64,000 bases of DNA from a virus: positions 62,001 to 126,000 of the IMG/VR virus record IMGVR_UViG_3300036770_005052; one strand, 5' to 3'. Shown here piece by piece: positions 1-64,000 of this stretch. The notes below the pieces were generated by a model, which saw nothing but the letters and a program-made list of their open reading frames with translations, had not been told where the DNA came from and searched no databases. The position numbers and the translations under genes were made by a program. Numbering within the stretch: position 1 is the stretch's first letter; the number at the start of each line of letters is the position of its first letter.

Positions 1-359
1 TTCCATATTCTAGCGTAAGTGAACAAAATTCTTTCAGTGGAACAATCAGTGATAAAATTAGTGATGCTGTTGGAAAAATGAATGAAATGGGATCTGCATC
101 ATTGGGATCTCAAGATCAAGGATACTCTTCTATTCGTAAAGAATATTCTAAATTTTACAATTTTGTAAAAGGTGGTAATGATAGCTTGAGTTCTCTTCGT
201 AGAGAAACAATGTTTATCAACATTTTGCAAGGATTGCATCCTCTTGAAGCTGAAATACTTTGTTTGGTTAAAGATAAGAAATTAGAAACAAAATATAAAA
301 TTACAAAAGAAATTGTTTCACAAGCTTACCCAGATATTATTTGGGGTGGAAGATCTTGA
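1..359 (+). CDS. DUF6433-like phage protein, C-terminal part
   Basis: The reading frame is open from the left edge (first full codon at base 3), so only the C-terminal 118 residues are present. The end of the protein has the pattern I recall from the DUF6433 family of T4-like cyanophages: a segment about an induced complex of acidic and hydrophobic residues, LHPLEAEILCLVKDKKL, followed by a final AYPDIIWG. The family function is unknown to me. An internal ATG at 78 is probably not the start, because upstream codons remain open and similar in composition. The stop overlaps the next gene. The family call is from memory of motif shape; moderately sure. Confidence 0.6.
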   Translation, partial: PYSSVSEQNSFSGTISDKISDAVGKMNEMGSASLGSQDQGYSSIRKEYSKFYNFVKGGNDSLSSLRRETMFINILQGLHPLEAEILCLVKDKKLETKYKITKEIVSQAYPDIIWGGRS

Positions 360-700
360 GGAAAGAATTAGTAAAAACTAAGGAGGAACTTGATGTTGTG
401 GAATGGACAACTGAAGAAAAAACAAATTTACCTCCTAAGTATGGATGTCAGATTTTAGTTGAAAATGCCTCATATGAAGAACAAAGAGATACTTCTTTTC
501 CTACTGATGCACATTTAGTATATTACATTGTAAATGAAAAATCCTATGTTGATGTGTGCAGGGGAACTAGAGTAAAAATTTTTGATTTGTATTATGATAA
601 ATTTGGTTCTGGTGCAATCAAAAAAATATATTGGGGATATGGGAGAGTTAATCCTAAAATTTGGGGATATAAAGCACCCGAAAAGAAAAAAAGAAAGTAA
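356..700 (+). CDS. Hypothetical protein, Lys-rich C-terminus
   Basis: A 114-residue reading frame if it starts at the TTG at 356, which overlaps the stop of the previous gene. A GTG at 398 is an alternative: it lies 12 bases after an AGGAGG at 380-385 and would give 100 residues. No in-frame ATG exists near the start. The protein is mixed alpha/beta with several aromatic residues and ends in a basic tail (PEKKKRK). I do not recognise a family. It probably belongs to the same transcript as the gene upstream. Confidence 0.55.
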   Translation: MRKELVKTKEELDVVEWTTEEKTNLPPKYGCQILVENASYEEQRDTSFPTDAHLVYYIVNEKSYVDVCRGTRVKIFDLYYDKFGSGAIKKIYWGYGRVNPKIWGYKAPEKKKRK

Positions 701-719
701 TTTTCCAAAAGCTGGAAAA
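701..719. repeat. Inverted repeat after the first operon
   Basis: TTTTCCA at 701-707 and TGGAAAA at 713-719 form a perfect 7-bp hairpin with a 5-base loop directly behind the stop at 700. It is followed by A-residues, not a T-run, so it is not a classical intrinsic terminator on the plus strand. It may stabilise the 3' end. The rest of 720-784 is AT-rich with no gene seen. Confidence 0.4.
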
Positions 720-784
720 AAAATTCGCCAAAATTTTTTCGCACGAAGGTTTTTTAAAATTGTAACATCTTATACATAAAAAGC

Positions 785-813
785 TTGCTATATAGATTGA
801 ATAGGGTTATAAT
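785..813 (+). promoter_or_regulatory. Sigma-70-type promoter for riboswitch-peptide operon
   Basis: TTGCTA at 785-790 is separated by exactly 17 bases from a perfect TATAAT at 808-813. Transcription should begin around 820, immediately before the structured leader at 824. This is a host-type promoter and suggests early expression. Confidence 0.75.
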
Positions 814-823
814 AATCCTCTAA

Positions 824-875
824 CGTTCATCCCTTTGGGACGGAAGTAAGCCGACTCGGAACGGATCGTTCATCT
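824..875 (+). promoter_or_regulatory. Glutamine-riboswitch-like leader (glnA / Downstream-peptide class)
   Basis: The leader shows the hallmarks I recall for this RNA class: CGTTC (824-828) pairs with GAACG (859-863); a small hairpin CCC-TTT-GGG lies at 831-839; then the conserved ACGGAAGTAAG (840-850) and CCGACT (851-856). CGG at 841-843 could form the pseudoknot with CCG at 851-853. Known members bind L-glutamine and control short peptide genes or glutamine synthetase control in cyanobacteria and their phages. The GGAACGGA at 858-865 lies where a ribosome site for the ATG at 876 would be, so forming the CGTTC/GAACG stem could hide it. Ligand is inferred from class membership. Confidence 0.8.
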
Positions 876-1028
876 ATGGAAACACTCATTCTGACATGCT
901 TACAAGCACACTTAATTGCTGGGAGAGTTCATCAACAGAACATTTCCAAACAGGTAAAGAATGATTTAATTTGGGAAATAAAACAGATCTCTCCAAAGGA
1001 GTGTAAAATAGACGCAAAAGCCGACTGA
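876..1028 (+). CDS. Riboswitch-associated 50-aa peptide (METLILTCLQA type)
   Basis: A 50-residue protein that begins METLILTCLQAHLIAG and ends with a SPKECKIDAKAD-like tail. I recall similar short peptides in marine cyanobacteria and cyanophages behind Downstream-peptide RNAs, but no function is established that I know of. By analogy with small glutamine-synthetase-inactivating factors controlled by the related glutamine riboswitch, a role in nitrogen signalling is plausible but unproven. The ATG at 876 lies six bases after the motif region CGTTCATCT. The stop sits inside a second aptamer-like segment (see findings). Confidence 0.75.
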   Translation: METLILTCLQAHLIAGRVHQQNISKQVKNDLIWEIKQISPKECKIDAKAD

Positions 1029-1067
1029 AGGAACGCTCTTTAACCTAAACCATTAAGGAGAAACCTA

Positions 1068-1202
1068 ATGTCTAAAGTCGTATATCGCGGTGTCGAATAT
1101 GATACCGAAGTTCGTCGCCAGCAACAGCAGGCACAACAGCAACCCCAACAATACAACGAAACCTATCGTGGTGTTAAGTTTGTGAAGGAGGGGCAAAAAT
1201 GA
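1068..1202 (+). CDS. DUF4278-like YRGV peptide
   Basis: A 44-residue protein with two copies of the YRGV motif, VVYRGVEY near the start and TYRGVKF near the end, joined by a Gln-rich linker. This is the signature of DUF4278, a small family common in cyanobacteria and cyanophages with unknown function. The start is fixed by a strong ribosome site AAGGAG at 1055-1060, eight bases before ATG. It is the second peptide of the riboswitch transcript and overlaps the next start by four bases. Confidence 0.8.
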   Translation: MSKVVYRGVEYDTEVRRQQQQAQQQPQQYNETYRGVKFVKEGQK

Positions 1203-1300
1203 ATACTTACTTCGTTCGATATTTAAAAAGAAAAGCAAAGAAGGAACAACTCCTTCATAATGCACAACTGAATATGGCAAAGCAACCACAAATTGCTTGA
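1199..1300 (+). CDS. 33-aa basic peptide
   Basis: A 33-residue, strongly basic peptide (MNTYFVRYLKRKAKKEQ...). Its ATG overlaps the stop of the YRGV peptide as ATGA and has GGAGG at 1186-1191 just upstream, so translation is likely coupled. It is the last gene before the terminator. Function unknown; gene reality is supported by spacing and ribosome site. Confidence 0.6.
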   Translation: MNTYFVRYLKRKAKKEQLLHNAQLNMAKQPQIA

Positions 1301-1305
1301 TTTGG

Positions 1306-1332
1306 GAGGGGACTTGATCCCCTCTTTTTTTT
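1306..1332 (+). terminator. Intrinsic terminator
   Basis: GAGGGGA (1306-1312) and TCCCCTC (1318-1324) form a perfect 7-bp stem with a 5-base loop, followed by eight T residues. It ends the riboswitch-peptide operon. Confidence 0.95.
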
Positions 1333-1363
1333 ATGCTAAAATGAATTGAAGTAACTATAAAGT

Positions 1364-1516
1364 ATGGACAAAGAAAAACTAAAACTTATTGTTCGTAATC
1401 TTGAATTACTGATTGATTCTTTGAAAGTAGAAATTTACTCTGATACTTCTGCATCTAAAGCACCAAAAAGAGTTATTGATGATTATGACGAAATTTTCGA
1501 GGAATATGACAACTAG
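1364..1516 (+). CDS. Hypothetical acidic 50-aa protein
   Basis: A 50-residue protein beginning MDKEKLKLIVRNLELLIDSLK, predicted helical, with an acidic end (DDYDEIFEEYDN). I recall similar short genes in cyanomyoviruses but no function. It starts 32 bases after the terminator; a TATAAAG at 1355 could serve as a promoter -10 or late element. It overlaps the next gene by 11 bases. Confidence 0.65.
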   Translation: MDKEKLKLIVRNLELLIDSLKVEIYSDTSASKAPKRVIDDYDEIFEEYDN

Positions 1517-1676
1517 TAGAGCAAAAAAACTGGTTAAACTTCTGGAAAGAATGTTGAAACAAGATCATCTATTTTCAGAAGAGCAACTGGTAGAAATCAA
1601 ACAACAAATGCGAGTAGTAAAACAAGAACTTGCAGAATTTGAGACACAAACATCAAAAGGATTTGGAAAGAAATGA
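1506..1676 (+). CDS. Hypothetical helical 56-aa protein
   Basis: A 56-residue basic, helical protein (MTTSRAKKLVKLLERMLKQ...) with heptad-like leucines. The start at 1506 is preferred over an in-frame upstream ATG at 1476 because the latter would run deep into the previous gene, and GAGG lies at 1499-1502. It overlaps thyX by four bases, so the two are probably translated together. No family recognised. Confidence 0.6.
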   Translation: MTTSRAKKLVKLLERMLKQDHLFSEEQLVEIKQQMRVVKQELAEFETQTSKGFGKK

Positions 1677-2425
1677 AACCCATTAAAGCAAAAGACCTTC
1701 TTGAACTGGATAAAAGACTTGAAGTTGTAAAACTTCAGGGATACCCAATCCCAGAACAAGTTATTTGGCAGGCAGGAAAGGGCGATTATTCTGAAGTTCC
1801 GATTCATAATGTTCCAGTTCCCAACCATCATGAATGTGGTCAGTGGATTGTTGAACAATTGTTAGCTAATGAGAGGGGGCATTGGGGTCCAATTGAGCAC
1901 CCTGGCATTACTTTTTCTTGTGCTGGATTTGTTCATAATGTTATCGTTCAGGCAAGAACTCATCGTATCGGAACCAGTTGGGATGTTCAGTCTCAGCGTT
2001 ACACTGGAAAACGTGTTCTTAAAGTTGCCAAGCGTGAACTCCATGTTGAGGAAGTCTTCTACGTGCGCCCTCAGGGGTACTACACTAACCGTAAGGGTAA
2101 GAAGTATGAATGGGCCGAAGAGCACCGACAACGCAAGTTAGAGCGCATTTTGAGTGAGTGTGAGGAGTATGCTGATTACTATGAGCAGGGTATGTGTGAA
2201 GAGCATATTCGGGATTATCTTCCTCAGGCAATTCGTCAGAACTTTGTAGTCTCATTTAATCTTCGTTCAGTTCTTCACTTTATGGATCTTCGTTCTAAAC
2301 TTGATGCTCAAATTGAAATTCAAGCACTTTGTGATGCAATTGCTCCCGAACTTCAAAAATGGTCTCCTAATGTTTGGAGGTATTATGAAGAGAAGCGTCT
2401 TCACAAGGCACGTTTGAGTCCATAA
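1673..2425 (+). CDS. thyX: Flavin-dependent thymidylate synthase ThyX
   Basis: The enzyme makes dTMP from dUMP with methylene-tetrahydrofolate, using FAD and NADPH, to supply phage DNA synthesis. The 250-residue product has the ThyX signature region around residues 94-110 (ARTHRIGTSWDVQSQRY) and the C-terminal NLRSVLHFMDLR...AQIEI segment that closes the active site. The usual RHRx7S motif reads THR and is followed by eight residues before the Ser, a variation discussed in findings. The start ATG overlaps the preceding stop (ATGA). thyX is a frequent cyanophage auxiliary gene. Confidence 0.93.
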   Translation: MKPIKAKDLLELDKRLEVVKLQGYPIPEQVIWQAGKGDYSEVPIHNVPVPNHHECGQWIVEQLLANERGHWGPIEHPGITFSCAGFVHNVIVQARTHRIGTSWDVQSQRYTGKRVLKVAKRELHVEEVFYVRPQGYYTNRKGKKYEWAEEHRQRKLERILSECEEYADYYEQGMCEEHIRDYLPQAIRQNFVVSFNLRSVLHFMDLRSKLDAQIEIQALCDAIAPELQKWSPNVWRYYEEKRLHKARLSP

Positions 2426-2428
2426 ATA
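2421..2428 (+). promoter_or_regulatory. T4-type late promoter CATAAATA
   Basis: CATAAATA overlaps the end of thyX and lies about 25 bases before the next start, matching the T4 late consensus TATAAATA at seven of eight positions. Confidence 0.5.
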
Positions 2429-2452
2429 TTTTTGTGTTGATTTTGTAACTTT

Positions 2453-2695
2453 ATGGCAATATATCCAATTATTAACAAAGAGACTGGTGAGAAAAAAGTC
2501 ATTGAGATGAGTGTTAATGATATTATGCAGTGGTATAAAGACAATCCTGAATGGAAAAGGGATTGGTCTGAAGGATGTGCTACTCCAGGAGAAGTTGGTG
2601 ATTGGAGGAATAAACTAACCTCCAAGCATCCTTCGTGGAATACCGTCCTAGAAAAAGCATCAAAAGCACCAGGTTCAACTGTTAAGAAACTCTAA
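2453..2695 (+). CDS. Conserved cyanophage hypothetical protein (80 aa)
   Basis: An 80-residue protein beginning MAIYPIINKETGEKKVIEMS, with a central PEWKRDWSEGCATPGEVGDW and an end KAPGSTVKKL. I recall this arrangement, including the EVGDW segment and the SxAPGS end, from T4-like cyanophages where it sits near phoH. It may be a remnant of an FmdB-like zinc ribbon protein, but the Cys pairs are absent here. Function unknown. Confidence 0.7.
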   Translation: MAIYPIINKETGEKKVIEMSVNDIMQWYKDNPEWKRDWSEGCATPGEVGDWRNKLTSKHPSWNTVLEKASKAPGSTVKKL

Positions 2696-2696
2696 T

Positions 2697-3449
2697 ATGG
2701 CAAGAAGAAAAAGAACAGAGCAACCAATCGGAGTTGGTCTTACTACTCGTCAAACAAAGCGTAAAAAAACATTGAGTTCTGAATATCTAATTGATATAGA
2801 ACCACTTACAGAAAATCAAAGAAAACTTTTTGAATCTTATTCGGAACAAAAGCATATAGTTGCTTATGGTTGCGCAGGAACAGGTAAAACTTTTATCACA
2901 CTTTACAATGCTTTATGTGAAGTTTTGGATGAAAGATCTCCATATGAAAAAATTTATTTGGTTCGTTCATTAGTTGCTACACGGGAAATTGGCTTTCTTC
3001 CTGGTTCATATGATGATAAGTCAGATATTTATCAAATTCCCTATAAGAATATGGTAAAATATATGTTCCAACTTTCAAGCGATGCGGAGTTTGAGATGCT
3101 CTATGGAAATCTCAAATCGCAGGAAACGATTAAGTTCTGGTCAACTTCTTTTCTTCGTGGAACAACATTAGATAATGCAATTATCATCGTGGATGAGTTT
3201 CAAAATTGCACAATGCATGAATTGGATTCTATTATTACTCGTGTCGGTGAAAGTTCAAAAATTATGTTTTGTGGAGATGCAACCCAATCCGATTTGCAAA
3301 AAACAAACGAGCGAAATGGTATCATAGATTTTATGACAGTATTGCGAAAAATGCCATCTTTTGATATAATTGAGTTTGGTGTAGACGATATTGTTCGTTC
3401 TGGACTTGTTAAAGAATACATTGTTGCAAAAATGGATGCTGGTTTTTGA
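2697..3449 (+). CDS. phoH: PhoH-like P-loop ATPase
   Basis: A 250-residue PhoH-family protein. It has a Walker A loop GCAGTGKT (about residues 58-65), the PhoH-typical RSLVATREIGFLPGS segment, a Walker B IIIVDEFQN (about 162-170) and a CGDATQSD sensor motif. PhoH proteins are predicted RNA-associated ATPases. The phage gene is a common marine phage marker whose role in infection is unsettled. The start lies two bases after the preceding stop. The stop overlaps the next ATG. Confidence 0.93.
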   Translation: MARRKRTEQPIGVGLTTRQTKRKKTLSSEYLIDIEPLTENQRKLFESYSEQKHIVAYGCAGTGKTFITLYNALCEVLDERSPYEKIYLVRSLVATREIGFLPGSYDDKSDIYQIPYKNMVKYMFQLSSDAEFEMLYGNLKSQETIKFWSTSFLRGTTLDNAIIIVDEFQNCTMHELDSIITRVGESSKIMFCGDATQSDLQKTNERNGIIDFMTVLRKMPSFDIIEFGVDDIVRSGLVKEYIVAKMDAGF

Positions 3450-4129
3450 TGTTTAATCATATTGATATTGAACTCCCACAGTTGGAGCGTGAAACAATCG
3501 ATGGCGTAAGATATTACAAAGTCCCTGACGCAGAAGAACTTCTCCGACTGGTCTCCATCACTTCGGTGACCAGTCATTTTAATAAAGAAATTTTTGTTAA
3601 ATGGCGTAAAAAAGTCGGTGAAGAAGAAGCAGATAAGATTACTCGGCAGGCAACTAGTCGGGGAACTGATATGCATACTTTAGTTGAGCATCTTTTAAAA
3701 AACGAAGACCTTCCATCAGTTCAACCTCTTTCTGAGTTTTTATTTAAAATTGCAAAACCAGAACTCAATCGTATAAATAATATTTACGCCCTTGAGGGGT
3801 CCCTATATAGTAAGCAACTGGGAATCGCGGGAACAGTTGATTGTATTGCCGAATATAATGGTGAGTTAGCGATAATCGACTTTAAGACTTCTAAAAAACC
3901 AAAACCACGTGAGTGGATTGAGCATTATTTTGTTCAGTGTATGGCATATGGATGTATGCTTTACGAATTGACTGGAATTTCAGTCAAAAAACTTGTAATC
4001 ATTATGGCTTGCGAAAATGGAGAATGTATCGTTTATGAAGAATATGACAAATCAAAATACATCAAACTACTCACCCAATATATTAGAAAGTTTGTTAGAG
4101 ATAAATTGGAACTCTATGGAAACGAATAA
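3449..4129 (+). CDS. PD-(D/E)XK exonuclease-like protein
   Basis: A 226-residue protein with the nuclease core motif GTVDCIAEY (about residue 128 onward) followed by IIDFKTSKK (about 143-151), which supplies the D...(D/E)XK metal-binding residues. It resembles the exonucleases of T4-like cyanophages that are related to the mitochondrial MGME1 group. Likely substrate is single-stranded or flap DNA during replication or host DNA breakdown; this is inferred. The ATG at 3449 overlaps the phoH stop; a TTG just upstream is less likely. Confidence 0.75.
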   Translation: MFNHIDIELPQLERETIDGVRYYKVPDAEELLRLVSITSVTSHFNKEIFVKWRKKVGEEEADKITRQATSRGTDMHTLVEHLLKNEDLPSVQPLSEFLFKIAKPELNRINNIYALEGSLYSKQLGIAGTVDCIAEYNGELAIIDFKTSKKPKPREWIEHYFVQCMAYGCMLYELTGISVKKLVIIMACENGECIVYEEYDKSKYIKLLTQYIRKFVRDKLELYGNE

Positions 4130-4376
4130 AGAATTAGAAAAAGCAATAGAAAATAAATTTTTAACACCTTCTAAGTTTGCTCTTGAAATTGAAAAAATTG
4201 TTGCTGAAGAAAATTTTAACTATATTGATGCAATTGTTCATTATTGCGAAATCAATAATCTTGAAGTAGAATCAGTTACGAAACTCATTTCAAAACCTTT
4301 GAAAGAAAGATTAAAGTGGGACGCAACTCGTCTTAACTTTATGAAAAAAACTTCGAGAGCACGACTTCCACTATGA
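4116..4376 (+). CDS. gp33: Late transcription co-activator gp33
   Basis: An 86-residue protein beginning METNKELEKAIENKFLTPS and ending MKKTSRARLPL. In T4, gp33 binds host RNA polymerase and links the late sigma factor gp55 to the sliding clamp. The protein has the short helical build of cyanophage gp33, and the neighbour is gp59, as in T4 where 33, 59 and 32 are adjacent. The ATG at 4116 lies inside the end of the nuclease gene; a longer frame from 4017 would overlap it much more and is not preferred. Confidence 0.82.
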   Translation: METNKELEKAIENKFLTPSKFALEIEKIVAEENFNYIDAIVHYCEINNLEVESVTKLISKPLKERLKWDATRLNFMKKTSRARLPL

Positions 4377-4963
4377 GTCCTTTTGAGACATATCAAACTT
4401 ATCTTTCTATGAAAAGTCATTTTACTAATAGTAAATATGACTTTTTTAAATATGGGGGTAAATCTAGAGCAACCGTTACTTCTTTTAACAAACGGCGCGA
4501 TAAATATTTTTTTGAGAAGACAAGTCGCAAGTATTCTGATAAAGAAGTCGTAGATTTTTTAGTATCAAACTTTGTAGCATCGGATTCCCCTAGCAACTTA
4601 TGGATTGGAGAAATTATCAATTCTGGAGAAAGGACCTACGCAGATTGGATGCGGAGACAGCAGAGTTTGACTTACTTGTTCAAAGAACAATCAACGGAAT
4701 TGTTCTCCGAAAGCGAATTGGAAACTGTGTTCAACTGCTCCAAAGGACATCCTATAGTCCTCAAAAGATTTCTAAGCGGGAAATTATCACCAGAAACATT
4801 CGTAATTTACGACAAAATATTTTCAATCGTAAAAGATTTTGACAAGAAACTGTTGGATCCCGTATGGGAAACTGTTAGTTTAAAGATTAAAAAGTATTCT
4901 TCGTTTCTAAATATTGATGTATTTCAGTACAAAAAAATTTTAAGGGAAATCATAGATGAGTAA
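4373..4963 (+). CDS. gp59: Helicase loader gp59
   Basis: A 196-residue protein matching the build of T4 gp59 (217 aa): an N-terminal MSPFETYQTYLSMKSHF, then YDFFKYGGK and RRDKYFFEK segments, and a C-terminal WETVSLKIKKYSSFL. gp59 binds fork DNA and gp32 and loads the gp41 helicase. The ATG overlaps the gp33 stop (ATGA), and gp32 is two genes downstream, the expected T4 context. Confidence 0.88.
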   Translation: MSPFETYQTYLSMKSHFTNSKYDFFKYGGKSRATVTSFNKRRDKYFFEKTSRKYSDKEVVDFLVSNFVASDSPSNLWIGEIINSGERTYADWMRRQQSLTYLFKEQSTELFSESELETVFNCSKGHPIVLKRFLSGKLSPETFVIYDKIFSIVKDFDKKLLDPVWETVSLKIKKYSSFLNIDVFQYKKILREIIDE

Positions 4964-5288
4964 CTTTTTTGACTCCGATATTATTCAAGACGAATTGAAA
5001 GAAATCAATAAGTTGCAAGAAGAGATTTACGGTAGTATTCTCACTTTTGGTGGAATGACCCGCGAAACAAAACTGGAACATATTGAAAAACTTGAAATCT
5101 TGTTAGAAAAACAAAGAGTGATGTACACTAGATTATCCCTTTCAGATGATCCAAAGGCGGTCGAAATGAAAGAGAACCTACGCAAATCAGTTGCACTGAT
5201 GGGTTTCCCACCAGAAACTGATATGAATATATTATTCTGTAGTATGAATAAAACAATCGAATCTCTCAAGCAATATATTGACCTCTGA
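4956..5288 (+). CDS. DUF1825-like protein
   Basis: A 110-residue helical protein beginning MSNFFDSDIIQDELKEINKL, with TRETKLEHIEKLEILLEKQ and a LSLSDDPKAVEMK segment. This pattern resembles DUF1825, a family otherwise found in cyanobacteria, and similar genes lie between gp59 and gp32 in cyanophages. Function is unknown; the position suggests a replication or transcription accessory. It overlaps gp59 by eight bases. The gp32 promoter begins within its last codons. Confidence 0.7.
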   Translation: MSNFFDSDIIQDELKEINKLQEEIYGSILTFGGMTRETKLEHIEKLEILLEKQRVMYTRLSLSDDPKAVEMKENLRKSVALMGFPPETDMNILFCSMNKTIESLKQYIDL

Positions 5289-5306
5289 GAGCATCTTTGC
5301 TATAAT
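5278..5306 (+). promoter_or_regulatory. Strong sigma-70 promoter for gene 32
   Basis: TTGACC at 5278-5283, a 17-base spacer and TATAAT at 5301-5306, with the extended TGC before the -10. A ribosome site CGAGG lies at 5338-5342 before the gp32 ATG. The 5' leader is about 37 bases. Confidence 0.88.
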
Positions 5307-5349
5307 ATCTAAGTAAATCACTCGAATCCAATTTATCCGAGGTAATCTA

Positions 5350-6279
5350 ATGGGCTTTGCCGATCTTAAAAAACAATCTAAACTGGGCTCTCTGACCGCC
5401 AAACTGGTCAAAGAAGTCGAAAAAATGAATACCACCAATAGTTCTTCTGACGAACGTGTATGGAAGTTAGACGTAGATAAAAGTGGTAATGGTTTCGCAG
5501 TAATTCGTTTTCTTCCTGCTCCTGATGGGGAAGATCTTCCGTTTGTAAAGCTTTATAGCCACGCATTCCAAGGCACTGGTGGTTGGTATATTGAAAACTC
5601 CTTAACCACTATCGGCCAAAAAGATCCAGTTTCTGAATATAACACTCAACTCTGGAACAATGGAACTGATGCTGGTAAAGAATTAGCGCGTAAGCAAAAG
5701 CGCAAATTAACTTATATTAGCAACATTTATGTTGTGAAGGATCCTGCTAATCCCGAAAACGAAGGTAAAGTCTTTCTCTTTAAGTACGGTAAAAAAATCT
5801 TTGACAAACTGACTGCAGCTATGCAACCCGAGTTTGAAGATGAAGAAGCAATTGATCCTTTTGACTTCTGGCAAGGTGCCAACTTCAAGTTGAAGGCAAA
5901 AAATGTTGCTGGTTATCGTAACTATGATTCCAGCGAGTTTGCAAATCCCGCTCCTATGCTGGACGATGATGATGCAATGGAAGCGGTATGGAAGAAGCAA
6001 TATTCACTTGCCGAACTAGTTGCTGCCGATCAGTTCAAGACTTATGATGAACTGAAAAAGCGTCTTGATTCTGTTCTTGGTTCTAAGTCTTCTGTTCGTT
6101 TAGATGAAGAAGTTGAGAATGAGGAAGAGTATTCTCGTGGTTCTGTGAAGGAACTTGATGATGATCTTCGTTCAGAACTTAACAATCTGAAACCTACTCG
6201 ACGTGCTTCTGCACCTGTGGAGGAAGATGAGGATGATGATGCCCTCAGTTATTTTGCAAAACTTGCATCAGACGATTGA
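5350..6279 (+). CDS. gp32: Single-stranded DNA-binding protein gp32
   Basis: A 309-residue protein that coats single-stranded DNA in replication, recombination and repair. It has the basic N-terminal segment (LKKQSKLGSL), the OB-fold core with SHAFQGTGGWYIE and FGKKIFDKL-like segments, and a highly acidic C-terminal tail (EEDEDDDALSYF) used to recruit partners. The T4 zinc site needs a His and three Cys; His71 is kept, but the Cys positions carry roughly S84, V94 and Y97, so zinc is probably not bound. It has its own strong promoter and a terminator, consistent with very high expression. Confidence 0.95.
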   Translation: MGFADLKKQSKLGSLTAKLVKEVEKMNTTNSSSDERVWKLDVDKSGNGFAVIRFLPAPDGEDLPFVKLYSHAFQGTGGWYIENSLTTIGQKDPVSEYNTQLWNNGTDAGKELARKQKRKLTYISNIYVVKDPANPENEGKVFLFKYGKKIFDKLTAAMQPEFEDEEAIDPFDFWQGANFKLKAKNVAGYRNYDSSEFANPAPMLDDDDAMEAVWKKQYSLAELVAADQFKTYDELKKRLDSVLGSKSSVRLDEEVENEEEYSRGSVKELDDDLRSELNNLKPTRRASAPVEEDEDDDALSYFAKLASDD

Positions 6280-6287
6280 TTTTGTGC

Positions 6288-6306
6288 GGGGGGGGAAACC
6301 CCCCTT
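6288..6306. terminator. Terminator between convergent operons
   Basis: A run of eight G (6288-6295), AAA, and six C (6299-6304) followed by TTTCTT. It can form a very stable hairpin and lies between the gp32 stop and the end of the minus-strand gp53, so it may serve both strands. Confidence 0.8.
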
Positions 6307-6308
6307 TC

Positions 6309-6962
6309 TTATATTAAAGTATTTCTAGTATTTTCGGTGCGAATTAATTTTTCATCAATGTATTGTGACGATTGATCATACAATAATGAAGTTCTCATAT
6401 CTTTAACTACTTGTTTTAAATAACCAGGTTTAAGAACATATATTGTCCTTTTTTTATTATTTTTTTCCACCTCATATTCATAATTTGATATTCCAATAAC
6501 TGGTGGTGGACTAATAACTGCTAATCTATTAGATGGATCTGGTATAGTAAAATTTGAATCTACAGTTTTACCTTTTGGTAAAATTAATCTATTGTTTGAA
6601 TCTAACACTTCTATAGTTTCGTAATGATGAATTGAATTTAATTCATTTCCATATTTTTCTAGACAATATTCATATAGATCTTTATCAGATAGTGGCCATT
6701 GATCTCTTATATTTGTTATTCCAGCACTAATTAAGATAACCCAATCATATTGAGTGCTATTATATAATTCCTTAGCTACTAAATCTGGTCTAGAACCATC
6801 TGGAATTTGGTATTTGTAAAATATTGTAAATACATTTTGAAGGTCATCTCTAAGTTTAGCCCTACGAAATAAATTTTTAACAGTTACATACTCGTCAGAT
6901 GAAACTCTGGAAGATAATGGTGATTGATATTCTAAATTTGGAAGTTCTCTAAAGTAAGACAT
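6309..6962 (-). CDS. gp53: Baseplate wedge protein gp53
   Basis: A 217-residue protein beginning MSYFRELPNLEYQSPL. It has the gp53 core: NLFRRAKLRDDLQN, YKYQIPDGSRPDLVAKELYNS and YDWVILISAGI, the segment that in T4 gp53 clamps adjacent wedges of the baseplate (T4 length 196). The C-terminal half is variable. Its start shares one base with the end of gp48, so the two are co-translated in one late operon. Confidence 0.9.
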   Translation of the reverse strand: MSYFRELPNLEYQSPLSSRVSSDEYVTVKNLFRRAKLRDDLQNVFTIFYKYQIPDGSRPDLVAKELYNSTQYDWVILISAGITNIRDQWPLSDKDLYEYCLEKYGNELNSIHHYETIEVLDSNNRLILPKGKTVDSNFTIPDPSNRLAVISPPPVIGISNYEYEVEKNNKKRTIYVLKPGYLKQVVKDMRTSLLYDQSSQYIDEKLIRTENTRNTLI

Positions 6963-7876
6963 TAGTAACCTACCCCTTCTTTTCCTTCTTCTTCATTATA
7001 ATCTTCAGCATATACAACAGATAGTTCTTGAAAAGCTAATGATAGTTGTAAATGTACTGGAGTTGCATCTGGATATGTTGCATACATTCCAGAAGCTGTA
7101 TAATTAACTCCCATATTAATAAGAGCACAAGGTTTAAATCTATTTAAAAATGGATGATTTCTTCCACCACTCATGTATGAAAGTAAAAAAACGTTTGGAG
7201 ATTTAACAAAAAATCCTCCGCCAGAAGATTCTGCAGAACCTTTACTTGCACTCATATTTTGTTTAAAAATTCTAATAATATTTTTTACTATTTCAGATTC
7301 TTCTTTTGATCTTGGAATCAAATCATATGTAAATTGGAATGGTGTTCTAATTGTTACTCCACCAAATAACAGTTCAACATTTTGGTTTACAACAGCACCA
7401 GTTGCTCTTGATACCAATTGATTAATATCAGCACTTCCATTTAAAAGAGTTTGTACAGCTAATCCTGCAAAAGTTGTTGATGCAGCTTTTTGACCCGTTG
7501 CATCAGTTACTGCTCCAGATATTTTATCTAAAGCTCCTTGAACTGCTTTTAGTCCTGTATTAAAAGGATTTGAGGATGTTATTACCTTCTCAGTACCACT
7601 CAACAATCCTCCAGCAAGAGAATTTAAACTATTTTCTCCCCAACTAGCAGAATTTGAATCGCTAATATTTTGTGGTATTGGTAAAATAATTGTTTGCAAT
7701 AATACTTTATTATTTTTTATAGATTGGTCTGCGCTACCCAAAGCAAATCCAGAACCCTGTTGTCCCAATCCAGGAGGAACATACTGTACAATTTCGATTT
7801 TAAGATAATCATCCCTTTCCCCTATATTTTTAAGAGGATACCTCAATTGTTGTGGTGGCGAGGAATTTGGTGCCAT
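6962..7876 (-). CDS. gp48: Tail tube cap / baseplate protein gp48
   Basis: A 304-residue protein with RYPLKNIGERDDYLKIEI at the start, an Ala/Gly/Ser-rich middle, and a C-terminal tail-tube-like domain with ELLFGGVTIRTPFQFTY, ARSKEE-type helix, NHPFLNRFKPCALINM and HLQLSLAFQEL segments. In T4, gp48 and gp54 cap the hub and start tube growth. I favour gp48; the two proteins are related, so gp54 is the main alternative. A late promoter element lies just upstream on the minus strand. Confidence 0.82.
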   Translation of the reverse strand: MAPNSSPPQQLRYPLKNIGERDDYLKIEIVQYVPPGLGQQGSGFALGSADQSIKNNKVLLQTIILPIPQNISDSNSASWGENSLNSLAGGLLSGTEKVITSSNPFNTGLKAVQGALDKISGAVTDATGQKAASTTFAGLAVQTLLNGSADINQLVSRATGAVVNQNVELLFGGVTIRTPFQFTYDLIPRSKEESEIVKNIIRIFKQNMSASKGSAESSGGGFFVKSPNVFLLSYMSGGRNHPFLNRFKPCALINMGVNYTASGMYATYPDATPVHLQLSLAFQELSVVYAEDYNEEEGKEGVGY

Positions 7877-7888
7877 TCTTTTTTGTAA

Positions 7889-7897
7889 TTATTTATT
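7889..7897 (-). promoter_or_regulatory. T4-type late promoter (ATAAATA)
   Basis: On the minus strand ATAAATA (bases 7896-7890) lies about 15 bases before the gp48 start, inside the last codons of the upstream gene. It would drive gp48 and gp53. Confidence 0.55.
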
Positions 7898-8453
7898 ACC
7901 TATTTGTAATAAATCTTGCATATGGTAATTCTCTTAAAGAAGAAAATTCATATAAAGAAACTGGAAATAAAGGACTTGCAACTTCTGGATAGGTATACTG
8001 TCTTATTTTACCCCAATGATAATTAAATCCAAAAAACCCGTTTTCGGTTTTGTTTCCAGCCAATATTAGAGGATGGCGATCATAAACTATCTTTGGTGTT
8101 TTTGCATAATAAACAAAAGTATAATACTTACCAGAAGAAATGGTATTAGATTCTTTTTCCGATAAAGCTTCTATAATTGCATCCATAAGTTCTTCTGGAC
8201 TTTCAGTTCCATATAAACTGTTAACCAATCTTTGAATTCTATTTTCTGGTTTATTTTGGATTTTTGGATTTGCATTTTTATAATCCGTATCATTTTTAAT
8301 AATTTCAATTAATTTTTCTTTTGATAACTTAGAATATCCAGTAGTTTTTCCTTGACCAGATTCTCCAATATAGTAAATTGTATGGTTCTTTGCAATTTCA
8401 ACTAACTCATTTTTTGTGTATTGCTCTAAAGGCTTTTCGTATCCTGATATCAT
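7896..8453 (-). CDS. Conserved cyanophage hypothetical protein, SAP-like N-terminus
   Basis: A 185-residue protein. The first 60 residues hold two helical segments of the type YTKNELVEIAK and LSKEKLIEIIK, resembling SAP or Rho-N-like helical domains. The C-terminal half is beta-rich with aromatic residues (YYTFVYYAKTPKIVYDRHPL, FFGFNYHWGKIRQY). Similar proteins lie beside gp4 and gp53 in cyanophages, so a virion or packaging role is likely but undefined. It overlaps gp4 by four bases. Confidence 0.65.
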   Translation of the reverse strand: MISGYEKPLEQYTKNELVEIAKNHTIYYIGESGQGKTTGYSKLSKEKLIEIIKNDTDYKNANPKIQNKPENRIQRLVNSLYGTESPEELMDAIIEALSEKESNTISSGKYYTFVYYAKTPKIVYDRHPLILAGNKTENGFFGFNYHWGKIRQYTYPEVASPLFPVSLYEFSSLRELPYARFITNR

Positions 8454-8890
8454 TTAATGATTCCTAATTCGTCTTCTGTAAAAATTTTAAATTCCCAATT
8501 TCTATCCTCACAAAATTCTTTAGCAGCTTTCCATTTTTCTTGGTTCTTAGCCCATTCAGTGACTTCAAAAATATATCCTTTTGTTTTTCTTTTTTGCGGA
8601 ATTGGTTCTATTGTTTGCTTTTTAGGTTTTATCTCAATAATATATTTTTTAATTTTTCCATTTGATTCTTTTACTTTAACATAAAAGTCTGGGAAGTATC
8701 TATGAATTTTTCCATCTAAAGGTGAGCGATATGGTAATGCAATTTCTTCACTTCCCCATTCAAGAACATTTTGATTCAAATCGCAATACTTCATAAATTT
8801 TCTTTCCCACAATGATCTATAACAAATATTTGTTGGATCACCCTTGTATTTTTGTGGATAAGTAGGTTTATATTTTCCCTTATATGACAT
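8450..8890 (-). CDS. gp4: Head completion nuclease-like protein gp4
   Basis: A 146-residue protein (T4 gp4 has 150) that acts at the head-neck joint before tail attachment. It begins MSYKGKYKPTYPQKYKGD, has CYRSLWERKFMKYCD, and holds a TnsA/PD-(D/E)XK-type core with FPDFY (Asp68) and IEIKPKK (Glu86, Lys88). The metal-binding residues look intact, fitting a DNA-trimming role. First gene of the minus-strand operon, divergent from the tail operon. Confidence 0.88.
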   Translation of the reverse strand: MSYKGKYKPTYPQKYKGDPTNICYRSLWERKFMKYCDLNQNVLEWGSEEIALPYRSPLDGKIHRYFPDFYVKVKESNGKIKKYIIEIKPKKQTIEPIPQKRKTKGYIFEVTEWAKNQEKWKAAKEFCEDRNWEFKIFTEDELGIIK

Positions 8891-8930
8891 CTAAATAGTT
8901 AATAACTAAAACTACCTTAAGGTATTTAGA
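8891..8930. promoter_or_regulatory. Divergent late promoter region with palindrome
   Basis: This 40-base gap separates gp4 (minus) from the tail operon (plus). CTAAATA at 8891-8897 fits six of eight positions of the late consensus on the plus strand. TACCTTAAGGTA at 8912-8923 is a perfect 12-base palindrome, and its AAGG half is the only ribosome site before the GTG at 8931. Confidence 0.4.
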
Positions 8931-9752
8931 GTGTCATATCCTCGTAGAATATCCGATATTAAACCTCTTTTTACAAATCTTGCCCAAACATCTCACTATG
9001 AAGTTCAATTCGGGGGTCTTAGTAGAGAATTATTGGCTTATCTTGCGGTAAGAGGAGTTGATGCTGGATTTATATATCGCGATGCGGGGCTTTTGTGTTC
9101 TTCCACAAGTATTCCAACATTTCAACTTGGATCTGGTGAAATTTATAATCACATTGGAGTTCAAGAAAAATTTGCATATTCAAAAAATTATTCACAAGTG
9201 AGTATGGAATTTTATGTTGACAACGATTATAAAATAATAAAATTTATGGAACATTGGATGGAATTCATTAGTAGTGGATCTCATAATCCAATAGATGGGG
9301 TTTCTCCTCCAGTTGGTCAAGAGTCATCAGCTTATTTTGTTAGGATGCAATATCCATCATATTATAAATCTGATTCAACAAAACTTATAAAATTTGAACG
9401 TGATTATTTTAGCGAAATAGAATATAACTTTATTGGACTTTTTCCACTGAGCATATCTTCAATGCCTGTTTCTTATACTGCTTCAAATATATTGACAATG
9501 GGTGTCACTTTTCAATTTGATCGATATATTGCTGGAAGAAAAACAAGTGACTCTATATATCAGAGCACTGATAATAATAAACAAGCTACTCAAATACAAA
9601 CACAACAAGATCCAGGAAAAGAACCTCTTGTTCCAATTTCTCCTGGTGCTGCTGGAGCAGGTGGTGTTAGATTTGTAAGAAGAGGATCTACTCCTTATGA
9701 AACTGCATCTGAACAATATTTTGATATTCAAGGAACACGCAGAGCTCCATAA
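8931..9752 (+). CDS. gp54: Tail-tube-like baseplate initiator, gp54-like
   Basis: A 273-residue protein starting at GTG (MSYPRRISDIKPLFTN). The first 200 residues have the tail-tube fold pattern, including FYVDNDYKIIKFMEHWMEFI and a YFSEIEYNFIGLFPLSISS segment; the last 70 residues are low-complexity and probably flexible. T4 gp54 (320 aa) has a tube domain of this kind and starts tube assembly on the baseplate. gp19 is a less likely reading, since gp19 is shorter and normally lies elsewhere. The GTG choice rests on an AAGG at 8919-8922 and lack of nearby ATG. Confidence 0.62.
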   Translation: MSYPRRISDIKPLFTNLAQTSHYEVQFGGLSRELLAYLAVRGVDAGFIYRDAGLLCSSTSIPTFQLGSGEIYNHIGVQEKFAYSKNYSQVSMEFYVDNDYKIIKFMEHWMEFISSGSHNPIDGVSPPVGQESSAYFVRMQYPSYYKSDSTKLIKFERDYFSEIEYNFIGLFPLSISSMPVSYTASNILTMGVTFQFDRYIAGRKTSDSIYQSTDNNKQATQIQTQQDPGKEPLVPISPGAAGAGGVRFVRRGSTPYETASEQYFDIQGTRRAP

Positions 9753-9755
9753 ATA
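9748..9755 (+). promoter_or_regulatory. T4-type late promoter CATAAATA
   Basis: CATAAATA overlaps the stop of the gp54-like gene, 26 bases before the gp26 start. It matches the late consensus at seven of eight positions. Confidence 0.55.
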
Positions 9756-9780
9756 ATCATACTGAACTTTGCAGGTTATT

Positions 9781-10500
9781 ATGCCTTTACCAAAAATTTC
9801 TACACCAACATATGAGTTGGAAATACCATCATTAAAAAAAACGATTAAATATAGACCTTTTCTTGTTAAAGAAGAAAAAATCTTAATCATTGCAATGGAA
9901 AGTGAAGATACAAAACAAATTGCCGAAGCGGTAAAAACAGTAATTGGAAATTGTATTCTTACACGAGGAATTAAAATTGAAAATCTGGCAACATTTGATA
10001 TTGAATACCTCTTCTTAAATATTCGTGGAAAATCAGTAGGAGAAAATGTTGATATTTTGATTACTTGTCCGGATGATGGAAAAACACAAGTTCCAGTGAG
10101 TATTAATTTGGATGAAATAAAAGTACAAATTGGAAAAGATCATTCTAGAGATATAAAGCTTGATGATAAATTAATTCTTCGAATGAAATATCCATCCATG
10201 GAAGAATTCATTAAAAGTAATTTTTTAAATGAAAATAGTATTAGTGTAGATGATACTTTTGATTTAATATGTTCATGTATTGAGCAAGTTTATGATGAAG
10301 AAGAATCATGGGCAGCATCTGATTTTACAAAAAAAGAACTTGTTGAATTTTTGGAGCAATTAACTTCAAATCAGTTTAAATTAATTGAGAAATTTTTTGA
10401 AACAATGCCAAAACTTTCTCACACTTTAACAATTAAAAATCCAAATACAGAAAATGAAAATACAATCGTATTGGAGGGTTTATCAAGTTTTTTCGCCTAG
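9781..10500 (+). CDS. gp26: Baseplate hub protein gp26
   Basis: A 239-residue protein starting MPLPKISTPTYELEIPS, followed by KKTIKYRPFLVKEEKILIIA, IGNCILTRGIKIENLATFDIEYLFL and ITCPDDGKTQVPV. This is the pattern of gp26 (T4 208 aa), which takes part in hub assembly. The ATG at 9781 has AGG six bases upstream and fits the conserved N-terminus; the TTG four codons earlier is not preferred. The small gp51 follows at three bases, as in related phages. Confidence 0.85.
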   Translation: MPLPKISTPTYELEIPSLKKTIKYRPFLVKEEKILIIAMESEDTKQIAEAVKTVIGNCILTRGIKIENLATFDIEYLFLNIRGKSVGENVDILITCPDDGKTQVPVSINLDEIKVQIGKDHSRDIKLDDKLILRMKYPSMEEFIKSNFLNENSISVDDTFDLICSCIEQVYDEEESWAASDFTKKELVEFLEQLTSNQFKLIEKFFETMPKLSHTLTIKNPNTENENTIVLEGLSSFFA

Positions 10501-10502
10501 CG

Positions 10503-10676
10503 ATGGCGCATGAAAATCTTGCGTCATACTATAAAACAAATTTTGCTTTAATTCAGCATCATAAATATTCTTTGACAGAATTAGAAAATATGATACCTTG
10601 GGAAAGGGAAGTTTATATTTCTCTTCTCCAGCAGTATATTGAAGAAGAAAACCTAAAGAATCAAACGAATGGCTGA
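10503..10676 (+). CDS. gp51: Baseplate hub assembly protein gp51 (short cyanophage type)
   Basis: A 57-residue protein with the signature YSLTELENMIPWEREVYISLLQ, which I recall for the short gp51-like genes that directly follow gp26 in T4-like cyanophages. T4 gp51 is about 250 aa and catalyses hub assembly; this form is only its conserved core. It starts three bases after gp26 and overlaps the next start by eight bases. Confidence 0.78.
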   Translation: MAHENLASYYKTNFALIQHHKYSLTELENMIPWEREVYISLLQQYIEEENLKNQTNG

Positions 10677-12417
10677 GGTTGATTTAAATTCGGTTGCTAC
10701 TGCTGGGGTTGATCCAATTACAGGATCTCCTTTATCTAAAGAAGTGCGTCAAGCAATATTTAATAAAACAAGAATTTCTAGCTCAGCCTTCACATCAGAT
10801 AGTAGATTTGTATCACAATATACTCAAGATAATAATAAAAATTTAGAACTTATTGAAAATAATAGGCAATCATTAATAACTCTTGATTCACAGATTCAAA
10901 ATTTAAATCAACAAATTGTAAATTTAAATTCTGGATTAGATAAAATTTCTACATTATTGCAGGAAGATAGTTTTGCCGACCAAAAGAGAATTAATGATCA
11001 ACTTGAAAAAGAAAGAAGATATGCCGAACAAAAAATAAGAATTGGAAAAGAGAATGAAGTTGAAAATAAAATACAATCTGCTGTTTTACTTCCAGTACAA
11101 AGGATAGCACCAAAGGTTGAAAATATTTTTGATAATACTAAACGAGCATTATTAATTCTTTTTAGTGGATGGTTAACAAACGAAATAGTTAAATTATTTG
11201 ATGCAAAGCAAAGAGGAGATACTGATAGTCTAAGAGATATTAAAAATAATATCTTAAAACATTTAGGTATAGCTGGAGGAATTTTATTAGCTATTAATGG
11301 TGGATTTAGTGTTATTATTAAAACAATGGGAACCGTTATTACAAAGGTATCATCATTAATTGGGAAAACAATTACCGCACCATTTAAAGCAACTGCAGAT
11401 GCTGCAAAAAGTATTTTTAAAAAATCTCCAAAAACAAGCAATATTAAAGGAGAGGCTTCTGCTACGGAAAGAAGTATTGCATCATCTGCGGAAAAGGGAA
11501 TTGGAAGTAAAGTCTTATCAGGAACTGGAAAGGCATTAACATCAGTTGGTGGTGCAGCTCTTACTACATTTTTTGGAGTTTCTGAGTTTAAAGAAAGAAA
11601 GTCTGAAGGACAAACAAATATTGAAGCTGGCGCCGGAACTGCTGGAAGTTTATATGGTTCTAGTCTTGCAACTGGATTTGCATCTAAATTACCGTTACCT
11701 CCTATCATTAAATTTCCATTGATGATTGGTGCTGGAATTGGTGGATGGATGGGAGGTGGAAAACTAGTAGATACTTTTACTGGTGCAAATCAACCAAAAT
11801 TATCTGAAGATGTAAAAAGCACATCTCCACCACCTTTACCTCAACCAAAATCATCTAAAGAAGCTTCCGTTACTTCTATTATTCCACCGTTATCATCAAA
11901 AGAAAATAATGCACCTCAGGTTATTCAACCTTCAACAAATCAATTGAGTGCAACTAAAATTCAACCACAAACTCCATTGGCATCAGAAGTTGCTAATTTT
12001 TCTTTTGGAATTGATAAATCTAATCAAATTAACACAAATTTTGAAGGACTTGAAAGTTCTTTCACTTCAAAAAATCAACCTCAAGAAATTGAAAATGTAA
12101 GCAATAATAATAAGTTATCTCAATCATTCTTTGAAACTCAATCTCAAACTTCTAAAAAAGATGATAATAAATTTAGTGCAAATATAGAACCTTTGCAAAT
12201 TAATAATATACCAAAACAAGCTCCTAATATTGGAACTTTACCGGAGCCAAAGCCAAACGTTATTGTTGCACAAAGTTCTCAACCAAAAAATCAAATGCCA
12301 ATTCAATCATCCTCACAAAGTGATGAAAGTGTAACTGATATTCCATTGATAAAATCATCAAATCCAGATAATTTTTATATATTATATTCACAATTAAATT
12401 ATAACGTGGTAACGTAA
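10669..12417 (+). CDS. Tape-measure-like tail protein (gp29 position)
   Basis: A 582-residue protein. Residues 50-135 are coiled coil (repeated N, Q, L heptads), then a hydrophobic stretch ALLILFSGWLTNEIV (about 161-176) and a second hydrophobic patch around 197-225 (GIAGGILLAINGG). The middle is Gly/Ala-rich and the last 200 residues are Pro/Gln/Ser-rich and probably disordered. Length and position between gp51 and the hub genes match T4 gp29 (590 aa), the tail-length ruler, but sequence similarity is not evident to me. The N-terminal layout resembles the next protein. Confidence 0.55.
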   Translation: MAEVDLNSVATAGVDPITGSPLSKEVRQAIFNKTRISSSAFTSDSRFVSQYTQDNNKNLELIENNRQSLITLDSQIQNLNQQIVNLNSGLDKISTLLQEDSFADQKRINDQLEKERRYAEQKIRIGKENEVENKIQSAVLLPVQRIAPKVENIFDNTKRALLILFSGWLTNEIVKLFDAKQRGDTDSLRDIKNNILKHLGIAGGILLAINGGFSVIIKTMGTVITKVSSLIGKTITAPFKATADAAKSIFKKSPKTSNIKGEASATERSIASSAEKGIGSKVLSGTGKALTSVGGAALTTFFGVSEFKERKSEGQTNIEAGAGTAGSLYGSSLATGFASKLPLPPIIKFPLMIGAGIGGWMGGGKLVDTFTGANQPKLSEDVKSTSPPPLPQPKSSKEASVTSIIPPLSSKENNAPQVIQPSTNQLSATKIQPQTPLASEVANFSFGIDKSNQINTNFEGLESSFTSKNQPQEIENVSNNNKLSQSFFETQSQTSKKDDNKFSANIEPLQINNIPKQAPNIGTLPEPKPNVIVAQSSQPKNQMPIQSSSQSDESVTDIPLIKSSNPDNFYILYSQLNYNVVT

Positions 12418-12418
12418 T

Positions 12419-14410
12419 ATGGCTATATCTGATTCCCTTAGAATTTCTATACTATCCTCACAAAATGTAGGTAGATCTGTTAGTCAATCAAAATCACAAT
12501 TATTAAGATCAAATATTTCTTTAAATAAAATATCTCAAGTTATATCAAATAATACCAAACAAAAAGAAAGTATTGCGTATAAATCAAATATTTTAGATTT
12601 AAAAAGGAGAGAAGCATCTAAAAGAAAAGAAATAGAAGATAGAATTGAAGCTTCTAATGTTACTACAAATGCATTTTCTTATTCTGCTCGTTCTATAGTT
12701 AATTCTACTTCTGGTGGTCCACTAAAACGTTTAATTTCATTTCTTGGTTTTATAACTGCTGGTTGGCTAGTTGAAAATCTACCAACAATTATTTTTACCG
12801 GAAAAGAATTTATTTCCAGAGTATTAAAACTTTCTAATTTAATAACATCTTTTGTAAGTAATACATTTTCAATTATTACTAATTTTGGTTATTTACTTCA
12901 AAGCGTATCTTCAAATATTTTATCTCTTGATTTTACTGATAAATCAGAAAAAATTAAAAATTCATTTAATGAATTGAATTTATCAATAGAATCTGTAAAT
13001 AATGATATAATAAACGCTTATAAGTTATTAACCGCTCCACTTACACAATCTTCTGATGTTGAAGAAGAGGCTCCCGATTCTTTATACCCACAACCATATC
13101 AACCACCAGGACAACAATCTTCTTCTGGATCTGGTGGTTTTGGTGGATCCGGTCTTTCAAAAGGCACTCAAATCGCAAAGAGATTGCAAAAAGATCTAGG
13201 ACTTAAAGATTATCAAGCCTCTGCGGTTGTTGGAAATTTATTACAAGAAAATACCAATCTAGTTCCAGATTTACTTGAAGGTAGTAAAAAAGGTCTTTTA
13301 ACTGATGCGATGAGAAAGGGTATTGGGTATGGATGGGCACAATGGACAGATCCTGGTAGACAAAAAGAATTATATCAACTTGCTCAAAGTATGGGAGTCG
13401 ATCCTTCTAAACAACCTTTAACTGATGAAATTAATTATGCGATGTTAGTTAGAGAACTTCCAAGATATGATAGTGGTGGTAGATTTCGCAATTCAAAGAG
13501 CATAGAAGAAGCATCGAATTGGATTTTATTTCAATATGAAAATCCTGCAGATAAAAGTGCTAGGGAACAAAGTGAAAGAATTAATGATAGTAAAAAAGTT
13601 TTTCAAACATTAAAATCTGCCCCATCATCAACTATATCACAAACACCAACAGCACCACCAAGACCAATATCTACTGGAACAATGAATTTGATTCCACAAA
13701 CTGGAGCGGGTGGTTTTATTCAAGGTGGTTCTGGATCAAATGAAATGAGCTATGCTACACATTTTCATTTAGATTATAAATCTAAAACAAATGATCCATC
13801 AATTCTTTCTAGAATACGTGAAGTAGCATTCCATGCAGTAAAATCAATGTTTGCTAGAGGATCTACTGTTTATTTTGGAAACTTAGGACAGTTTGCATCT
13901 AAAAATGATATTGCTCTCAAAAATCAAATTATGGCAGAGCAAAAAGCTCATGGAGCTAGAAGCACTATGTCTGTTGATATACAAGAGCAAAATCGATCAA
14001 TTCAAAGAACTTTTCCATCTCAACCAGGCTCTGCATCAAAGTTCCCTTTTCAGGTTGGAGCTGTTTATTGGAGAGGTGGATATGGAAGAGAAGCAGAAAT
14101 TATAGGAAGTGGTGGAATAACAGTATCTCATGGTGCTGCTGGTTCTAAAGGTGTAGAAAGTTTTCCTACATCTAGAACAACAAAACCAGATTTATATCCC
14201 ACAGTAAAAACAGAAATACCTAAAACTATAACTCCAGAAAGACAGGGACAACAAGTTTTAATTGTAGATGTTCCTTCTTCAGATCAACAAGTAAAACCAC
14301 AAACACAAATGGTGAGTAAAAAAGAACAATATTCTCAAGAAATTGATGAGATTTATTTGTTAAATAAATTTATAAAACAGAAATTTTTGCTAGAATTAGC
14401 TTATCTATAA
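12419..14410 (+). CDS. Tail protein with phage tail lysozyme domain
   Basis: A 663-residue protein. Residues 1-180 are helical with a hydrophobic segment LISFLGFITAGWLVENLP like the preceding protein. After a Gly/Ser linker, residues about 244-400 have the phage tail lysozyme pattern: KDLGLKDYQASAVVGNLLQE, with the Glu near 276 as candidate catalytic acid, then GYGWAQWTDPGRQ (about 303-315). It would cut peptidoglycan during DNA injection. The last 260 residues hold a HFHLDYKS motif and GNLGQF repeats of unknown fold. It follows the tape-like gene after one base and overlaps the next by one base. Confidence 0.72.
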   Translation: MAISDSLRISILSSQNVGRSVSQSKSQLLRSNISLNKISQVISNNTKQKESIAYKSNILDLKRREASKRKEIEDRIEASNVTTNAFSYSARSIVNSTSGGPLKRLISFLGFITAGWLVENLPTIIFTGKEFISRVLKLSNLITSFVSNTFSIITNFGYLLQSVSSNILSLDFTDKSEKIKNSFNELNLSIESVNNDIINAYKLLTAPLTQSSDVEEEAPDSLYPQPYQPPGQQSSSGSGGFGGSGLSKGTQIAKRLQKDLGLKDYQASAVVGNLLQENTNLVPDLLEGSKKGLLTDAMRKGIGYGWAQWTDPGRQKELYQLAQSMGVDPSKQPLTDEINYAMLVRELPRYDSGGRFRNSKSIEEASNWILFQYENPADKSAREQSERINDSKKVFQTLKSAPSSTISQTPTAPPRPISTGTMNLIPQTGAGGFIQGGSGSNEMSYATHFHLDYKSKTNDPSILSRIREVAFHAVKSMFARGSTVYFGNLGQFASKNDIALKNQIMAEQKAHGARSTMSVDIQEQNRSIQRTFPSQPGSASKFPFQVGAVYWRGGYGREAEIIGSGGITVSHGAAGSKGVESFPTSRTTKPDLYPTVKTEIPKTITPERQGQQVLIVDVPSSDQQVKPQTQMVSKKEQYSQEIDEIYLLNKFIKQKFLLELAYL

Positions 14411-15741
14411 TGTCAATAAAAAGATCAGTATTTGAAGGGTTTATTTTAGAATCAAACGATCAGAAAAGAACAGTTGATATTACTTCTGGTGCAATTGTTT
14501 TTGAATATTTTGAAGATATTTTTTCACCAACAATTACTGCAAAAGTAAAAGTAGTTAATACTGGAAACGTAATACCTTCTGAAAAAAATTCTGATGGTGT
14601 TAAACAATCAATTTACAATGGCCTTCCTCTTCGTGGTGGTGAAAGGTTGTCTATAAAAATATCTGGTAACAGTGAAAAAAATCCAGGATTAGATTTTTCA
14701 AAAAAAGTTGAAGATTATTTTTATGTATCAAGTATTACAGATGTAATTTCAGAAACGCAAAAAGAAAGTTTTACGTTACATTTAGTTTCTAGAGAAGCAA
14801 TTACCAACGAAACATCTAGAATTCCAAAAAAATATCCTACATCATCAAGTATTGATACTTCAGTTAGAAAAATATTAACAGAATATTTAAAAACTAATAA
14901 ATTTGGAATAATTGATAAAACATCCAATAAGTATGGATTTATTGGCAATATGCGAAAACCATTTACGATTTTAATATGGCTAGCATCAAAATCTGTACCA
15001 GTATCATCTGGGGATGGTACTGCAGGATTTTTATTCTACCAAACAGTAGATGGATTTCAATTCAGATCAATTGATGGATTGATTGACCAAGAACCAAAGG
15101 CAATTTACACATATAGTGAAGCTACAGTTACATATGATTCCGAAAATACAAAAAATGATAATGATTTTAAAATATTAAATTATATTGTTGATAGGAATCA
15201 AAATTTAATTGAAAAATTAAGAACCGGGACGTATTCGAGTCAAAGATTATTTTTTAATCCATTGGACTTTAATTTTTCAAACAGTGTATTTAAATTAAGT
15301 GATTATATCAAAAAAACAAATAATCTTGGATCAGAAATAAAATTGCCGAAAATTTCAAATAGTTCCAACATTGGTCTAGGTGATATTCCAACAAGAATTA
15401 TGAGCCAAATTATTGATATTGGTATTATGGATCCTGATGTTTCTACCAAACCAAATGCAGATCCAGGAAAATATCAATCTCAAGCCTTAATGAGATACAA
15501 TATTTTATTTACTCAATCTTTAAGTATCATAGTACCATCAAATACTAATTTGAGAGCAGGTGATATTATTGAATGCAATTTCCCAAAAATTTCTGAAAGT
15601 GATTCAAAAGAATATGATCCAGAAACAAGCGGTCTATATATGATAAAAGAATTATGCCATCATTTTGATGTTGAAAGATCATATACATCAATGAAACTTG
15701 TTAGAGATACTTTTGGACCAAAATCGAACACAAAAAAATGA
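14410..15741 (+). CDS. gp27: Baseplate hub protein, gp27-like
   Basis: A 443-residue beta-rich protein beginning MSIKRSVFEGFILES, with an early GAIVFEYFEDIFSPT segment and a C-terminal RAGDIIECNFP...SGLYMIKELCHHFDVERSYTSMKLVRDTFG, the pattern of gp27/gpD-type hubs that form the ring on which gp5 sits (T4 gp27 391 aa). The next gene is gp5, which strengthens the call. The stop overlaps the gp5 start (ATGA). Confidence 0.65.
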   Translation: MSIKRSVFEGFILESNDQKRTVDITSGAIVFEYFEDIFSPTITAKVKVVNTGNVIPSEKNSDGVKQSIYNGLPLRGGERLSIKISGNSEKNPGLDFSKKVEDYFYVSSITDVISETQKESFTLHLVSREAITNETSRIPKKYPTSSSIDTSVRKILTEYLKTNKFGIIDKTSNKYGFIGNMRKPFTILIWLASKSVPVSSGDGTAGFLFYQTVDGFQFRSIDGLIDQEPKAIYTYSEATVTYDSENTKNDNDFKILNYIVDRNQNLIEKLRTGTYSSQRLFFNPLDFNFSNSVFKLSDYIKKTNNLGSEIKLPKISNSSNIGLGDIPTRIMSQIIDIGIMDPDVSTKPNADPGKYQSQALMRYNILFTQSLSIIVPSNTNLRAGDIIECNFPKISESDSKEYDPETSGLYMIKELCHHFDVERSYTSMKLVRDTFGPKSNTKK

Positions 15742-17891
15742 TAGATCAATCATTACTTCAAAGTAATTTTATAGGAAGAGATGGATTTAAATGGTGGGTT
15801 GGACAAATTCCACCAATTGATTCTAATGGAAAGCAGTCAAATGGTGGCGGTTGGGGAAATAGAACAAAGGTTCGTATTTTTGGTTATCACCCTTACAATA
15901 CCACTGACCTTTCAAATGATGATCTTCCATGGGCTCAGATTCTTTTACCAACGACCTCTGGATCTGGTGGAGCAAATTATGCAGTAAATCCAAAACTTAG
16001 ACCTGGGGATGTTGTTTTTGGCTTTTTTCTTGATGGAGATAATGCACAAACTCCAGTAATTATTGGTTGTTTTGGTAGAACTGATCAAGTACCAAGTAAC
16101 GAATTTATAGCCCCATTTGTACCCTTTACTGGTTATACTAATAAAGTTTCTAGACCTAATGGATCTTTATATCCAAGTGAAGCAAGTGAAGATAATACTA
16201 AAGCTCAAAAATCCCCAAGAGATGTTCCCCCTTCGGTTATTGAAAAAATAAATTCCACAAAAGAAACTAAGGATGAGATTCCTTATTTTACTGGAGTTGG
16301 AAAAAAGATTGTATTTGCAAATACTTGCGATGATACTGCAATTAAAGGAATAATATCAGAAGTTACAAATTTATTAGATAAAGTACAAAATGGGTTAAGT
16401 AAAGTATTAAATGTTGCAAATGAAATAAGTCGTTCTGTTGAAAAAATAGTTTCAATTGCAAATAATATTGTTGGACAAATGTTCAATTCTCTTTATAATG
16501 CTTTAATACCAGTTCTTCAGAAAGGTCTAGATTTATTATATAAACAAGTTTATGCAAAAGTTCTTGCATTAACTTCAAATCCAATCGCAGCTCATTTAGC
16601 TGGAGTAGCAGCTCAAACTGCAATGGTTCCACCTGTTAAAACTCTAGAGCAAGCAATTCCTTGCGTAGCATCAAATGTTGTTAATGCTCTTGGTGGAGTT
16701 GTAAAAGATCTTTTAAATTCTGTTTTAAAAAATGTTGAAAATTTTGTTACATGTGTGGGTACTCAATTTGCAGGGACACTTATTAATCAAATTATAGAAA
16801 GCATTATGAGTGGTCTTTCGGGAGCTTTAAATGGTGTATCCAAAATATTATCTCCAGCATTTAATATTGTAAGTTTTTTACGTAGTGGAATTGATATTAT
16901 TAAATCAATTGGAGGATTATTTGATTGTAATCAATCCAAAACCAAATGTTCTGGTTTAGTCAAAGAATGGACAATTGGAAAAGGTGCAAAAAGTAGTGAA
17001 AATGAAAATGATTTGTTCAATAAAATAGTAAATGATATGAATGTTTCGGGATCTATTGGTCAAATTGATTTTGACCCATTTAATAAAGTAAGGAATGCAT
17101 CATTATATGATCCATTGGGATCATGTTATGTTGGAGAACCCATTTCTTGTGGTCCCCCTAAAGTTAAAATATTTGGTGGTGGTGGTTCAGGTGCAGTAGC
17201 CACTGCAATTTTAGGATCTTTTGCCAATAATATTTTGGGTGACGGTACAATTACTAGTCAAAGAACCGCCAGTATTATAGGAGTTAGACTTGACAATCCA
17301 GGTTCTGGTTATAGATACCCTCCTTTTGTAGAATTTGTTGATAATTGTAATCAAGGTTATGGTGCTGTTGCCAGATCATTAATAAATGAAAATGGGGAAA
17401 TAACTCAAATTTATATGGTTTCTGAAGGTGAGAACTATCCAGTTGGTGAAATTAATATAGACTCTTCTTCTCCTATTGCAGAAACAGATCCACAATATAA
17501 TACTTATGGCGTTATTAAAGTTTCTGTTGTGGATGGTGGTAGAGAATATTCGGCTATAGATTTTGGCACAGATGATTATGGAAATGTTTATAATTTAACA
17601 ATAGATGAAGAGACAGGTTCTATAATTAGTGCTGAGCCAGAATTACGACCATTAGTTAATCCTGAAGATTCTGGAGTTCCTTTACCAAATTCCCAATCCC
17701 CAGAACAAACTGTTATTAGAACTTTAATACCTTCGGAAGGTAGAGAAATAAATACTAATATAATATCAGATTTACCAGTTATAACAGTTAAATCTAAAAC
17801 TGGGGTTGGGGCAGTATTAAAGCCAATTATTGGTCAGATTTCAAATTCTCCTCAAGGAGAACTCAAAATAGTTGTTGATTGTGTAACATAA
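15738..17891 (+). CDS. gp5: Baseplate hub/spike protein gp5, OB-fold without lysozyme
   Basis: A 717-residue protein. Residues 10-125 are the gp5 OB-fold: FIGRDGFKWWVGQIPP, WGNRTKVRIFGYHP, LPWAQILLPTT and RPGDVVFGFFLDGDNAQTPVIIGCFGRT. T4 gp5 has a lysozyme domain after the OB-fold; here residues 200-400 are instead a hydrophobic helical region, and residues 450-717 are beta-rich with a GSGYRYPPFVEF module. Peptidoglycan cleavage is probably done by the tail lysozyme two genes upstream. The C-terminal spike is encoded separately by the next gene. Confidence 0.85.
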   Translation: MIDQSLLQSNFIGRDGFKWWVGQIPPIDSNGKQSNGGGWGNRTKVRIFGYHPYNTTDLSNDDLPWAQILLPTTSGSGGANYAVNPKLRPGDVVFGFFLDGDNAQTPVIIGCFGRTDQVPSNEFIAPFVPFTGYTNKVSRPNGSLYPSEASEDNTKAQKSPRDVPPSVIEKINSTKETKDEIPYFTGVGKKIVFANTCDDTAIKGIISEVTNLLDKVQNGLSKVLNVANEISRSVEKIVSIANNIVGQMFNSLYNALIPVLQKGLDLLYKQVYAKVLALTSNPIAAHLAGVAAQTAMVPPVKTLEQAIPCVASNVVNALGGVVKDLLNSVLKNVENFVTCVGTQFAGTLINQIIESIMSGLSGALNGVSKILSPAFNIVSFLRSGIDIIKSIGGLFDCNQSKTKCSGLVKEWTIGKGAKSSENENDLFNKIVNDMNVSGSIGQIDFDPFNKVRNASLYDPLGSCYVGEPISCGPPKVKIFGGGGSGAVATAILGSFANNILGDGTITSQRTASIIGVRLDNPGSGYRYPPFVEFVDNCNQGYGAVARSLINENGEITQIYMVSEGENYPVGEINIDSSSPIAETDPQYNTYGVIKVSVVDGGREYSAIDFGTDDYGNVYNLTIDEETGSIISAEPELRPLVNPEDSGVPLPNSQSPEQTVIRTLIPSEGREINTNIISDLPVITVKSKTGVGAVLKPIIGQISNSPQGELKIVVDCVT

Positions 17892-18446
17892 ATGGCAGAA
17901 AGACCTAAGCAAAATTGGGAAGCTAGAGACATTTCTAGTTTTGGACCAAAATTTAGAGTAGATATTAATAACCCCCAAATGGGTTATAATAGTACAAATG
18001 TTTATGCTTTTTATGGTGTAACAGATGGAAATGATATAAATTTTTCTGGAGTTACGGAAGCAGGAAATTATAGAATTTATAATGATAGGTACATTGAAAT
18101 TATTGCAGGAAATAAAGAAAGTAGCGATGGAGTAGATATTGTAATTGCAGGGATGAATGGAGATGTTACTATTACTGCAATGAGAAATGGTGCGGTTAGA
18201 ATTAAAGGAAAAACTATAATGATAGACGCAGATGAAGATGTAGATATTAAAGCAGGTAGAAATATTACAGCTTCATCTGGATCAGGAAGAATATTAATGA
18301 AAGGTAATAAAATTGACACAAGTGCATTAACTGGAAATGCTATAAAAGAAACTTTTGGAATGCAAGTATTTTCAAAGAGTTTTGTTGGTGGCGATATTGT
18401 TGACAAAGCATTCAATGTTGCAACTACTTTTTTGAAGGGAAATTAA
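17892..18446 (+). CDS. Spike beta-helix protein (gp5C-like)
   Basis: A 184-residue protein. Residues 60-150 form a repeating beta pattern with V/I and G/N/D alternation (VDIVIAGMNGDVTITA, AVRIKGKTIMIDADEDVDIK), typical of the triple-stranded beta-helix of T4 gp5 C-terminus and VgrG-type spikes. It starts directly after the gp5 stop, so the membrane-piercing spike seems to be a separate polypeptide. No PAAR-like tip is obvious within it. Confidence 0.7.
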   Translation: MAERPKQNWEARDISSFGPKFRVDINNPQMGYNSTNVYAFYGVTDGNDINFSGVTEAGNYRIYNDRYIEIIAGNKESSDGVDIVIAGMNGDVTITAMRNGAVRIKGKTIMIDADEDVDIKAGRNITASSGSGRILMKGNKIDTSALTGNAIKETFGMQVFSKSFVGGDIVDKAFNVATTFLKGN

Positions 18447-18447
18447 T

Positions 18448-21400
18448 ATGGAAAGGGATATTGAAGTATTTGGTAATGAAGTTTATTTCAATGAAAGAGT
18501 AACTTTTTATAAAAATAATTTTCAATCTTCAAAATATCAACTTTCTGAAATATGGGAATCTGAAAATGAAATTCTTCCTGAAGGATCTTTAGGTGTAGAA
18601 TCTGACACAAACTTTTTTAAGTTTGGAGATGGGGCTACTAGATGGAATGATTTGCCATATGCCTCAACAAACAGTATTCAAGGAACTCAAGGACTTCAGG
18701 GAGTAGGATATCAAGGATCACAAGGTCTTCAAGGAAATCAAGGTATTTCTGGAGCTTTTGCCGGAAAAGGAGACCAAGGTACTCAAGGTCTACAAGGATC
18801 TCAAGGTCTACAAGGATCTCAAGGTCTACAAGGATCTCAAGGATCTCAAGGATTACAAGGATTACAAGGAAACCAAGGAAACCAAGGAAATCAGGGATTA
18901 CAAGGAAACCAAGGATTCCAGGGTGGTCAAGGTTTACAAGGTTTTGCAAATCAAGGATCACAAGGTAATCAAGGTCTTCAAGGGAATCAAGGAATTCAAG
19001 GAGTTCAAGGATTCTTAAGTAACTTCCAAGGAACGCAAGGTATTCAAGGTTCTCAAGGATTTCAGGGGTTACAAGGTAATCAAGGAACACAAGGTAATCA
19101 AGGAATTCAAGGTAGGCAAGGAACTCAGGGTAATCAAGGTCTTCAAGGGAATCAAGGAATTCAAGGACTTCAAGGACCTTTAAGTAACTTTCAAGGAACC
19201 CAAGGTAATCAAGGGACACAAGGACTACAAGGACTACAAGGACGCCAAGGTCTACAAGGGTCAATTGGTTCTCAAGGAACTCAAGGATTCCAGGGAATAC
19301 AGGGTAATCAAGGTCTTCAAGGACTTGATGGTGCTTTTGCCGGTCAAGGTGTCCAAGGTCTTCAAGGAATACAAGGTCGTCAAGGTGCTCAAGGATTAGC
19401 AAATCAAGGAGTGCAAGGAAGAATCGGTTCTCAAGGATTCCAAGGAATTCAGGGTCGTCAAGGTGCTCAGGGTCGTCAAGGAACACAGGGACCTTTAAGT
19501 AACTTCCAAGGAACTCAAGGAGCTCAAAGTTCTCAAGGAACCCAAGGACTTCAGGGTAATCAAGGAACTCAAGGATTCCAGGGAATACAGGGCAATCAAG
19601 CTTCACAGGGACGCCAGGGATCTCAGGGTTTAAGTACTCAAGGTTCTCAAGGTATTCAGGGTCGCCAAAGTGCTCAAGGTTTACAAGGATTACAAGGACG
19701 CCAAGGATCTCAAGGATCTCAAGGATTACAGGGTGATCAAGGTACTCAAGGTAATCAAGGACTGCAAGGTAATCAAGGACTTCAGGGTAATCAAGGTAAT
19801 CAAGGATTGCAAGGCAATCAAGGACTTCAGGGTAATCAAGGAAACCAAGGACTCCAGGGTAATCAAGGTGTTCAAGGTAATCAAGGTCTTCAAGGTAGCC
19901 AAGGTACTCAAGGTAATCAAGGACTCCAAGGTAATCAAGGACTCCAAGGACTGCAAGGCAATCAAGGACTTCAGGGTAATCAAGGAAACCAAGGGCTCCA
20001 GGGTAATCAAGGTTTACAAGGTAACCAAGGTTTACAAGGACTCCAAGGTTTACAAGGACTTCAAGGTCGCCAAGGTGGTCAAGGAGTTCAAGGAAATCAG
20101 GGACTGCAAGGAAATCAGGGATTGCAAGGAAATCAGGGACTTCAAGCTAATCAGGGTCTTCAAGGTCTTCAGGGACTTCAAGCTAATCAGGGTCTTCAAG
20201 GTCTTCAGGGTCTTCAAGGTCTTCAGGGTCTTCAAGGTCTTCAGGGTCTTCAAGGTTCTCTAAGTAATTTCCAAGGAACTCAAGGACTTCAAGGTAATCA
20301 AGGTCTTCAAGGACCTCAAGGACTTTCTGGAGAATTTGCTGGACAAGGAACGCAAGGAACGCAAGGACTCCAAGGTTCTCAAGGTTTACAAGGTCTTCAA
20401 GGTTTACAAGGTCTTCAAGGACCTTTAAGTAATTTCCAAGGAACTCAAGGACTTCAAGGACCTTTAAGTAATTTCCAAGGAACTCAAGGTAATCAAGGTC
20501 TTCAGGGGCTTCAGGGGCTTCAAGGGCTTCAGGGGCTTCAAGGACTTCAGGGTAATCAAGGATTGCAAGGAACTCAAGGTAATCAAGGTCTTCAGGGTCT
20601 TCAGGGTCTTCAAGGATCCTTAAGTAACTTCCAAGGAACACAAGGTAACCAAGGTGCTCAAGCAACTCAGGGTGCTCAAGGAACTCAAGCAAATCAAGGA
20701 ATGCAAGGTCTTCAAGGACCTTTAAGTAACTTCCAAGGAACTCAGGGAAATCAAGGTGTTCAAGGTAATCAAGGTCTTCAAGGTAACCAAGGTACTCAAG
20801 GTAATCAAGGCTTACAAGGTCTTCAAGGATCACAAGGTCTTCAGGGAATGCAAGGTAGTCAAGGACTTCAAGGACCTTTAAGTAACTTTCAAGGAACCCA
20901 AGGTAATCAAGGGACACAAGGACTACAAGGACTACAAGGACGCCAAGGATCTCAAGGATCTCAAGGATTGCAAGGTAATCAAGGAAATCAAGGGCTTCAA
21001 GGGCGCCAAGGTTCTCAGGGAACACAAGGACTTCAAGGTTCTCAGGGAACACAAGGACTTCAAGGTTCTCAGGGAACACAAGGTTTACAAGGTATTGGAA
21101 TTCAAGGTCCACAGGGAACTCAAGGAACTCAAGGACTTCAAGGTCTTCAAGGTATACAAGGATTACAGGGATTGCAAGGAATTCCAGGCTCAGGAATTAT
21201 TTTTATTCAAGATGAAAACGATCTAGATAAAACTTTTTATCCTTCATTTTTAGAACAAACAAGTGGAACAACAAGCACAGAATATGTTTCTTCTGAAAAA
21301 TTAGTTTTCAATCCTTCTTCTGGAAGTATTGGTATAGGCACAAGTATTATTACAAATACACTTACTGTTGCAGGAACAGCTACTGCAACCTCATATTTTG

Positions 21401-24400
21401 GAGAGGGAGTTAATCTTGTCGGTATTGTAACCCAGTTAGTTCCTGGAATTGGTATTGACATTACTAGCACACAAAATCCAGGAAAGGGTGTAGTCAAGGT
21501 AGATGCATACAGACCTGTTGGTAAAACAATATACGTATCTCAAAATGGTGATGATAATAATACTGGATTAGCAGAAAATTATCCAAAGAGAACTATAAAA
21601 GCTGCAGCTTCTGTTGCCTTATTTGGTGATACAATTAAAGTTTTCCCCGGATCATATGTAGAAGATAACCCAATTGTATTATCAAAAACAGTATCAGTTG
21701 AAGGCACTGAACTTAGAAACTGTGTAGTTACTCCAAGAAATTTAAATCAAGATTTATTCCATGTTAATAATGGTTGCCATATTACTGATGCGAGTTTTAT
21801 TGGCGCTCCCATGACAAATGGAGCTGCTGCTGTTGCTCTTCAACCATTGTCAGGAGTTGCGACTGATAGATTTTTTGATGCGGCAAGAATGATTCGTTTT
21901 AATTTGGATTATATTGCTCAAGAATCTGTTGGATTCTTGACAAGTGGATTTAGTGGATTTGCAGGTAGTCATAGGGAGCAAGATGCAGCTAAACTTATTG
22001 ATTCTAACTTAAATTATATTTCAAGCGAAGCAGTCGGATTCTTAACATCTCCTTCTGGATATAACTTTACTTTAAACAATAGTGATTATACCAACTGTAG
22101 AGAGGATATTGTCAGCATTATGCAGGCAGTTTCTTATGATTTGAAAGCAAATAGTAATCGCAAATCAATCGGAGCAGGTTATTCTTACTTTAATAACTCG
22201 GGTGGATTAATTCATATTACTGGAGTTGGTGTTTCTGAGGCAACTATTGCCACACTCGATTATGCAGCTGGAATTGCAACTTATATTATCAATAATCAAA
22301 CACCTCCAATTTCTTATCAGGGAGTGGGTAATAGTATACCACAAGTTAAAAATCTTTCAGTAATTCAAGTAGAAGGTGGGTGTGTAGGTGTAGGTACGAC
22401 TATTGGACAATTAGTTGGAATTGTAACTAATATGATTGGTGCAGGAACGACATTAAATGCACCTTCAGTGAGATATGGAGTTACATTAGAAAGTCAAGAT
22501 TGTGCTGACGATATTAAGAGTATATGGAAGTGTATAATTTTTGATATTACTAGAGGAGGAAATTCAAAATCTGTTTCGGCTGGAAGTGCATATTATGATG
22601 AGGAATGGAATTTGAAATCTGGAATCTTAAAAAATCCAGATGAAGTTAAACAAACTATAGCTACTATAGATTATTCTTTTAACGTCGCAAGAGCAATAAT
22701 TAACAATTGCTCTTGGGGAGGATATCCCGTAGGTCTAGGGACAATAGTTGTAAATGCATCATATAATGAAAATACAGGCATTACTACAATAACTGCAATA
22801 AATCATGGATTATCAAATAATGACCCAGTTAAAATTGTTGGTTTAGGGTTTACTTGTCCATCAGGTCCAGGTACAATAATATATCCTAGCGGAACTTATG
22901 GTTATGTCTTCCCTGTAAAAAATGTTTTAAATTCTGATACTTTTGAAGTAGTTGTTGGACAATCTACATTACCACACACGTATGTTTCTGGTGGAACTGC
23001 TCAAAAGTATACTAGTTTCCAAACAAAATTTACGCAAGTTAAAGATCTTGCAATGCAAGTTGATTCTGAAACTGGATTTAATAATGTAATTACTTCTTGT
23101 TCGGATGTTGCATCTGCACTTAAAACATGTATAGGTATAGTAACTTCTATTGTTGGATTTGGTTCAACTGCATTTTCATATGTTGGATTTAATACAACAT
23201 ATCCTGGAAATAGAGGTAAGGGATTTGATACTATTGTTGGTGTTACAAGCGCATTGTATGAAGAAACATCTGGAAAGACTACAATTAAAGCTCCTGGACT
23301 ACCAGTCAAGGTTGGCGATTTAATTGAAGTTAGAAATCTCACATTCTCTTGTTCATCTGGGGGACCAACATTAACACAAAAATTCCCATCAGGTTATTAT
23401 GGATATGAATTTTATATTACTAAAATTAATCAAGATGAGTCATTTGAAATTTACACTGGAGTAAGTACTATTCCTCATACATATGTTTCTGGTGGTTATG
23501 TCATAAATCGTACAATAGGCGTCACAACTGCTCAATATGATAATATCACAGGAATTACTACAATTACTGCACCTGGTTTAATTGTTAAGACAGGGGATAT
23601 AATTACGTTAAGAGATTTAGAATTCTCATGTTCAAGTGGTGCGGGAACAACTACTTTGTATCCTACAGGAAATAGAGGATATGCTTTTGAAGTTTTATCT
23701 ACAGTCAATGAAAAAGATACTTTTACTGTAAATGTAGGATCATCAACTATTCCGCACAATTATGTTTCTGGAGGAGTTGTTATTCCACCTTACTCTAAGG
23801 GTGTTGGTCCAATCACACAAGGTCCATATGTAAGAAATTGCACCAACTTTATAGCAGATAGTATTGGAATGAAAGTTGATGGTTTCTCTGCTGAGCCAGG
23901 AGATCAAGATGATATCGGTGTTACTGGAACAATGAGTGTTGACTCATACACCCAATATAATCAAGGTGGTATTGGAGTTTCTATCACAAATGGTGCATAT
24001 ACCCAATTAGTTTCTATCTTTACAATCTGCGATGACATTGGAATCTTTACAAAGTCTGGTGGACAGTGTGATATTACAAACTCAAATTGTTCTTTTGGTA
24101 ATTATGGTCTAGTATCAGATGGTGTTGGCGATTACACTACTAAGTCAATATATAGATTTACTGGAGAAGTTGTTGAGGACACTGAAGAAGAAACAGCAAC
24201 GGTTGTTATTTCAGGAGTCGGTACTTATAGACCTTATGATGGTCAAGCAATATATTTTGGAGAACTATACTATCAGGTAAATACAATTAATGTTACCAAT
24301 GGTGGAAATGGTTACAATCCAGATAATCCACCAGTGGTTACAATTAGTTCTCCTGAAGGACCTAATGGAATTACTGCAGAAGCATCCGCAAATGTTAATG

Positions 24401-24912
24401 AATTTGGTCGCATATCATCAATTGATATCATCAGTAATGGTAGCCAATATTTAAATCCACCGTCAATTACTATAGATGGTAATGGAGGAGCCACTGCAGA
24501 AGCTGTTATGTATCCACTATACTACAGCATTGAATCCGCTTCACTCCCTTCAGCAGGAATTTCAACGGTGGTTCTGACACAAAATCTAAATAGTATTATT
24601 GGAGCAGGAACTACTGTTTATTTTTCCAGATTAAGTCTCCAAATTGCCACCTCAATATCACTTGAATGGGTTGGTTCTGGTACAAATATCAACACAGCAA
24701 AACCAGCATTAGGTGGAGTTACGATTCAAGCAAATGAAGTCGATAAGAGAAATGGTGGTCAAGTTGTTTATACAAGCACAAACCAAGCAGGTAACTTCCA
24801 AATTGGTGAAGGTATTGTTATCAACCAGCTTACTGGAACTATTAGTGGAAGATCCTTTAGTCAAAGTTTGTTAAATACAGTAACACCATTGATTATTGCT
24901 TTAGGTAGATAA
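18448..24912 (+). CDS. Giant collagen-like tail fibre protein (2154 aa)
   Basis: N-terminal residues 1-74 form an attachment-type domain with LPEGSLGVESDTNFFKFGDGATRWNDLPYA, a motif shared by many phage fibre N-termini. Residues 75-914 are collagen-like (see repeat entry). The rest is beta-structured: a VGKTIYVSQNGDDNNTGL start of a right-handed beta-helix region, a helix-containing insert with repeated ATIDYAAGIATYII-like units, three tandem modules of about 90 residues each ending in STIPHTYVSGG (about 22740-23790), a GNGYNPDNPPVVTI module, and a conserved end TNQAGNFQIGEGIVINQLTG. Probably a long host-contacting fibre. Frame and length are certain; its place on the virion is inferred. Confidence 0.88.
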   Translation: MERDIEVFGNEVYFNERVTFYKNNFQSSKYQLSEIWESENEILPEGSLGVESDTNFFKFGDGATRWNDLPYASTNSIQGTQGLQGVGYQGSQGLQGNQGISGAFAGKGDQGTQGLQGSQGLQGSQGLQGSQGSQGLQGLQGNQGNQGNQGLQGNQGFQGGQGLQGFANQGSQGNQGLQGNQGIQGVQGFLSNFQGTQGIQGSQGFQGLQGNQGTQGNQGIQGRQGTQGNQGLQGNQGIQGLQGPLSNFQGTQGNQGTQGLQGLQGRQGLQGSIGSQGTQGFQGIQGNQGLQGLDGAFAGQGVQGLQGIQGRQGAQGLANQGVQGRIGSQGFQGIQGRQGAQGRQGTQGPLSNFQGTQGAQSSQGTQGLQGNQGTQGFQGIQGNQASQGRQGSQGLSTQGSQGIQGRQSAQGLQGLQGRQGSQGSQGLQGDQGTQGNQGLQGNQGLQGNQGNQGLQGNQGLQGNQGNQGLQGNQGVQGNQGLQGSQGTQGNQGLQGNQGLQGLQGNQGLQGNQGNQGLQGNQGLQGNQGLQGLQGLQGLQGRQGGQGVQGNQGLQGNQGLQGNQGLQANQGLQGLQGLQANQGLQGLQGLQGLQGLQGLQGLQGSLSNFQGTQGLQGNQGLQGPQGLSGEFAGQGTQGTQGLQGSQGLQGLQGLQGLQGPLSNFQGTQGLQGPLSNFQGTQGNQGLQGLQGLQGLQGLQGLQGNQGLQGTQGNQGLQGLQGLQGSLSNFQGTQGNQGAQATQGAQGTQANQGMQGLQGPLSNFQGTQGNQGVQGNQGLQGNQGTQGNQGLQGLQGSQGLQGMQGSQGLQGPLSNFQGTQGNQGTQGLQGLQGRQGSQGSQGLQGNQGNQGLQGRQGSQGTQGLQGSQGTQGLQGSQGTQGLQGIGIQGPQGTQGTQGLQGLQGIQGLQGLQGIPGSGIIFIQDENDLDKTFYPSFLEQTSGTTSTEYVSSEKLVFNPSSGSIGIGTSIITNTLTVAGTATATSYFGEGVNLVGIVTQLVPGIGIDITSTQNPGKGVVKVDAYRPVGKTIYVSQNGDDNNTGLAENYPKRTIKAAASVALFGDTIKVFPGSYVEDNPIVLSKTVSVEGTELRNCVVTPRNLNQDLFHVNNGCHITDASFIGAPMTNGAAAVALQPLSGVATDRFFDAARMIRFNLDYIAQESVGFLTSGFSGFAGSHREQDAAKLIDSNLNYISSEAVGFLTSPSGYNFTLNNSDYTNCREDIVSIMQAVSYDLKANSNRKSIGAGYSYFNNSGGLIHITGVGVSEATIATLDYAAGIATYIINNQTPPISYQGVGNSIPQVKNLSVIQVEGGCVGVGTTIGQLVGIVTNMIGAGTTLNAPSVRYGVTLESQDCADDIKSIWKCIIFDITRGGNSKSVSAGSAYYDEEWNLKSGILKNPDEVKQTIATIDYSFNVARAIINNCSWGGYPVGLGTIVVNASYNENTGITTITAINHGLSNNDPVKIVGLGFTCPSGPGTIIYPSGTYGYVFPVKNVLNSDTFEVVVGQSTLPHTYVSGGTAQKYTSFQTKFTQVKDLAMQVDSETGFNNVITSCSDVASALKTCIGIVTSIVGFGSTAFSYVGFNTTYPGNRGKGFDTIVGVTSALYEETSGKTTIKAPGLPVKVGDLIEVRNLTFSCSSGGPTLTQKFPSGYYGYEFYITKINQDESFEIYTGVSTIPHTYVSGGYVINRTIGVTTAQYDNITGITTITAPGLIVKTGDIITLRDLEFSCSSGAGTTTLYPTGNRGYAFEVLSTVNEKDTFTVNVGSSTIPHNYVSGGVVIPPYSKGVGPITQGPYVRNCTNFIADSIGMKVDGFSAEPGDQDDIGVTGTMSVDSYTQYNQGGIGVSITNGAYTQLVSIFTICDDIGIFTKSGGQCDITNSNCSFGNYGLVSDGVGDYTTKSIYRFTGEVVEDTEEETATVVISGVGTYRPYDGQAIYFGELYYQVNTINVTNGGNGYNPDNPPVVTISSPEGPNGITAEASANVNEFGRISSIDIISNGSQYLNPPSITIDGNGGATAEAVMYPLYYSIESASLPSAGISTVVLTQNLNSIIGAGTTVYFSRLSLQIATSISLEWVGSGTNINTAKPALGGVTIQANEVDKRNGGQVVYTSTNQAGNFQIGEGIVINQLTGTISGRSFSQSLLNTVTPLIIALGR
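18670..21190 (+). repeat. Collagen-like Gly-X-Gln tandem repeat, first fibre
   Basis: About 280 nine-base units CAAGGNNNN encode Gly-X-Gln triplets, with X mainly Leu, Asn, Thr, Ser, Ile, Arg or Val. Pro and Lys are nearly absent and the third position is almost always Gln. Nine breaks of the type (P/S/F)LSNFQGTQG interrupt the triplet register. All six frames are largely open here because of the short period, so other frames should not be read as genes. Confidence 0.95.
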
Positions 24913-24913
24913 A

Positions 24914-25276
24914 ATGGCAGCAGTAGCACTTAATAAATTCAGAACAATTAGAGTTGGTATAACCACCAATAATGTAGGAATATACACTTGTCCAATTGGT
25001 GTTGCTTCCATTGTTATTTTGTCTCAAGTTACAAATATTTCAACTGGAGCCGCAACAAGTACATACACTGTTACTGCTTATCATTCTCGCTCAAAGGAAG
25101 CTCCAAATACAGATTATAAATTTGCAAATGCGGTCCCAATTCCACCAAATGATAGTTATACTTTAGTTTCTGATGGAAGATTGGCATTAGAAACTAATGA
25201 TGTAATTAAAGTTCAGAGCAATGCAAATGGAGCATTAACTTTGCTTTTAAGTGTTTTAGAAACTGCAAAACAATAA
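24914..25276 (+). CDS. Small virion structural protein (120 aa)
   Basis: A 120-residue beta-rich protein (MAAVALNKFRTIRVGITTNN...) with IYTCPIGVASIVILSQVTNIS and VPIPPNDSYTLVSDGRLALETND segments. The layout is that of small jelly-roll-like virion proteins seen between fibre genes in cyanophages. It sits one base after the first collagen fibre and nine bases before the second. Its role may be to connect or cap fibres, which is inferred only from position. Confidence 0.6.
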   Translation: MAAVALNKFRTIRVGITTNNVGIYTCPIGVASIVILSQVTNISTGAATSTYTVTAYHSRSKEAPNTDYKFANAVPIPPNDSYTLVSDGRLALETNDVIKVQSNANGALTLLLSVLETAKQ

Positions 25277-25285
25277 TTAAGATTT

Positions 25286-28200
25286 ATGGTAAGATATAAT
25301 TCTGGAAGAGTAAGAAAATTTGATCAAACAGGTATAACCTCAGATCGATATCAATTTTTGGGTTTAGAGCAAGCAGAACCAGATTTAGGTGATCCTATAG
25401 TTGGAGTATCTTCTGTCATCGCAAATCCAGCTCCTCCAGGAGATCAATATGTATTAGCGGCAGTTGATGGGCAAGTTGGAAAAAGATATTGGTTAAAAAG
25501 TACCAATCTTGTAGGAATTGGATCCACAGGAACTCAAGGAACTGCTGGTCCTCCTGGATCACAAGGAGTTCAAGGCTCACTCAGTAATTTTCAAGGAACT
25601 CAAGGTAGGCAAGGAACTCAAGGTAATCAAGGTCTTCAAGGGAATCAAGGAATTCAAGGAGTTCAAGGATTCTTAAGTAACTTCCAAGGAACGCAAGGCA
25701 ATCAAGGTTCTCAAGGAACTCAAGGTAATCAAGGTCTTCAAGGAACACAAGGTAATCAAGGTCTTCAAGGAACTTCTGGAAATCAAGGTTCTCAAGGTCT
25801 ACAAGGAAATCAAGGAGTTCAAGGTGTTCAGGGATTTTTAAGTAATTTCCAAGGAACACAAGGAAATCAAGGTTCTCAAGGTCTACAAGGAAATCAAGGT
25901 ACTCAAGGTCTACAAGGGTCAATTGGTTCTCAAGGAACTCAAGGATTCCAGGGAATACAGGGTAATCAAGGTACTCAAGGTCTACAAGGGTCAATTGGTT
26001 CTCAAGGAACTCAAGGATTCCAGGGAATACAAGGAAATCAAGGTCTCCAAGGTAATTTTGGTAATCAAGGAGTACAAGGAGCACAAGGATCTCAAGGAGT
26101 TCAAGGACCTAATGGATCTTTTGGTGCGAAAGGTGATCAAGGAGTGCAAGGTCTCCAAGGGTTACAAGGAACATCAGTTCAAGGGTCTCAGGGTGCTCAG
26201 GGAGTTTTAAGCAATTTCCAAGGAACTCAGGGTAATCAAGGTATTCAAGGTTCTCAAGGAATGCAAGGAGCTCAGGGAGTTCAAGGATTCTTGAGCAATT
26301 TCCAAGGAACTCAGGGTAATCAAGGTCTTCAAGGGAATCAAGGAATTCAAGGAGTTCAAGGATTCTTAAGTAACTTCCAAGGAACGCAAGGTATTCAAGG
26401 TTCTCAAGGTTCTCAAGCAACTCAAGGTGTTCAAGGAGCACAAGGTTCAATTGGTCCTCAAGGATTTCAAGGACTTCAAAGTTCTCAAGGAATGCAAGGT
26501 AATATTGGTAATCAAGGTGGACAAGGACTTCAAGGTTTACAGGGAACCCAAGGATTTAGTGGATCCACAGGTTCTAAAGGAGATCAAGGTGCTCAAGGTC
26601 TTCAAGGATTACAGGGATCACAGGGTAATCAAGGATTATCAAATCAAGGACCTCAAGGTCCTCAAGGTTCTCAAGGTTCTCAAGGATTACAAGGTTCTCA
26701 AGGAACACAAGGGTTTACTGGAGGTGAAGGAAGACAAGGAGCTCAAGGACCCCAAGGTGTTCAAGGATTAAGTGGAGGTGAAGGAAGACAAGGAGCTCAG
26801 GGACCCCAAGGTGTTCAAGGTGTTCAAGGTCTTCAAGGTTTTAGTGGTAATGTCGGATCAAAGGGTGATCAGGGCGCTCAAGGTGTTGGAGCACAGGGTA
26901 CTCAAGGTCTTCAAGGTTTCAGTGGTAGTATTGGTGGAAAAGGTGACCAAGGAGCACAAGGGATTCAAGGTGTTCAAGGTCTTACTGGAATTTCACCATT
27001 AACATCAGCAAGTCTTGCTGTCATTGATGCCGCAGTTTCTTCTACAATCAATTTGGGATCTGGAGCAAGACTATCAACGGTTGCTAGTGTCAGTGCAATG
27101 GCAACCAGAACTGAAGTTCCTGGTTCAACTTCAATTGTAGTGTTTGATGGAAATGGAAATAGATCTGCAACAACTGCAGGAAAATATTATTTGTCTGCTG
27201 TTTCCAAATTGTTCTATTGGGTAAATCGTGGTGGTGGTGGATGGGGAGATGACCCAGCTGGTACTACAGTTGAATTGCAGTTTTCTTATGATGGTTCTAC
27301 AGGATGGACAGCTTTAGATCAAGTTACAACTTCAATAGTATCTTCCAATAATACTTGGATTCAAAGAGAAATTATATTGTCTAATTTTTCAGGATCTCAA
27401 TATTATAATGGTGTTTATCTAAGATTTGTTCAATCTCCATTATCAAGATCTAGTAATGTTGATACTTGGGCATTTACTTCCGTAATTTATCAAGCAGGAT
27501 CTGCAGGTGGTGGTGGTTCTACATCCACAGGATCTAATTCTTTGGCAGTCATGGATGTTTCATCAACATCTACAATTTCTCTTCCATCATACCCAAGCAC
27601 ATCAGGTGTAAGACTAACCACAGTTAGTGGCGTTACTGGAATGACATCCAGAACTGAAGTTCCTGGTTCAACTCCAATTGTAGTATTTGATGGAAATGGA
27701 ATTGCAAATTCCACAAGAACAGTAACATTACCAAATAGGGTTTATTTGTCAACTGTTAATAAACTTTATTATTGGGTTATTAAAGGTGGTGGTGGATGGG
27801 GTGATGAACCTTTTGATACTTTGTCATTACAATATTCTTATGATGGTACTAATTGGTTAGGTACTATTGATTCTACAGCTTATCAAGATATTTTATCTAC
27901 AAATACATGGACTCAAAAGTCTGTAACAGTTCCTGCAGCCGCCAAATATTATAATGGTGTTTACTTAAGATTTTCGCAACCTGGTTATAATACATCTAGT
28001 ACTTATAGAAGTTGGGCTATAACTTCTATTATACCTGATTTTGGTGCTGCTGGTGGGGGAAGTTCTGGTGGATCAACTTCTCTTGCTTTAGTTGATTTAT
28101 CATCTTCAAATAATTTTGATTTTCCAACCCCTCAGCCTGGAGCTAGATTAACAACAGTTTCCGCTGTTACTGGAATGGCAACCAGAACTGAAGTTCCTGG

Positions 28201-30160
28201 TTCAACTCCAATTGTAGTATTTGATGGCAATGGTTTTTATGGTTCAACTAGAACAGCTACAATTAAAAATAAAGTATTTCTTGCTAACGTTGATAAAGTT
28301 TATTATTGGGTTATTAAAGGCGGTGGTGGATGGGGCGATGAACCTTTTGATACTTTATCATTACAATATTCGATTGATGGAACTGCTTGGTCAGCTACTA
28401 TTGACTCTACAAATTATTCAGATATTTTATCTACAAATAGTTGGACTCTAAAGTCTGTAACAGTTCCTGCAGGTGCCAAATATTATAATGGTGTTTACTT
28501 AAGATTTTCACAACCTGGTTATAATACATCTAGTGTTTATAGAAGTTGGGCATTTACTTCAGTTTTATTTGATTTAAACAGTATATCTTCATCAGGATCT
28601 GGAAAATCTACATCATTTGCTTTGATGGATTTATCATCTTCATCTAATATTATTTTCCCAACTCCTCAACCTGGAACTAGATTAACGACAGTTGGTAGTG
28701 TTACTGGAATGGCAACCAGAACTGAAGTGCCATCTTCAACACCAATTGTGGTATTTGACGGTAATGGTTTTTATGGTTCAACTAGATGGGTTTCAATACC
28801 AAATAAAGTCTTTTTAGGTGGTATGTCCAGACTATATTATTGGGTAAATCGTGGTGGTGGTGGATGGGGAGATACCCCCTATGACACTTTATCATTACAG
28901 TATTCAATTGATGGAACTACTTGGTCAGCCACTATTGATTCAATTTCACAAACAACTAGTTATGATGGTACAAGTGAAATTTCAAGTAATCAATGGACTT
29001 TAAGAGAAGTTGATATTCCACAAGGAGCCAAATATTATAATGGTGTTTACTTAAGATTTTCACAATCTACTTATAATACATCAAATGTATATTATACTTG
29101 GGCAGTAACTTCAATAGTTGCAACTATTAACGAATATGATCAATCTTATACACCAAGTACACTTAGTTTAATTGATCTCTTAAATCAAGATACTTTTAAT
29201 CTGACAAAACCACGTACAGCTGCAAGAATAACTACAGTTAGTGGTGTTGCTGGAATGGCAACCAGAACTGAAGTGCCATCTTCAACACCAATTGTGGTAT
29301 TTGGTGAGGCTGACTTATATCCTGGATTTTATGGTTCATCAAGAACATTAACAAATAGATCGAAAATTTTCCTCTCTAATGTTAATCAAGTTCAATTTTA
29401 TGTTAATAAAGGTGGATCTAATGGGGCTCAAACATGGGGTGATGAACCATTTTCATCATTATTTTTACAATATTCCGCCGATGGAATTACTTGGTCTACA
29501 CTTTATGAAGTAGTAAGGACTACAGTATCACCAAATACATGGACTCTTCAAACTGTCACAGTTCCAGCGGGAGCAAAATACTACAATGGAGTTTTCTTAA
29601 GATTCTCCCAACAATCTTATAATGCATCTTCTTCATATTACACATGGGCAGCTACATCAGTAGTGGCACTTCCATCATCTGGAACTTCTGGAACTATTAG
29701 TTATTCTGACGATACAACAACAAACAGTACATATTATCCATCCGTAATTTCCGCAACTAGTGGTGGTTCTTTAAGAATTTCTTCCACAAAACTAACATAC
29801 AACCCTTCAACTGGAAGACTTTCTTCAAGTAGTGTTTCTGACTCTAAAGGAGACTTAAGAACAATTCCAGTTAATGTGAAAAGTACTGGATATACACTAG
29901 TGCTTTCTGATGCTGGTAAGATTATATCAACATCTTCTGGAATAACAATTCCTACTAATGTCTTTAGTAGTGGAGATGCTATTAGTGTATTTAATAATTC
30001 AGCATCAACACAAACAATAACTGCAAGTTCCGTTACGATGTATTTTCCTGGTTATTCTTCAGCTTTTGGATCTATAACATTGGATGCGAGAGGTGTATGC
30101 ACAATTCTTTGTGTATCATCTAATGTTTTTGTAATTTCTGGTGCAGGATTGATACCATGA
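25286..30160 (+). CDS. Second collagen-like tail fibre with five repeated beta modules (1624 aa)
   Basis: Residues 1-80 form an N-terminal domain (SSVIANPAPPGDQYVLAAVDGQ). Residues about 82-570 are Gly-X-Gln collagen-like. Residues about 572-1465 hold five copies of a module of roughly 175 residues with the shared elements RTEVPGSTPIVVFDGNG, YYWVxxGGGGWGD, and AKYYNGVYLRF. A final domain of 160 residues ends in a beta segment (SSNVFVISGAGLIP). The modules resemble carbohydrate-binding beta-sandwiches in general character, but I cannot name a family. It overlaps the next gene by four bases. Confidence 0.88.
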   Translation: MVRYNSGRVRKFDQTGITSDRYQFLGLEQAEPDLGDPIVGVSSVIANPAPPGDQYVLAAVDGQVGKRYWLKSTNLVGIGSTGTQGTAGPPGSQGVQGSLSNFQGTQGRQGTQGNQGLQGNQGIQGVQGFLSNFQGTQGNQGSQGTQGNQGLQGTQGNQGLQGTSGNQGSQGLQGNQGVQGVQGFLSNFQGTQGNQGSQGLQGNQGTQGLQGSIGSQGTQGFQGIQGNQGTQGLQGSIGSQGTQGFQGIQGNQGLQGNFGNQGVQGAQGSQGVQGPNGSFGAKGDQGVQGLQGLQGTSVQGSQGAQGVLSNFQGTQGNQGIQGSQGMQGAQGVQGFLSNFQGTQGNQGLQGNQGIQGVQGFLSNFQGTQGIQGSQGSQATQGVQGAQGSIGPQGFQGLQSSQGMQGNIGNQGGQGLQGLQGTQGFSGSTGSKGDQGAQGLQGLQGSQGNQGLSNQGPQGPQGSQGSQGLQGSQGTQGFTGGEGRQGAQGPQGVQGLSGGEGRQGAQGPQGVQGVQGLQGFSGNVGSKGDQGAQGVGAQGTQGLQGFSGSIGGKGDQGAQGIQGVQGLTGISPLTSASLAVIDAAVSSTINLGSGARLSTVASVSAMATRTEVPGSTSIVVFDGNGNRSATTAGKYYLSAVSKLFYWVNRGGGGWGDDPAGTTVELQFSYDGSTGWTALDQVTTSIVSSNNTWIQREIILSNFSGSQYYNGVYLRFVQSPLSRSSNVDTWAFTSVIYQAGSAGGGGSTSTGSNSLAVMDVSSTSTISLPSYPSTSGVRLTTVSGVTGMTSRTEVPGSTPIVVFDGNGIANSTRTVTLPNRVYLSTVNKLYYWVIKGGGGWGDEPFDTLSLQYSYDGTNWLGTIDSTAYQDILSTNTWTQKSVTVPAAAKYYNGVYLRFSQPGYNTSSTYRSWAITSIIPDFGAAGGGSSGGSTSLALVDLSSSNNFDFPTPQPGARLTTVSAVTGMATRTEVPGSTPIVVFDGNGFYGSTRTATIKNKVFLANVDKVYYWVIKGGGGWGDEPFDTLSLQYSIDGTAWSATIDSTNYSDILSTNSWTLKSVTVPAGAKYYNGVYLRFSQPGYNTSSVYRSWAFTSVLFDLNSISSSGSGKSTSFALMDLSSSSNIIFPTPQPGTRLTTVGSVTGMATRTEVPSSTPIVVFDGNGFYGSTRWVSIPNKVFLGGMSRLYYWVNRGGGGWGDTPYDTLSLQYSIDGTTWSATIDSISQTTSYDGTSEISSNQWTLREVDIPQGAKYYNGVYLRFSQSTYNTSNVYYTWAVTSIVATINEYDQSYTPSTLSLIDLLNQDTFNLTKPRTAARITTVSGVAGMATRTEVPSSTPIVVFGEADLYPGFYGSSRTLTNRSKIFLSNVNQVQFYVNKGGSNGAQTWGDEPFSSLFLQYSADGITWSTLYEVVRTTVSPNTWTLQTVTVPAGAKYYNGVFLRFSQQSYNASSSYYTWAATSVVALPSSGTSGTISYSDDTTTNSTYYPSVISATSGGSLRISSTKLTYNPSTGRLSSSSVSDSKGDLRTIPVNVKSTGYTLVLSDAGKIISTSSGITIPTNVFSSGDAISVFNNSASTQTITASSVTMYFPGYSSAFGSITLDARGVCTILCVSSNVFVISGAGLIP
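25529..26995 (+). repeat. Collagen-like Gly-X-Gln tandem repeat, second fibre
   Basis: About 160 CAAGGNNNN units encode Gly-X-Gln triplets, opened by a short classic stretch with GPPG. Six (S/F/V)LSNFQGTQG interruptions occur, with DNA nearly identical to those of the first fibre. Stretches such as the one at 25921-26040 are themselves tandem duplications of about 60 bases. Confidence 0.95.
27003..29690 (+). repeat. Five tandem ~520-bp fibre modules
   Basis: Five diverged repeats start near 27003, 27538, 28078, 28612 and 29158. Each encodes a Leu/Ile-Asp-rich start, a TEVPGSTPIVVFDG-like strand pair, a WGDxPxxTLSLQYS-like strand and an AKYYNGVYLRFSQ-like strand. Several blocks are identical at the DNA level over tens of bases, so duplication or gene conversion is recent. 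Confidence 0.85.
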
Positions 30161-30816
30161 GTATTCAGCAACTATTTTTTTCAGGTGGATTTAGTTTACA
30201 ATTACCTGATTTTATTTCTTCTGGATCAAAATTACCTGTTTATGGAACAAGTGGTGGTTCCTACCCTCCTCCTGGATGGGTTGGTGTTCAAAATGCTTCT
30301 GTTGATGATGGTTGGTTATCTATTTTTCTTCCATTTACATTTTATATTGCTGGAAATGGATACACTACAACCTATATAAGTTCAAATACCTATCTTACAT
30401 TTGGTTCTGGATCTGCCAGTTTTAGCGGATTATCTGCCTCAAATCCAGCTCTTCCAAAATTTATGTTTGGTGCTTTCGATAACTCTTTTCAAAGAGTTTC
30501 TAGATTCACTAGTGGAACCGATTATCAAAGAATTCGTTATGAAGGAACTGCCTCTACTATTGGTACTGTAGGTTCTCCAAATATTGTTCTTGAAATTACG
30601 TTATTTAATCCAGAAAATTATGGTGGATTAAATGTTCTCGAATTATTAACAGGGGATCATAACAGAACAGGAGGAGTAAGTCTTGTGGCAAATTCATCTA
30701 CAGCATACGCTACATATACTCAATCTCCTTTTAGAAGTTATGTATTTGTAGGAAATAGCAATGGAACATCATGGAAAATTTATACAGATTATTATGTAAA
30801 TAACACTGATTATTAA
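30157..30816 (+). CDS. Putative fibre tip or adhesin protein (219 aa)
   Basis: A 219-residue beta-rich protein with a GWVGVQNASVDDGWLSI segment, TYISSNTYLTFG, and FMFGAFDNSFQRV. Aromatic and Gly/Ser/Asn content suggests a surface-binding jelly roll. It follows the second collagen fibre with an ATGA overlap, which points to a tip, cap or chaperone of that fibre. No family recognised. Confidence 0.55.
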   Translation: MSIQQLFFSGGFSLQLPDFISSGSKLPVYGTSGGSYPPPGWVGVQNASVDDGWLSIFLPFTFYIAGNGYTTTYISSNTYLTFGSGSASFSGLSASNPALPKFMFGAFDNSFQRVSRFTSGTDYQRIRYEGTASTIGTVGSPNIVLEITLFNPENYGGLNVLELLTGDHNRTGGVSLVANSSTAYATYTQSPFRSYVFVGNSNGTSWKIYTDYYVNNTDY

Positions 30817-30831
30817 GCTAACTAGCACCTC

Positions 30832-30860
30832 TTGACAACCCTTCACAGATGCTATATAAT
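30832..30860 (+). promoter_or_regulatory. Consensus sigma-70 promoter
   Basis: A perfect TTGACA (30832-30837), a 17-base spacer and a perfect TATAAT (30855-30860). It drives the two small genes before the tRNA region and is the best sigma-70 match in the window. Confidence 0.92.
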
Positions 30861-30885
30861 ACTCAGGTAATCAATCAAAGACCAA

Positions 30886-31071
30886 ATGAAAACCGAAGAG
30901 TTCTTGAGTCGTTGCGTTGTCGATACTCTTGCACGTAAATTTTACCTATATTCTAGTGAAGGTTCAGAACGAATCGTAGAATGCGAGAATGTTGACCAGT
31001 TTATGAACGTACTGGAAGTTGTGCGCACTCAGGTAAGTGAAGATTGTCTTGCATACACCGATCCTCTTTAA
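30886..31071 (+). CDS. Conserved small cyanophage protein (61 aa)
   Basis: A 61-residue protein (MKTEEFLSRCVVDTLARKFYL...) with an ECENVDQFMNVLEVVR helix. I recall near-identical short genes in other cyanomyoviruses with no assigned function. It sits about 20 bases after the predicted transcription start of a consensus promoter, so it is probably made early and strongly. Confidence 0.72.
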   Translation: MKTEEFLSRCVVDTLARKFYLYSSEGSERIVECENVDQFMNVLEVVRTQVSEDCLAYTDPL

Positions 31072-31074
31072 GAA

Positions 31075-31248
31075 ATGGAAGTTTTCACTGTAGATGAATT
31101 TCAAGAACATTTTGATAAACTCATGGAAAGAGTCGAAAATGGTGAACATCTAGGTATAATCAACGAAAACGGCCAGGCGACAGTGATGATGCCATACGAT
31201 GATGACCTTATACGAATACACACTGAATTAAACAACGAAGCATCTTGA
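31075..31248 (+). CDS. Phd/YefM antitoxin-like protein (57 aa)
   Basis: A 57-residue protein beginning MEVFTVDEFQEHFDKLMERV and continuing ENGEHLGIINENGQATVMMP. The pattern of an N-terminal strand-helix and GE...I.NENG.A..M.P is that of the Phd/YefM DNA-binding fold. No partner toxin gene follows; a promoter and tRNA genes do. In cyanophages such orphan genes are common, so a regulatory or anti-defence role is possible but unproven. A -35 box for the tRNA promoter overlaps its stop codon. Confidence 0.7.
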   Translation: MEVFTVDEFQEHFDKLMERVENGEHLGIINENGQATVMMPYDDDLIRIHTELNNEAS

Positions 31249-31273
31249 CAAAGAGTTCCAGATCCTCTATAAT
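31245..31273 (+). promoter_or_regulatory. Consensus sigma-70 promoter for tRNA genes
   Basis: TTGACA at 31245-31250 overlaps the stop of the Phd-like gene; a 17-base spacer leads to TATAAT at 31268-31273. The first tRNA starts 12 bases later. Confidence 0.9.
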
Positions 31274-31285
31274 TGATCTGTTCAA

Positions 31286-31373
31286 GCGAGTGAGACTTGG
31301 TAGTCAGAGGAGTCTTATAAACTCTTTCCGCCAGATTAGCGGCTTTGACCTGGTTCGAATCCAGGCACTCGTA
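31286..31373 (+). tRNA. Class II tRNA-like gene, anticodon loop reads UAU
   Basis: The acceptor strands GCGAGTG (31286-31292) and CACTCGT (31366-31372) pair with one G-U; the T arm CCTGG-TTCGAAT-CCAGG is perfect. The anticodon arm GGAGT / ACTCT holds the 7-base loop CTTATAA, which places UAU at 34-36. A long variable arm with stem CCGC/GCGG (31328-31340) makes it class II, a class normally Leu, Ser or bacterial Tyr. The D arm is unusually short (GAC-TTGGTA-GTC) and position 8 is A. A decayed or atypical tRNA-Leu(UAA) is the main alternative. CCA is not encoded. Confidence 0.6.
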
Positions 31374-31376
31374 TCT

Positions 31377-31412
31377 GCTTACCCATTTTGTAGTGGGTTT
31401 TAGAGGGTAAGC
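31377..31412 (+). repeat. Hairpin between the two tRNA genes
   Basis: GCTTACCC (31377-31384) and GGGTAAGC (31405-31412) form a perfect 8-bp stem with a 20-base loop. CCCA at 31382-31385 could alternatively pair with TGGG at 31394-31397. No T-run follows, so it is not a terminator. It may guide tRNA processing or be a stable small RNA. Confidence 0.7.
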
Positions 31413-31430
31413 AACAGTAAACCTACTTGA

Positions 31431-31514
31431 AAAGCGGTGACGTAACTGGTAGCCGTATCAGACTTAAAATCTGCTGGGAGTATTCCCGTGGGGGTTCGAT
31501 TCCCCCCTCGCCCT
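31431..31514 (+). tRNA. tRNA-Leu(UAA)-like gene with defective acceptor stem
   Basis: The anticodon arm CAGA-CTTAAAA-TCTG gives UAA, the D arm ACG-TAACTGGTAGC-CGT, the variable arm GGGAG-TATT-CCC and the T arm GGGGG-TTCGATT-CCCCC are all sound, which identifies class II tRNA-Leu. The 3' acceptor strand is CTCGCCC, but the 5' side reads AAAGCGG, so only about four pairs form, with a bulge (GCGG against C-TCGC). It may be a pseudogene or need repair of its 5' end. CCA is not encoded. Confidence 0.6.
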
Positions 31515-31518
31515 ATAA

Positions 31519-31526
31519 AATAAATA
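31519..31526 (+). promoter_or_regulatory. T4-type late promoter AATAAATA
   Basis: AATAAATA lies 20 bases before the start at 31546 and just behind the second tRNA. Confidence 0.5.
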
Positions 31527-31545
31527 TAAGATATGGGAAATCCCA

Positions 31546-31851
31546 ATGTCTTATCGTATTGATCACGCATACTGCTGGTACAACAATGGCAGTATGATTG
31601 TGAAGATGTATTTTATCAATCATATACCTTTTACATTTGATGAACTTCCAGATGGTCATTTGTACGATCAAGATCTTTGTAGATTAGCAGATCAACAATG
31701 CACATTTGAACCGGAAGATTTGTATAAAAATTCATTCTATTTAATAGATGAAGAAGTACATCCATGTTTTTTTCCAGTTGAGTTAGAAAATCCTGAAGAT
31801 CTTCCAGATAACCTTGAATATGATTATGGTGAAGAAGACTTGACTAACTAA
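31546..31851 (+). CDS. Hypothetical protein (101 aa)
   Basis: A 101-residue acidic protein (MSYRIDHAYCWYNNGSMIVKM...) with aromatic residues and a C-terminal run of acidic residues (ENPEDLPDNLEYDYGEEDL). No family recognised. It follows a late promoter element and precedes the large fibre gene after 35 bases, so it is probably expressed late. Confidence 0.65.
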   Translation: MSYRIDHAYCWYNNGSMIVKMYFINHIPFTFDELPDGHLYDQDLCRLADQQCTFEPEDLYKNSFYLIDEEVHPCFFPVELENPEDLPDNLEYDYGEEDLTN

Positions 31852-31854
31852 ATA
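31848..31854 (+). promoter_or_regulatory. Possible late promoter CTAAATA
   Basis: CTAAATA overlaps the stop at 31851 and lies 33 bases before the 2042-aa fibre gene. It matches six of eight positions of the late consensus. Confidence 0.35.
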
Positions 31855-31886
31855 AAACATAGAATTACTACAGCTAATATAATACA

Positions 31887-34800
31887 ATGCCTCTTAATAA
31901 GTTAGAGAATTTTATTAAGAATACAGAAGGTCGTATTCTTTATGTAAATCCAAATGATCTTGATTCAACTGATTCGATTACTAATCAAGGAAATTCACTT
32001 GCTCAACCGTTTAAGACTGTACAAAGAGCTCTTTTAGAATCAGCAAGATTTTCTTATTTGAGAGGTTATAATAATGATCTTACTGAAAAAACTACAATTT
32101 TACTTTTTCCAGGTGAACATTTAATTGACAATAGACCTGGTTATGCAATTTATGATAATGATCCCCTTGGTGCATATGCGGTTCCCCCAACTGGTGGTGT
32201 TGGAGTTCCTGCACCACAAACTTTATCATTAGAACTAGATTCAGTATTTGATCTGACTGATCCAGACAATATTCTTTACAAATTTAATAGTGTATATGGT
32301 GGTGTTATTGTTCCTCGTGGCACTTCAATTGTCGGTCTTGATTTAAGAAAGACTAAGATTCGTCCAAAATATGTCCCAAATCCAACCGACCCAAGTGCAA
32401 CTAATTCTGCAATTTTTAGAATTACTGGTGCTTGCTATTTTTGGCAATTATCAATCTTTGATGGTGATGAAAGTGGATTAGTTTATACAAATCCAACATA
32501 TTCTACCAGTATATATCAATCTACTCCTACGTTTTCTCACCACAAACTAACTTGTTTTGAATATGCGGATGGTGTAAATCCTGTTGGTTCTTATGAATTA
32601 ACAGATCTTGATATGTATTATAGTAAGCTCTCGAATGCTTACAATACTTATAGAAATATTGATGCAAAATATCCTTCTGAACCATTAGGATTTTCGAAAA
32701 AAGCCCCAGAATGGGAAATTGTTGGTGCATTCGCATCTGATCCTATTGATATTACTGGATTATTTTCGGGCAATGGTACAACTGCCGGAGCTAGAGTTAC
32801 TGTAACTACCGCGTTTGAACATAATTTAAATTCCGGAACTCCAATTAAAATTCGTGATGTTTCGGAAGGAACTTATAATGTTTCAACAAAAGTACAAGAA
32901 GTTTTAAGTCCAACTCAATTTACATATCTCTTAACCTCATTTCCAATCAATTTAGATGCAAATCCAAGTGTATCTGGTGCAACAGTTACTGTCGAAACGG
33001 ATACTGTCTCTGGTGCTTCTCCATACATTTTTAACTGCTCTTTAAGATCAGTATGGGGTATGAACGGAATGCACGCTGATGGGTCAAAGGCATCAGGCTT
33101 CCGTTCCATGGTTGTTGCACAGTTCACCGCAGTATCACTACAAAAAGATGACCGTGCATTTGTAAAATATAATAATGTAGCAAGAGCATATGAAGGTGTT
33201 ACCATTTCTCCAGTATCAGGAGCAGCTTTATCATCTGGCTCTTCTCAAACTGATGCAGAATTGGTTTATCACTTAGATCAAAACGCAATATATCGAAATG
33301 GATGGGAAACTAGCCATATTAAAATTTCCAATGATTCCTTTATTCAAATCGTATCTGTTTTTGCAATTGGTTTTAATAAGCATTTTGATGTTCAAAGTGG
33401 TAGTGATGCATCTATTACAAACTCCAACTCTAATTTTGGTCAAATTTCATTAAATGCTGAAGGTTTTAAAAATGCTGCCTTTGGCAAAGATAATAAAGCA
33501 TTTATTACATCAATTATACCTCCCAGAAATATTGATGAATTTGATGAAGACATTATTGAATGGCTTTCTTTAGATGTTGGCATTACAACTGCATATGGTA
33601 ATGATACTACTGATACCTCTAGACTTTACCTTTATGGTTTTACTGCCAAAGATAGTCTTCCAGTTAGCTTAACACAAGGATATCGTGTCGGTGCTCGTAA
33701 AAATGATATCTTATATCTTTCATATAATGGGGTAGAATATAATGCTAAAATATACATGGAGGATCCTAGTGGTGTTGGATTAATTAGTGCTGAAAAATCA
33801 TATTCAGTAATAGGATCTCCATCAAATAATATTTTTACTTTAAATACTCCTTTAAATTTATTAACAACTGGAGAAAAAGTTGTTATTAATAGTGAAGATG
33901 GAGATCTGCCCGAAAATATAACAGAGCATATTCCATATTATGTCATTAAAATTAATTCAACTCAAATCAAATTAGCAACATCATATACTAATGCAATTTT
34001 AGACAACCCAATTACTGTTTATGGTGGAACAAATCTAATCATCAAAAGTAGGGTGTCTGATAAAAATGCTGGTGAATATGGTTCTCCTCTTCAATATGAT
34101 GATACCTATCAAAATTGGTATATAAAAGTTGCAGAAGATAATCAAATATATAATCTTCTCAATACAATTGGTGTTCAAACACTTACAGAAACTACAGATT
34201 TAAGTTATATAAAAAGAGTTTCTGATGGAAGAGCTCTTGATGAAAAATTATATAAAGTTAGGGTAGTTATTCCAAAAGAATTTGCAAATGCAAAAAATCC
34301 AGAATCTGGATTTGTTTTGCAAGAATCAAGTTCAACTGGTGCTAGAAATTCTGCAGATTTTAGTCGTACTACAATATCAACAAGTGATTATGACTATAAG
34401 AAAAACCCAAGATTTATTGAAAAATGTACATTACAAGATAATACAGTAACAGTCACTACAGAACTTCCTCATAATTTAAAAGTTGGGGATATTGTAATTA
34501 TTAAATATGTAACTGACACTATTAATACTACTGGAGATCAAACTTTAGGATACAATGGTTATTTTAAAGTTACGACTATCCCAAATATAATGAGTTTTCA
34601 ATATGATATTGTAGATATAAAAGGAAAGTCACACTCTCCTGGAGTTTTTACTAATGATGTAACAAATAGAACAACAACATTACCAAGATATGAAAGAAAT
34701 GATTTAAAATCAAATATATTCATTTATAGAAATCAAGTAATTTCTCCATATATTGAAAACAGCCAAGATGGAATCTACCATCTTTATCTACTGAATGCAA

Positions 34801-37800
34801 GCAATACAGTCTCAACAGAGTTTACAAATTTACAATACAGTCAAAATAGTGTTGATTTATACCCCCAATTAGATAGAGATAATTTCGATTCTAACCCAGA
34901 ATCTTCTATTACATTTGCCAAGAGAAATCCAATTGGTGATATTGTAACAAATGATCTTAAAAGAAGTGTTACTAGAGAAACTGTTGATAAATTACTAAAA
35001 GATTTTGGAAAAGGATTGAGAATTTCTAATGTTTCTAGTACATCATCTTCCGCAACGATTACAATTGATCGTGATCATTTGTTAGGCGGAATAGTTGGAT
35101 ATTCTGCTTTAACTGGTGGAAGTGGTCATACTCCAGGAACTTATTATAATGTAAAATTATATAATGATCTTGCCTTATCTGAATGGAATGGTGCAACAGC
35201 AAAAGTTACAGTTTCAGGTTCTGGATCTGTTACAAATGCTGAGATAATTGCAAACGGTTCTGCATATACAAATAATTCAACTTTATATTTTGACAGTTTA
35301 AAAATTGGTGGATCTGCAAGTGCAAGAATTACAGTTTCAACTTCTGGAATTTCTACAAGTATAGGTGATGTTGTACAAATTGCTGGAGCTGGCACTACAA
35401 CTTCAAATCAATATTATAGGATTACTTCATTACCAGCAACAAATCAAATAGCAGTTGCAAGAACATCTGGTGATGCTTCTATTGCTTCTGGTCAATATGC
35501 ATTAGTTATTGGCCCATCAGTAAAAATTAGTAGCACATCATACACATCAAATACAGGTCTTTTAACAGTTAATTCATCATCTGCACACGGATTATTGGCT
35601 GGAAATAGATTTAGAATTATTGATTCATCAAATAATAATCTTGGTGACTATGTTGTAAATGAAAGAATTAGCTTAACTTCATTTACAGCTTTTACATATA
35701 AATCTATTTCTGCATCAAATGGATTTATTTTAAAACATGGCTTATCAGCTAATAATGGAGTTTCTGATACTAGAGGTGAAAACTTAGGTGTAAGAGGAAT
35801 TCCATTATATGCAAATGAGTCATTAAAACTTCAAAATTCAATTACAACAGATACTGTAATTGATGTATTACCATCTACGGTTGGAATAACAACAATTGCA
35901 GGAAGATTCCCATTAGGATCTTATATTCAAATTGATAATGAAATTATGAGAATCACTACTTCTGGTAGTGAAACTACATTTGGTGTTATCAGAGGTTCTT
36001 TGGGAACACGTCAAGAAGATCATGATGCAAATTCTATAATTCGTAAAATTGAACCAATAGCAGTAGAATTTAGAAGACCTTCAATTTTACGTGCATCTGG
36101 TCACACATTTGAATATATGGGATTTGGACCTGGCAACTATTCAACGGGTCTTCCGCAAGTTCAAATACGTGCTCTTACAGATAGAGAGGAATTTCTTTCA
36201 CAAGCACAAGAAAGATCTTGTGGTGCTGTAATTTACACTGGAATGAATAATAAAGGTGATGTTTACAGTGGTAATACAAAAACTATTGCATCTAGTGGTG
36301 AGATTATTTCTTATGACATTCCAAAACCAACAGTAACTGGACAAGATCCTACAAAATTAAGTGTTGTATTTGACGAAGTTACTGTTAAAGAAAGATTATT
36401 GGTTGAAGGTGGTGCATCTGCAACTGTTCTTTCCCAATTTAACGGACCTCTTACACTTAATGGGCAACTTAGAGTTAAGGCAAAAGCAACATTTAGTAGA
36501 CAAGTAAAAATTTCAAATACTACACCATCAACCAACAAATTTACTGGTGCTTTGATCATCAATGGTGGTGTAGGAATTCTTGAAAATATAAATGTTGGTG
36601 GAATTGGTTCATTCTCAAATTCTCAAGATTCAACTACTATTGCCAACGGATCTATAGTTACAAATGGTGGAGTTGGAATTGAAAAAAGACTTAATGTTGG
36701 CGGCGCAGTTGGATTTACAAGTACTACAGACTCGACAAGTGGATCAACTGGAGCATTTGTGATAACTGGTGGTGTTGGAATTGGCAAAAACTTAAATGTT
36801 AGTGGAATTACAAATGCTGAAAACAGCACCGATTCCACATTAATTTCAAATGGATCTTTAACCGTTCAAGGTGGAGTTGGAATTAGAAAAAGACTTAATG
36901 TTGGTGGTGCTGTTGGATTTACAAGTACTACAGATTCCACATCCACAACTTCTGGCGCATTAATTGTAACTGGTGGTGTTGGAATTGGTAAAACAGTATT
37001 CATTGGTGGTAGTTTAAATGTTGCATTAACTAGATCTACAACTCTTGGTGGAACATTGAGTGTTGTTGGAAATACAAATTTGAGTGGAACATTGGGTGTT
37101 GCAGCTGGTCAAGCAACTGATCTTGGCGGAACATTAAATGTTGATGGTGCCACAACATTGCAAAGCACATTAGATGTTACTGGAAGTTCAACATTTAATA
37201 GTAATACCACAATTAATGGAATATTAGATGTAAACTCTGGTGCCACTATTGATAATATCAGAATTGGAATTGCAAATGACAATACAATTGACACAAGCAC
37301 TGGTGGATTAACATTAGATTCTTCGAGTGGTACAACTACAATCAGCGATAATACTACTATAACAGGAACTCTTGATGTTTCTGCAAATATAACTGGAAGT
37401 AGTGCTATCAGTGCTACTGGTAATATTAGTGCTGGTAATAGATTAATTGGACAACTTCAAAGATCAGTCAGAATTGTGGGGTCTGGGGTCGATTCTACAT
37501 TTAACAATAGCAGTGATGTTACAGTTACCCTACCAGACAAAACTAAAATAACAGTTTCTGGAAGCACAGATCCTGGTATTTCAAATGGATTTAGGGAAAA
37601 TATGACTGCAACCAGACAGGGTGATGCAGATACTTTGATGTTTAGGGGAATCAATGGTGGAACTTCAGTAGGAAGTGGTGGACTCACATGTGCTGGTGAT
37701 ATTATTGCATTTGCTTCTGATGAAAGATTAAAAACTAATATTGAGCCAATCGAAAATGCGGTTGATAAGGTACTCAAACTCCGTGGATTTACATATAACT

Positions 37801-38015
37801 TTAATGAAATTGGAGAAGAACTTGGATTTGATGCATCACTAAGACATGCAGGTGTATCCGCACAAGAAGTTCAAGAAGTTCTTCCAGAAGCAGTTTGCCC
37901 TGCTCCTGCAAGCGATGAGTATCTGACAGTTAAATATGAAAAACTTGTACCACTTCTTATTGAAGCAATTAAAGAATTAAGAGCAGAAATAAATGAGCTG
38001 AGGAGATCTAAATAG
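31887..38015 (+). CDS. Long tail fibre with C-terminal S74 chaperone (2042 aa)
   Basis: The N-terminus (MPLNKLENFIKNTEGRILYV) is followed by a beta-helix-like region with YVNPNDLDSTDSITNQG and FPGEHLI elements, then many beta modules. Residues about 1510-1720 hold four to five repeats of the type TGGVGIGKxLNVGG. The last 100 residues are the S74 intramolecular chaperone: ASDERLKTNIEPI with the candidate Ser-Lys dyad near residues 1943-1948, then GVSAQEVQEVLPEAV and a final coiled coil EAIKELRAEINELRR. In this family the chaperone trimerises the fibre and cuts itself off. The frame is intact over its full length. Confidence 0.88.
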   Translation: MPLNKLENFIKNTEGRILYVNPNDLDSTDSITNQGNSLAQPFKTVQRALLESARFSYLRGYNNDLTEKTTILLFPGEHLIDNRPGYAIYDNDPLGAYAVPPTGGVGVPAPQTLSLELDSVFDLTDPDNILYKFNSVYGGVIVPRGTSIVGLDLRKTKIRPKYVPNPTDPSATNSAIFRITGACYFWQLSIFDGDESGLVYTNPTYSTSIYQSTPTFSHHKLTCFEYADGVNPVGSYELTDLDMYYSKLSNAYNTYRNIDAKYPSEPLGFSKKAPEWEIVGAFASDPIDITGLFSGNGTTAGARVTVTTAFEHNLNSGTPIKIRDVSEGTYNVSTKVQEVLSPTQFTYLLTSFPINLDANPSVSGATVTVETDTVSGASPYIFNCSLRSVWGMNGMHADGSKASGFRSMVVAQFTAVSLQKDDRAFVKYNNVARAYEGVTISPVSGAALSSGSSQTDAELVYHLDQNAIYRNGWETSHIKISNDSFIQIVSVFAIGFNKHFDVQSGSDASITNSNSNFGQISLNAEGFKNAAFGKDNKAFITSIIPPRNIDEFDEDIIEWLSLDVGITTAYGNDTTDTSRLYLYGFTAKDSLPVSLTQGYRVGARKNDILYLSYNGVEYNAKIYMEDPSGVGLISAEKSYSVIGSPSNNIFTLNTPLNLLTTGEKVVINSEDGDLPENITEHIPYYVIKINSTQIKLATSYTNAILDNPITVYGGTNLIIKSRVSDKNAGEYGSPLQYDDTYQNWYIKVAEDNQIYNLLNTIGVQTLTETTDLSYIKRVSDGRALDEKLYKVRVVIPKEFANAKNPESGFVLQESSSTGARNSADFSRTTISTSDYDYKKNPRFIEKCTLQDNTVTVTTELPHNLKVGDIVIIKYVTDTINTTGDQTLGYNGYFKVTTIPNIMSFQYDIVDIKGKSHSPGVFTNDVTNRTTTLPRYERNDLKSNIFIYRNQVISPYIENSQDGIYHLYLLNASNTVSTEFTNLQYSQNSVDLYPQLDRDNFDSNPESSITFAKRNPIGDIVTNDLKRSVTRETVDKLLKDFGKGLRISNVSSTSSSATITIDRDHLLGGIVGYSALTGGSGHTPGTYYNVKLYNDLALSEWNGATAKVTVSGSGSVTNAEIIANGSAYTNNSTLYFDSLKIGGSASARITVSTSGISTSIGDVVQIAGAGTTTSNQYYRITSLPATNQIAVARTSGDASIASGQYALVIGPSVKISSTSYTSNTGLLTVNSSSAHGLLAGNRFRIIDSSNNNLGDYVVNERISLTSFTAFTYKSISASNGFILKHGLSANNGVSDTRGENLGVRGIPLYANESLKLQNSITTDTVIDVLPSTVGITTIAGRFPLGSYIQIDNEIMRITTSGSETTFGVIRGSLGTRQEDHDANSIIRKIEPIAVEFRRPSILRASGHTFEYMGFGPGNYSTGLPQVQIRALTDREEFLSQAQERSCGAVIYTGMNNKGDVYSGNTKTIASSGEIISYDIPKPTVTGQDPTKLSVVFDEVTVKERLLVEGGASATVLSQFNGPLTLNGQLRVKAKATFSRQVKISNTTPSTNKFTGALIINGGVGILENINVGGIGSFSNSQDSTTIANGSIVTNGGVGIEKRLNVGGAVGFTSTTDSTSGSTGAFVITGGVGIGKNLNVSGITNAENSTDSTLISNGSLTVQGGVGIRKRLNVGGAVGFTSTTDSTSTTSGALIVTGGVGIGKTVFIGGSLNVALTRSTTLGGTLSVVGNTNLSGTLGVAAGQATDLGGTLNVDGATTLQSTLDVTGSSTFNSNTTINGILDVNSGATIDNIRIGIANDNTIDTSTGGLTLDSSSGTTTISDNTTITGTLDVSANITGSSAISATGNISAGNRLIGQLQRSVRIVGSGVDSTFNNSSDVTVTLPDKTKITVSGSTDPGISNGFRENMTATRQGDADTLMFRGINGGTSVGSGGLTCAGDIIAFASDERLKTNIEPIENAVDKVLKLRGFTYNFNEIGEELGFDASLRHAGVSAQEVQEVLPEAVCPAPASDEYLTVKYEKLVPLLIEAIKELRAEINELRRSK

Positions 38016-38037
38016 TTTTATTATTTGATTTTATATC

Positions 38038-38736
38038 ATGTTAAAATATAATACTGCTCAGATTTTTCCAACAACAATTTATGTTGGAGATATGGAAAAT
38101 CACGAAAAATATAAAGAAGAATTTTATAAATTATATCATAAATTTGATTACGAAGTTACGTCAGAAAATAATACTGTTAGTGAGGAATGTGGTAATCCAT
38201 TAATTCATTTAGAAGAAAGTTTAGAACCACTTTTTTCTGAGGTAACTTCTCATGTAAAAAATTATATTCATAACGTTTTAAATTTAAGGGATTTATTTGA
38301 TGTAACAATAACTAAAACATGGCTATCAAGAGCTAGAGAAATTAAAGATGAAATACCTTGGCATATACATTCAACAAGTCATATTTCTTTTACATATTAC
38401 TTAAATACCCCTACAAATTCACATACAATAACTTTTTCTAATCAACATGAGCCAAATAGCTTATTTTTGGGTATGTCAAAATTTAATGAGGAAAAAGAAA
38501 AAAGATTTGTAGATTTTTATAATGAAAATAATGCAACGACATTTTTTATTACCCCCGAAGAAGGAAAGATTGTTTTATTTCCAAGTAAACTAGTACATTC
38601 AACAAAATCCAAATCCGAAGAATTTAGTGGAGAAAGATTAGCAATAGTTGGAGATATTTCATTAATACTGAGAGAAGAGTATCTTTCATTTTCTATGGGG
38701 TATGTAAATGAAAAATATTGGAAAAAATTCAAATGA
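38038..38736 (+). CDS. 2OG-Fe(II) oxygenase-like protein (232 aa)
   Basis: The protein begins MLKYNTAQIFPTTIYVGDM. A WHIHSTSHISFTYYLNTP segment (about residues 107-124) and a later IVLFPSKLVHST followed by GERLAIVGDI fit the 2OG-FeII_Oxy_5-type pattern, in which the first His, the distal His and a downstream Arg bind iron and 2-oxoglutarate. Such genes are frequent in cyanophage fibre loci. The substrate is unknown; a virion protein or host metabolite is possible. Confidence 0.7.
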   Translation: MLKYNTAQIFPTTIYVGDMENHEKYKEEFYKLYHKFDYEVTSENNTVSEECGNPLIHLEESLEPLFSEVTSHVKNYIHNVLNLRDLFDVTITKTWLSRAREIKDEIPWHIHSTSHISFTYYLNTPTNSHTITFSNQHEPNSLFLGMSKFNEEKEKRFVDFYNENNATTFFITPEEGKIVLFPSKLVHSTKSKSEEFSGERLAIVGDISLILREEYLSFSMGYVNEKYWKKFK

Positions 38737-38738
38737 AA

Positions 38739-38746
38739 AATAAATA
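38739..38746 (+). promoter_or_regulatory. T4-type late promoter AATAAATA
   Basis: AATAAATA lies directly after the oxygenase-like gene and 23 bases before the Gly-rich adhesin gene. Confidence 0.5.
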
Positions 38747-38768
38747 ATAAAAAACTCATAATAAACCA

Positions 38769-39767
38769 ATGGCATTACAATCTACTGGACAAATTTCTTT
38801 CAGTGATATAAGTAAAGAATTTGGAACACCTACTAGAAGAAACCTTGGTGCTTATAGAGTTAGTGAAAATTATGGGTCTCTAACAAATCTTCCTCTTGCA
38901 GAAGGAATACCTCAAAGTGGTGAAATAAAATTTAGTGATTTTTATAACAAAAGACTTAACATTGTTATCGTATTTGGAGGAGGGAGTCGCCTTACTGCAA
39001 GAACATATTATAATGCAAATGCTGTTAATGTTGTTGGAAAATTTAGAACAAGACCATCAAGCAGTTCTGGCTGTAGAATTTTAATAAATTTGGCATCCGG
39101 AACTTATTCATCAATTAATTGGAGTAGAAATTATTGTGCATTTAAGACAGGTGGATGGGATACTGATACAACGTTAAGATTAATCATTGCTTCGGGAGCT
39201 GGTGTCTATGGTTCTGGTGGTGATGGGGGTAGAGGACAGTTTAGTGTATCCGATGGTGGGGATGGTTCTAGTGCATTGGGAATAGAGTATCCAACTACAA
39301 TAATTAATGATGGATATGTTCAATGTGGCTATGGTGGTGGAGGAGGAGGTGGATTTGGAACTTCCGACCCAGATAAAAATACAAGAGACTTTGGGGCACC
39401 GGGTGGTGGTGGAGGAGGAGGTGCAGGAATTCCTGCTGGGCGAGGTGGCTCGGCAGGTGGTGGTGGATATAATACTAATGGGGCAAGCAGAGGAAATAGT
39501 GCAACACAAACTATTGGTGGATCAGGTGGTGGGGGAGGAAGCGGAGGCGGAGCAAGTGGAGGTCGTGGTGGTGATGGTGGAGGGACAAATAATGGAGGAG
39601 GTCAAGGAGGTAATCGTGGAGATGGAAATATAACTGGAGGTGAAGGAAGAGCTGGTCAAGCAGGAGCAAATGGATATGGAATTATTATTGGACCTAGTGG
39701 TTCTATAGTTTCTTTAACTGGCGCCGGAACAGTTTTAGGTGGTCAAACTAACGGCACAGTTCTATAA
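38769..39767 (+). CDS. Glycine-rich tail adhesin-like protein (332 aa)
   Basis: Residues 1-60 are a domain with two ISFSDISKEF / IKFSDFYNKR-type motifs, found at the N-termini of many cyanophage fibre proteins. Residues about 125-310 are dominated by glycine runs (GGGGGGGFG, APGGGGGGGAG, GGSGGGGGSGGG), the composition of polyglycine-II sandwich adhesins such as T2/S16 gp38, where loops between Gly strands bind the host receptor. It is a strong candidate for a host-range determinant. The assignment rests on composition and layout. Confidence 0.72.
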   Translation: MALQSTGQISFSDISKEFGTPTRRNLGAYRVSENYGSLTNLPLAEGIPQSGEIKFSDFYNKRLNIVIVFGGGSRLTARTYYNANAVNVVGKFRTRPSSSSGCRILINLASGTYSSINWSRNYCAFKTGGWDTDTTLRLIIASGAGVYGSGGDGGRGQFSVSDGGDGSSALGIEYPTTIINDGYVQCGYGGGGGGGFGTSDPDKNTRDFGAPGGGGGGGAGIPAGRGGSAGGGGYNTNGASRGNSATQTIGGSGGGGGSGGGASGGRGGDGGGTNNGGGQGGNRGDGNITGGEGRAGQAGANGYGIIIGPSGSIVSLTGAGTVLGGQTNGTVL

Positions 39768-39773
39768 TAAATA
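39766..39773 (+). promoter_or_regulatory. T4-type late promoter AATAAATA
   Basis: AATAAATA lies at the stop of the Gly-rich gene and 18 bases before the next start. Confidence 0.5.
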
Positions 39774-39791
39774 TTTTTTTTATTGATCAAT

Positions 39792-40364
39792 ATGAGAAAT
39801 CATGATAATTTTTTAGGAATATATGAAAACTGCTTTGATAGTGAATACTGCAAAAAATTTATAGAGCATATAGATTTGCTAGAAGAACGTAGTATTGTTT
39901 TACCGACGCCAGAATTAAATCATAGAGTTGATGACCATGGTGTATTTTTTTCTCATGATTATAATTTAAAATCATGGAGTTGGTTGGGTGAATCATTTTT
40001 ACCAAAAATTCAACATCATGTTCAAAATTATATGGAAAAATATTCAATTTTGATGAAAAGTCGCTTTTTAATGCACGATATAAAAGCAAAAAAAATAGAT
40101 TGTGGTGGAGGATTTCATGAATGGCATTATGAAAACAGTTGTTTTGCCGCATTAAATCGAATTTTAGTTGTACAATTATATCTTAATACAATTGAAGAGG
40201 GTGGAGAAACAGAATTTTTATATTTAAATAAAAGAGTAAATGCCGAAGAAGGAAAAATATTGATATTTCCTGCAGGGTTTACGCACACTCATAGAGGCAA
40301 TCCACCAATAAATCAAACTAAATACATAGTTACGACATGGGTACTGTTGCAGGAGGATAAATGA
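39792..40364 (+). CDS. 2OG-Fe(II) oxygenase-like protein (190 aa)
   Basis: The protein begins MRNHDNFLGIYENCFDSEYCKKFI. The double-stranded beta-helix core shows FHEWHYEN (about residues 106-113, H-x-E in place of the usual H-x-D), LVVQLYLNTIEEGGETEFLY, and IFPAGFTHTHRGNPP with the distal His, then TKYIVTTW. This is the prolyl-hydroxylase-like 2OG-FeII_Oxy_3 pattern. It is the second such enzyme in this fibre locus. The ATG at 39792 is preferred to a TTG three codons earlier. It overlaps the next gene by four bases. Confidence 0.75.
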   Translation: MRNHDNFLGIYENCFDSEYCKKFIEHIDLLEERSIVLPTPELNHRVDDHGVFFSHDYNLKSWSWLGESFLPKIQHHVQNYMEKYSILMKSRFLMHDIKAKKIDCGGGFHEWHYENSCFAALNRILVVQLYLNTIEEGGETEFLYLNKRVNAEEGKILIFPAGFTHTHRGNPPINQTKYIVTTWVLLQEDK

Positions 40365-40708
40365 ATTTAATTTTTAAAATTGTAGAATATCTTGAAGAAA
40401 CAGATCAAATTATTATTAAATTTAGCAGACAAAATTCACCAAAGCCAATAGATGAATATCCTCCAGTAGCAATTGATTGTTGTAATATTGATCAAAGTGA
40501 TTATCACCAATTTGTATGTTCAATTATGAGATATGGTATTGATATTGTTTTGAAACAAGAAGAAGAAGAACCCACTCTTCTAGAAAATGTCCCATCCGAA
40601 CTTTTAGAATCTACAAATGCTAAAGATCATGTTAATCGTATTATTTCGTTAAGTGCAATGGAATTGGTGGCATCTTCATATAGAATGAATAAAATTAAAT
40701 TAGATTAA
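40361..40708 (+). CDS. Hypothetical protein in fibre locus (115 aa)
   Basis: A 115-residue acidic protein (MNLIFKIVEYLEETDQIIIKF...) with DEYPPVAIDCCNIDQSDY and a helical C-terminus. Similar short proteins accompany fibre genes in cyanophages in my recollection, but no role is known. It is translationally coupled to the oxygenase gene by an ATGA overlap. Confidence 0.6.
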   Translation: MNLIFKIVEYLEETDQIIIKFSRQNSPKPIDEYPPVAIDCCNIDQSDYHQFVCSIMRYGIDIVLKQEEEEPTLLENVPSELLESTNAKDHVNRIISLSAMELVASSYRMNKIKLD

Positions 40709-40720
40709 AATAAAAAAATT

Positions 40721-41332
40721 TTGAATGTGATAAAAAAATTTTCTGGTAAAGATACGAATATTATTGTTACCAGGTATGACGAAGGTTTATCTTGGATTAA
40801 ACCTTATCTTGAGTATTCGATTATTTACAATAAGGGTAAAGATGATCTCAAATATCCATCATTTAAATTGCCTAATATTGGTTTAGAGCATCATAGTTGG
40901 GTTTATCATATTGTAAATCATTATGATAATTTACCGAATTATCTAATTTTTTTGCAAGGAAGTCCACATTATCATTTTATAGGTAATGTGGAAAGATTTT
41001 TGGATAGATTTTTAGATTTGGATAGAAGAAAAAATATTCAAACAGAAGACTTTGAATATATACCTCTCACAGACTGGTACACAACAGAACCCATAAATTA
41101 CACAGAGGTAGTTGAAACTTATCAAGAACTTTTTGGCACAATTCCCCACTTTAAACATATTGAGTATGCAACTTGTGGACAGTTTTGCATATCTTCGAAT
41201 AGAATTAAACATTATCCAAAAAGTTTTTATGAAAAATACTTAGCCATCTTTGAAAGAAAAAATAATATTGATTACGCATATACTGCGGAGAGAATGTGGT
41301 CTTTATTTTACTCTCAAAAATATCTTAAATAA
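40721..41332 (+). CDS. DUF3431-like protein (203 aa)
   Basis: The protein shows the DUF3431 order of motifs: IIVTRYDEGLSWIKPYL, IIYNKGKDD, LPNIGLEHHSWVYHIVNHYDNLPNY, IFLQGSPHYH, and TCGQFCISSNRIKHYPKSFYEK with a final YTAERMWSLFY. The family has glycosyltransferase-like features and occurs in fungi, plants and phages, but its reaction is not established to my knowledge. The start is TTG at 40721 or GTG at 40727; no ATG fits. It may decorate the host surface or fibres. Confidence 0.72.
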   Translation: MNVIKKFSGKDTNIIVTRYDEGLSWIKPYLEYSIIYNKGKDDLKYPSFKLPNIGLEHHSWVYHIVNHYDNLPNYLIFLQGSPHYHFIGNVERFLDRFLDLDRRKNIQTEDFEYIPLTDWYTTEPINYTEVVETYQELFGTIPHFKHIEYATCGQFCISSNRIKHYPKSFYEKYLAIFERKNNIDYAYTAERMWSLFYSQKYLK

Positions 41333-41335
41333 ATA
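41328..41335 (+). promoter_or_regulatory. T4-type late promoter AATAAATA
   Basis: AATAAATA overlaps the DUF3431-like stop and lies 20 bases before the 752-aa fibre gene. Confidence 0.5.
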
Positions 41336-41354
41336 GTTCTAAAACCAATATAAA

Positions 41355-43613
41355 ATGGCAAATTATACAAAGTCATTTAATTTTAGAAATGGTGTTCAGG
41401 TTGATGACACCAACTTTATAGTAAATGCCAATGGATTGGTTGGAATTGGAACCAGCATTCCAAGAGAAATTTTAGATGTTCATGGAAATACTAAGATCGT
41501 TGGTCTACTTTCTGCGACTCGTATTTACACTGAAGATATTAACGTATTAAGAAGTGGTTCTAATAGTTTAACCGTAGGTATTGTATCAATTTCTTCTGGA
41601 ATTATAACAGCAACTTCTGGAATAATTACATATTATGGTGATGGTGGAAATTTAATTAACTTACCAACGTCACAATGGATAGATGTTGATAGTGGATTTG
41701 GTTATACTAGCATATATGCATCAGGAAATGTTGGTATAGCAACAACATTTCCAAATTATACCTTGCAAATTGGAGGAAATCCTTCAATTCATAATGGTAT
41801 CGGAATTAATTCAAGAGGATCAATAGTAGCAACTGGTATTGTAACTGCAAATAAATTTGTTGGAATAGGATCAGATTTAACTTTATTAGATGCATCCAAC
41901 ATTTCTTCTGGAACTTTAAGCAACTCCAGATTGCCATCAATTATCAGTGTAGGTGGTAGTATAAGTGCAGGAACTGGAATATATGGCGACACATTAAATA
42001 TTGCTGGTAATATTACTGCAAATGATATTAGTGCAGATGGTAATTTACTTACAAATTTAAACGCTACTAGTATTTCTTCTGGAACTCTAAACAACTCCAG
42101 ATTGCCATCAGATATTACTGTTTCTGGCACAATTACTGCAGCATCTCTTAGTGGATCTGGAACTAATATAACAGCAATTAATGCGAGTAATATTTCATCT
42201 GGAACTTTAAATAATTCAAGATTACCATCTAATATTAATATTTCGGGAATTATTACTGCAACTAGAATTAATGGAAGTACATTAACATTATCACAAAATA
42301 TTAATGCACCTAGTGGTATTGTAACTGCAAATAAATTTATTGGAATAGGATCAGAATTAACTTTATTAGATGCATCCAACATTTCTTCTGGAACTCTAAA
42401 CAACTCCAGATTGCCATCAGATATTAGTGTTTCTGGGACTATAACAGCATCTAATGGATTTGCTGGAAATATTGCTGGAAATGTAACCGGAAACGTTATT
42501 GGTGATTTAACTGGAACGGCATCTTTAGCTAATAATCTTACTGGTTCTCCAGCTATTGTAGTAAGTAATATTAATAGCAATTTTTCTAATTTGGGTGTTT
42601 CTACATTAACAAGTGCTTATGTTCAAAATAGTATTGGAGTTGGTACACTTTCTCCAAATGCAACTGTTCATATTAGAAAAACATCAAGTCCAACATCACT
42701 TCAAATAACTAGTGATGCCGATGAATCCTACATTACAATAGGAAGTTCAGAATCTAGATTGGGAAGTAATGGTGAAATTAAATATGGAAACATAAGTGGA
42801 ATATATCCATATAGTTCTTCAAAAACCTTAGATATTATAAACTATTCTTTAGGAAATATCAATCAATATTTACATTTAGGAACACTACCAGGAATTGGAA
42901 CTGGAAACTTTAATTGGATTTATGGTCAAACCAACAATATTTTGTTGACACTGACCTATGAAGGTAAAATGGGAATTGGTGTCACAGATCCAATCAATAC
43001 ATTTGAAGTTGTTGGCACTTCAACAGTGACTAATAACTCATACGTTGGAAATGATTTTTCAGTAAGTGGAAATGCAACAATTGGTGGAAATTTAACAATC
43101 AATGGTTCTTTATCTTCTCAAGGAGCTATAAATTCGGATGTTGCAGGAACCCTTACTGGAAATGTTAATTCCACTAGTGGAATTTCTACATTTAATGATG
43201 TAAATACAATTTCTTTAAATGTAACTAATTATGTTGGAATAGGAACTACTACCGATGGTGGAACACCTTTAAAAATAAACAAAGGTGTTAATGCAAGATC
43301 ATTTATAGTATCTACAGATGGTTCAATAGGAATACAAACAAGTGAAATTCAAGACAATACAATTTTAACTGCAATTAGTGGTTCTTCTGTATTTTTATCA
43401 GTTGGTGTTGGTACAACTGCTTTACGTTCATCTGCAGATTTTGCAAATGCTGGTGGACCTGCGGGTATTAATTATAATTTTATGATTCTTCCAAAAGTTA
43501 CTACAACTGAAAGAGATAATTTCACAGGTGTAACTAATGGATCAATAATTTATAATACCACGACCAATAAATTCCAAGGATATGCTGCTGGTTCTTGGAT
43601 TGATCTTCATTAG
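41355..43613 (+). CDS. Repeat-containing tail fibre or structural protein (752 aa)
   Basis: The protein begins MANYTKSFNFRNGVQVDDTNF and consists of beta repeats. The unit (L)DASNISSGTLNNSRLPSDI occurs four to five times between about residues 180 and 370, and VGIGTxxPxxxLDV / MGIGVTDPINTFEVVG-type units, common in phage and bacterial adhesins, recur. The end TTERDNFTGVTNGSIIYNTTTNKFQGYAAGSWIDL is a widespread fibre terminus. No S74 domain is present. Probably a side or short tail fibre. Confidence 0.8.
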   Translation: MANYTKSFNFRNGVQVDDTNFIVNANGLVGIGTSIPREILDVHGNTKIVGLLSATRIYTEDINVLRSGSNSLTVGIVSISSGIITATSGIITYYGDGGNLINLPTSQWIDVDSGFGYTSIYASGNVGIATTFPNYTLQIGGNPSIHNGIGINSRGSIVATGIVTANKFVGIGSDLTLLDASNISSGTLSNSRLPSIISVGGSISAGTGIYGDTLNIAGNITANDISADGNLLTNLNATSISSGTLNNSRLPSDITVSGTITAASLSGSGTNITAINASNISSGTLNNSRLPSNINISGIITATRINGSTLTLSQNINAPSGIVTANKFIGIGSELTLLDASNISSGTLNNSRLPSDISVSGTITASNGFAGNIAGNVTGNVIGDLTGTASLANNLTGSPAIVVSNINSNFSNLGVSTLTSAYVQNSIGVGTLSPNATVHIRKTSSPTSLQITSDADESYITIGSSESRLGSNGEIKYGNISGIYPYSSSKTLDIINYSLGNINQYLHLGTLPGIGTGNFNWIYGQTNNILLTLTYEGKMGIGVTDPINTFEVVGTSTVTNNSYVGNDFSVSGNATIGGNLTINGSLSSQGAINSDVAGTLTGNVNSTSGISTFNDVNTISLNVTNYVGIGTTTDGGTPLKINKGVNARSFIVSTDGSIGIQTSEIQDNTILTAISGSSVFLSVGVGTTALRSSADFANAGGPAGINYNFMILPKVTTTERDNFTGVTNGSIIYNTTTNKFQGYAAGSWIDLH

Positions 43614-43616
43614 TAC

Positions 43617-43645
43617 TTGACATAAGATTAAAAACCATATAGACT
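43617..43645 (+). promoter_or_regulatory. Promoter for a possible small RNA
   Basis: TTGACA at 43617-43622, a 17-base spacer and TAGACT at 43640-43645 (four of six to TATAAT). No gene starts within the next 115 bases. Confidence 0.6.
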
Positions 43646-43651
43646 ACCTTT

Positions 43652-43731
43652 GTCCTGGTTGAAGATAAGACTTAGCTTTCTTTAAGACACTTTAGAAACC
43701 GTCCACTACAACCCCGTCAAGGGGATTTTTT
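43652..43731 (+). ncRNA. Candidate small RNA upstream of the helicase gene
   Basis: About 80 bases lie between a TTGACA promoter and a CCCC-GTCAA-GGGG-A-TTTTTT terminator. No reading frame with a ribosome site was seen in it. The segment could also be a long leader of the helicase transcript, if the terminator is leaky. Confidence 0.4.
43712..43731 (+). terminator. Short intrinsic terminator
   Basis: CCCC (43712-43715), loop GTCAA, GGGG (43721-43724), then ATTTTTT. The stem is only four GC pairs, so termination may be partial. Confidence 0.6.
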
Positions 43732-43732
43732 A

Positions 43733-43742
43733 TTGCTATAAT
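43733..43742 (+). promoter_or_regulatory. Extended -10 promoter for helicase gene
   Basis: TTGCTATAAT contains the extended TGn element and a perfect TATAAT (43737-43742). No clear -35 is present. The same TTTGCTATAAT context occurs in the gp32 promoter. Confidence 0.65.
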
Positions 43743-43765
43743 ATCAAGACAGTCAACCAAACATC

Positions 43766-44998
43766 ATGTTTCAACTTCGTCCCCACCAACAACGTGGTCT
43801 TGATGCCATGATCAAACATCTTAAAGGTCAATTGGTCATGCCCACGGGTTCTGGTAAGACTCCTACGATGATCTTTGATGCTAAAAATCAATTTGACAAT
43901 CATTACGGAGAAACTCTGATCGTTGTAGTTGCTCCGCGTATTCTACTTTCTGAACAACTTTCTAGTGAGTTTCTTGAGTTTATCGATAATGCTTCCGTGA
44001 TGCATGTTCACACTGGTGAAACCCATCATTATAGTAGTACTAGTCCAAGTGCAATTCGTTCCTGGGTAGATAACACCAGGGGACATAAGATTATTTTTAC
44101 AACTTATAATTCTCTTTGCCGTATTCAAAAGGCAGACATTCATGTGAATACGATTTACTTTGATGAAGCACATAATAGTGTTAAGAAGTCATTCTTTGAG
44201 TCAACTGAATATTTTTCAGGGAATGCAGATCGTTGTTATTTCTTCACTGCTACACCAAAACACAGTGCAACGATTTCTAAACCTGGAATGAATGATTCTA
44301 GGGTTTATGGGCAGGTGATCTGTAATGTTTCTGCACCAGAGTTGGTTGATGCTGGATTTATTCTTCCAGCTAAAGTTTCAGTTCAAAAAATTGATCTGGT
44401 GCGTGATAAAGATTATGGTGCTGAGCGTGACTGTATGACTCTTCTTGACACGATTATCAATGAAGATCATATGGATAAAGTTTTGGTTGCGGCGCCGAAT
44501 ACTAAGGTTTTGATGCGTATGCTTGCGGAAACTGAATTCATGACCGAAATTCAGTCTTATGGCTATGATGTGATGTGGATTACTGCAAAGTACGGTGCAT
44601 TCATCAATAACAAAAAGGTTTCGCGTGAGGTATTCTTCGATACCTTGACTGCATGGGGTAAAGATTCTGATAAAAAATTCATAATTCTTCACTACAGCAT
44701 TCTGTCAGAAGGGATCAACTGCCCTGGGTTGACATCCTGCATCATGATGCGTAATATGGATGTGATCCAGATGTGTCAGACCATTGGTAGAGTGATTCGC
44801 CTGCATCCAAACGATTCCAAGCGCATTCAAGCTGGAGAGATCGCCTCAGGGGATCTTCAGAGCTACTCCAAGGCATTTGGAATGATTCATGTACCAGTTT
44901 ATGCTAATACTGGTATTGCCACCGCTAAGCGCCTTCAGAGCGTCGTTGACACTGTTTTTACACAGGGTCAACCTGCAATTTCTACAATCAAACTCTAA
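43766..44998 (+). CDS. uvsW: SF2 DEAH-box helicase, UvsW-like
   Basis: A 410-residue superfamily 2 helicase: RPHQQRGLDAMIKHLKG at the start, Walker A PTGSGKT (about 26-32), DEAH (about 133-136), FTATP motif III, and QTIGRVIR motif VI (about 337-344). In T4, UvsW unwinds R-loops and branched DNA and helps switch replication mode. The T4 protein is longer (about 500 aa), so this is a compact cyanophage form. Another SF2 helicase of related phages is possible. Confidence 0.82.
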   Translation: MFQLRPHQQRGLDAMIKHLKGQLVMPTGSGKTPTMIFDAKNQFDNHYGETLIVVVAPRILLSEQLSSEFLEFIDNASVMHVHTGETHHYSSTSPSAIRSWVDNTRGHKIIFTTYNSLCRIQKADIHVNTIYFDEAHNSVKKSFFESTEYFSGNADRCYFFTATPKHSATISKPGMNDSRVYGQVICNVSAPELVDAGFILPAKVSVQKIDLVRDKDYGAERDCMTLLDTIINEDHMDKVLVAAPNTKVLMRMLAETEFMTEIQSYGYDVMWITAKYGAFINNKKVSREVFFDTLTAWGKDSDKKFIILHYSILSEGINCPGLTSCIMMRNMDVIQMCQTIGRVIRLHPNDSKRIQAGEIASGDLQSYSKAFGMIHVPVYANTGIATAKRLQSVVDTVFTQGQPAISTIKL

Positions 44999-45019
44999 TT
45001 TTTAACAGGAGATCTTATT

Positions 45020-45163
45020 ATGTTTTGTGAAGTTAAGCTTTACGTTGCTGGTAAAATTTTTTACGAAACTGTGATTGCTCGCGACTATGCGGAAGCCAGG
45101 CTTGTTGCAAAAACACGCAATCCAAATGCTACAATTATGGGTGTAACTGCTGTGGTTCGATGA
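45020..45163 (+). CDS. Conserved small cyanophage protein (47 aa)
   Basis: A 47-residue protein (MFCEVKLYVAGKIFYETV...) with RDYAEARLVAKTRNPNATI. I recall this beta-strand, helix, strand layout in short genes following the helicase in other cyanomyoviruses. A ribosome site AGGAG lies at 45007-45011. The stop overlaps the next ATG by four bases. Function unknown. Confidence 0.7.
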   Translation: MFCEVKLYVAGKIFYETVIARDYAEARLVAKTRNPNATIMGVTAVVR

Positions 45164-45387
45164 ACATTCAAAATGAAGGTATTTTAGATCCTGTTCCTGG
45201 TGAACCTAATGGGTTTGTCTCAAAAAATGGAGAATGGGCGGCAATTCCTTGGGGAAAGAAGTTCATTATTGTTTATAAGGGGCAACAAGTTCACACTGCA
45301 AAAAACTACAATTCTGCTAAATCTTACATTCAAAAGTCCACAAAAGGTTCATCGGTTTCAACTTTGGATCAATTTTTGTCCGAGTAA
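45160..45387 (+). CDS. Hypothetical protein (75 aa)
   Basis: A 75-residue basic protein with GFVSKNGEWAAIPWGKKFIIVYKGQQV and a C-terminal STLDQFLSE. It is coupled to the preceding peptide by ATGA. No family recognised. Confidence 0.65.
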   Translation: MNIQNEGILDPVPGEPNGFVSKNGEWAAIPWGKKFIIVYKGQQVHTAKNYNSAKSYIQKSTKGSSVSTLDQFLSE

Positions 45388-45409
45388 ATACACATAATGC
45401 TTTAATTCA

Positions 45410-45643
45410 ATGACACCTTCCTACTACTTTTGGTTTTTTGCCTTTGCTGTAATTGCTTACTTTATTGTGACCGATAATAGTGTTGCAATTGCAGTGAATC
45501 TTATTTCTAAATTAGTAGGAATTTGGTTTGAAAAGAAAAAATGGTGGTTGCTTCACAATCCTCGTAATCCTGTGATAAAATATCTAATGTGGCGTCATGC
45601 TCTGAAACTTGCCAAAGAAATTGAAAAGGAATTTAAACAATGA
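45410..45643 (+). CDS. Conserved membrane protein (77 aa)
   Basis: Residues 5-25 form one transmembrane helix (YYFWFFAFAVIAYFIVTD), with a second hydrophobic patch at about 28-42, then a basic soluble tail with KKKWWLLHNPRNPVIKYLMWRH. I recall the WWLLHNPR segment from cyanophages. Probably inserted in the host inner membrane; function unknown. Overlaps the next gene by four bases. Confidence 0.7.
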   Translation: MTPSYYFWFFAFAVIAYFIVTDNSVAIAVNLISKLVGIWFEKKKWWLLHNPRNPVIKYLMWRHALKLAKEIEKEFKQ

Positions 45644-45825
45644 AACCTAACTTTCGCAAAGTATTGGAGATGGCACTTGAAGAAGGTGTCCGTTATGGTT
45701 ATTCTCGTGCTCATAAACACGTAGAAAATCCAACAGAAGGTGCTATTATTGATAATATTGTGGAGCAAGTTATGAATTCTTTGTATGAGTGGTTTGATTT
45801 TGAGGATAATAATGAACCTAATTAA
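45640..45825 (+). CDS. Hypothetical protein (61 aa)
   Basis: A 61-residue helical protein (MKPNFRKVLEMALEEGVRYGYSRA...). The GxxYGYxRAHKHxENP segment is followed by an amphipathic helix ending in an acidic tail. Translated by coupling to the membrane protein gene. Function unknown. Confidence 0.65.
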   Translation: MKPNFRKVLEMALEEGVRYGYSRAHKHVENPTEGAIIDNIVEQVMNSLYEWFDFEDNNEPN

Positions 45826-46123
45826 TTTTAAACATCGTAAAACATTAATTAAATATAATCATCGTGAAGATTTTGGACACGATTGGTACGTTCAAATTTT
45901 AAATATCAAACGATGGAGTTTACTCCAAGTATCTGTAAGTTGGAATGATTATCCATCTTGGCCTTATCTGCAGATCAAATCTGGAACTGGTGATGTTCTA
46001 GATTTTTTGTTCTGGGTTTATAAGTTTGGAATTGATGTGACTCTGATTGGTAGAACTTGGAGTTGGGACTATTTGGATGAAATAGATGAAGAAGGAGAAG
46101 ATAATGAAGGAATTTCCCGATAA
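45812..46123 (+). CDS. Hypothetical protein (103 aa)
   Basis: A 103-residue protein (MNLINFKHRKTLIKYNHRED...) with several Trp residues (WSLLQVSVSWNDYPSWPYLQI) and an acidic end. The ATG at 45812 is preceded by GAGGATAAT and overlaps the previous gene by 14 bases; an upstream in-frame ATG at 45785 would overlap more. The size and Trp pattern resemble small internal or binding proteins, but no family is recognised. Confidence 0.6.
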   Translation: MNLINFKHRKTLIKYNHREDFGHDWYVQILNIKRWSLLQVSVSWNDYPSWPYLQIKSGTGDVLDFLFWVYKFGIDVTLIGRTWSWDYLDEIDEEGEDNEGISR

Positions 46124-46292
46124 ACTTAATTTGGATATAATGTGGACGGTGGCAACATCGTCCAGTATTGAAACTGGCACAAGACCCCAATACGGGTTTG
46201 CCAAACTGCTGTATGATTACCTCACAGACAACGATCCCTATGGACTCTGTAATGACTTTAAAAGAAAAGAAAGCACTCCTGAAGAAACTTGA
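46104..46292 (+). CDS. Doubtful small gene containing an internal promoter module (62 aa)
   Basis: A 62-residue frame from ATG 46104, with AGGAG at 46091-46095 just upstream. Its second half is crossed by one copy of the repeated promoter module (46174-46217) and it overlaps the next gene by 41 bases. Either it is a short real gene whose end doubles as a promoter, or only its first part was once coding. Confidence 0.4.
   Translation: MKEFPDKLNLDIMWTVATSSSIETGTRPQYGFAKLLYDYLTDNDPYGLCNDFKRKESTPEET
46174..46217 (+). promoter_or_regulatory. Repeated promoter module, copy 1 (variant)
   Basis: ACTGGCACA with GGCACA at 46176-46181, a 30-base spacer, then TATGAT at 46212-46217. CCCC/CGGG can pair weakly. 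No T-run is present. Confidence 0.55.
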
Positions 46293-46536
46293 AACTGCCT
46301 ACAACACGTGTTTTGATTGTGGGAAGAAGTATGGAGTATATTCTGTAGGATGCTCCTCTGTTTATGAGTCAAAGTGTGGTGTGTGCGATGAAATCAAACC
46401 CATTACTGAAACTAGGGATTTTGCTTACTTTATTACTGGTATTCGCAAACTGAAACTTGAGATCCAAAATGAGAAAAGTAACCGTAAAACCGAAAAGCAA
46501 AAAGGCGAAGAACAGACTCTGCAATGTGATGGGTAA
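46252..46536 (+). CDS. Cys-rich zinc-ribbon-like protein (94 aa)
   Basis: A 94-residue protein beginning MTLKEKKALLKKLETAYN. Two Cys pairs, CFDCGKKYG and CGVCDE, with more Cys between them, suggest a zinc ribbon; the tail is basic. The start at 46252 fits the module spacing (GGACTCTGTAATGAC) better than an ATG four codons earlier or the frame opening at 46168, which lies inside the promoter. A nucleic-acid-binding or regulatory role is possible. Confidence 0.65.
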   Translation: MTLKEKKALLKKLETAYNTCFDCGKKYGVYSVGCSSVYESKCGVCDEIKPITETRDFAYFITGIRKLKLEIQNEKSNRKTEKQKGEEQTLQCDG

Positions 46537-46663
46537 TAATCCCATTTGCATTGTAGAGCAAGACAAAGGAGATGGTATGTTGTTTCTCGCATCAGAGAAT
46601 CAAAAATACTTTTTCTGGGTAAACATCAACGACTTTTGGGAATGTGATTGGGAGGTTATTTAA
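46469..46663 (+). CDS. Conserved small cyanophage protein (64 aa)
   Basis: A 64-residue protein beginning MRKVTVKPKSKKAKNRLCN, followed by NPICIVEQDKGDGMLFLASENQKYFFWVN. I recall this basic N-terminus and ICIVEQD core from many cyanomyoviruses. It overlaps the previous gene in another frame by 68 bases, which is unusual in this arm. Function unknown. Confidence 0.68.
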   Translation: MRKVTVKPKSKKAKNRLCNVMGNNPICIVEQDKGDGMLFLASENQKYFFWVNINDFWECDWEVI

Positions 46664-46947
46664 TGAGTTTTTCTAAAACTGTTTCTGTTTTTGCTGCTCT
46701 TGCAAGTATCTTTGCTGCTGGTGCTACTGGTTGGAAACTTGCAGATTCACAAAAAGAAGTTCCTTTGAGTCCATTAGACCAAAAGGTTATGGAGTTGGAA
46801 AAGAAACTTGACCAAGCACAACAACCCCAAGTTGTTCCAGAACCTGTAATTCTTCCTACCCCCCAACCTCAACTGCCTCAAACATCTCAAACCCCTCCTC
46901 CTCAACTGCCTCCTCCTGCTCCTGCTCCAGAAAATGTCACTCCTTGA
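46663..46947 (+). CDS. Membrane-anchored Pro-rich protein (94 aa)
   Basis: Residues 5-22 are a hydrophobic anchor or signal (VSVFAALASIFAAGATGW). A short coiled coil KVMELEKKLDQAQQ follows, then a Pro/Gln/Thr-rich tail (LPQTSQTPPPQLPPPAPAP). This layout is like small spanin-like or periplasmic linker proteins, but no lysis context is visible. The ATG shares one base with the previous stop. Confidence 0.6.
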   Translation: MSFSKTVSVFAALASIFAAGATGWKLADSQKEVPLSPLDQKVMELEKKLDQAQQPQVVPEPVILPTPQPQLPQTSQTPPPQLPPPAPAPENVTP

Positions 46948-47125
46948 TACTCTCAATTACCTTATACAAGACCAAGAAGGAGACCTTCAATGTTATGAAT
47001 GGGATATTAGGGAAGAACTCAATCACGAAGTTAATGATGTTGATTGGTATACTGAACAATACGACCTCACAAAACAAAGAATAGAAGACCTCAAACAAAT
47101 CAAAATCATTATTGAAAATCAATGA
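46934..47125 (+). CDS. Hypothetical acidic coiled-coil protein (63 aa)
   Basis: A 63-residue acidic helical protein (MSLLDTLNYLIQDQEGDLQC...) ending in a LTKQRIEDLKQIKIIIENQ helix. It overlaps the Pro-rich gene by 14 bases and the next by four. No family recognised. Confidence 0.6.
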   Translation: MSLLDTLNYLIQDQEGDLQCYEWDIREELNHEVNDVDWYTEQYDLTKQRIEDLKQIKIIIENQ

Positions 47126-47559
47126 AAACCTACAATCTCACCATCACTGAAAAGCAGGCACGAGCACTTGTAGATGCTACTGATTTGCTTCAAAGAGTTC
47201 AATTGGGTCAGTGGAGGGAAATTCAAGATAATCTTCCTCTTCAAAAACCAATTGATTATACAGAATTTCACCAGGATATGAAAATTATTGGAGCAATTCT
47301 ATCCAAACATATGATTGATGGTATTGATGGTGGTGCTTCCTCACTTGGAGTAGGACATCAAGACCTTCCAGAAAGTAATGGTATTCTTTATGACCTTCAT
47401 CGGGTCATTCGCAGGAAACTTTCTGTGGAACGAGCAGTAGAGCAGGGTATTATTGAGAATGAAAATGTTTCCAGAAATGAAATGCCTATCACAGTGGATT
47501 TTGATTTACCTATGAAGTGGGGAACCGAACCACTTGCTAAACTGGAAAGGGTCAGTTGA
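47122..47559 (+). CDS. Conserved phage protein (145 aa)
   Basis: A 145-residue protein with the N-terminus MKTYNLTITEKQARALVDAT and LQRVQLGQWREIQDNLP, then a central GIDGGASSLGVGHQDLPES and LYDLHRVIRRKLS. I recall this LTxxQxxxL...RxxxGQ(F/W) pattern in unassigned proteins of many tailed phages. It is one of the largest proteins of the small-gene arm. Function unknown. Confidence 0.7.
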   Translation: MKTYNLTITEKQARALVDATDLLQRVQLGQWREIQDNLPLQKPIDYTEFHQDMKIIGAILSKHMIDGIDGGASSLGVGHQDLPESNGILYDLHRVIRRKLSVERAVEQGIIENENVSRNEMPITVDFDLPMKWGTEPLAKLERVS

Positions 47560-47563
47560 GAAA

Positions 47564-47606
47564 CTGGCACAGGGTATCTCCACAGGTGCCCTTTTTGCCG
47601 TATAAT
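47564..47606 (+). promoter_or_regulatory. Repeated promoter module, copy 2, with terminator
   Basis: ACTGGCACA (GGCACA 47566-47571), 29 bases, TATAAT 47601-47606. GGCAC (47566-47570) can pair with GTGCC (47586-47590), followed by TTTTT (47592-47596). Confidence 0.8.
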
Positions 47607-47627
47607 AATTTCAGTTCAAACAAACCA

Positions 47628-47798
47628 ATGGACGACCAACACACTCTCAACGTGCAGATCGCTGACACGCTTGAGAAGATCCAACACATCAATCCTGTGT
47701 TGTATGGTTTCTGGTATAGTAAGTTGTATCCTCCTCATGGCGACACCAAACACTGGACTACTGAAACTCTTGTCCATTTAAACAATCTTTTAAAATGA
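47628..47798 (+). CDS. Hypothetical protein (56 aa)
   Basis: A 56-residue protein (MDDQHTLNVQIADTLEKIQ...). The ATG at 47628 is 22 bases after the -10, whereas the frame extends upstream through the promoter without a good start. The stop overlaps the next start. No family recognised. Confidence 0.62.
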   Translation: MDDQHTLNVQIADTLEKIQHINPVLYGFWYSKLYPPHGDTKHWTTETLVHLNNLLK

Positions 47799-47968
47799 TT
47801 AGAGCAATCCTTAATCAAGTTCCAGTTAAATATGGATCTTATACTGCTGAAGGTAACAAGATCCGCCGAACATTCTCCAACGGTTTCAGTTACATCGTAG
47901 AAGAATGTAACTCACCAGAGGAAGCACAACGCATCGTCAGTGATCTCAACTATCTTACAAGCAAATGA
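47795..47968 (+). CDS. Hypothetical protein (57 aa)
   Basis: A 57-residue protein (MIRAILNQVPVKYGSYTAEG...) with a YIVEECNSPEEAQRIVSDLN helix. It overlaps both neighbours by four bases. No family recognised. Confidence 0.6.
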   Translation: MIRAILNQVPVKYGSYTAEGNKIRRTFSNGFSYIVEECNSPEEAQRIVSDLNYLTSK

Positions 47969-48252
47969 CTGAAACCAAAACCTATCCCTACCTCAAATAC
48001 ATTCCTCATTTTGTTGCAATTCGGTTGATTGTGCTTGGTCCCTTTGCGATTGCACAAGCAACGGCAGAGTTCATCTCCAACTCTCTGGATAAATTTACAT
48101 ACAAACTTGATAAACTTCTTCCATCACCTTATATTGAAAAGCAAGTAGAATGGGATCAGTTGCCCAAACAAAATCAAGAAGCGATTGAGTATCTTGCAAA
48201 AAAGCGTGATACTACCAAAGAACGAATTCTTATTCAAACTGTGAAACCATGA
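47965..48252 (+). CDS. Hypothetical protein with hydrophobic segment (95 aa)
   Basis: Residues 12-36 are hydrophobic (PHFVAIRLIVLGPFAIAQAT), possibly one membrane helix. The rest is helical and charged, ending in LPKQNQEAIEYLAKKRDTTK. Function unknown. Coupled to both neighbours by ATGA. Confidence 0.6.
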   Translation: MTETKTYPYLKYIPHFVAIRLIVLGPFAIAQATAEFISNSLDKFTYKLDKLLPSPYIEKQVEWDQLPKQNQEAIEYLAKKRDTTKERILIQTVKP

Positions 48253-48488
48253 CTAAACAACTACCACAAAAAACACACGCAGAGACACTAATTAAGGTCA
48301 CAGAAGAATACACTCTACGACCCAAAACAGGTGATCGTGCTCGTGTATGTATTGCTACTCTTCAATATCTACTGGACAACTTTGCTTACAATGTTGAGTA
48401 TGATGCTGATGGTTGGGGTGGTTCTGTTAAATGTGTAGAAACTGAAGACATTGAACATCTTATTTACCAACTGCAAAAACTGAAATGA
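48249..48488 (+). CDS. Hypothetical protein (79 aa)
   Basis: A 79-residue protein (MTKQLPQKTHAETLIKVTEE...) with ARVCIATLQYLLDNFAYNVEYDADGW. No family recognised. Its stop overlaps the first copy of the NYLCLxDGVVEY paralogue. Confidence 0.6.
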   Translation: MTKQLPQKTHAETLIKVTEEYTLRPKTGDRARVCIATLQYLLDNFAYNVEYDADGWGGSVKCVETEDIEHLIYQLQKLK

Positions 48489-48661
48489 ACTACCTCTGCC
48501 TACTTGATGGTGTTGTAGAATACGCCAGCACAGATCTCTACCAATTCAATCATTATCGTATGATGTATTACGAAGACCACAAAGATGCTGATGTAGAGTA
48601 TCTTGTGCTAACTGATGAAGAGTATAATGCTATGTTCCCTGTAGAGGAGGATGAAGAATGA
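48485..48661 (+). CDS. NYLCLLDGVVEY family protein, copy 1 (58 aa)
   Basis: A 58-residue acidic protein beginning MNYLCLLDGVVEYASTDLYQ and ending in a run of acidic residues. It is a clear paralogue of the gene at 49521 (about 80 percent identical by eye), one kilobase downstream, on the other side of a promoter module. Function unknown. Confidence 0.68.
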   Translation: MNYLCLLDGVVEYASTDLYQFNHYRMMYYEDHKDADVEYLVLTDEEYNAMFPVEEDEE

Positions 48662-48942
48662 GCGGCGGACACTTCAACGATTGCGGATACGAATACTATA
48701 ATGTCTCACAGTTTGCTGATGAACTTGAAGCAGAAGTTCGTAACAACTTTGAGAAGGATGAGTATGGTTATGCCTATGAGTATCCCCCAGAAGTTTGTGA
48801 GTATCTTTTAGAACAGGTGCCCAAAATGCGTAAGATGGCAGAGATTATGAGGGCGGTGGATTACTTATACAGCGGCGACCACGGTAGCGATAGTTTTATG
48901 GAAAGGGTGAAAGAAGTAGAAGAGAAATATAAGGACACTTGA
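48658..48942 (+). CDS. MSGGHF-family phage protein (94 aa)
   Basis: The protein starts MSGGHFNDCGYEYYNVSQFADELEAEV and has PKMRKMAEIMRAVDYLYSGDHG. The MSGGHF start and the VDYLxSGDxG segment are familiar from a widespread phage and bacterial family without assigned function. Its last residues, KDT, are encoded by the conserved upstream part of the next promoter module. Confidence 0.72.
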   Translation: MSGGHFNDCGYEYYNVSQFADELEAEVRNNFEKDEYGYAYEYPPEVCEYLLEQVPKMRKMAEIMRAVDYLYSGDHGSDSFMERVKEVEEKYKDT

Positions 48943-48946
48943 AGAA

Positions 48947-48989
48947 CTGGCACAGGGCATCTCCACAGGTGCCCTTTTTGCCTTATAAT
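48947..48989 (+). promoter_or_regulatory. Repeated promoter module, copy 3, with terminator
   Basis: ACTGGCACA (GGCACA 48949-48954), 29 bases, TATAAT 48984-48989. AGGGCA and TGCCCT flank a 10-base loop and are followed by TTTTT. Confidence 0.85.
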
Positions 48990-49011
48990 ACTCTTATAAG
49001 CAATCAAACCG

Positions 49012-49278
49012 ATGGACTACGAAACTGAAATCATAGATGGACGCAAAGCAGTTGTCCGTCATTTCTTCAAATCACACGAAATTCAAGTTGGTTCTCGTTG
49101 GGCACGGGCAGATGGTTCTAAAGGTTTTGTGACCGTTGAAGGTCTCAATTCTTATGGGAGCACAGACCCTTGGTATGAAGTAGTTTATTCTTGGGAAGAA
49201 AATGGTGTGAAGAAAATCTGGCAAAAAGAAACTTTTGCCTTTCAATGTCGTTATTGTTTGATTATTGAGGACACTTGA
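49012..49278 (+). CDS. Hypothetical protein (88 aa)
   Basis: An 88-residue beta-rich protein beginning MDYETEIIDGRKAVVRHFF, with IQVGSRWARADGSKGFVTVEG and a WYEVVYSWEENG strand. The start resembles MNYETDIII of the gene at 60849. The end EDT is encoded by the next module. Function unknown. Confidence 0.65.
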   Translation: MDYETEIIDGRKAVVRHFFKSHEIQVGSRWARADGSKGFVTVEGLNSYGSTDPWYEVVYSWEENGVKKIWQKETFAFQCRYCLIIEDT

Positions 49279-49282
49279 AGAA

Positions 49283-49325
49283 CTGGCACAGGGCATCTCC
49301 ACAGGTGCTCTTTTTGGTTTATAAT
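49283..49325 (+). promoter_or_regulatory. Repeated promoter module, copy 4, with terminator
   Basis: ACTGGCACA (GGCACA 49285-49290), 29 bases, TATAAT 49320-49325. The hairpin AGGGCA/TGCTCT is followed by TTTTT. Confidence 0.83.
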
Positions 49326-49348
49326 ACTCTCATACACACAGACACCTG

Positions 49349-49519
49349 ATGACTTTTCTATCTGGACTTGAAACTTACTTTCTGTTTTTTATTGGAGTTT
49401 ATGCGGTAAATCAGGTTTGGAATTTCTTTACAAAAGAACGAACCCAAATTCAAATCTTCACCGAAGCACTTCTTTGGGCAGGAGTTTGGATTGTTTTTGA
49501 TAAAATCGTTGGTATTTGA
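49349..49519 (+). CDS. Small membrane protein (56 aa)
   Basis: Two hydrophobic segments, about residues 3-22 (FLSGLETYFLFFIGVYAVNQ) and 38-54 (ALLWAGVWIVFDKIVGI), flank a short charged loop. Probably spans the host membrane twice. First gene of its operon. Function unknown. Confidence 0.65.
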   Translation: MTFLSGLETYFLFFIGVYAVNQVWNFFTKERTQIQIFTEALLWAGVWIVFDKIVGI

Positions 49520-49520
49520 A

Positions 49521-49700
49521 ATGTCTCTCAATTATTTGTGCCTTGTTGATGGTGTCGTAGAATACGGCAGTACAGACCTCAACCAATTCAATCATTATCG
49601 TATGTTGTATGCCGAAGACCACCAAGATGCTGATGTAGAGTATCTTGTGCTGACTGATGAAGCATACAACGAAATGTTCCCTTGTGAGGATGAAGAATGA
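49521..49700 (+). CDS. NYLCLxDGVVEY family protein, copy 2 (59 aa)
   Basis: A 59-residue paralogue of the gene at 48485: MSLNYLCLVDGVVEYGSTDL, with DVEYLVLTDEAYNEMFP and an acidic tail. The DNA is also similar, so the duplication is fairly recent. The ATG at 49521 follows the previous stop by one base; an upstream in-frame ATG at 49491 would overlap. Confidence 0.68.
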   Translation: MSLNYLCLVDGVVEYGSTDLNQFNHYRMLYAEDHQDADVEYLVLTDEAYNEMFPCEDEE

Positions 49701-49978
49701 CTAACGAAGAACTCCCAGTATCAAACGAATTCATCACATTTGTGAGAATTCGACTTGACCACGAACAAAAACAACAATTCCGTCGTTATCTAAATCTCCA
49801 TTATCTTGGTGATGTGAATTGTAATGAGTATGATGAGAATATGAAAATTGTTCCCAAATACCCAGAGAAAGAAACACAAGAGTTCAAAGATGCTATGTGG
49901 AGAGCAGATATGTCAGTAGATTATCAAGTCAAAGTAGTTTATGATGTAAATGGTCAATGTAAATTGGAGTTGCTATGA
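49697..49978 (+). CDS. Hypothetical protein (93 aa)
   Basis: A 93-residue protein (MTNEELPVSNEFITFVRIRL...) with a DHEQKQQFRRYLNLHYLGDVN helix and a C-terminal YQVKVVYDVNGQCKLEL strand pair. No family recognised. Coupled to both neighbours. Confidence 0.62.
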   Translation: MTNEELPVSNEFITFVRIRLDHEQKQQFRRYLNLHYLGDVNCNEYDENMKIVPKYPEKETQEFKDAMWRADMSVDYQVKVVYDVNGQCKLELL

Positions 49979-50142
49979 TTGACCTCAAAAGATATAAAAT
50001 CACTATTACTGTCACCACAAGAGATAGTGCTTTTGATACAAAAATTGGAGACCCTATTTGGCATCTCCTTGATATTGAAAATGGAGAACGACTTGATAGT
50101 GTTTCTTTACCTGTTGAATTACCTTTGATTAATTATGAATAA
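49975..50142 (+). CDS. Hypothetical protein (55 aa)
   Basis: A 55-residue protein (MIDLKRYKITITVTTRDSAF...) rich in beta strand. It overlaps the next gene by eight bases. No family recognised. Confidence 0.55.
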   Translation: MIDLKRYKITITVTTRDSAFDTKIGDPIWHLLDIENGERLDSVSLPVELPLINYE

Positions 50143-50398
50143 ACTCTTTCAATACGATAAAAAAGTTTGGGAAAATGATGAAACTGACCGCACTTGGCAG
50201 TTCGGTGTCATCAACAATCGTTCATTACTTTGGGTGAATTATGAAAATCCCAGTAGTTTAGTTCATAGTAATGGTGGATTTCACATCATGCTCTCATTTC
50301 TTACTTCTTCTTCTCTTTTTGGAGTAGATTTTCAAGTTGGTAAGATTGGTTTGAGTTTTAACTTTTTCACAGAATACTTTGATGGGTGGGATGACTAA
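50135..50398 (+). CDS. Hypothetical protein (87 aa)
   Basis: An 87-residue aromatic-rich protein (MNKLFQYDKKVWENDETDRTW...) with FHIMLSFLTSSSLFGVDFQV and FNFFTEYFDGWDD. No family recognised. It shares one base with the next start. Confidence 0.6.
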   Translation: MNKLFQYDKKVWENDETDRTWQFGVINNRSLLWVNYENPSSLVHSNGGFHIMLSFLTSSSLFGVDFQVGKIGLSFNFFTEYFDGWDD

Positions 50399-50598
50399 TG
50401 TTTAACTTCAAAGAGGACTGGGAAGAACCAACTCGTAAGGCAATTCAAAAAATGCTGACTTATAAGGGATACATTCCATCCAAAGACCTCAACGAGTATC
50501 AGTATCAAACCTATCTTCAAGTAGCATCACCATACGAACTTGAAAAGGACATTATCACCGAAAAAACGATGCTTAAAGTAAATGATGAAGAATTATGA
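50398..50598 (+). CDS. Hypothetical protein (66 aa)
   Basis: A 66-residue helical protein (MFNFKEDWEEPTRKAIQKML...) with YKGYIPSKDLNEYQYQTYL. Coupled to both neighbours. No family recognised. Confidence 0.58.
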   Translation: MFNFKEDWEEPTRKAIQKMLTYKGYIPSKDLNEYQYQTYLQVASPYELEKDIITEKTMLKVNDEEL

Positions 50599-50828
50599 TT
50601 AAAATCTATTGTGTGGTTGATAATGTTGATTTGGGTTATCACGTTCTGTGTGCTTCCACTTCCAAGGATAAAGCACAAGTAGCATTAGATATAAAGATTA
50701 AACAAAAATATGATTATGCTATTAAACAACAAGTGCTTCGTGGATTTGATTACGAGAAAGCAAAAGAAAAAGTAGATGAATGCTTCTGGACTCCTTATGA
50801 AATTATTGAGATTGAGGTGGAAGAATGA
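50595..50828 (+). CDS. Hypothetical protein (77 aa)
   Basis: A 77-residue protein (MIKIYCVVDNVDLGYHVLCA...) with strand, helix (KDKAQVALDIKIKQKYDYA) and acidic end IIEIEVEE. Similar YCVVDNxDLGYHV starts occur in small phage genes in my recollection. Function unknown. Confidence 0.6.
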   Translation: MIKIYCVVDNVDLGYHVLCASTSKDKAQVALDIKIKQKYDYAIKQQVLRGFDYEKAKEKVDECFWTPYEIIEIEVEE

Positions 50829-51064
50829 ATAAGGACGCATACTACGACTGGATTGATGAAAACGACACATATCCAGAACATTCTCATAAGTGGATAGTGG
50901 GACTTTATAACAAATATGAAGGTGTAGAGGGACTTCATAGATACTTTGGAGTTTTTGAAACCAAAGAAGAAGCAAAAGTATTCGCAGCAGATTATAAAGA
51001 CAAATATACAAAACCAGGATTTATTTCAAGTATAAGAGTGTTCCCTTTGTGTGAGGTATTATGA
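50825..51064 (+). CDS. Hypothetical protein (79 aa)
   Basis: A 79-residue protein (MNKDAYYDWIDENDTYPEHS...). The segment HRYFGVFETKEEAKVFAADY has the strand-helix look of small phage proteins that pair with the neighbour downstream. No family recognised. Confidence 0.58.
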   Translation: MNKDAYYDWIDENDTYPEHSHKWIVGLYNKYEGVEGLHRYFGVFETKEEAKVFAADYKDKYTKPGFISSIRVFPLCEVL

Positions 51065-51261
51065 CCAACCCTGATTACCGAATTGAAGAATGCTTTGATT
51101 TTGATTGTATGACTACTTACTATGTTATTCAAAGATATAATGTTGTTCAAGCAGAGTATGTTCTTCACTCAACAAAAAGATTTGGACAACTTATGCAAGC
51201 AAAAGAGGCAATTAGGATGTTAAGGAGATACAAAGAACCAATTTATCATTATATGGAGTGA
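51061..51261 (+). CDS. Hypothetical protein (66 aa)
   Basis: A 66-residue protein (MTNPDYRIEECFDFDCMTTY...) with YYVIQRYNVVQAEYVLHSTK and a basic helix. The layout parallels the preceding protein (strands, then helix). No family recognised. Confidence 0.58.
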   Translation: MTNPDYRIEECFDFDCMTTYYVIQRYNVVQAEYVLHSTKRFGQLMQAKEAIRMLRRYKEPIYHYME

Positions 51262-51264
51262 GAA

Positions 51265-51441
51265 ATGACAAAACTCTACAATCGTCCTATGAATTTCTTT
51301 GAGAAACTTTCTGCTGGGTATTATTGGTTTGGTGAATGTTGGAGTGAGTGGTGCTATACTATGAGAAGTGAAGACGGAGAGTTCTTTAACTATCTTCAAA
51401 GTGATTATGTCCGTTATGAACAGGATATGTATTATGACTGA
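51265..51441 (+). CDS. Hypothetical aromatic-rich protein (58 aa)
   Basis: A 58-residue protein (MTKLYNRPMNFFEKLSAGYY...) with many Tyr, Trp and Phe (WFGECWSEWCYTM). It overlaps the next gene by eight bases (ATGACTGA). No family recognised. Confidence 0.58.
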   Translation: MTKLYNRPMNFFEKLSAGYYWFGECWSEWCYTMRSEDGEFFNYLQSDYVRYEQDMYYD

Positions 51442-51607
51442 TTGGTTGTCTGGTTTTAGAGAAGAAATCAAACAAATTAGAGAAGACAACAAACAAATTA
51501 GAAAGGAAGTTGAAAGATTGCGAAAAGAAAATGAAGCACTTCGTTCCATTACTCCTAAAAAATTATTAGAGATTGTGGAAAAATCTGTAAAGGAGGACAC
51601 TTTCTAA
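51434..51607 (+). CDS. Coiled-coil protein (57 aa)
   Basis: A 57-residue protein (MTDWLSGFREEIKQIREDNK...) whose residues 8-40 are a strong coiled coil (IREDNKQIRKEVERLRKENE). The ATG at 51434 is preferred to an upstream start at 51368 that would overlap almost the whole preceding gene. Its C-terminal EDTF is encoded by the conserved upstream part of the following promoter module. Confidence 0.62.
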   Translation: MTDWLSGFREEIKQIREDNKQIRKEVERLRKENEALRSITPKKLLEIVEKSVKEDTF

Positions 51608-51608
51608 A

Positions 51609-51651
51609 CTGGCACAAGACCTCACCACAGACCCTGTGGATGCCCTATAAT
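51609..51651 (+). promoter_or_regulatory. Repeated promoter module, copy 5 (no T-run)
   Basis: ACTGGCACA (GGCACA 51611-51616), 29 bases, TATAAT 51646-51651. CCACAG and CTGTGG form a 6-bp hairpin with a 3-base loop. No T-run follows. Confidence 0.78.
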
Positions 51652-51676
51652 ACTCTCATACACAAAGGAACTCCAA

Positions 51677-51961
51677 ATGCTTGATGCTTTTACTGATTAT
51701 CCTATTCCATCTTATGGTGATGTTGCGGGAGAAAAAGCACCTATTCGTAGAGCAAAAATCTTGACCTACGATAGAAATAAGTATTGTGATGTGCTTGTCT
51801 ATCAAGTAGATAAAGATGGAGATTTGAGAGGAACTGTTGTTAATTTTAAGCAGTTTTATCTTTATAAAAATGAAGCACGACTTGATGATGGCATTCCATT
51901 CACTGATGAAGAACTGAAAACTCTTCCTTGGACTAAAATAAGTTCTCCTCATTCCATTTGA
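51677..51961 (+). CDS. Hypothetical protein (94 aa)
   Basis: A 94-residue protein (MLDAFTDYPIPSYGDVAGEK...) with APIRRAKILTYDRNKYCDVLV and DLRGTVVNFKQFYLY strands. An AAAGGAACT ribosome-site context lies upstream. It is alone in its transcription unit, since another -10 overlaps its stop. No family recognised. Confidence 0.65.
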   Translation: MLDAFTDYPIPSYGDVAGEKAPIRRAKILTYDRNKYCDVLVYQVDKDGDLRGTVVNFKQFYLYKNEARLDDGIPFTDEELKTLPWTKISSPHSI

Positions 51962-51967
51962 TATAAT
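51957..51967 (+). promoter_or_regulatory. Short promoter variant TTTGATATAAT
   Basis: TATAAT at 51962-51967 overlaps the stop of the upstream gene and is followed by CCTCATACACAAAGGACTG like the full modules, but lacks GGCACA and the hairpin. The same TTTGATATAAT core recurs at 60817-60827. Confidence 0.6.
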
Positions 51968-51988
51968 GACCTCATACACAAAGGACTG

Positions 51989-52195
51989 ATGACTAACACC
52001 GCATACCAAATCTGGGAAACATTCAAAGCAGAACTTACACAACCAGCAACAGATGATATGAAAGAAGCATTAGCATCTTCTATTCGTGTGATTTCTTCTC
52101 TCATTTATAGAGATGGAGTGCTTGCAGATGAACCTTGGCATTTTTATATTGCTCAAGAACTAAATGAATATGCTGATGAGGTGGAGGCACTATGA
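51989..52195 (+). CDS. Small paralogue family A, member 1 (68 aa)
   Basis: A 68-residue acidic helical protein (MTNTAYQIWETFKAELTQPA...) ending EVEAL. It shares length, start and end with the genes at 52192 and 52610, so the three look like tandem duplicates. AAAGGACTG lies just upstream as ribosome site. Function unknown. Confidence 0.65.
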   Translation: MTNTAYQIWETFKAELTQPATDDMKEALASSIRVISSLIYRDGVLADEPWHFYIAQELNEYADEVEAL

Positions 52196-52398
52196 CTGAA
52201 AGAGCACAACAGATTATGGATGTTTTCTATAAGGACGAAGATTTGGATGGTGATTTTATTCCAGATAAAATTGTTGTTGCGAATGTTCTTCGTAAATTGA
52301 ATAGTATTTTTGCTGAAGAAGGATATGGTGGTGATGAATTTTCTTGGCGTGTTTTTAGTGAAATTATTGATATAATTGATGAATTGGAGGCACTCTAA
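52192..52398 (+). CDS. Small paralogue family A, member 2 (68 aa)
   Basis: A 68-residue protein (MTERAQQIMDVFYKDEDLDG...) ending IIDELEAL. The MTERAxxIM start and DELEAL end match the gene at 52610. It is coupled to the previous gene by ATGA and shares one base with the next. Function unknown. Confidence 0.65.
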   Translation: MTERAQQIMDVFYKDEDLDGDFIPDKIVVANVLRKLNSIFAEEGYGGDEFSWRVFSEIIDIIDELEAL

Positions 52399-52613
52399 TG
52401 ATTTTAGATGAAGAAATCCGTGAACTTGCTAACACCTATGGGTTTGATAGACACATATGTAAAACAACACACGACATTTACTGGGAATGTGATGAAAAAG
52501 ACTTCTTGAAGTTTGCCCGAGAACTTTATGATGAGGGTTATACTAAAGGTTTTAAAGTAGGGCACGATGCTGGTTGGGAATTAAATGAAGAAGTATCACG
52601 CAGAGGATTATGA
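52398..52613 (+). CDS. Small paralogue family B, member 1 (71 aa)
   Basis: A 71-residue protein (MILDEEIRELANTYGFDRHI...) with WECDEKDFLKFARELYDEGY. The order of elements (D-E-x-I-x-x-L-A, then GFD, then FARxx) recurs at 54480 and 54916 and is familiar from short genes of many phages. Function unknown. Confidence 0.65.
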   Translation: MILDEEIRELANTYGFDRHICKTTHDIYWECDEKDFLKFARELYDEGYTKGFKVGHDAGWELNEEVSRRGL

Positions 52614-52780
52614 CTGAAAGAGCAAAAAAGATTATGAAAGCATACGAAGCAGAGGATACATACAACTTTCCAAATGATGGAGTTGCTGCTGCTCTCCGTA
52701 AGGTTGTAGAAGAACTCAAGTATATCGGTATTACTGAAAAGAACATCCTTGAACTTGCTGATGAATTGGAGGCACTATGA
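52610..52780 (+). CDS. Small paralogue family A, member 3 (56 aa)
   Basis: A 56-residue protein (MTERAKKIMKAYEAEDTYNF...) ending ELADELEAL. It is a shorter relative of the gene at 52192, with family B's member inserted between them. Overlaps both neighbours by four bases. Confidence 0.62.
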   Translation: MTERAKKIMKAYEAEDTYNFPNDGVAAALRKVVEELKYIGITEKNILELADELEAL

Positions 52781-52965
52781 TTACTCTTGATACACTAAAA
52801 GATAGTGTTTATTCTCTTCATCTCACAATAGAGCAGGATGAACAAGTTATGGATATTATAGAAACTGCTTATCGTCTTGGATGTGAAAATGGGTATGATG
52901 AAGCAGGAAGAATATATGCTCCAATTATTGATAAACTTATGACTTCTGTGGAAGAACTGAAATGA
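52777..52965 (+). CDS. Hypothetical protein (62 aa)
   Basis: A 62-residue helical acidic protein (MITLDTLKDSVYSLHLTIEQ...) with VMDIIETAYRLGCENGYDEAG. No family recognised. Confidence 0.6.
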   Translation: MITLDTLKDSVYSLHLTIEQDEQVMDIIETAYRLGCENGYDEAGRIYAPIIDKLMTSVEELK

Positions 52966-53183
52966 AAAACTTTGATGAACTTGATTGGATAGTTTTGTCT
53001 GTATTCTTTATTATAATCGTTGCTGCTACTTCTATCACTTATAGTGAGCAACAACAACGAGCACTCTTTCAACAAACATACAATAAGAACTTGGAGTGTC
53101 GTCAAGCACTCAAAAATAATACAAAAAGTTTTGTTAATGAGATTTGTGGTCCTATTCCTGTGATTGGAGATTTTGTGAAATGA
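52962..53183 (+). CDS. Small membrane protein (73 aa)
   Basis: One transmembrane helix at about residues 9-27 (IVLSVFFIIIVAATSITYS), then a soluble tail with two Cys and KNLECRQALKNNTKS. The C-terminus VNEICGPIPVIGDFVK is hydrophobic. Followed by another membrane protein. Function unknown. Confidence 0.65.
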   Translation: MKNFDELDWIVLSVFFIIIVAATSITYSEQQQRALFQQTYNKNLECRQALKNNTKSFVNEICGPIPVIGDFVK

Positions 53184-53380
53184 ACGATGAAAGTGTGATT
53201 GGAACAGTTTGTCTTGGTATTCTCGCAACTATTGGTGTTGCATTTCTTTTAGGCACTCGGTTTGGTTTTGATGATGGTGTTGTAGAAGGGAAGAATGAAG
53301 GTATTGTGTATTGTGTAGAGAAACCCAAAGAGTGTAAGATTGCTTATGATTACCTGAAACTTCAAGAGAAACAGAAATGA
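53180..53380 (+). CDS. Small membrane protein (66 aa)
   Basis: One transmembrane helix at about residues 7-24 (GTVCLGILATIGVAFLLG). The tail contains CVEKPKECKIAYDYL. The ATG at 53180 overlaps the previous stop as ATGA; an upstream in-frame ATG is not preferred. The pair with 52962 suggests a membrane complex, by position only. Confidence 0.65.
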   Translation: MNDESVIGTVCLGILATIGVAFLLGTRFGFDDGVVEGKNEGIVYCVEKPKECKIAYDYLKLQEKQK

Positions 53381-53661
53381 ACCAAATACTACAAGGTTGG
53401 AAAATGGTTCTCAAAGATTATCGGCACTGGAAAATGATACTCAAATATCCTTATGATGCTTTTGATTGTGCTGTTTTCTTTGGTAATCTTGCTCAACCAC
53501 CAAACTCACTTGATGATTATATCAAAGAATTGAAAGAACTTGACCCAGATTGGGAAAAAAATTATTATGATAATCTCTGGGTTCTTTATGATGATATTGG
53601 GGAACGAATGAACGAAACAGATAAGTTGCTTGAAGAAGTTGATGAGGTATTGAAAAAATGA
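53377..53661 (+). CDS. Hypothetical protein (94 aa)
   Basis: A 94-residue protein (MNQILQGWKMVLKDYRHWKM...) with a DDYIKELKELDPDWEKNYYD helix and acidic C-terminal helix. No family recognised. Confidence 0.6.
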   Translation: MNQILQGWKMVLKDYRHWKMILKYPYDAFDCAVFFGNLAQPPNSLDDYIKELKELDPDWEKNYYDNLWVLYDDIGERMNETDKLLEEVDEVLKK

Positions 53662-53864
53662 CTAAATGCACCTGTTCTTACATCCAAATAGGATACAAAA
53701 CCTCCAACACCAAAAACCTCAATCCAGATTGCCCTCTTCACGGAACTGATAGTGTGTGGTATAATAGTCCAGAACAAGTCAAAAAAAGAGATGAAAGGTC
53801 TCAACGACTTCGGGAACTTTATGATGCTGCTCGCAAAGCAAGGGAGAATATGAAAAATGACTAA
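53658..53864 (+). CDS. Cys/His small protein, zinc-binding candidate (68 aa)
   Basis: A 68-residue protein with CTCSYIQIGYKT and NPDCPLHGTD, giving three Cys and a His able to bind one zinc ion, and a basic C-terminal helix (RRDERSQRLRELYDAARK-like). DCPLHG motifs are common in small phage proteins. Function unknown. Confidence 0.65.
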   Translation: MTKCTCSYIQIGYKTSNTKNLNPDCPLHGTDSVWYNSPEQVKKRDERSQRLRELYDAARKARENMKND

Positions 53865-54027
53865 ATCCTACATTTCGTGCTACAATATGCCCTATAAAGA
53901 CCTTCAAAACTTTGAGGTGCCCGATGCAGTTTATATCTACATTCGTCAGTTGGAAAACGAAATCATCAATCGTAATGGTGCCGTTCAACGACTTTATGAT
54001 TTTAGGTTTGGTGAGAAACAGAAATGA
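53857..54027 (+). CDS. Hypothetical protein (56 aa)
   Basis: A 56-residue protein (MTKSYISCYNMPYKDLQNFE...) with VYIYIRQLENEIINRNG. It overlaps the previous gene by eight bases and the next by four. No family recognised. Confidence 0.55.
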   Translation: MTKSYISCYNMPYKDLQNFEVPDAVYIYIRQLENEIINRNGAVQRLYDFRFGEKQK

Positions 54028-54227
54028 TTGAAAACCTCTACGAACTACAAAGTAATGTAGAATGCTGGTGCCAAAAGTGTTGTGAGGAACAGACAGGGCA
54101 TCAACATATGTTTAGAATGGTTCTGTGCCCTACTTGTGGTAATAAACGATGCCCCAAAGCAACCGATCATAGGTTAGAATGTAGTGGTAGTAATGAACCA
54201 GGACAGAAAGGGAGTGTGTATCAATGA
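54024..54227 (+). CDS. Zinc-finger-like phage protein (67 aa)
   Basis: A 67-residue protein with CWCQKCC, LCPTCGNKRCPKATDH and LECSGSNEPGQ. The CPTCGNKRCPKATDHR...C...SNEPGQ signature is one I recall from many phages of varied hosts. It should bind zinc. Function is not established to my knowledge. Confidence 0.75.
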   Translation: MIENLYELQSNVECWCQKCCEEQTGHQHMFRMVLCPTCGNKRCPKATDHRLECSGSNEPGQKGSVYQ

Positions 54228-54424
54228 TTGAAATGAGAATTGTAGAACACGAACTGGGAATGAAACCAGATATTCAGTATCGTTTTGTGCTTTCTACTGC
54301 TGATGCTTCTGTTCCTTTTATGAATACATCTATGAACTTGATTATGCAAAATAGTTTTGTTTGGAGTGAATGGAAAACTGCCGAATGGGTAAAAGCAGAG
54401 ACACTTGAAGAACTGGCACAGTAG
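54224..54424 (+). CDS. Hypothetical protein (66 aa)
   Basis: A 66-residue protein (MIEMRIVEHELGMKPDIQYR...). Its last residues TLEELAQ and the stop TAG are encoded by the conserved ACACTTGAAGAACTGGCACAG block of the next promoter module, so the promoter element doubles as coding sequence. No family recognised. Confidence 0.6.
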   Translation: MIEMRIVEHELGMKPDIQYRFVLSTADASVPFMNTSMNLIMQNSFVWSEWKTAEWVKAETLEELAQ

Positions 54425-54455
54425 GCATCCAGAGTGGTCTGTGATGCCTTATAAT
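54413..54455 (+). promoter_or_regulatory. Repeated promoter module, copy 6 (no T-run)
   Basis: ACTGGCACA (GGCACA 54415-54420), 29 bases, TATAAT 54450-54455. GGCATC and GATGCC form a 6-bp stem with a 13-base loop. No T-run follows. Confidence 0.8.
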
Positions 54456-54479
54456 AATAGGACAAACAAAGGAACTCCA

Positions 54480-54689
54480 ATGATTACTGATGAACAAATC
54501 CTTAAAATTGCCCGAGAACATCTTTATATTCTTACTTCTGTGAATGAATGGTGTGGTGAGGAGGGAGACCTCTTAAACTTTGCCCGAGCAATCTACGAAA
54601 TCGGTAATGACAATGGTTGGCAAAGTCGTGAAGAAGCAGAATACTTCAACTCATCTTATCCAACTGGACTTGTAGGAGACCCACAATGA
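54480..54689 (+). CDS. Small paralogue family B, member 2 (69 aa)
   Basis: A 69-residue protein beginning MITDEQILKIAREHLY with GDLLNFARAIYEIG. It matches the genes at 54916 and 52398. The ATG at 54480 follows an AAAGGAACT ribosome-site context; the frame upstream runs through the promoter. Confidence 0.68.
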   Translation: MITDEQILKIAREHLYILTSVNEWCGEEGDLLNFARAIYEIGNDNGWQSREEAEYFNSSYPTGLVGDPQ

Positions 54690-54919
54690 AACTTGTAGCA
54701 ATTTTTCATCATCACTCTAACAATCTTCCTATTGTGATGGAAGTATCTTCAACTGAAAAGTTTCGGGATTGTTGTGACACACTTCCAACTGACTGGGCAC
54801 ACCTGATGAATAAGGAAACTGGAGAAATTACATACACTTATAGAAACAACACTCGTACTGTTTCTCAACCAACTTTTACAATCTCACAAGAACAATCTAT
54901 CAACCGAGTAGAACGATGA
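54686..54919 (+). CDS. Hypothetical protein (77 aa)
   Basis: A 77-residue protein (MKLVAIFHHHSNNLPIVMEV...) with a HHH segment and THR-rich beta end. It lies between two family B members. No family recognised. Confidence 0.6.
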   Translation: MKLVAIFHHHSNNLPIVMEVSSTEKFRDCCDTLPTDWAHLMNKETGEITYTYRNNTRTVSQPTFTISQEQSINRVER

Positions 54920-55140
54920 TTACTGACGAACAAATCCTCAAGCTTGCTAAAACCTGTGGATTTGATGATTTCTCACCCGAAGATAGAGTGTGTTGGGAAT
55001 GTTGGGAAGAACAACTGATTGAGTTTGCCCAACAAATTCGTAAAGAAACAATCAACGAAATTCTTTCTGCCCTCAAAAATGTTCCTAATCCAGAAGCAAA
55101 CCGAACAGCAATCAATCGTATTGAAATGGAGTTAAATTGA
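54916..55140 (+). CDS. Small paralogue family B, member 3 (74 aa)
   Basis: A 74-residue protein beginning MITDEQILKLAKTCGFDDFS with VCWECWEEQLIEFAQQI. The first eight residues are nearly identical to the gene at 54480. It shares one base with the next start. Function unknown. Confidence 0.68.
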   Translation: MITDEQILKLAKTCGFDDFSPEDRVCWECWEEQLIEFAQQIRKETINEILSALKNVPNPEANRTAINRIEMELN

Positions 55141-55307
55141 TGATTGAAGTAAAGAAATCTTATGTTTTGGAATTGACTGAAACACAGGCAAGGGAACTCT
55201 ACAAACTTCTACTATCCGCAAAACATACTGAACACATAACTCACGATAATGAACTGGTGCTTGTCTATCACGAACTCAAAAAACTCTTTGATACGGGGAT
55301 ACGATGA
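55140..55307 (+). CDS. Hypothetical protein (55 aa)
   Basis: A 55-residue protein (MIEVKKSYVLELTETQAREL...) with an LTETQARELYKLL segment like the start of the 145-aa protein at 47122. Function unknown. Confidence 0.58.
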   Translation: MIEVKKSYVLELTETQARELYKLLLSAKHTEHITHDNELVLVYHELKKLFDTGIR

Positions 55308-55522
55308 ATAAGTATCGTATCAAAAAAGAAACTTATGGTGATACTACAAGGTATTATCCACAAGAGAAATTTTTGTGGTGGTGGTATAATGTCTTTGCTT
55401 TTGATGTTTATTTTGATGGTGGATATGATACTCTGGAAAAAGCACAGAAAAACTTGTGTATCTACTGTAGGGGAACTATGGTAGAATATATTAACTTTAA
55501 CCCTAATGAGGATTGTAAATGA
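55304..55522 (+). CDS. Hypothetical protein (72 aa)
   Basis: A 72-residue aromatic protein (MNKYRIKKETYGDTTRYYPQ...) with FLWWWYNVFAFDVYFDGGYDTLEKAQ. This strand-then-helix plan is familiar from short phage proteins but has no assigned function. Confidence 0.6.
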   Translation: MNKYRIKKETYGDTTRYYPQEKFLWWWYNVFAFDVYFDGGYDTLEKAQKNLCIYCRGTMVEYINFNPNEDCK

Positions 55523-55860
55523 CTGCTGATTACAAACAACTTGCTCAAGAACTTTACAGGGTACTCAACAGATTTAGATGTTGGTCCCCAGAAATAGATG
55601 ATGTTATCTCAAAATACGAATACGCAACAACCAGAGGAACTGGACGAACCACTGCTCTCTATATGAAAGCAATCACAGAAGCACTTGAAAATCCTGGTAA
55701 GAGTGTGGAGTTTATTGACCATTATCCTCATACTTTTCTTAGTGCTAAAAGTCACGGAAGCAATCTGGCAAATATTATTATTAAACTGGGATATGATATT
55801 GCGGTTACTGTTCCTTCTGGAGATGGAAGAGTGTTTCTTTACAATAAGTTTGGACAATAA
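55519..55860 (+). CDS. P-loop-like protein with GTGRTT motif (113 aa)
   Basis: A 113-residue protein. Residues about 37-45 read TTRGTGRTTAL, which has the spacing of a Walker A loop with Arg in place of the usual Lys. A Walker B motif is not obvious, and the protein ends before one would be expected. I recall GTGRT-type short proteins in other phages. It may be a nucleotide-binding fragment or domain remnant. Confidence 0.6.
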   Translation: MTADYKQLAQELYRVLNRFRCWSPEIDDVISKYEYATTRGTGRTTALYMKAITEALENPGKSVEFIDHYPHTFLSAKSHGSNLANIIIKLGYDIAVTVPSGDGRVFLYNKFGQ

Positions 55861-55874
55861 GGACACTTACTAAA

Positions 55875-55918
55875 TTGGCACAAGGGCACTTGAAATCAGG
55901 TGCCTTTTGTCGCATAAT
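55875..55918 (+). promoter_or_regulatory. Repeated promoter module, copy 7, with terminator
   Basis: ATTGGCACA (GGCACA 55877-55882), 30 bases, CATAAT 55913-55918. GGCAC and GTGCC pair and are followed by TTTTG. The conserved GGACACTTNCTAAA block lies after the upstream stop here. Confidence 0.72.
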
Positions 55919-55941
55919 ACTTCTATACACACAGAAGACTG

Positions 55942-56235
55942 ATGACTGCTGAACGCATTACAATCAAAGAAAGCAAAGATTTTTGTTACTATGGTGAGTT
56001 TTATGGTTCAATAGACAAAATCATTTCCACACTCCAAAGGTGCAAAGAACAGGGTTGGGAAGGTATTGATTATGATTATGATTATGGGAATGGAGGAAAA
56101 GACTACTATGTCTACAAAACCCGACTTGAAAATGATGAAGAGTATGAAAAGAGAGTGAAACAAGAAGAGCAACAAAAAGAAAATCGTCGTAAACAATATG
56201 AACAACTCAAAAAGGAGTTTGGTAAGGACACTTGA
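55942..56235 (+). CDS. Hypothetical protein with coiled-coil end (97 aa)
   Basis: A 97-residue protein (MTAERITIKESKDFCYYGEF...). Residues 70-95 form a charged coiled coil (RVKQEEQQKENRRKQYEQLK). The C-terminal KDT is encoded by the following promoter module. No family recognised. Confidence 0.62.
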   Translation: MTAERITIKESKDFCYYGEFYGSIDKIISTLQRCKEQGWEGIDYDYDYGNGGKDYYVYKTRLENDEEYEKRVKQEEQQKENRRKQYEQLKKEFGKDT

Positions 56236-56239
56236 AGAA

Positions 56240-56283
56240 CCGTCACAAGGGCACTTGAAATCAGGTGCCTTTTGTTGTATAAT
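56240..56283 (+). promoter_or_regulatory. Repeated promoter module, copy 8, with terminator
   Basis: CCGTCACA (GTCACA 56242-56247, one change from GGCACA), 30 bases, TATAAT 56278-56283. GGCAC/GTGCC hairpin followed by TTTTG; the spacer is identical to copy 7 over 27 bases. Confidence 0.75.
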
Positions 56284-56306
56284 GACTTCATACGCACAGA
56301 AACCTA

Positions 56307-56582
56307 ATGAAAGTATTTTCTTTATACTACAACGATGAGTTCGTAGCATCTTTTCCCACAAAAGAAAGTGCTATTTTCTATGGTAAGCAATTCTATGAGG
56401 ATGGATGGTCTTGTAATATTGTAGAAGAGTATTTGAGTAAATCTCCACTACTTTATAGCACTCCTTATACTCCTCTCACAAATCCAAATCCTATTCCTTA
56501 TACAATTCCTCCTATAGTTTCAAAACCACCTGCGAAGTATCCTGACACTTATCCTCATATCTATTGTGATGGAACCAAATGA
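56307..56582 (+). CDS. Hypothetical protein with Pro-rich end (91 aa)
   Basis: A 91-residue protein (MKVFSLYYNDEFVASFPTKE...) with an N-terminal strand-helix part and a Pro/Tyr/Thr-rich tail (TPYTPLTNPNPIPYTIPP). The N-terminal part resembles small phage proteins with ExAIxYGK helices. Function unknown. Confidence 0.62.
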   Translation: MKVFSLYYNDEFVASFPTKESAIFYGKQFYEDGWSCNIVEEYLSKSPLLYSTPYTPLTNPNPIPYTIPPIVSKPPAKYPDTYPHIYCDGTK

Positions 56583-56950
56583 AATGTAAATACTGGGATT
56601 GTGGGTTCTGTTATGCACCAGTAGATGTAGAAACCAACGCAACTCAAGGTGGATGTTTTGAACCAGAATATTGCCCTTATAAGAAATCACAAATGACTAA
56701 TCAACAACTCCCTGATATTATTGAAATCGGTGGTGTAAAATACCAACGAGTAGAAGAACCAAAACCACAGACACTCTTTGAGATTATCCGTGAGTGGTGT
56801 GATGATGATAATCAACCAACTTGCGAAGAACTTGTGAGTAGGATTGAGACGGGATGGTTGCCTAATGAAGGTTGCCACGAACTAAACAGTAATGATTATT
56901 GTGAGGGTTGGAATGATTGCATAGAACATCTAAAAGAGAACCTCAAATGA
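56579..56950 (+). CDS. Cys-rich protein with VKYQRVEEPKPQTLF module (123 aa)
   Basis: The first 40 residues have seven Cys (CKYWDCGFCYA, GGCFEPEYCPYKK), a likely zinc-binding part. Then comes GGVKYQRVEEPKPQTLFEII, shared with the gene at 57150, and a helical end with CEELVSRIETGWLP and WNDCIEHLKENL. The shared module suggests domain shuffling within this arm. Function unknown. Confidence 0.66.
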   Translation: MKCKYWDCGFCYAPVDVETNATQGGCFEPEYCPYKKSQMTNQQLPDIIEIGGVKYQRVEEPKPQTLFEIIREWCDDDNQPTCEELVSRIETGWLPNEGCHELNSNDYCEGWNDCIEHLKENLK

Positions 56951-57153
56951 CTGAAATACCAGAACCAAAAAAGTGGAGTGAGACTTACGATAAAGAACTC
57001 ACACTTGAAGAACTATTTCAACTGATTGGTGATGTTGAGTGGAACTTAAAGGATTATATTTGGGAACTTAAACAAGAAGTTGAAGAACTAAAAAAATTAG
57101 CACACTTTCACGACGATATGTATACTGAAAAAGGTGAATTGATTAGAAAATGA
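56947..57153 (+). CDS. Hypothetical acidic helical protein (68 aa)
   Basis: A 68-residue protein (MTEIPEPKKWSETYDKELTL...) with a coiled-coil-like WELKQEVEELKKLAHF. The ATG at 56947 overlaps the previous stop by four bases. It lies between the two genes that share the VKYQRVEEPKPQTLF module. Confidence 0.6.
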   Translation: MTEIPEPKKWSETYDKELTLEELFQLIGDVEWNLKDYIWELKQEVEELKKLAHFHDDMYTEKGELIRK

Positions 57154-57611
57154 CTGACGAACAAGGAAACTTGGAATGGGAAGAACTACGACTTCAAATA
57201 GAACAAAAAGCAAAAGAAATTGGAGACATTGTGAACATTCTTGAACGAAGGAGACAAAAACTTAAAGAAATCAACGACACAAACAAAGCAGTAGAGAACA
57301 AACGGAAAGAAAATCTTATTAGTGACCTACAATCCAAAAACTGGTATGTGAATATGAGGGAATTTATGTATCCAAAGGTGGAAGTGGTTGATGATGAAAT
57401 TGTTACGATTAATGGTGTAAAGTATCAACGAGTAGAAGAACCAAAACCACAGACACTTTTTCAGCATTTGAATTCTTTTGGTATTGTTGGTGCTGAAGGC
57501 ATCTGTAATATTGTAAGAGGTTGGTTGATTGACAACACAGTAATTGAAACTGAAGATGCTGAAAAGGTTACATTTACTATTCATAAAGAACAATTACAAA
57601 CACCAAAATGA
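57150..57611 (+). CDS. Coiled-coil protein with VKYQRVEEPKPQTLF module (153 aa)
   Basis: Residues 5-60 are a coiled coil (LRLQIEQKAKEIGDIVNIL). Residues about 90-106 carry INGVKYQRVEEPKPQTLF, identical in most positions to the gene at 56579, also at DNA level. The end is a helix-strand part. It is among the largest proteins of the arm. Function unknown. Confidence 0.65.
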   Translation: MTDEQGNLEWEELRLQIEQKAKEIGDIVNILERRRQKLKEINDTNKAVENKRKENLISDLQSKNWYVNMREFMYPKVEVVDDEIVTINGVKYQRVEEPKPQTLFQHLNSFGIVGAEGICNIVRGWLIDNTVIETEDAEKVTFTIHKEQLQTPK

Positions 57612-57781
57612 CTAACTTACTCAAATACATCAAATCTCTAAAAACAATTTATGTTCCTTCACTTTGGTTTGGTGTTCTGTTAGTTGCTTTGTTATTTCCA
57701 CAGTATGTTTTGTGGTTTATGTTTGGAACTGCTTGGGGAGTTTCGTGGATGTTTGCTTACAATTGGTTTCACGACAAATGA
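57608..57781 (+). CDS. Small membrane protein (57 aa)
   Basis: Two hydrophobic helices, about residues 17-34 (PSLWFGVLLVALLFPQYV) and 36-52 (WFMFGTAWGVSWMFAYN), follow a basic N-terminus. Likely in the host membrane. Coupled to both neighbours. Confidence 0.65.
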   Translation: MTNLLKYIKSLKTIYVPSLWFGVLLVALLFPQYVLWFMFGTAWGVSWMFAYNWFHDK

Positions 57782-57918
57782 TTGACTACACCACAATAGA
57801 ACTGGAACTTATCTTTGAGGAAGTCGCAAAACTTCCAAAAACCACAGACACTTCCTATGTGGTTCCAGATGTGTTAGAATTGGTGAGACAACGGATTTTT
57901 GATTATGAACTTCAATGA
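57778..57918 (+). CDS. Hypothetical protein (46 aa)
   Basis: A 46-residue acidic helical protein (MIDYTTIELELIFEEVAKLP...). The ATG overlaps the previous stop as ATGA; the same frame extends upstream through the membrane protein gene without a better start. No family recognised. Confidence 0.55.
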   Translation: MIDYTTIELELIFEEVAKLPKTTDTSYVVPDVLELVRQRIFDYELQ

Positions 57919-58147
57919 TTTGCCCAATAATTCTTGGGAAAAAGTAATGGTTCATCTTGTGGAACATATTGGTGGGGATGGTGGGTCTCTTGTAAAATGG
58001 AGTGGAGAAATCCCAGACCCAGTAGAAACAGCAACTGCAATTTTGGGAATGGTTCAATATTATGACCCAGATTATCGGGACTTACCAGAAGGTGCTCTTG
58101 CTAAAGGTTTTAGAGCATTTTATAGATTGGGAGAATATGAAGAATGA
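57905..58147 (+). CDS. Hypothetical protein (80 aa)
   Basis: An 80-residue protein (MNFNDLPNNSWEKVMVHLVE...) with GEIPDPVETATAILGMVQYY and GALAKGFRAFYRLG. The ATG at 57905 overlaps the preceding gene by 14 bases. No family recognised. Confidence 0.6.
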   Translation: MNFNDLPNNSWEKVMVHLVEHIGGDGGSLVKWSGEIPDPVETATAILGMVQYYDPDYRDLPEGALAKGFRAFYRLGEYEE

Positions 58148-58350
58148 CTTACGAAGATTTTTTGAATATTCCAGGTGGTGTTCTCAAAGATTTGCAAACT
58201 ATTCTTATCTTGAAAGACAAGTATCATATGGATATTACCACTGAAGAAAGAAAAATCTGCGAACATATAAACAGGTTTGCTGACGAACGAAGAAAATCTG
58301 CCGAACTCTGGAAACAAAAAGAACAACTTGAAAACCTTTTTAGAAAATGA
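58144..58350 (+). CDS. Hypothetical basic helical protein (68 aa)
   Basis: A 68-residue protein (MTYEDFLNIPGGVLKDLQTI...) with a long charged C-terminal helix (RFADERRKSAELWKQKEQLE). Coupled to both neighbours. No family recognised. Confidence 0.6.
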   Translation: MTYEDFLNIPGGVLKDLQTILILKDKYHMDITTEERKICEHINRFADERRKSAELWKQKEQLENLFRK

Positions 58351-58616
58351 AATCCTTCAACATCAACTATACCGTCAAAGTAAAACTCACAAAGTTCGGT
58401 AAAGAACTTCATAAGAAACTCTGGGAAGATTTTTGGAACTCTCACGGTAAATTGGATAAGTTTCCTTATACTCCACCAAAGGAAGATGAAAATGGATACT
58501 GTGAGTTTGTAATGTGGGACTTGATGAATAAGTTTGGTTCTTATTGTGTATTGGGATGCGAACAACCTTTTGATACTATTATTCTGATTGATGAGGAGTA
58601 TTTGAAAGATGATTGA
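58347..58616 (+). CDS. Conserved phage protein (89 aa)
   Basis: An 89-residue protein (MKSFNINYTVKVKLTKFGKE...) with DENGYCEFVMWDLMNKFGSY and a final EQPFDTIILIDEEYL. I recall this strand, helix and F.MWxLM.xFG core from unassigned proteins of several tailed phages. It overlaps the next peptide by eight bases. Confidence 0.65.
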   Translation: MKSFNINYTVKVKLTKFGKELHKKLWEDFWNSHGKLDKFPYTPPKEDENGYCEFVMWDLMNKFGSYCVLGCEQPFDTIILIDEEYLKDD

Positions 58617-58701
58617 GTTTCTTATGATTGTTATGCTTGTTTATATGGGAGGTTCTATGTTTTTGGGACTACTTGAATACCTTATGGATAGAAAGAAATG
58701 A
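58609..58701 (+). CDS. 30-aa membrane microprotein
   Basis: A 30-residue peptide (MIEFLMIVMLVYMGGSMFLG...) that is almost a single transmembrane helix followed by a basic DRKK end. It overlaps the previous gene by eight bases and the next by four, so it fits the coupling pattern of the operon exactly. Too short to assign. Confidence 0.55.
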   Translation: MIEFLMIVMLVYMGGSMFLGLLEYLMDRKK

Positions 58702-58880
58702 CTGAACCAAAAATAAAGAATATTCTTATACCCTACAAAAATAAAACGGTTTATGCTCCTTGTATTAAAACAGAATATGGTTGGTGTATTAATATGACTG
58801 ATGAGGTTATGAAAATTTTGGAAACAAATGAAATAAGAATTGACGGTGTTATTACTGTGGAGGATTTGAGAGATGACTAA
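58698..58880 (+). CDS. Hypothetical protein (60 aa)
   Basis: A 60-residue protein (MTEPKIKNILIPYKNKTVYA...) rich in beta strand with two Cys. It overlaps the next gene by eight bases. No family recognised. Confidence 0.58.
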   Translation: MTEPKIKNILIPYKNKTVYAPCIKTEYGWCINMTDEVMKILETNEIRIDGVITVEDLRDD

Positions 58881-59028
58881 ACTTGAACTTATTCAAAGAT
58901 TACAGAACTCCCCTTTTACTAGATGGTGGTGGAAAATGTGGATACATAACACAACCAGAAGAATTATAATGGTTCCTTTCTATAAAAATCCAGGAAAACA
59001 ATATGAACTTTGTAAATTTAGAGAATAA
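58873..59028 (+). CDS. Hypothetical basic protein (51 aa)
   Basis: A 51-residue basic protein (MTKLELIQRLQNSPFTRWWW...) with WWWKMWIHNTTRR. It shares one base with the next start. The basic, Trp-rich centre could bind membranes or nucleic acid. No family recognised. Confidence 0.55.
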   Translation: MTKLELIQRLQNSPFTRWWWKMWIHNTTRRIIMVPFYKNPGKQYELCKFRE

Positions 59029-59174
59029 TGACTGAAAAAAAGATTGTACATTTTGGGAAAGAATACATAATTCCACAAAATGTTATTGATGATTTGATGA
59101 AGTATCACGGTCTTGATGCCGTAGAAGCAGTGGAACAAATAGTAGAATTGAATGATGAGGTAAAAAATGACTGA
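59028..59174 (+). CDS. Hypothetical acidic protein (48 aa)
   Basis: A 48-residue protein (MTEKKIVHFGKEYIIPQNVI...) with a DDLMKYHGLDAVEAVEQIVE helix that has the spacing of a short ribbon-helix or helix-turn-helix element. It overlaps the next gene by eight bases (ATGACTGA). Function unknown. Confidence 0.55.
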   Translation: MTEKKIVHFGKEYIIPQNVIDDLMKYHGLDAVEAVEQIVELNDEVKND

Positions 59175-59388
59175 CAGATTAAATCACAAACTTGATGTAA
59201 GTAAAATTCAAACTCTTGAAGATGTGCGAAATGTTTTTGAGTGTATGAACTTGGTTGCTAATTCGAGTGAAACTAACGAACAGTATGAACTTCTCAAAGA
59301 GTATTTTACTATTCCTTATGTTCCAGAACCTTTGAAGTTTGATAAGGCAGATTTTGACTATCAAAATTATATTGAGGATTATAAATGA
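59167..59388 (+). CDS. Small paralogue family C, member 1 (73 aa)
   Basis: A 73-residue acidic protein (MTDRLNHKLDVSKIQTLEDV...) with LLKEYFTIPYVPEPLKFD. The order of NxKL start and (Y/K)xxxxIPxxPxxL motif recurs in the next gene, which suggests an old duplication. Function unknown. Confidence 0.58.
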   Translation: MTDRLNHKLDVSKIQTLEDVRNVFECMNLVANSSETNEQYELLKEYFTIPYVPEPLKFDKADFDYQNYIEDYK

Positions 59389-59918
59389 CTGAAAAAATAG
59401 GATACAAACTCAATCCAAAGAAACTCAAAAAAGCACCTCAATACATTACTCCTTATTTGTTTCTTGGTGCTTTTTATTACACCGAAGATTATGAGTATTT
59501 TGATGTAATCAAACCTTATCTTGATATTCCAGAACCACCCAAGTCATTAGAAGAAATCTCACAAGAATGTGAAGAGAAGTTTGATAAACATATTGAGAGT
59601 ATCAAGCATAAGTTTGCTGAACTCAAATGTCATCAAGAGTATCTGTACAATCAAAAGTTCAATAGGATTATTGAGAACTTTGAATACGCTAAGGAACACG
59701 GACAATTCCCAGTCAGATTTACAGTAGGTAATTTAGATTGTTCTAACCTTATTGCGAATAATACTGTATCTTGGAGCACAGAGTTTAGAATTGGTACAGA
59801 TGAAGTAGGATACTGGGACATCAAACCAAACATCAAAGTGTATCTGAAAAAGAAACCAAACCGTATTGTGAGATACTTTACCAAACTGCTTCTTGATTTT
59901 ACTTGGAAAGACAAATGA
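59385..59918 (+). CDS. Small paralogue family C, member 2, extended (177 aa)
   Basis: A 177-residue protein (MTEKIGYKLNPKKLKKAPQY...). After VIKPYLDIPEPPKSLEEI, which resembles the previous gene, comes a coiled-coil part (CEEKFDKHIESIKHKFAEL) and a beta-rich end with RFTVGNLDCSNLIANNTVSW. It is the largest protein of the small-gene arm. Function unknown. Confidence 0.64.
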   Translation: MTEKIGYKLNPKKLKKAPQYITPYLFLGAFYYTEDYEYFDVIKPYLDIPEPPKSLEEISQECEEKFDKHIESIKHKFAELKCHQEYLYNQKFNRIIENFEYAKEHGQFPVRFTVGNLDCSNLIANNTVSWSTEFRIGTDEVGYWDIKPNIKVYLKKKPNRIVRYFTKLLLDFTWKDK

Positions 59919-60118
59919 AACTAACTGCTGCTGATATGATGGTGATTGTGGATACTCTCAATCATAGTTTGCGAATTGGAAATTATGGTGGAGGATTTAC
60001 TACAGAAACCCGAGAACAAACTATGAATGCTGTGATTGATATTATGGCAAATATGGGTGCAGAAGTTGTCTGTGGTGATGTAGAACCTATTGTAGTGAGT
60101 GGAGATGTTGAAGAATGA
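59915..60118 (+). CDS. Hypothetical protein (67 aa)
   Basis: A 67-residue protein (MKLTAADMMVIVDTLNHSLR...) with GGGFTTETREQTMNAVIDIM. The xxxxLxxSLRIxxxGGxFTxETREQ pattern is familiar from unassigned phage proteins. The ATG at 59915 overlaps the previous stop by four bases. Confidence 0.62.
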   Translation: MKLTAADMMVIVDTLNHSLRIGNYGGGFTTETREQTMNAVIDIMANMGAEVVCGDVEPIVVSGDVEE

Positions 60119-60420
60119 CTAATCCTCTTATAGACAAATATAATGAAATCTACGGAAAGAAAGAGATTAAAAGTCCAATAACTTTATCAGACCCAAATAT
60201 TTCACTTACAACAATACCATCAGTAGCAACATCAACCACAGGTATTACAAAGGCATCAAATTTTCTAACTCACGATATTCACGATACGGAGAAAACTTTT
60301 CTACAAGTCGCAGATAAAATCAAACAAGGAAAAGCAAAGGTAGGAAGTGTGAGTATAGAACACGATGTTATGCTTATGGGTGGAACAAAAGTATTTTTTG
60401 AGGTTTATGTTAACAATTGA
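60115..60420 (+). CDS. Hypothetical Thr/Ser-rich protein (101 aa)
   Basis: A 101-residue protein (MTNPLIDKYNEIYGKKEIKS...). The middle is Thr/Ser-rich (LTTIPSVATSTTGITKAS), then a helix with FLQVADKIKQGKAKVGSV and a final strand pair. No family recognised. Confidence 0.6.
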   Translation: MTNPLIDKYNEIYGKKEIKSPITLSDPNISLTTIPSVATSTTGITKASNFLTHDIHDTEKTFLQVADKIKQGKAKVGSVSIEHDVMLMGGTKVFFEVYVNN

Positions 60421-60565
60421 AGAACTCCAAAAATACTTGGATGATAATAAAATCACCCTTGAAGAGTATATGAGAGCAAATATGATTACTGATGAAGACA
60501 GGAAATATTTTGATAAGATATGGATGGATGCGATTTATAAGAACTTGGGTGAGGACACTTTCTAA
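60407..60565 (+). CDS. Hypothetical acidic helical protein (52 aa)
   Basis: A 52-residue protein (MLTIEELQKYLDDNKITLEE...) with an acidic helix pair. The ATG at 60407 overlaps the previous gene by 14 bases. Its end EDTF is encoded by the conserved block of the next promoter module, as in the gene at 51434. Confidence 0.6.
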   Translation: MLTIEELQKYLDDNKITLEEYMRANMITDEDRKYFDKIWMDAIYKNLGEDTF

Positions 60566-60566
60566 A

Positions 60567-60609
60567 CTGGCACAGGGGATGCTCTGGGTGCCTCTGTGGG
60601 TGGTATGAT
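60567..60609 (+). promoter_or_regulatory. Repeated promoter module, copy 9 (no T-run)
   Basis: ACTGGCACA (GGCACA 60569-60574), 29 bases, TATGAT 60604-60609. The spacer is GC-rich with weak pairing and no T-run. CTCTCATACACACAAAGGACTG follows. Confidence 0.72.
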
Positions 60610-60632
60610 ACTCTCATACACACAAAGGACTG

Positions 60633-60821
60633 ATGACTTCAAAAACCATATCAATTGGTGATTGGAAAATTAAAACTTTGACTGAAACAGAAGTCAAAGA
60701 TATTATTGCTATGCTTCGTCAGGCACAACAAGACAATCTTGATGATGAGCATTCTTATGAGTACTTCAAAAAATTAGCATCAAAAATTCACCGAATGGGA
60801 CTTGCTTTTCAATCTCTTTGA
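60633..60821 (+). CDS. Hypothetical protein (62 aa)
   Basis: A 62-residue protein (MTSKTISIGDWKIKTLTETE...) with VKDIIAMLRQAQQDNLDDEH. AAAGGACTG precedes the ATG. It is alone in its unit, since a new -10 begins at its stop. No family recognised. Confidence 0.62.
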   Translation: MTSKTISIGDWKIKTLTETEVKDIIAMLRQAQQDNLDDEHSYEYFKKLASKIHRMGLAFQSL

Positions 60822-60827
60822 TATAAT
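60817..60827 (+). promoter_or_regulatory. Short promoter variant TTTGATATAAT
   Basis: TATAAT 60822-60827 overlaps the stop of the upstream gene. The flank ACTCTCATAAGAAACAAACCG matches full modules, but GGCACA and the hairpin are missing. Twin of the site at 51957. Confidence 0.62.
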
Positions 60828-60848
60828 ACTCTCATAAGAAACAAACCG

Positions 60849-61022
60849 ATGAATTACGAAACTGACATCATCATTCATCAGTATTCATCTGATGGAGATT
60901 TTTATTACAAACTCAAAGTCACAGATGTAATGAATATGGATTATCTGTATATGGGTAATGCTCCAACACTTGAAGGTGTTATGGAATGTATCCAACTTCA
61001 CCTCAAACAACACCAGAACTGA
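60849..61022 (+). CDS. Hypothetical protein (57 aa)
   Basis: A 57-residue protein (MNYETDIIIHQYSSDGDFYY...) with LEGVMECIQLHLKQH at the end. The start and the preceding AAACCGATG context match the gene at 49012. Function unknown. Confidence 0.6.
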   Translation: MNYETDIIIHQYSSDGDFYYKLKVTDVMNMDYLYMGNAPTLEGVMECIQLHLKQHQN

Positions 61023-61023
61023 A

Positions 61024-61209
61024 ATGACTGACCAAGAAAAACTTTACAAACTCTGTATTCTTGAGTTGCTGATTGCGATTGATGAGGATGTAGTGGATTG
61101 GAGGAACTATCCTAAACTCTGGGAAGCAGTTAAACTTGCCGACAGAACTCTTGACATTTGGGCAGGAGACAATCTCAAACAAATGAAAGCAGAACTTGAA
61201 GAGGTGTAA
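61024..61209 (+). CDS. Hypothetical protein (61 aa)
   Basis: A 61-residue acidic protein (MTDQEKLYKLCILELLIAID...) with VVDWRNYPKLWEAVKLADR. The ATG at 61024 follows the previous stop by one base. No family recognised. Confidence 0.6.
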   Translation: MTDQEKLYKLCILELLIAIDEDVVDWRNYPKLWEAVKLADRTLDIWAGDNLKQMKAELEEV

Positions 61210-61216
61210 AAACTAA

Positions 61217-61411
61217 ATGAAATACAACATCAAAAAACAACAAATCATTCAAAATGAAGAAGAAGGTTGGAGTTTTCAATTTTGGGAAGAGGTAGATTTT
61301 GTAAAGATTGTTTATTTTGAACAACTACTTTCAAAAACAACAGAATTTCGTATTCCTAAAGATTGTGTAGAATATTTTATTGATGCTTTGGAGAACCTGA
61401 ATGACACTTGA
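61217..61411 (+). CDS. Small paralogue family D, member 1 (64 aa)
   Basis: A 64-residue protein (MKYNIKKQQIIQNEEEGWSF...) ending with TEFRIPKDCVEYFIDALENL. The IPKDCxxxFIDALExL end is shared with the gene at 62726. Its last residues NDT are encoded by the next promoter module. Confidence 0.66.
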   Translation: MKYNIKKQQIIQNEEEGWSFQFWEEVDFVKIVYFEQLLSKTTEFRIPKDCVEYFIDALENLNDT

Positions 61412-61415
61412 AGAA

Positions 61416-61458
61416 CTGGCACAGGGGGTCTCCACAAGACCCCTTTTTGCCTTATAAT
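61416..61458 (+). promoter_or_regulatory. Repeated promoter module, copy 10, with terminator
   Basis: ACTGGCACA (GGCACA 61418-61423), 29 bases, TATAAT 61453-61458. GGGGTC and GACCCC form a perfect 6-bp stem with a 7-base loop, followed by TTTTT. Confidence 0.86.
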
Positions 61459-61483
61459 ACTCTCATAGACAAAGGAACTCCAA

Positions 61484-61687
61484 ATGGCAATTGACACCAG
61501 CACCTGCATCAACATTCTTCCCGATGAGGAATGGTATTACACAGTTGAAGACTCAAATATTGTCACCAGTATGGATGGTTGCACCATTTCCTATTGGCAA
61601 GATGGAAAACGGCATACTCACATTACGATGGAAAAAGAAGAAGCACTCGCAGTAGCAGACGCAATTTACAAACTCTTTAAGAACTGA
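61484..61687 (+). CDS. Hypothetical protein (67 aa)
   Basis: A 67-residue protein (MAIDTSTCINILPDEEWYYT...) with HTHITMEKEEALAVADAIYK at the end, a helix plan similar to family D ends. AAAGGAACT precedes the ATG. No family recognised. Confidence 0.62.
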   Translation: MAIDTSTCINILPDEEWYYTVEDSNIVTSMDGCTISYWQDGKRHTHITMEKEEALAVADAIYKLFKN

Positions 61688-61688
61688 A

Positions 61689-62018
61689 ATGATTGACCTT
61701 TCACAACTGACCAAAGAACAACTCAACGAACTTGAACTTCAAATCCAAAAGCATAAGGAACAACAGAAGGTAAAGGATGCTTTGGAAAATCTAAAAGGTT
61801 ATAAAGTAACTTTTTATATGAGGTTTGACCCTGAAAAGCATAAAGATAATGATATGCTTACAGATGATGGAGAACTTGACCCAAACATTTTTGCTGATTA
61901 TCTGTGTGATAATCTTGTTACAGACCTGATTAGAAATTTTGAATTGTATGGTTATGAAGATGTGAGTTATCCTATTGTGGAGATAGCAACAGAAGAAGAA
62001 ATTAAACACCAATTTTGA
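61689..62018 (+). CDS. Hypothetical protein (109 aa)
   Basis: A 109-residue protein: a coiled-coil-like start (LTKEQLNELELQIQKHKEQQ) and an acidic beta/alpha end with DPNIFADYLCDNLVTDLIRN. No family recognised. Confidence 0.6.
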   Translation: MIDLSQLTKEQLNELELQIQKHKEQQKVKDALENLKGYKVTFYMRFDPEKHKDNDMLTDDGELDPNIFADYLCDNLVTDLIRNFELYGYEDVSYPIVEIATEEEIKHQF

Positions 62019-62028
62019 GGAAACTGAA

Positions 62029-62418
62029 ATGAAACCCTTTGATTACTATTCCAAATCACAAACTGCTTATCCCAACAAAAAGGATTACATCAAGTATTAT
62101 GTTTATGATAAGGGTGAAGTTCTTTGGTCTGGGCATGACTATGAAAAAACTAAACCTGAATTAGAAAAAGAGTATCCTGATGCTGTGATTCAGGTAGTTC
62201 TTGATAAAGAAGGATACAAAGCACACCAACTTCAATATGCAGATGAAAAGCATAAACTTCACGAGGAGTTTGTGAATGACCTTTTTGAGAACTTTAATGT
62301 GACTGATAATCCTAAAAGGCAAAAGGCATTTGACCTTGCTTGGGAAAAGGGACACTCTAATGGTCTTGAAGAAGTTTATAATGAGTTTTATGACCTTGTA
62401 GAACTTATTAAAGATTGA
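62029..62418 (+). CDS. Hypothetical protein (129 aa)
   Basis: A 129-residue charged protein (MKPFDYYSKSQTAYPNKKDY...) with a helical second half (QKAFDLAWEKGHSNGLEEVY). FDLAWEKGHSNG is familiar from small phage proteins without known role. GAGGAAACTG precedes the ATG. Confidence 0.62.
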   Translation: MKPFDYYSKSQTAYPNKKDYIKYYVYDKGEVLWSGHDYEKTKPELEKEYPDAVIQVVLDKEGYKAHQLQYADEKHKLHEEFVNDLFENFNVTDNPKRQKAFDLAWEKGHSNGLEEVYNEFYDLVELIKD

Positions 62419-62432
62419 GGACACTTCTCAAA

Positions 62433-62475
62433 CTGGCACAGTGGGTGCTTCACGGCATCCCAGATGCCTTATAAT
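62433..62475 (+). promoter_or_regulatory. Repeated promoter module, copy 11 (no T-run)
   Basis: ACTGGCACA (GGCACA 62435-62440), 29 bases, TATAAT 62470-62475. GGGTGC pairs with GCATCC. No T-run. GAGGACACTTCTCAA precedes it after the upstream stop. Confidence 0.78.
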
Positions 62476-62498
62476 ACTCTCATACACACAGAGGACTA

Positions 62499-62729
62499 AT
62501 GAAACGCAACAACTTTGATCTTATGGATGCTTGGATTGTTTTGGTTGCTGGTGGTGCTGTTTTGGTTATTACTGTTGCTCCCATCATAGGAGTTATGAAA
62601 GTCATTACAACTCAACAAGCACTCAACGAACAGTGTGGGACTCACTACAACTTCTTCCAAGTTACTACTGCGGGTGATAATCTTTCCCGTCTTTGCCAAA
62701 TCAAAAATCAAACGGTGACTATCAAATGA
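62499..62729 (+). CDS. Small membrane protein (76 aa)
   Basis: One long hydrophobic segment at about residues 10-36 (AWIVLVAGGAVLVITVAPII), then a soluble tail with two Cys (NEQCGTHYNFF, LSRLCQIKN). The plan, a membrane anchor followed by a two-Cys tail, resembles the protein at 52962. Function unknown. Confidence 0.65.
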   Translation: MKRNNFDLMDAWIVLVAGGAVLVITVAPIIGVMKVITTQQALNEQCGTHYNFFQVTTAGDNLSRLCQIKNQTVTIK

Positions 62730-62926
62730 CTTATCAAATCACAAAAGAAATTCGTATTCTTCACGAACAAGATGATTGGGATTATGTTTTTACAACTGAT
62801 GAGTATGGAACTGTGAGTGTTATTAGTTCCGAAGGTTTAGAGGCAATGACTGGTAAAACTACAACCATTTACATTCCCAAAGATTGTATTCAACACTTTA
62901 TTGATGCTCTGGAGCAACTGAAATGA
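62726..62926 (+). CDS. Small paralogue family D, member 2 (66 aa)
   Basis: A 66-residue protein (MTYQITKEIRILHEQDDWDY...) ending TIYIPKDCIQHFIDALEQLK. It is a relative of the gene at 61217. The ATG at 62726 overlaps the previous stop by four bases. Confidence 0.66.
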   Translation: MTYQITKEIRILHEQDDWDYVFTTDEYGTVSVISSEGLEAMTGKTTTIYIPKDCIQHFIDALEQLK

Positions 62927-63090
62927 CTGAACAAGAAGAACTTCTCAAAGAATATCAAAAAGAAGTTGAGAAATGTTGGGAACTTGCTCAAAAACTTGAT
63001 ACTCTAAATCCTGAACTTGTTGGTGCCTTTACTGGAACACCAAGTCAAAGGATTGAACGACAACTTTATGCTCTTGGTGTTTTGGAATGA
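62923..63090 (+). CDS. Hypothetical helical protein (55 aa)
   Basis: A 55-residue protein (MTEQEELLKEYQKEVEKCWE...) with a charged helix and GAFTGTPSQRIERQL. Coupled to both neighbours. No family recognised. Confidence 0.58.
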   Translation: MTEQEELLKEYQKEVEKCWELAQKLDTLNPELVGAFTGTPSQRIERQLYALGVLE

Positions 63091-63311
63091 CTGACCTCGC
63101 AAAATCCGTAAAGATTAACCCTTATACTGGAAAGATTTCAATTATGTGTGATGACCGAGTTGCCTTTACTATTAGTATTCTTGACGGTCATACTATTGAG
63201 GTTCGTGGTGGTGATGTAGTAATGGATAAAGGAGTTGCTTATGATGAAAAACTTCAAATCACTCCTTGTTATTCTAATGTGGTTCAAGTAAGCAAAATGA
63301 GGTATGAGTGA
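63087..63311 (+). CDS. Hypothetical protein (74 aa)
   Basis: A 74-residue beta-rich protein (MTDLAKSVKINPYTGKISIM...) with VRGGDVVMDKGVAYDEKLQI. No family recognised. Confidence 0.6.
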   Translation: MTDLAKSVKINPYTGKISIMCDDRVAFTISILDGHTIEVRGGDVVMDKGVAYDEKLQITPCYSNVVQVSKMRYE

Positions 63312-63312
63312 A

Positions 63313-63642
63313 ATGACTGCCTTTAATTACAAAGGATACGGACGCATCTACACTAATCCAGAGAACATTCAAGATGTAGAAAACATTATTCAAGAACTTG
63401 ATGAGTTTGAGTGGGGTTATTATACAGGAGGACTTGTAGCATCTTGGGATATGTATCCAAATGTTGAGTATGTTGGTAAGTTTGAACTGAATGAAGAAAA
63501 GTTCAAACAAATCTGTAAGGAACGAAACATTCCTGTTTTTGTCTTTAATGCTTATGATAATGATTATCCTCGTGGTTATGTCAAAACCTTGACTGTAGAA
63601 GAAATCAAAACACTTTCTTATGGAGAACTGAAATGGAAATAA
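63313..63642 (+). CDS. Hypothetical protein (109 aa)
   Basis: A 109-residue protein (MTAFNYKGYGRIYTNPENIQ...) with a DVENIIQELDEFEW helix and PVFVFNAYDNDYPRGYVKT. The ATG at 63313 fits the GTGAAATGACT context of other starts; an ATG three codons earlier at 63304 is possible. It overlaps the next gene by ten bases. Confidence 0.62.
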   Translation: MTAFNYKGYGRIYTNPENIQDVENIIQELDEFEWGYYTGGLVASWDMYPNVEYVGKFELNEEKFKQICKERNIPVFVFNAYDNDYPRGYVKTLTVEEIKTLSYGELKWK

Positions 63643-63965
63643 CTATTCAAGCAACTGAACTTCTTCAACTCTTCACCAAAGCAGAAAAACTTGACTTAAG
63701 TGTTAAGGTTCATGAGGACAAAGATGGGGATTATGTAATTCGCATCTATGAAATGTTCCGTCCAGAAAAGTTTGAAGAAAAAGTAGTCATCGATCAGAAT
63801 GGTGGAAGCAGTTGGAACAAAGGTTCGTATAGTTTTGATGCTATGATGGATGTTCTTGATGGGATGTTGGAAGAAAAACTATTGGAGGAAATCAAAGCAC
63901 GAAAACGACAAGAACTGATTGCTCGTTTGACTGATGAAGAAAAAGAACTTCTGGGGGTAAAATGA
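63633..63965 (+). CDS. Hypothetical protein (110 aa)
   Basis: A 110-residue protein (MEITIQATELLQLFTKAEKL...) with a strand-rich centre (EDKDGDYVIRIYEMF) and a charged C-terminal helix (LLEEIKARKRQELIARL). No family recognised. Confidence 0.62.
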   Translation: MEITIQATELLQLFTKAEKLDLSVKVHEDKDGDYVIRIYEMFRPEKFEEKVVIDQNGGSSWNKGSYSFDAMMDVLDGMLEEKLLEEIKARKRQELIARLTDEEKELLGVK

Positions 63966-64000
63966 AACTCAACACTATTGTTTTACTGAATGCTTATCAA
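63962..64000 (+). CDS. Start of a further small gene, cut by window end
   Basis: ATG at 63962 overlaps the previous stop as ATGA. Thirteen codons (MKLNTIVLLNAYQ) are visible and the frame runs off the right edge. The coupling pattern supports it as a real gene. Confidence 0.6.
   Translation, partial: MKLNTIVLLNAYQ

Follow-up and report, generated by a model that had tools for sequence, protein, structure and literature searches.

A Repeated Module Among Short Genes

The window analyzed here, a stretch of 64 kb, belongs to the contig of a T4-like cyanophage and contains 11 copies of one module, a count that takes in degenerate copies. The copies are clustered at 46–62.5 kb among short ORFs. 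The annotated phages matching best are S-PM2 and S-SRM01, in which most small genes of such regions are annotated as hypothetical. From 5′ to 3′ the module comprises an upstream box, a spacer of 29–30 nt, and a TATAAT-like -10 element. The pattern ACTGGCACA-N26-31-TATAATA has seven exact occurrences in the window and none in 100 dinucleotide shuffles, which bears out the box, spacer and -10 where the original prediction had placed them. The ten copies inside the range of that prediction were confirmed, and an additional one, at 46172, had been omitted. The upstream box makes up one half of a 24-bp dyad, TGTGCCASTT-N4-AASTGGCACA, which had also been missed and whose left half is degenerate in the studied phage. 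Three further candidates are found 3–14 kb downstream in the contig: L020:3333 has a strong hairpin (0/1000 dinucleotide shuffles equally low), and the minimum free energy (MFE) against dinucleotide shuffles indicates no hairpin in L020:4258 (p = 0.53) or L020:14148 (p = 0.71).

All window copies lie on the plus strand, and the MFE of each spacer was compared with 1000 dinucleotide shuffles. Six copies carry a hairpin with a T-run. These are module 2 (47548..47613; dyad 47548-47571, hairpin 47571-47592, -10 47601-47606, predicted +1 47613; p = 0.016), module 3 (48931..48996; dyad 48931-48954, hairpin 48954-48975, -10 48984-48989, predicted +1 48996; p = 0.011), whose loop region holds a -35-like TCCACA at 48962, and module 4 (49267..49332; dyad 49267-49290, hairpin 49290-49311, -10 49320-49325, predicted +1 49332; p = 0.016), whose stem has a G-U pair at the place of a G-C pair in module 3. 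Module 7 (55859..55925; dyad 55859-55882, hairpin 55883-55906 followed by TTTT, -10 CATAAT 55913-55918, predicted +1 55925; p = 0.001) carries a -35-like TTGAAA at 55890, again in the loop region. The same TTGAAA occupies the loop region of module 8 at 56255 (56224..56290; degenerate right half AACCGTCACA, hairpin 56248-56271 followed by TTTT, -10 56278-56283, predicted +1 56290; 0/1000 shuffles as low). Module 10 completes the group (61400..61465; dyad 61400-61423, hairpin 61423-61445, -10 61453-61458, predicted +1 61465; p = 0.024).

The remaining copies differ in their spacers. Module 6 (copy 54411; 54397..54462; dyad 54397-54420, -10 54450-54455, predicted +1 54462) has a clear T-less hairpin abutting the -10, an 11-bp stem with one bulge at 54423-54449 (0/1000 shuffles as low). 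The stem of module 5 (copy 51607; 51593..51658; dyad 51593-51616, -10 51646-51651, predicted +1 51658; p = 0.040) is a short one of 6 bp, CCACAG/CTGTGG at 51625-51639, without a T-run; this pairing is absent from similar spacers at loci L077 and L112. Module 11 (copy 62431; 62417..62482; dyad 62417-62440, -10 62470-62475, predicted +1 62482; p = 0.126) has a weak, short stem, GGCATC/GATGCC at 62454-62468, adjoining the -10. The stem of module 1 (copy 46172; 46158..46224; dyad 46158-46181, -10 TATGAT 46212-46217, predicted +1 46224; p = 0.085) is weak, and no convincing hairpin is found in module 9 (copy 60565; 60551..60616; dyad 60551-60574, -10 TATGAT 60604-60609, predicted +1 60616; p = 0.68).

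The original prediction that most copies form a hairpin is thus right, though not for every copy: p < 0.05 in eight of the 11 (47562, 48945, 49281, 51607, 54411, 55873, 56238, and 61414; combined p = 2.6e-10), the non-significant ones being 46172, 62431, and 60565. The T-run is present in all six copies for which it had been claimed (47564, 48947, 49283, 55875, 56240, and 61416). In these six the stem has 9–10 bp and the loop 4–5 nt; TTTT is located at the 3′ end of the stem, whose pairing can take in the first one or two T of the run. A G+C-rich stem-loop followed by a U-run, the form of an intrinsic terminator, is therefore found in these six and not in copies 46172, 51607, 54411, 60565, and 62431. 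A scan of the whole 64 kb, covering both strands, found seven strong hairpin-plus-TTTT sites, six of which are module copies. No Rfam family matched window positions 45000-64000 at gathering score.

The Dyad as a Probable DNA Site

The dyad was found in eight of ten named cyanophages tested, among them P-SSM2, P-SSM4, S-PM2, and S-CRM01. That the dyad itself folds as an RNA hairpin was rejected: the two bases of its S/S position are complementary in no more than 162 of 585 modules, so the dyad is read as a DNA element. It is probably the site of a dimeric, probably phage-made regulator. A collection of prokaryote genomes contains just 13 stretches with the perfect dyad, on which ground a host regulon was rejected; in two of these, L150 and L153, a -10 follows at the module distance, and both may be phage DNA inside metagenome bins.

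The description of the dyad was not found in the available parts of the literature searched (PMC4503421, PMC3037559, PMC1524935, PMC5348500, PMC3950731, PMC5931967, PMC7029224, PMC9692554, PMC6359870, and PMC6414667), a set that excluded the primary papers on promoter-early stem-loops (PeSLs) and the Syn9 transcriptome. To seek the regulator, 96 ORFs of up to 450 aa, taken from 121 listed, were scanned against Pfam and PHROGs, and no dyad-binding protein appeared among the families listed for them (25 of 56 for Pfam, 25 of 114 for PHROGs). PHROG 3636, a “DNA binding protein” at contig positions 11752-12180, is probably not the regulator, being a widespread family with matches also in 9 of 14 control genomes. 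Among the scanned ORFs there was also a match to the histone-like Hc1.

Promoter Features

Behind 266 oriented perfect dyads among the matches listed, a -10 with at most one mismatch was searched at distances of up to 59 nt. It lies at 29 nt in 64 cases, 30 nt in 35, 28 nt in nine, and 31 nt in six; other distances have 0–5 cases each except 40 nt (16), a peak made up mostly of the leader that follows a -10 placed at 29 nt. In the filtered module set described below, the predicted +1 is A or G in 313 of 318 modules and +2 is T in 265. At the gap of 16–17 nt expected of a -35, TTG is present in 29 of 151 hairpin modules, compared with 0.8 per other position. In 41 T-run hairpins the centre of the loop is 1.5±1.3 nt from that of the -35. 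The fixed -10 distance, the purine at +1, and the TTG agree with a promoter of the σ70 type, as predicted from the DNA. The -35 and the hairpin do not behave significantly as alternatives (29/234 vs. 62/351, p = 0.10), and a class of hairpin modules lacking a -35 was dropped, as TTG is enriched at the -35 gap there too.

Two other promoter types do not fit. The T4 middle promoter has a MotA box TGCTTtA 11–13 nt before TATAAT (PMC1524935), while the box AASTGGCACA of the module sits 28–31 nt before the -10. The GTA-N8-TAC of NtcA-type promoters (PMC3037559) is by inspection absent from the dyad consensus.

Selection on the Stem

Among the matches listed, 585 modules with dyad and -10 form the unfiltered set. 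A filter kept 318 of them, from 142 sources, and removed 229 that lack a downstream ORF, 26 that lie inside one, and 12 at a contig edge. It also lost real copies: of the 11 in the window, nine are in the 585 and six in the 318. The search that located the other ten window copies left out module 8, whose box has two mismatches. Plasmid records gave no match to the typed module.

A strong stem (score 14 or more) is found in 151 of the 318 spacers, compared with a mean of 43.3 (maximum 53) over 30 dinucleotide-shuffled sets and with 8/318 and 20/314 in flanking controls. The stems are highly variable in sequence. The original prediction took compensatory changes between stems as strong evidence of selection; selection for pairing is confirmed by the larger set, but the changes compared in that prediction belong to paralogous copies and fall at differing positions, so that by themselves they do not amount to formal covariation. 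In a group of 11 rows sharing a register all 12 pairs vary on both sides, a partly circular test since the group was chosen by register, and a column-pair matrix at fixed spacer length gave no clear single helix, stem registers differing among modules.

The nature of the internal mismatches points to RNA. In the filtered set there are 38 G·T, 5 A·C, and 10 others (G·T vs. A·C, p = 4e-8); the unfiltered set has 49 G·T and 9 A·C, its T-less stems 30 and 4. Because the source phages are related, modules cannot be counted as independent; when a single module is taken from each source of the unfiltered set, G·T averages 13.1 and A·C 2.1 (median p = 0.003). Strand-biased C-to-T mutation could inflate a G·T excess. 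From this excess the stem looks to be selected as sense-strand RNA rather than as a DNA cruciform. As the hairpin lies upstream of the predicted start, the RNA of the stem must come from the preceding gene. Strong stems occur in 116 of 216 modules with a nearby co-directional upstream gene end and in 33 of 99 with none called (p = 0.001). A comparison of co-directional with divergent upstream genes (p = 7.5e-7) was withdrawn: most “divergent” cases looked like reversed dyad readings, and filtering left only three, making the test uninformative.

The 151 strong stems fall into 39 with a T-run, 67 of a second class in which the stem reaches the -10 without a T-run, and 45 of neither type. A T-run of at least four on the 3′ side is present in those 39, compared with an A-run of at least four on the 5′ side in four (p = 3e-9). 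Terminator geometry is thus seen in 39 of 318 filtered modules and in six of the 11 window copies. Since 167 of the 318 lack a strong stem and a T-run accompanies just 39 of the 151 strong ones, the terminator is not a constant part of the module.

Relation to Known Start–Stop Elements

PeSLs of T4-type phages, reportedly described by Arbiol in 2010 and Comeau in 2014, are composites of a promoter and a stem-loop terminator that recur among the small genes of hyperplastic regions in T4-like genomes. The composite of promoter and stem-loop and the repetition among small genes are common to PeSL and module, and the clustering in the window corresponds to such a region. From PeSLs as described in citing work, the module would differ in having its hairpin between an upstream dyad and the -10, the -35 on the loop, and a T-less class. 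Furthermore, the T4-type phages T4 and RB49 have no dyad site at up to three mismatches. The tight nesting of promoter and terminator beside a shared dyad looks like a new version of the combined start–stop elements of T4-type phages, the PeSLs being the closest known relatives.

In the accessible part of PMC4503421, the stem-loop after S-PM2p038 (11369-11391) is proposed as a possible PeSL; only the stem-loop is named there, a promoter is named at 5322-5350, and PeSL-driven acquisition is thought unlikely. This stem-loop coincides exactly with the hairpin in the module that S-PM2 carries at 11361-11405, and the second one named in that part (16829-16854) lies outside any module. Within a 12-kb stretch of S-CRM01 (HQ615693), two of three Rho-independent terminators annotated by the depositors are module hairpins, and no promoter or dyad is annotated. 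In the haloarchaeal virus HGTV-1, most genes of one arm are preceded by a conserved TATA-box-like motif with an inverted repeat, which has been compared with PeSLs (PMC3950731). As described, the likeness to the module lies in a promoter-like motif that includes an inverted repeat; the virus itself is archaeal.

A Probable Boundary Between Transcription Units

The architecture, the spacing, the conserved predicted initiator, a stem selection that looks to act on RNA, and the strand-specific T-run are read directly from the DNA. On these grounds the module is probably a composite element at which one transcription unit of the phage borders on the next, both running in the same direction. That one element ends one unit and starts the next, as originally proposed, is plausible given a terminator-like hairpin nested in a promoter, with its pairing selected. 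A dimeric, probably phage-made regulator would bind the 24-bp dyad as DNA. The σ70-type promoter would have its -35 position 6–7 nt and its -10 29–30 nt past the dyad, with transcription predicted to begin at a purine, 12 nt from the first base of the -10. About half of the modules carry a strong hairpin in the stretch separating the dyad from the -10. Where it has a T-run, with the loop on the -35 position and the T-run just before the -10, the hairpin would act as a Rho-independent terminator for RNA from the upstream gene. In the T-less type, the stem up to the -10 may mark the 3′ end of the upstream RNA, the A/T-rich -10 replacing the U-tract.

Among other explanations, the one with most weight, although rather unlikely, is that the hairpins, instead of terminating transcription, protect the upstream mRNA at its 3′ end or take part in its processing there, true ends lying further downstream or arising from collision with the promoter complex. 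The poor U-tract of the 67 stems abutting the -10 and the small share of strong stems with a T-run would suit it; the geometry of the T-run type, the strand specificity of its T-runs (39 vs. 4 A-runs), and the concentration of the strong terminator-like sites of the window in modules argue against it. The modules might also be ordinary PeSL cassettes selected mainly as short homologies for gene shuffling, with promoter and terminator as passengers. Genes around modules are indeed shuffled between relatives, homology ends fall in module zones in 31 of 308 cases where about 22 are expected (zones are 7.2% of the region), module-bearing junctions show 35 ends vs. two crossings, and one gene shared with L101 and L023 has both homology ends at or near modules. 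However, module-free junctions show a similar split (225 ends vs. 28 crossings, p = 0.39), so that the pattern is not specific to modules, and the exact promoter spacing and conserved initiator point to transcription as a selected function. This explanation is improbable.

More doubtful still is an inverted repeat acting as DNA, either as a cruciform or as a second protein site in the promoter. The T-less stems extend to the -10 and retain dyad symmetry in the promoter core, but DNA pairing would disfavour G·T and A·C equally, variable stems are unsuited to a sequence-specific protein, and roughly half of the modules lack a strong stem. Such a role, which had been suggested for the copies without a T-run, is thus unsupported; a site resembling that of a protein does exist, but it is the upstream box and not the hairpin. 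Finally, spacers have 54% G+C, compared with 37% after and 40% before the module, and fold to some extent even when shuffled. It is nevertheless hardly credible that the hairpins are a by-product of this composition, given the excess of strong stems over shuffles in which dinucleotides were kept and the combined p of the window copies.

Significance for Cyanophages

The module, with its defined dyad, promoter, and terminator, would provide a readable transcription map for cyanophage genomes, and it points to a regulator that is probably phage-specific. The presence of the dyad in P-SSM2, P-SSM4, S-PM2, and S-CRM01 makes it testable in cultured phages, and the interplay of a promoter and a terminator within one 40 bp is open to testing. 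As a tentative extension to the Kyanoviridae, possible although doubtful, one switch element may run much of the accessory gene set: with a phage-made, dimeric regulator that binds the dyad and drives the promoter, and with the -35 in the loop of the upstream terminator, polymerase arrival and promoter occupancy would compete for the same 40 bp, termination and start would be coupled, and in the second class the -10 would double as a weak A/U tract.

Module Copies in the Window

The viral contig that carries the window comprises 144,422 bases, of which the window is positions 62001-126000. Megablast of window 46.5-64 kb returned four phage records at a coverage of 4%, two of cyanophage S-PM2 and two of S-SRM01, both members of the Kyanoviridae. 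Between 46 and 63 kb, short ORFs follow in series, mostly in one direction, and overlap or almost overlap. Pfam matches among 96 ORFs scanned from the contig include a Bsp6I-type restriction endonuclease, a C-5 cytosine methylase, an SLH domain, a histone H1-like Hc1 protein, a ferritin-like domain, and CP12. A duplicate with 84% identity (48488-48655 and 49530-49697) flanks the modules at 48945 and 49281, and a 70-base repeat with 83% identity (56713-56782 and 57395-57464) lies inside adjacent ORFs.

Eleven modules, each composed of a 24-bp dyad (its 3′ half being the box), a spacer, a TATAAT-like -10 and a predicted +1, are found in the window, one of them beyond the range of the original prediction; three more candidates lie downstream in the contig, one with a hairpin. 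The exact box-to--10 pattern has seven matches in the window and none in 100 shuffles. Half modules are seen at 51962-51995 and 60822-60855, where a -10 and leader (TATAAT, CTCATA, start codon) immediately follow a stop codon and neither dyad nor hairpin is present.

The hairpin had been predicted in most copies; spacer folding bears this out for eight of the 11 modules (p < 0.05 against 1000 dinucleotide shuffles) and fails to do so for the other three (Fisher combined p = 2.6e-10, individual values being floored at 0.001). The T-run described after the stem in six copies was recovered in all of them by a strict terminator scan of both strands of the 64 kb (contiguous stem containing four or more G-C pairs, loop of 3-8, TTTT), which gave only one further, unrelated site at 1304-1326. 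A looser scan of 45-64 kb found 18 terminator-like sites versus 10.4 ± 2.9 in shuffles; ranked by G-C pairs, the three leading sites are inside modules, as are four of the best five.

The Dyad and the Predicted Promoter

Scanning IMG/VR with the box-to--10 pattern retrieved at least 120 stretches, and those listed reveal another half-site 5′ of the box. The perfect dyad was then defined as TGTGCCASTT-N4-AASTGGCACA. Among the matches listed (266 oriented sites), its distance to the -10 peaks at 29 nt (64 sites) and 30 nt (35), with nine sites at 28 nt, six at 31 nt, 16 at 40 nt and 0-5 elsewhere. The 40-nt sites are mostly leader 3′ of a -10 at 29 nt; four of them (stretches L124, L125, L160, and L239, all with perfect dyads) have a -35-like TTGAC and the TATAAT both shifted 11 nt farther, about one helical turn. 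In the 318 modules filtered by gene context, the predicted +1 is occupied by A in 206 cases and by G in 107, T stands at +2 in 265, and TTG is enriched precisely at a 16-17 nt gap, both with a strong stem (29/151) and without (35/167). The S-SRM01 module L011:29081, with a related dyad and a -35-like TTGATT, is hairpin-free. Similarly without hairpin, L016:14091 (position 14092 of this contig) has the box, a consensus -35 TTGACA one base on, and TATAAT at a shorter spacing of 26.

In prokaryote genomes the perfect dyad occurs in just 13 stretches, in 257 billion bases searched. Two of them, from an uncultured cyanobacterium bin (L150) and a Flavobacteriales bin (L153), have a -10 at module distance and are perhaps phage DNA within metagenome-assembled bins. 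Allowing up to three mismatches in 13 genomes including this contig, sites number 16 in B23, 15 in S-CRM01, 12 in P-SSM2, nine in S-SRM01, six in this contig, four each in S-PM2 and P-SSM4, and two each in Syn9 and S-RSM4; T4, RB49, S-SM2, and S-SCSM2R have none, and a reversed control pattern has none in all 13. The dyad-free S-SM2 nonetheless shows box, T-run hairpin and a TATAAA-like hexamer at L015:20006, and neither of the two exact box-to--10 matches in Syn9 has an obvious hairpin.

The Spacer Hairpin, Probably Selected as RNA

Modules were detected by dyad, distance and -10, the spacer sequence playing no part. Among the matches listed, 778 modules were reduced to 604 once near-identical spacers were removed, 585 with spacers of 28-31 nt, and the filtered set of 318 comes from 142 sources. 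A strong stem is present in 151 of these 318 spacers, against a mean of 43.3 and a maximum of 53 in 30 dinucleotide-shuffled sets, and in only 8/318 flanks 3′ of the -10 and 20/314 5′ of the dyad. The T-run type (39/151) has a stem of 6-11 bp, mostly 7-8, then four to seven T; the T-less type (67/151) has a stem of 5-13 bp ending at most 3 nt from the -10; 45 fit neither. P-SSM2 has sequences fitting both types, at 53932 (PSSM2_066/067 gap) and 57064 (071/072 gap).

A DNA cruciform or protein site had been suggested for the hairpin in the copies lacking a T-run, and DNA pairing would penalise G·T and A·C equally. Internal stem mismatches, scored by a type-blind rule, are G·T in 38 cases, A·C in five and others in 10 in the filtered modules (G·T versus A·C, p = 4e-8), an excess to which strand-biased C-to-T mutation may contribute, in source phages that share kinship. 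In the unfiltered set, the T-less type gives 30 versus four, and one module per source a mean of 13.1 to 2.1 (median p = 0.003). The cruciform is thus disfavoured, and the spacer stems look selected as sense RNA, which, since they sit 5′ of the predicted start, can only arise by read-through of the gene before. The dyad is read as acting as DNA, because no more than 162/585 modules among the matches listed have complementary bases at its S/S position. As to the compensatory changes that had been claimed, 11 same-register modules have 12/12 pairs changed on both sides and 90% of cells paired, equalled in 0/500 shuffles; since register was the criterion by which these modules were picked, this count illustrates covariation and does not prove it. 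A test of co-directional versus divergent upstream genes looked decisive at first and was withdrawn once a confounder emerged.

Polymerase arriving from the upstream gene would transcribe dyad and hairpin and terminate at the T-run, about 10 nt 5′ of the next -10, and the next unit would initiate on the same DNA, its -35 position falling upon the hairpin loop and the dyad serving as the site of a putative binding protein. Loop and -35 centres lie 1.5 ± 1.3 nt apart in 41 T-run hairpins. Termination and initiation complexes probably cannot occupy the site simultaneously and may therefore compete.

Relation to Known Cassettes

Recombination between copies is a hallmark of the promoter-early stem-loops (PeSLs) of T4-type phages; no significant preference of recombination for the modules was seen here. 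Two module hairpins of S-CRM01 carry the depositors' Rho-independent terminator annotation. PeSLs are composite promoter-terminator cassettes, as described in part in PMC4503421 and PMC3950731. Two S-PM2 stem-loops are proposed as possible PeSL parts in the relevant section of PMC4503421; the first, 11369-11391, coincides exactly with a module hairpin, and the second, 16829-16854, is outside any module. Where it treats NtcA sites and the BPROM and TransTermHP predictions made for cyanophage genomes, PMC3037559 does not describe the present module, and an earlier published description of the dyad may exist. The element is real, selected and composite, and is best filed as a variant of the composite promoter-terminator kind.
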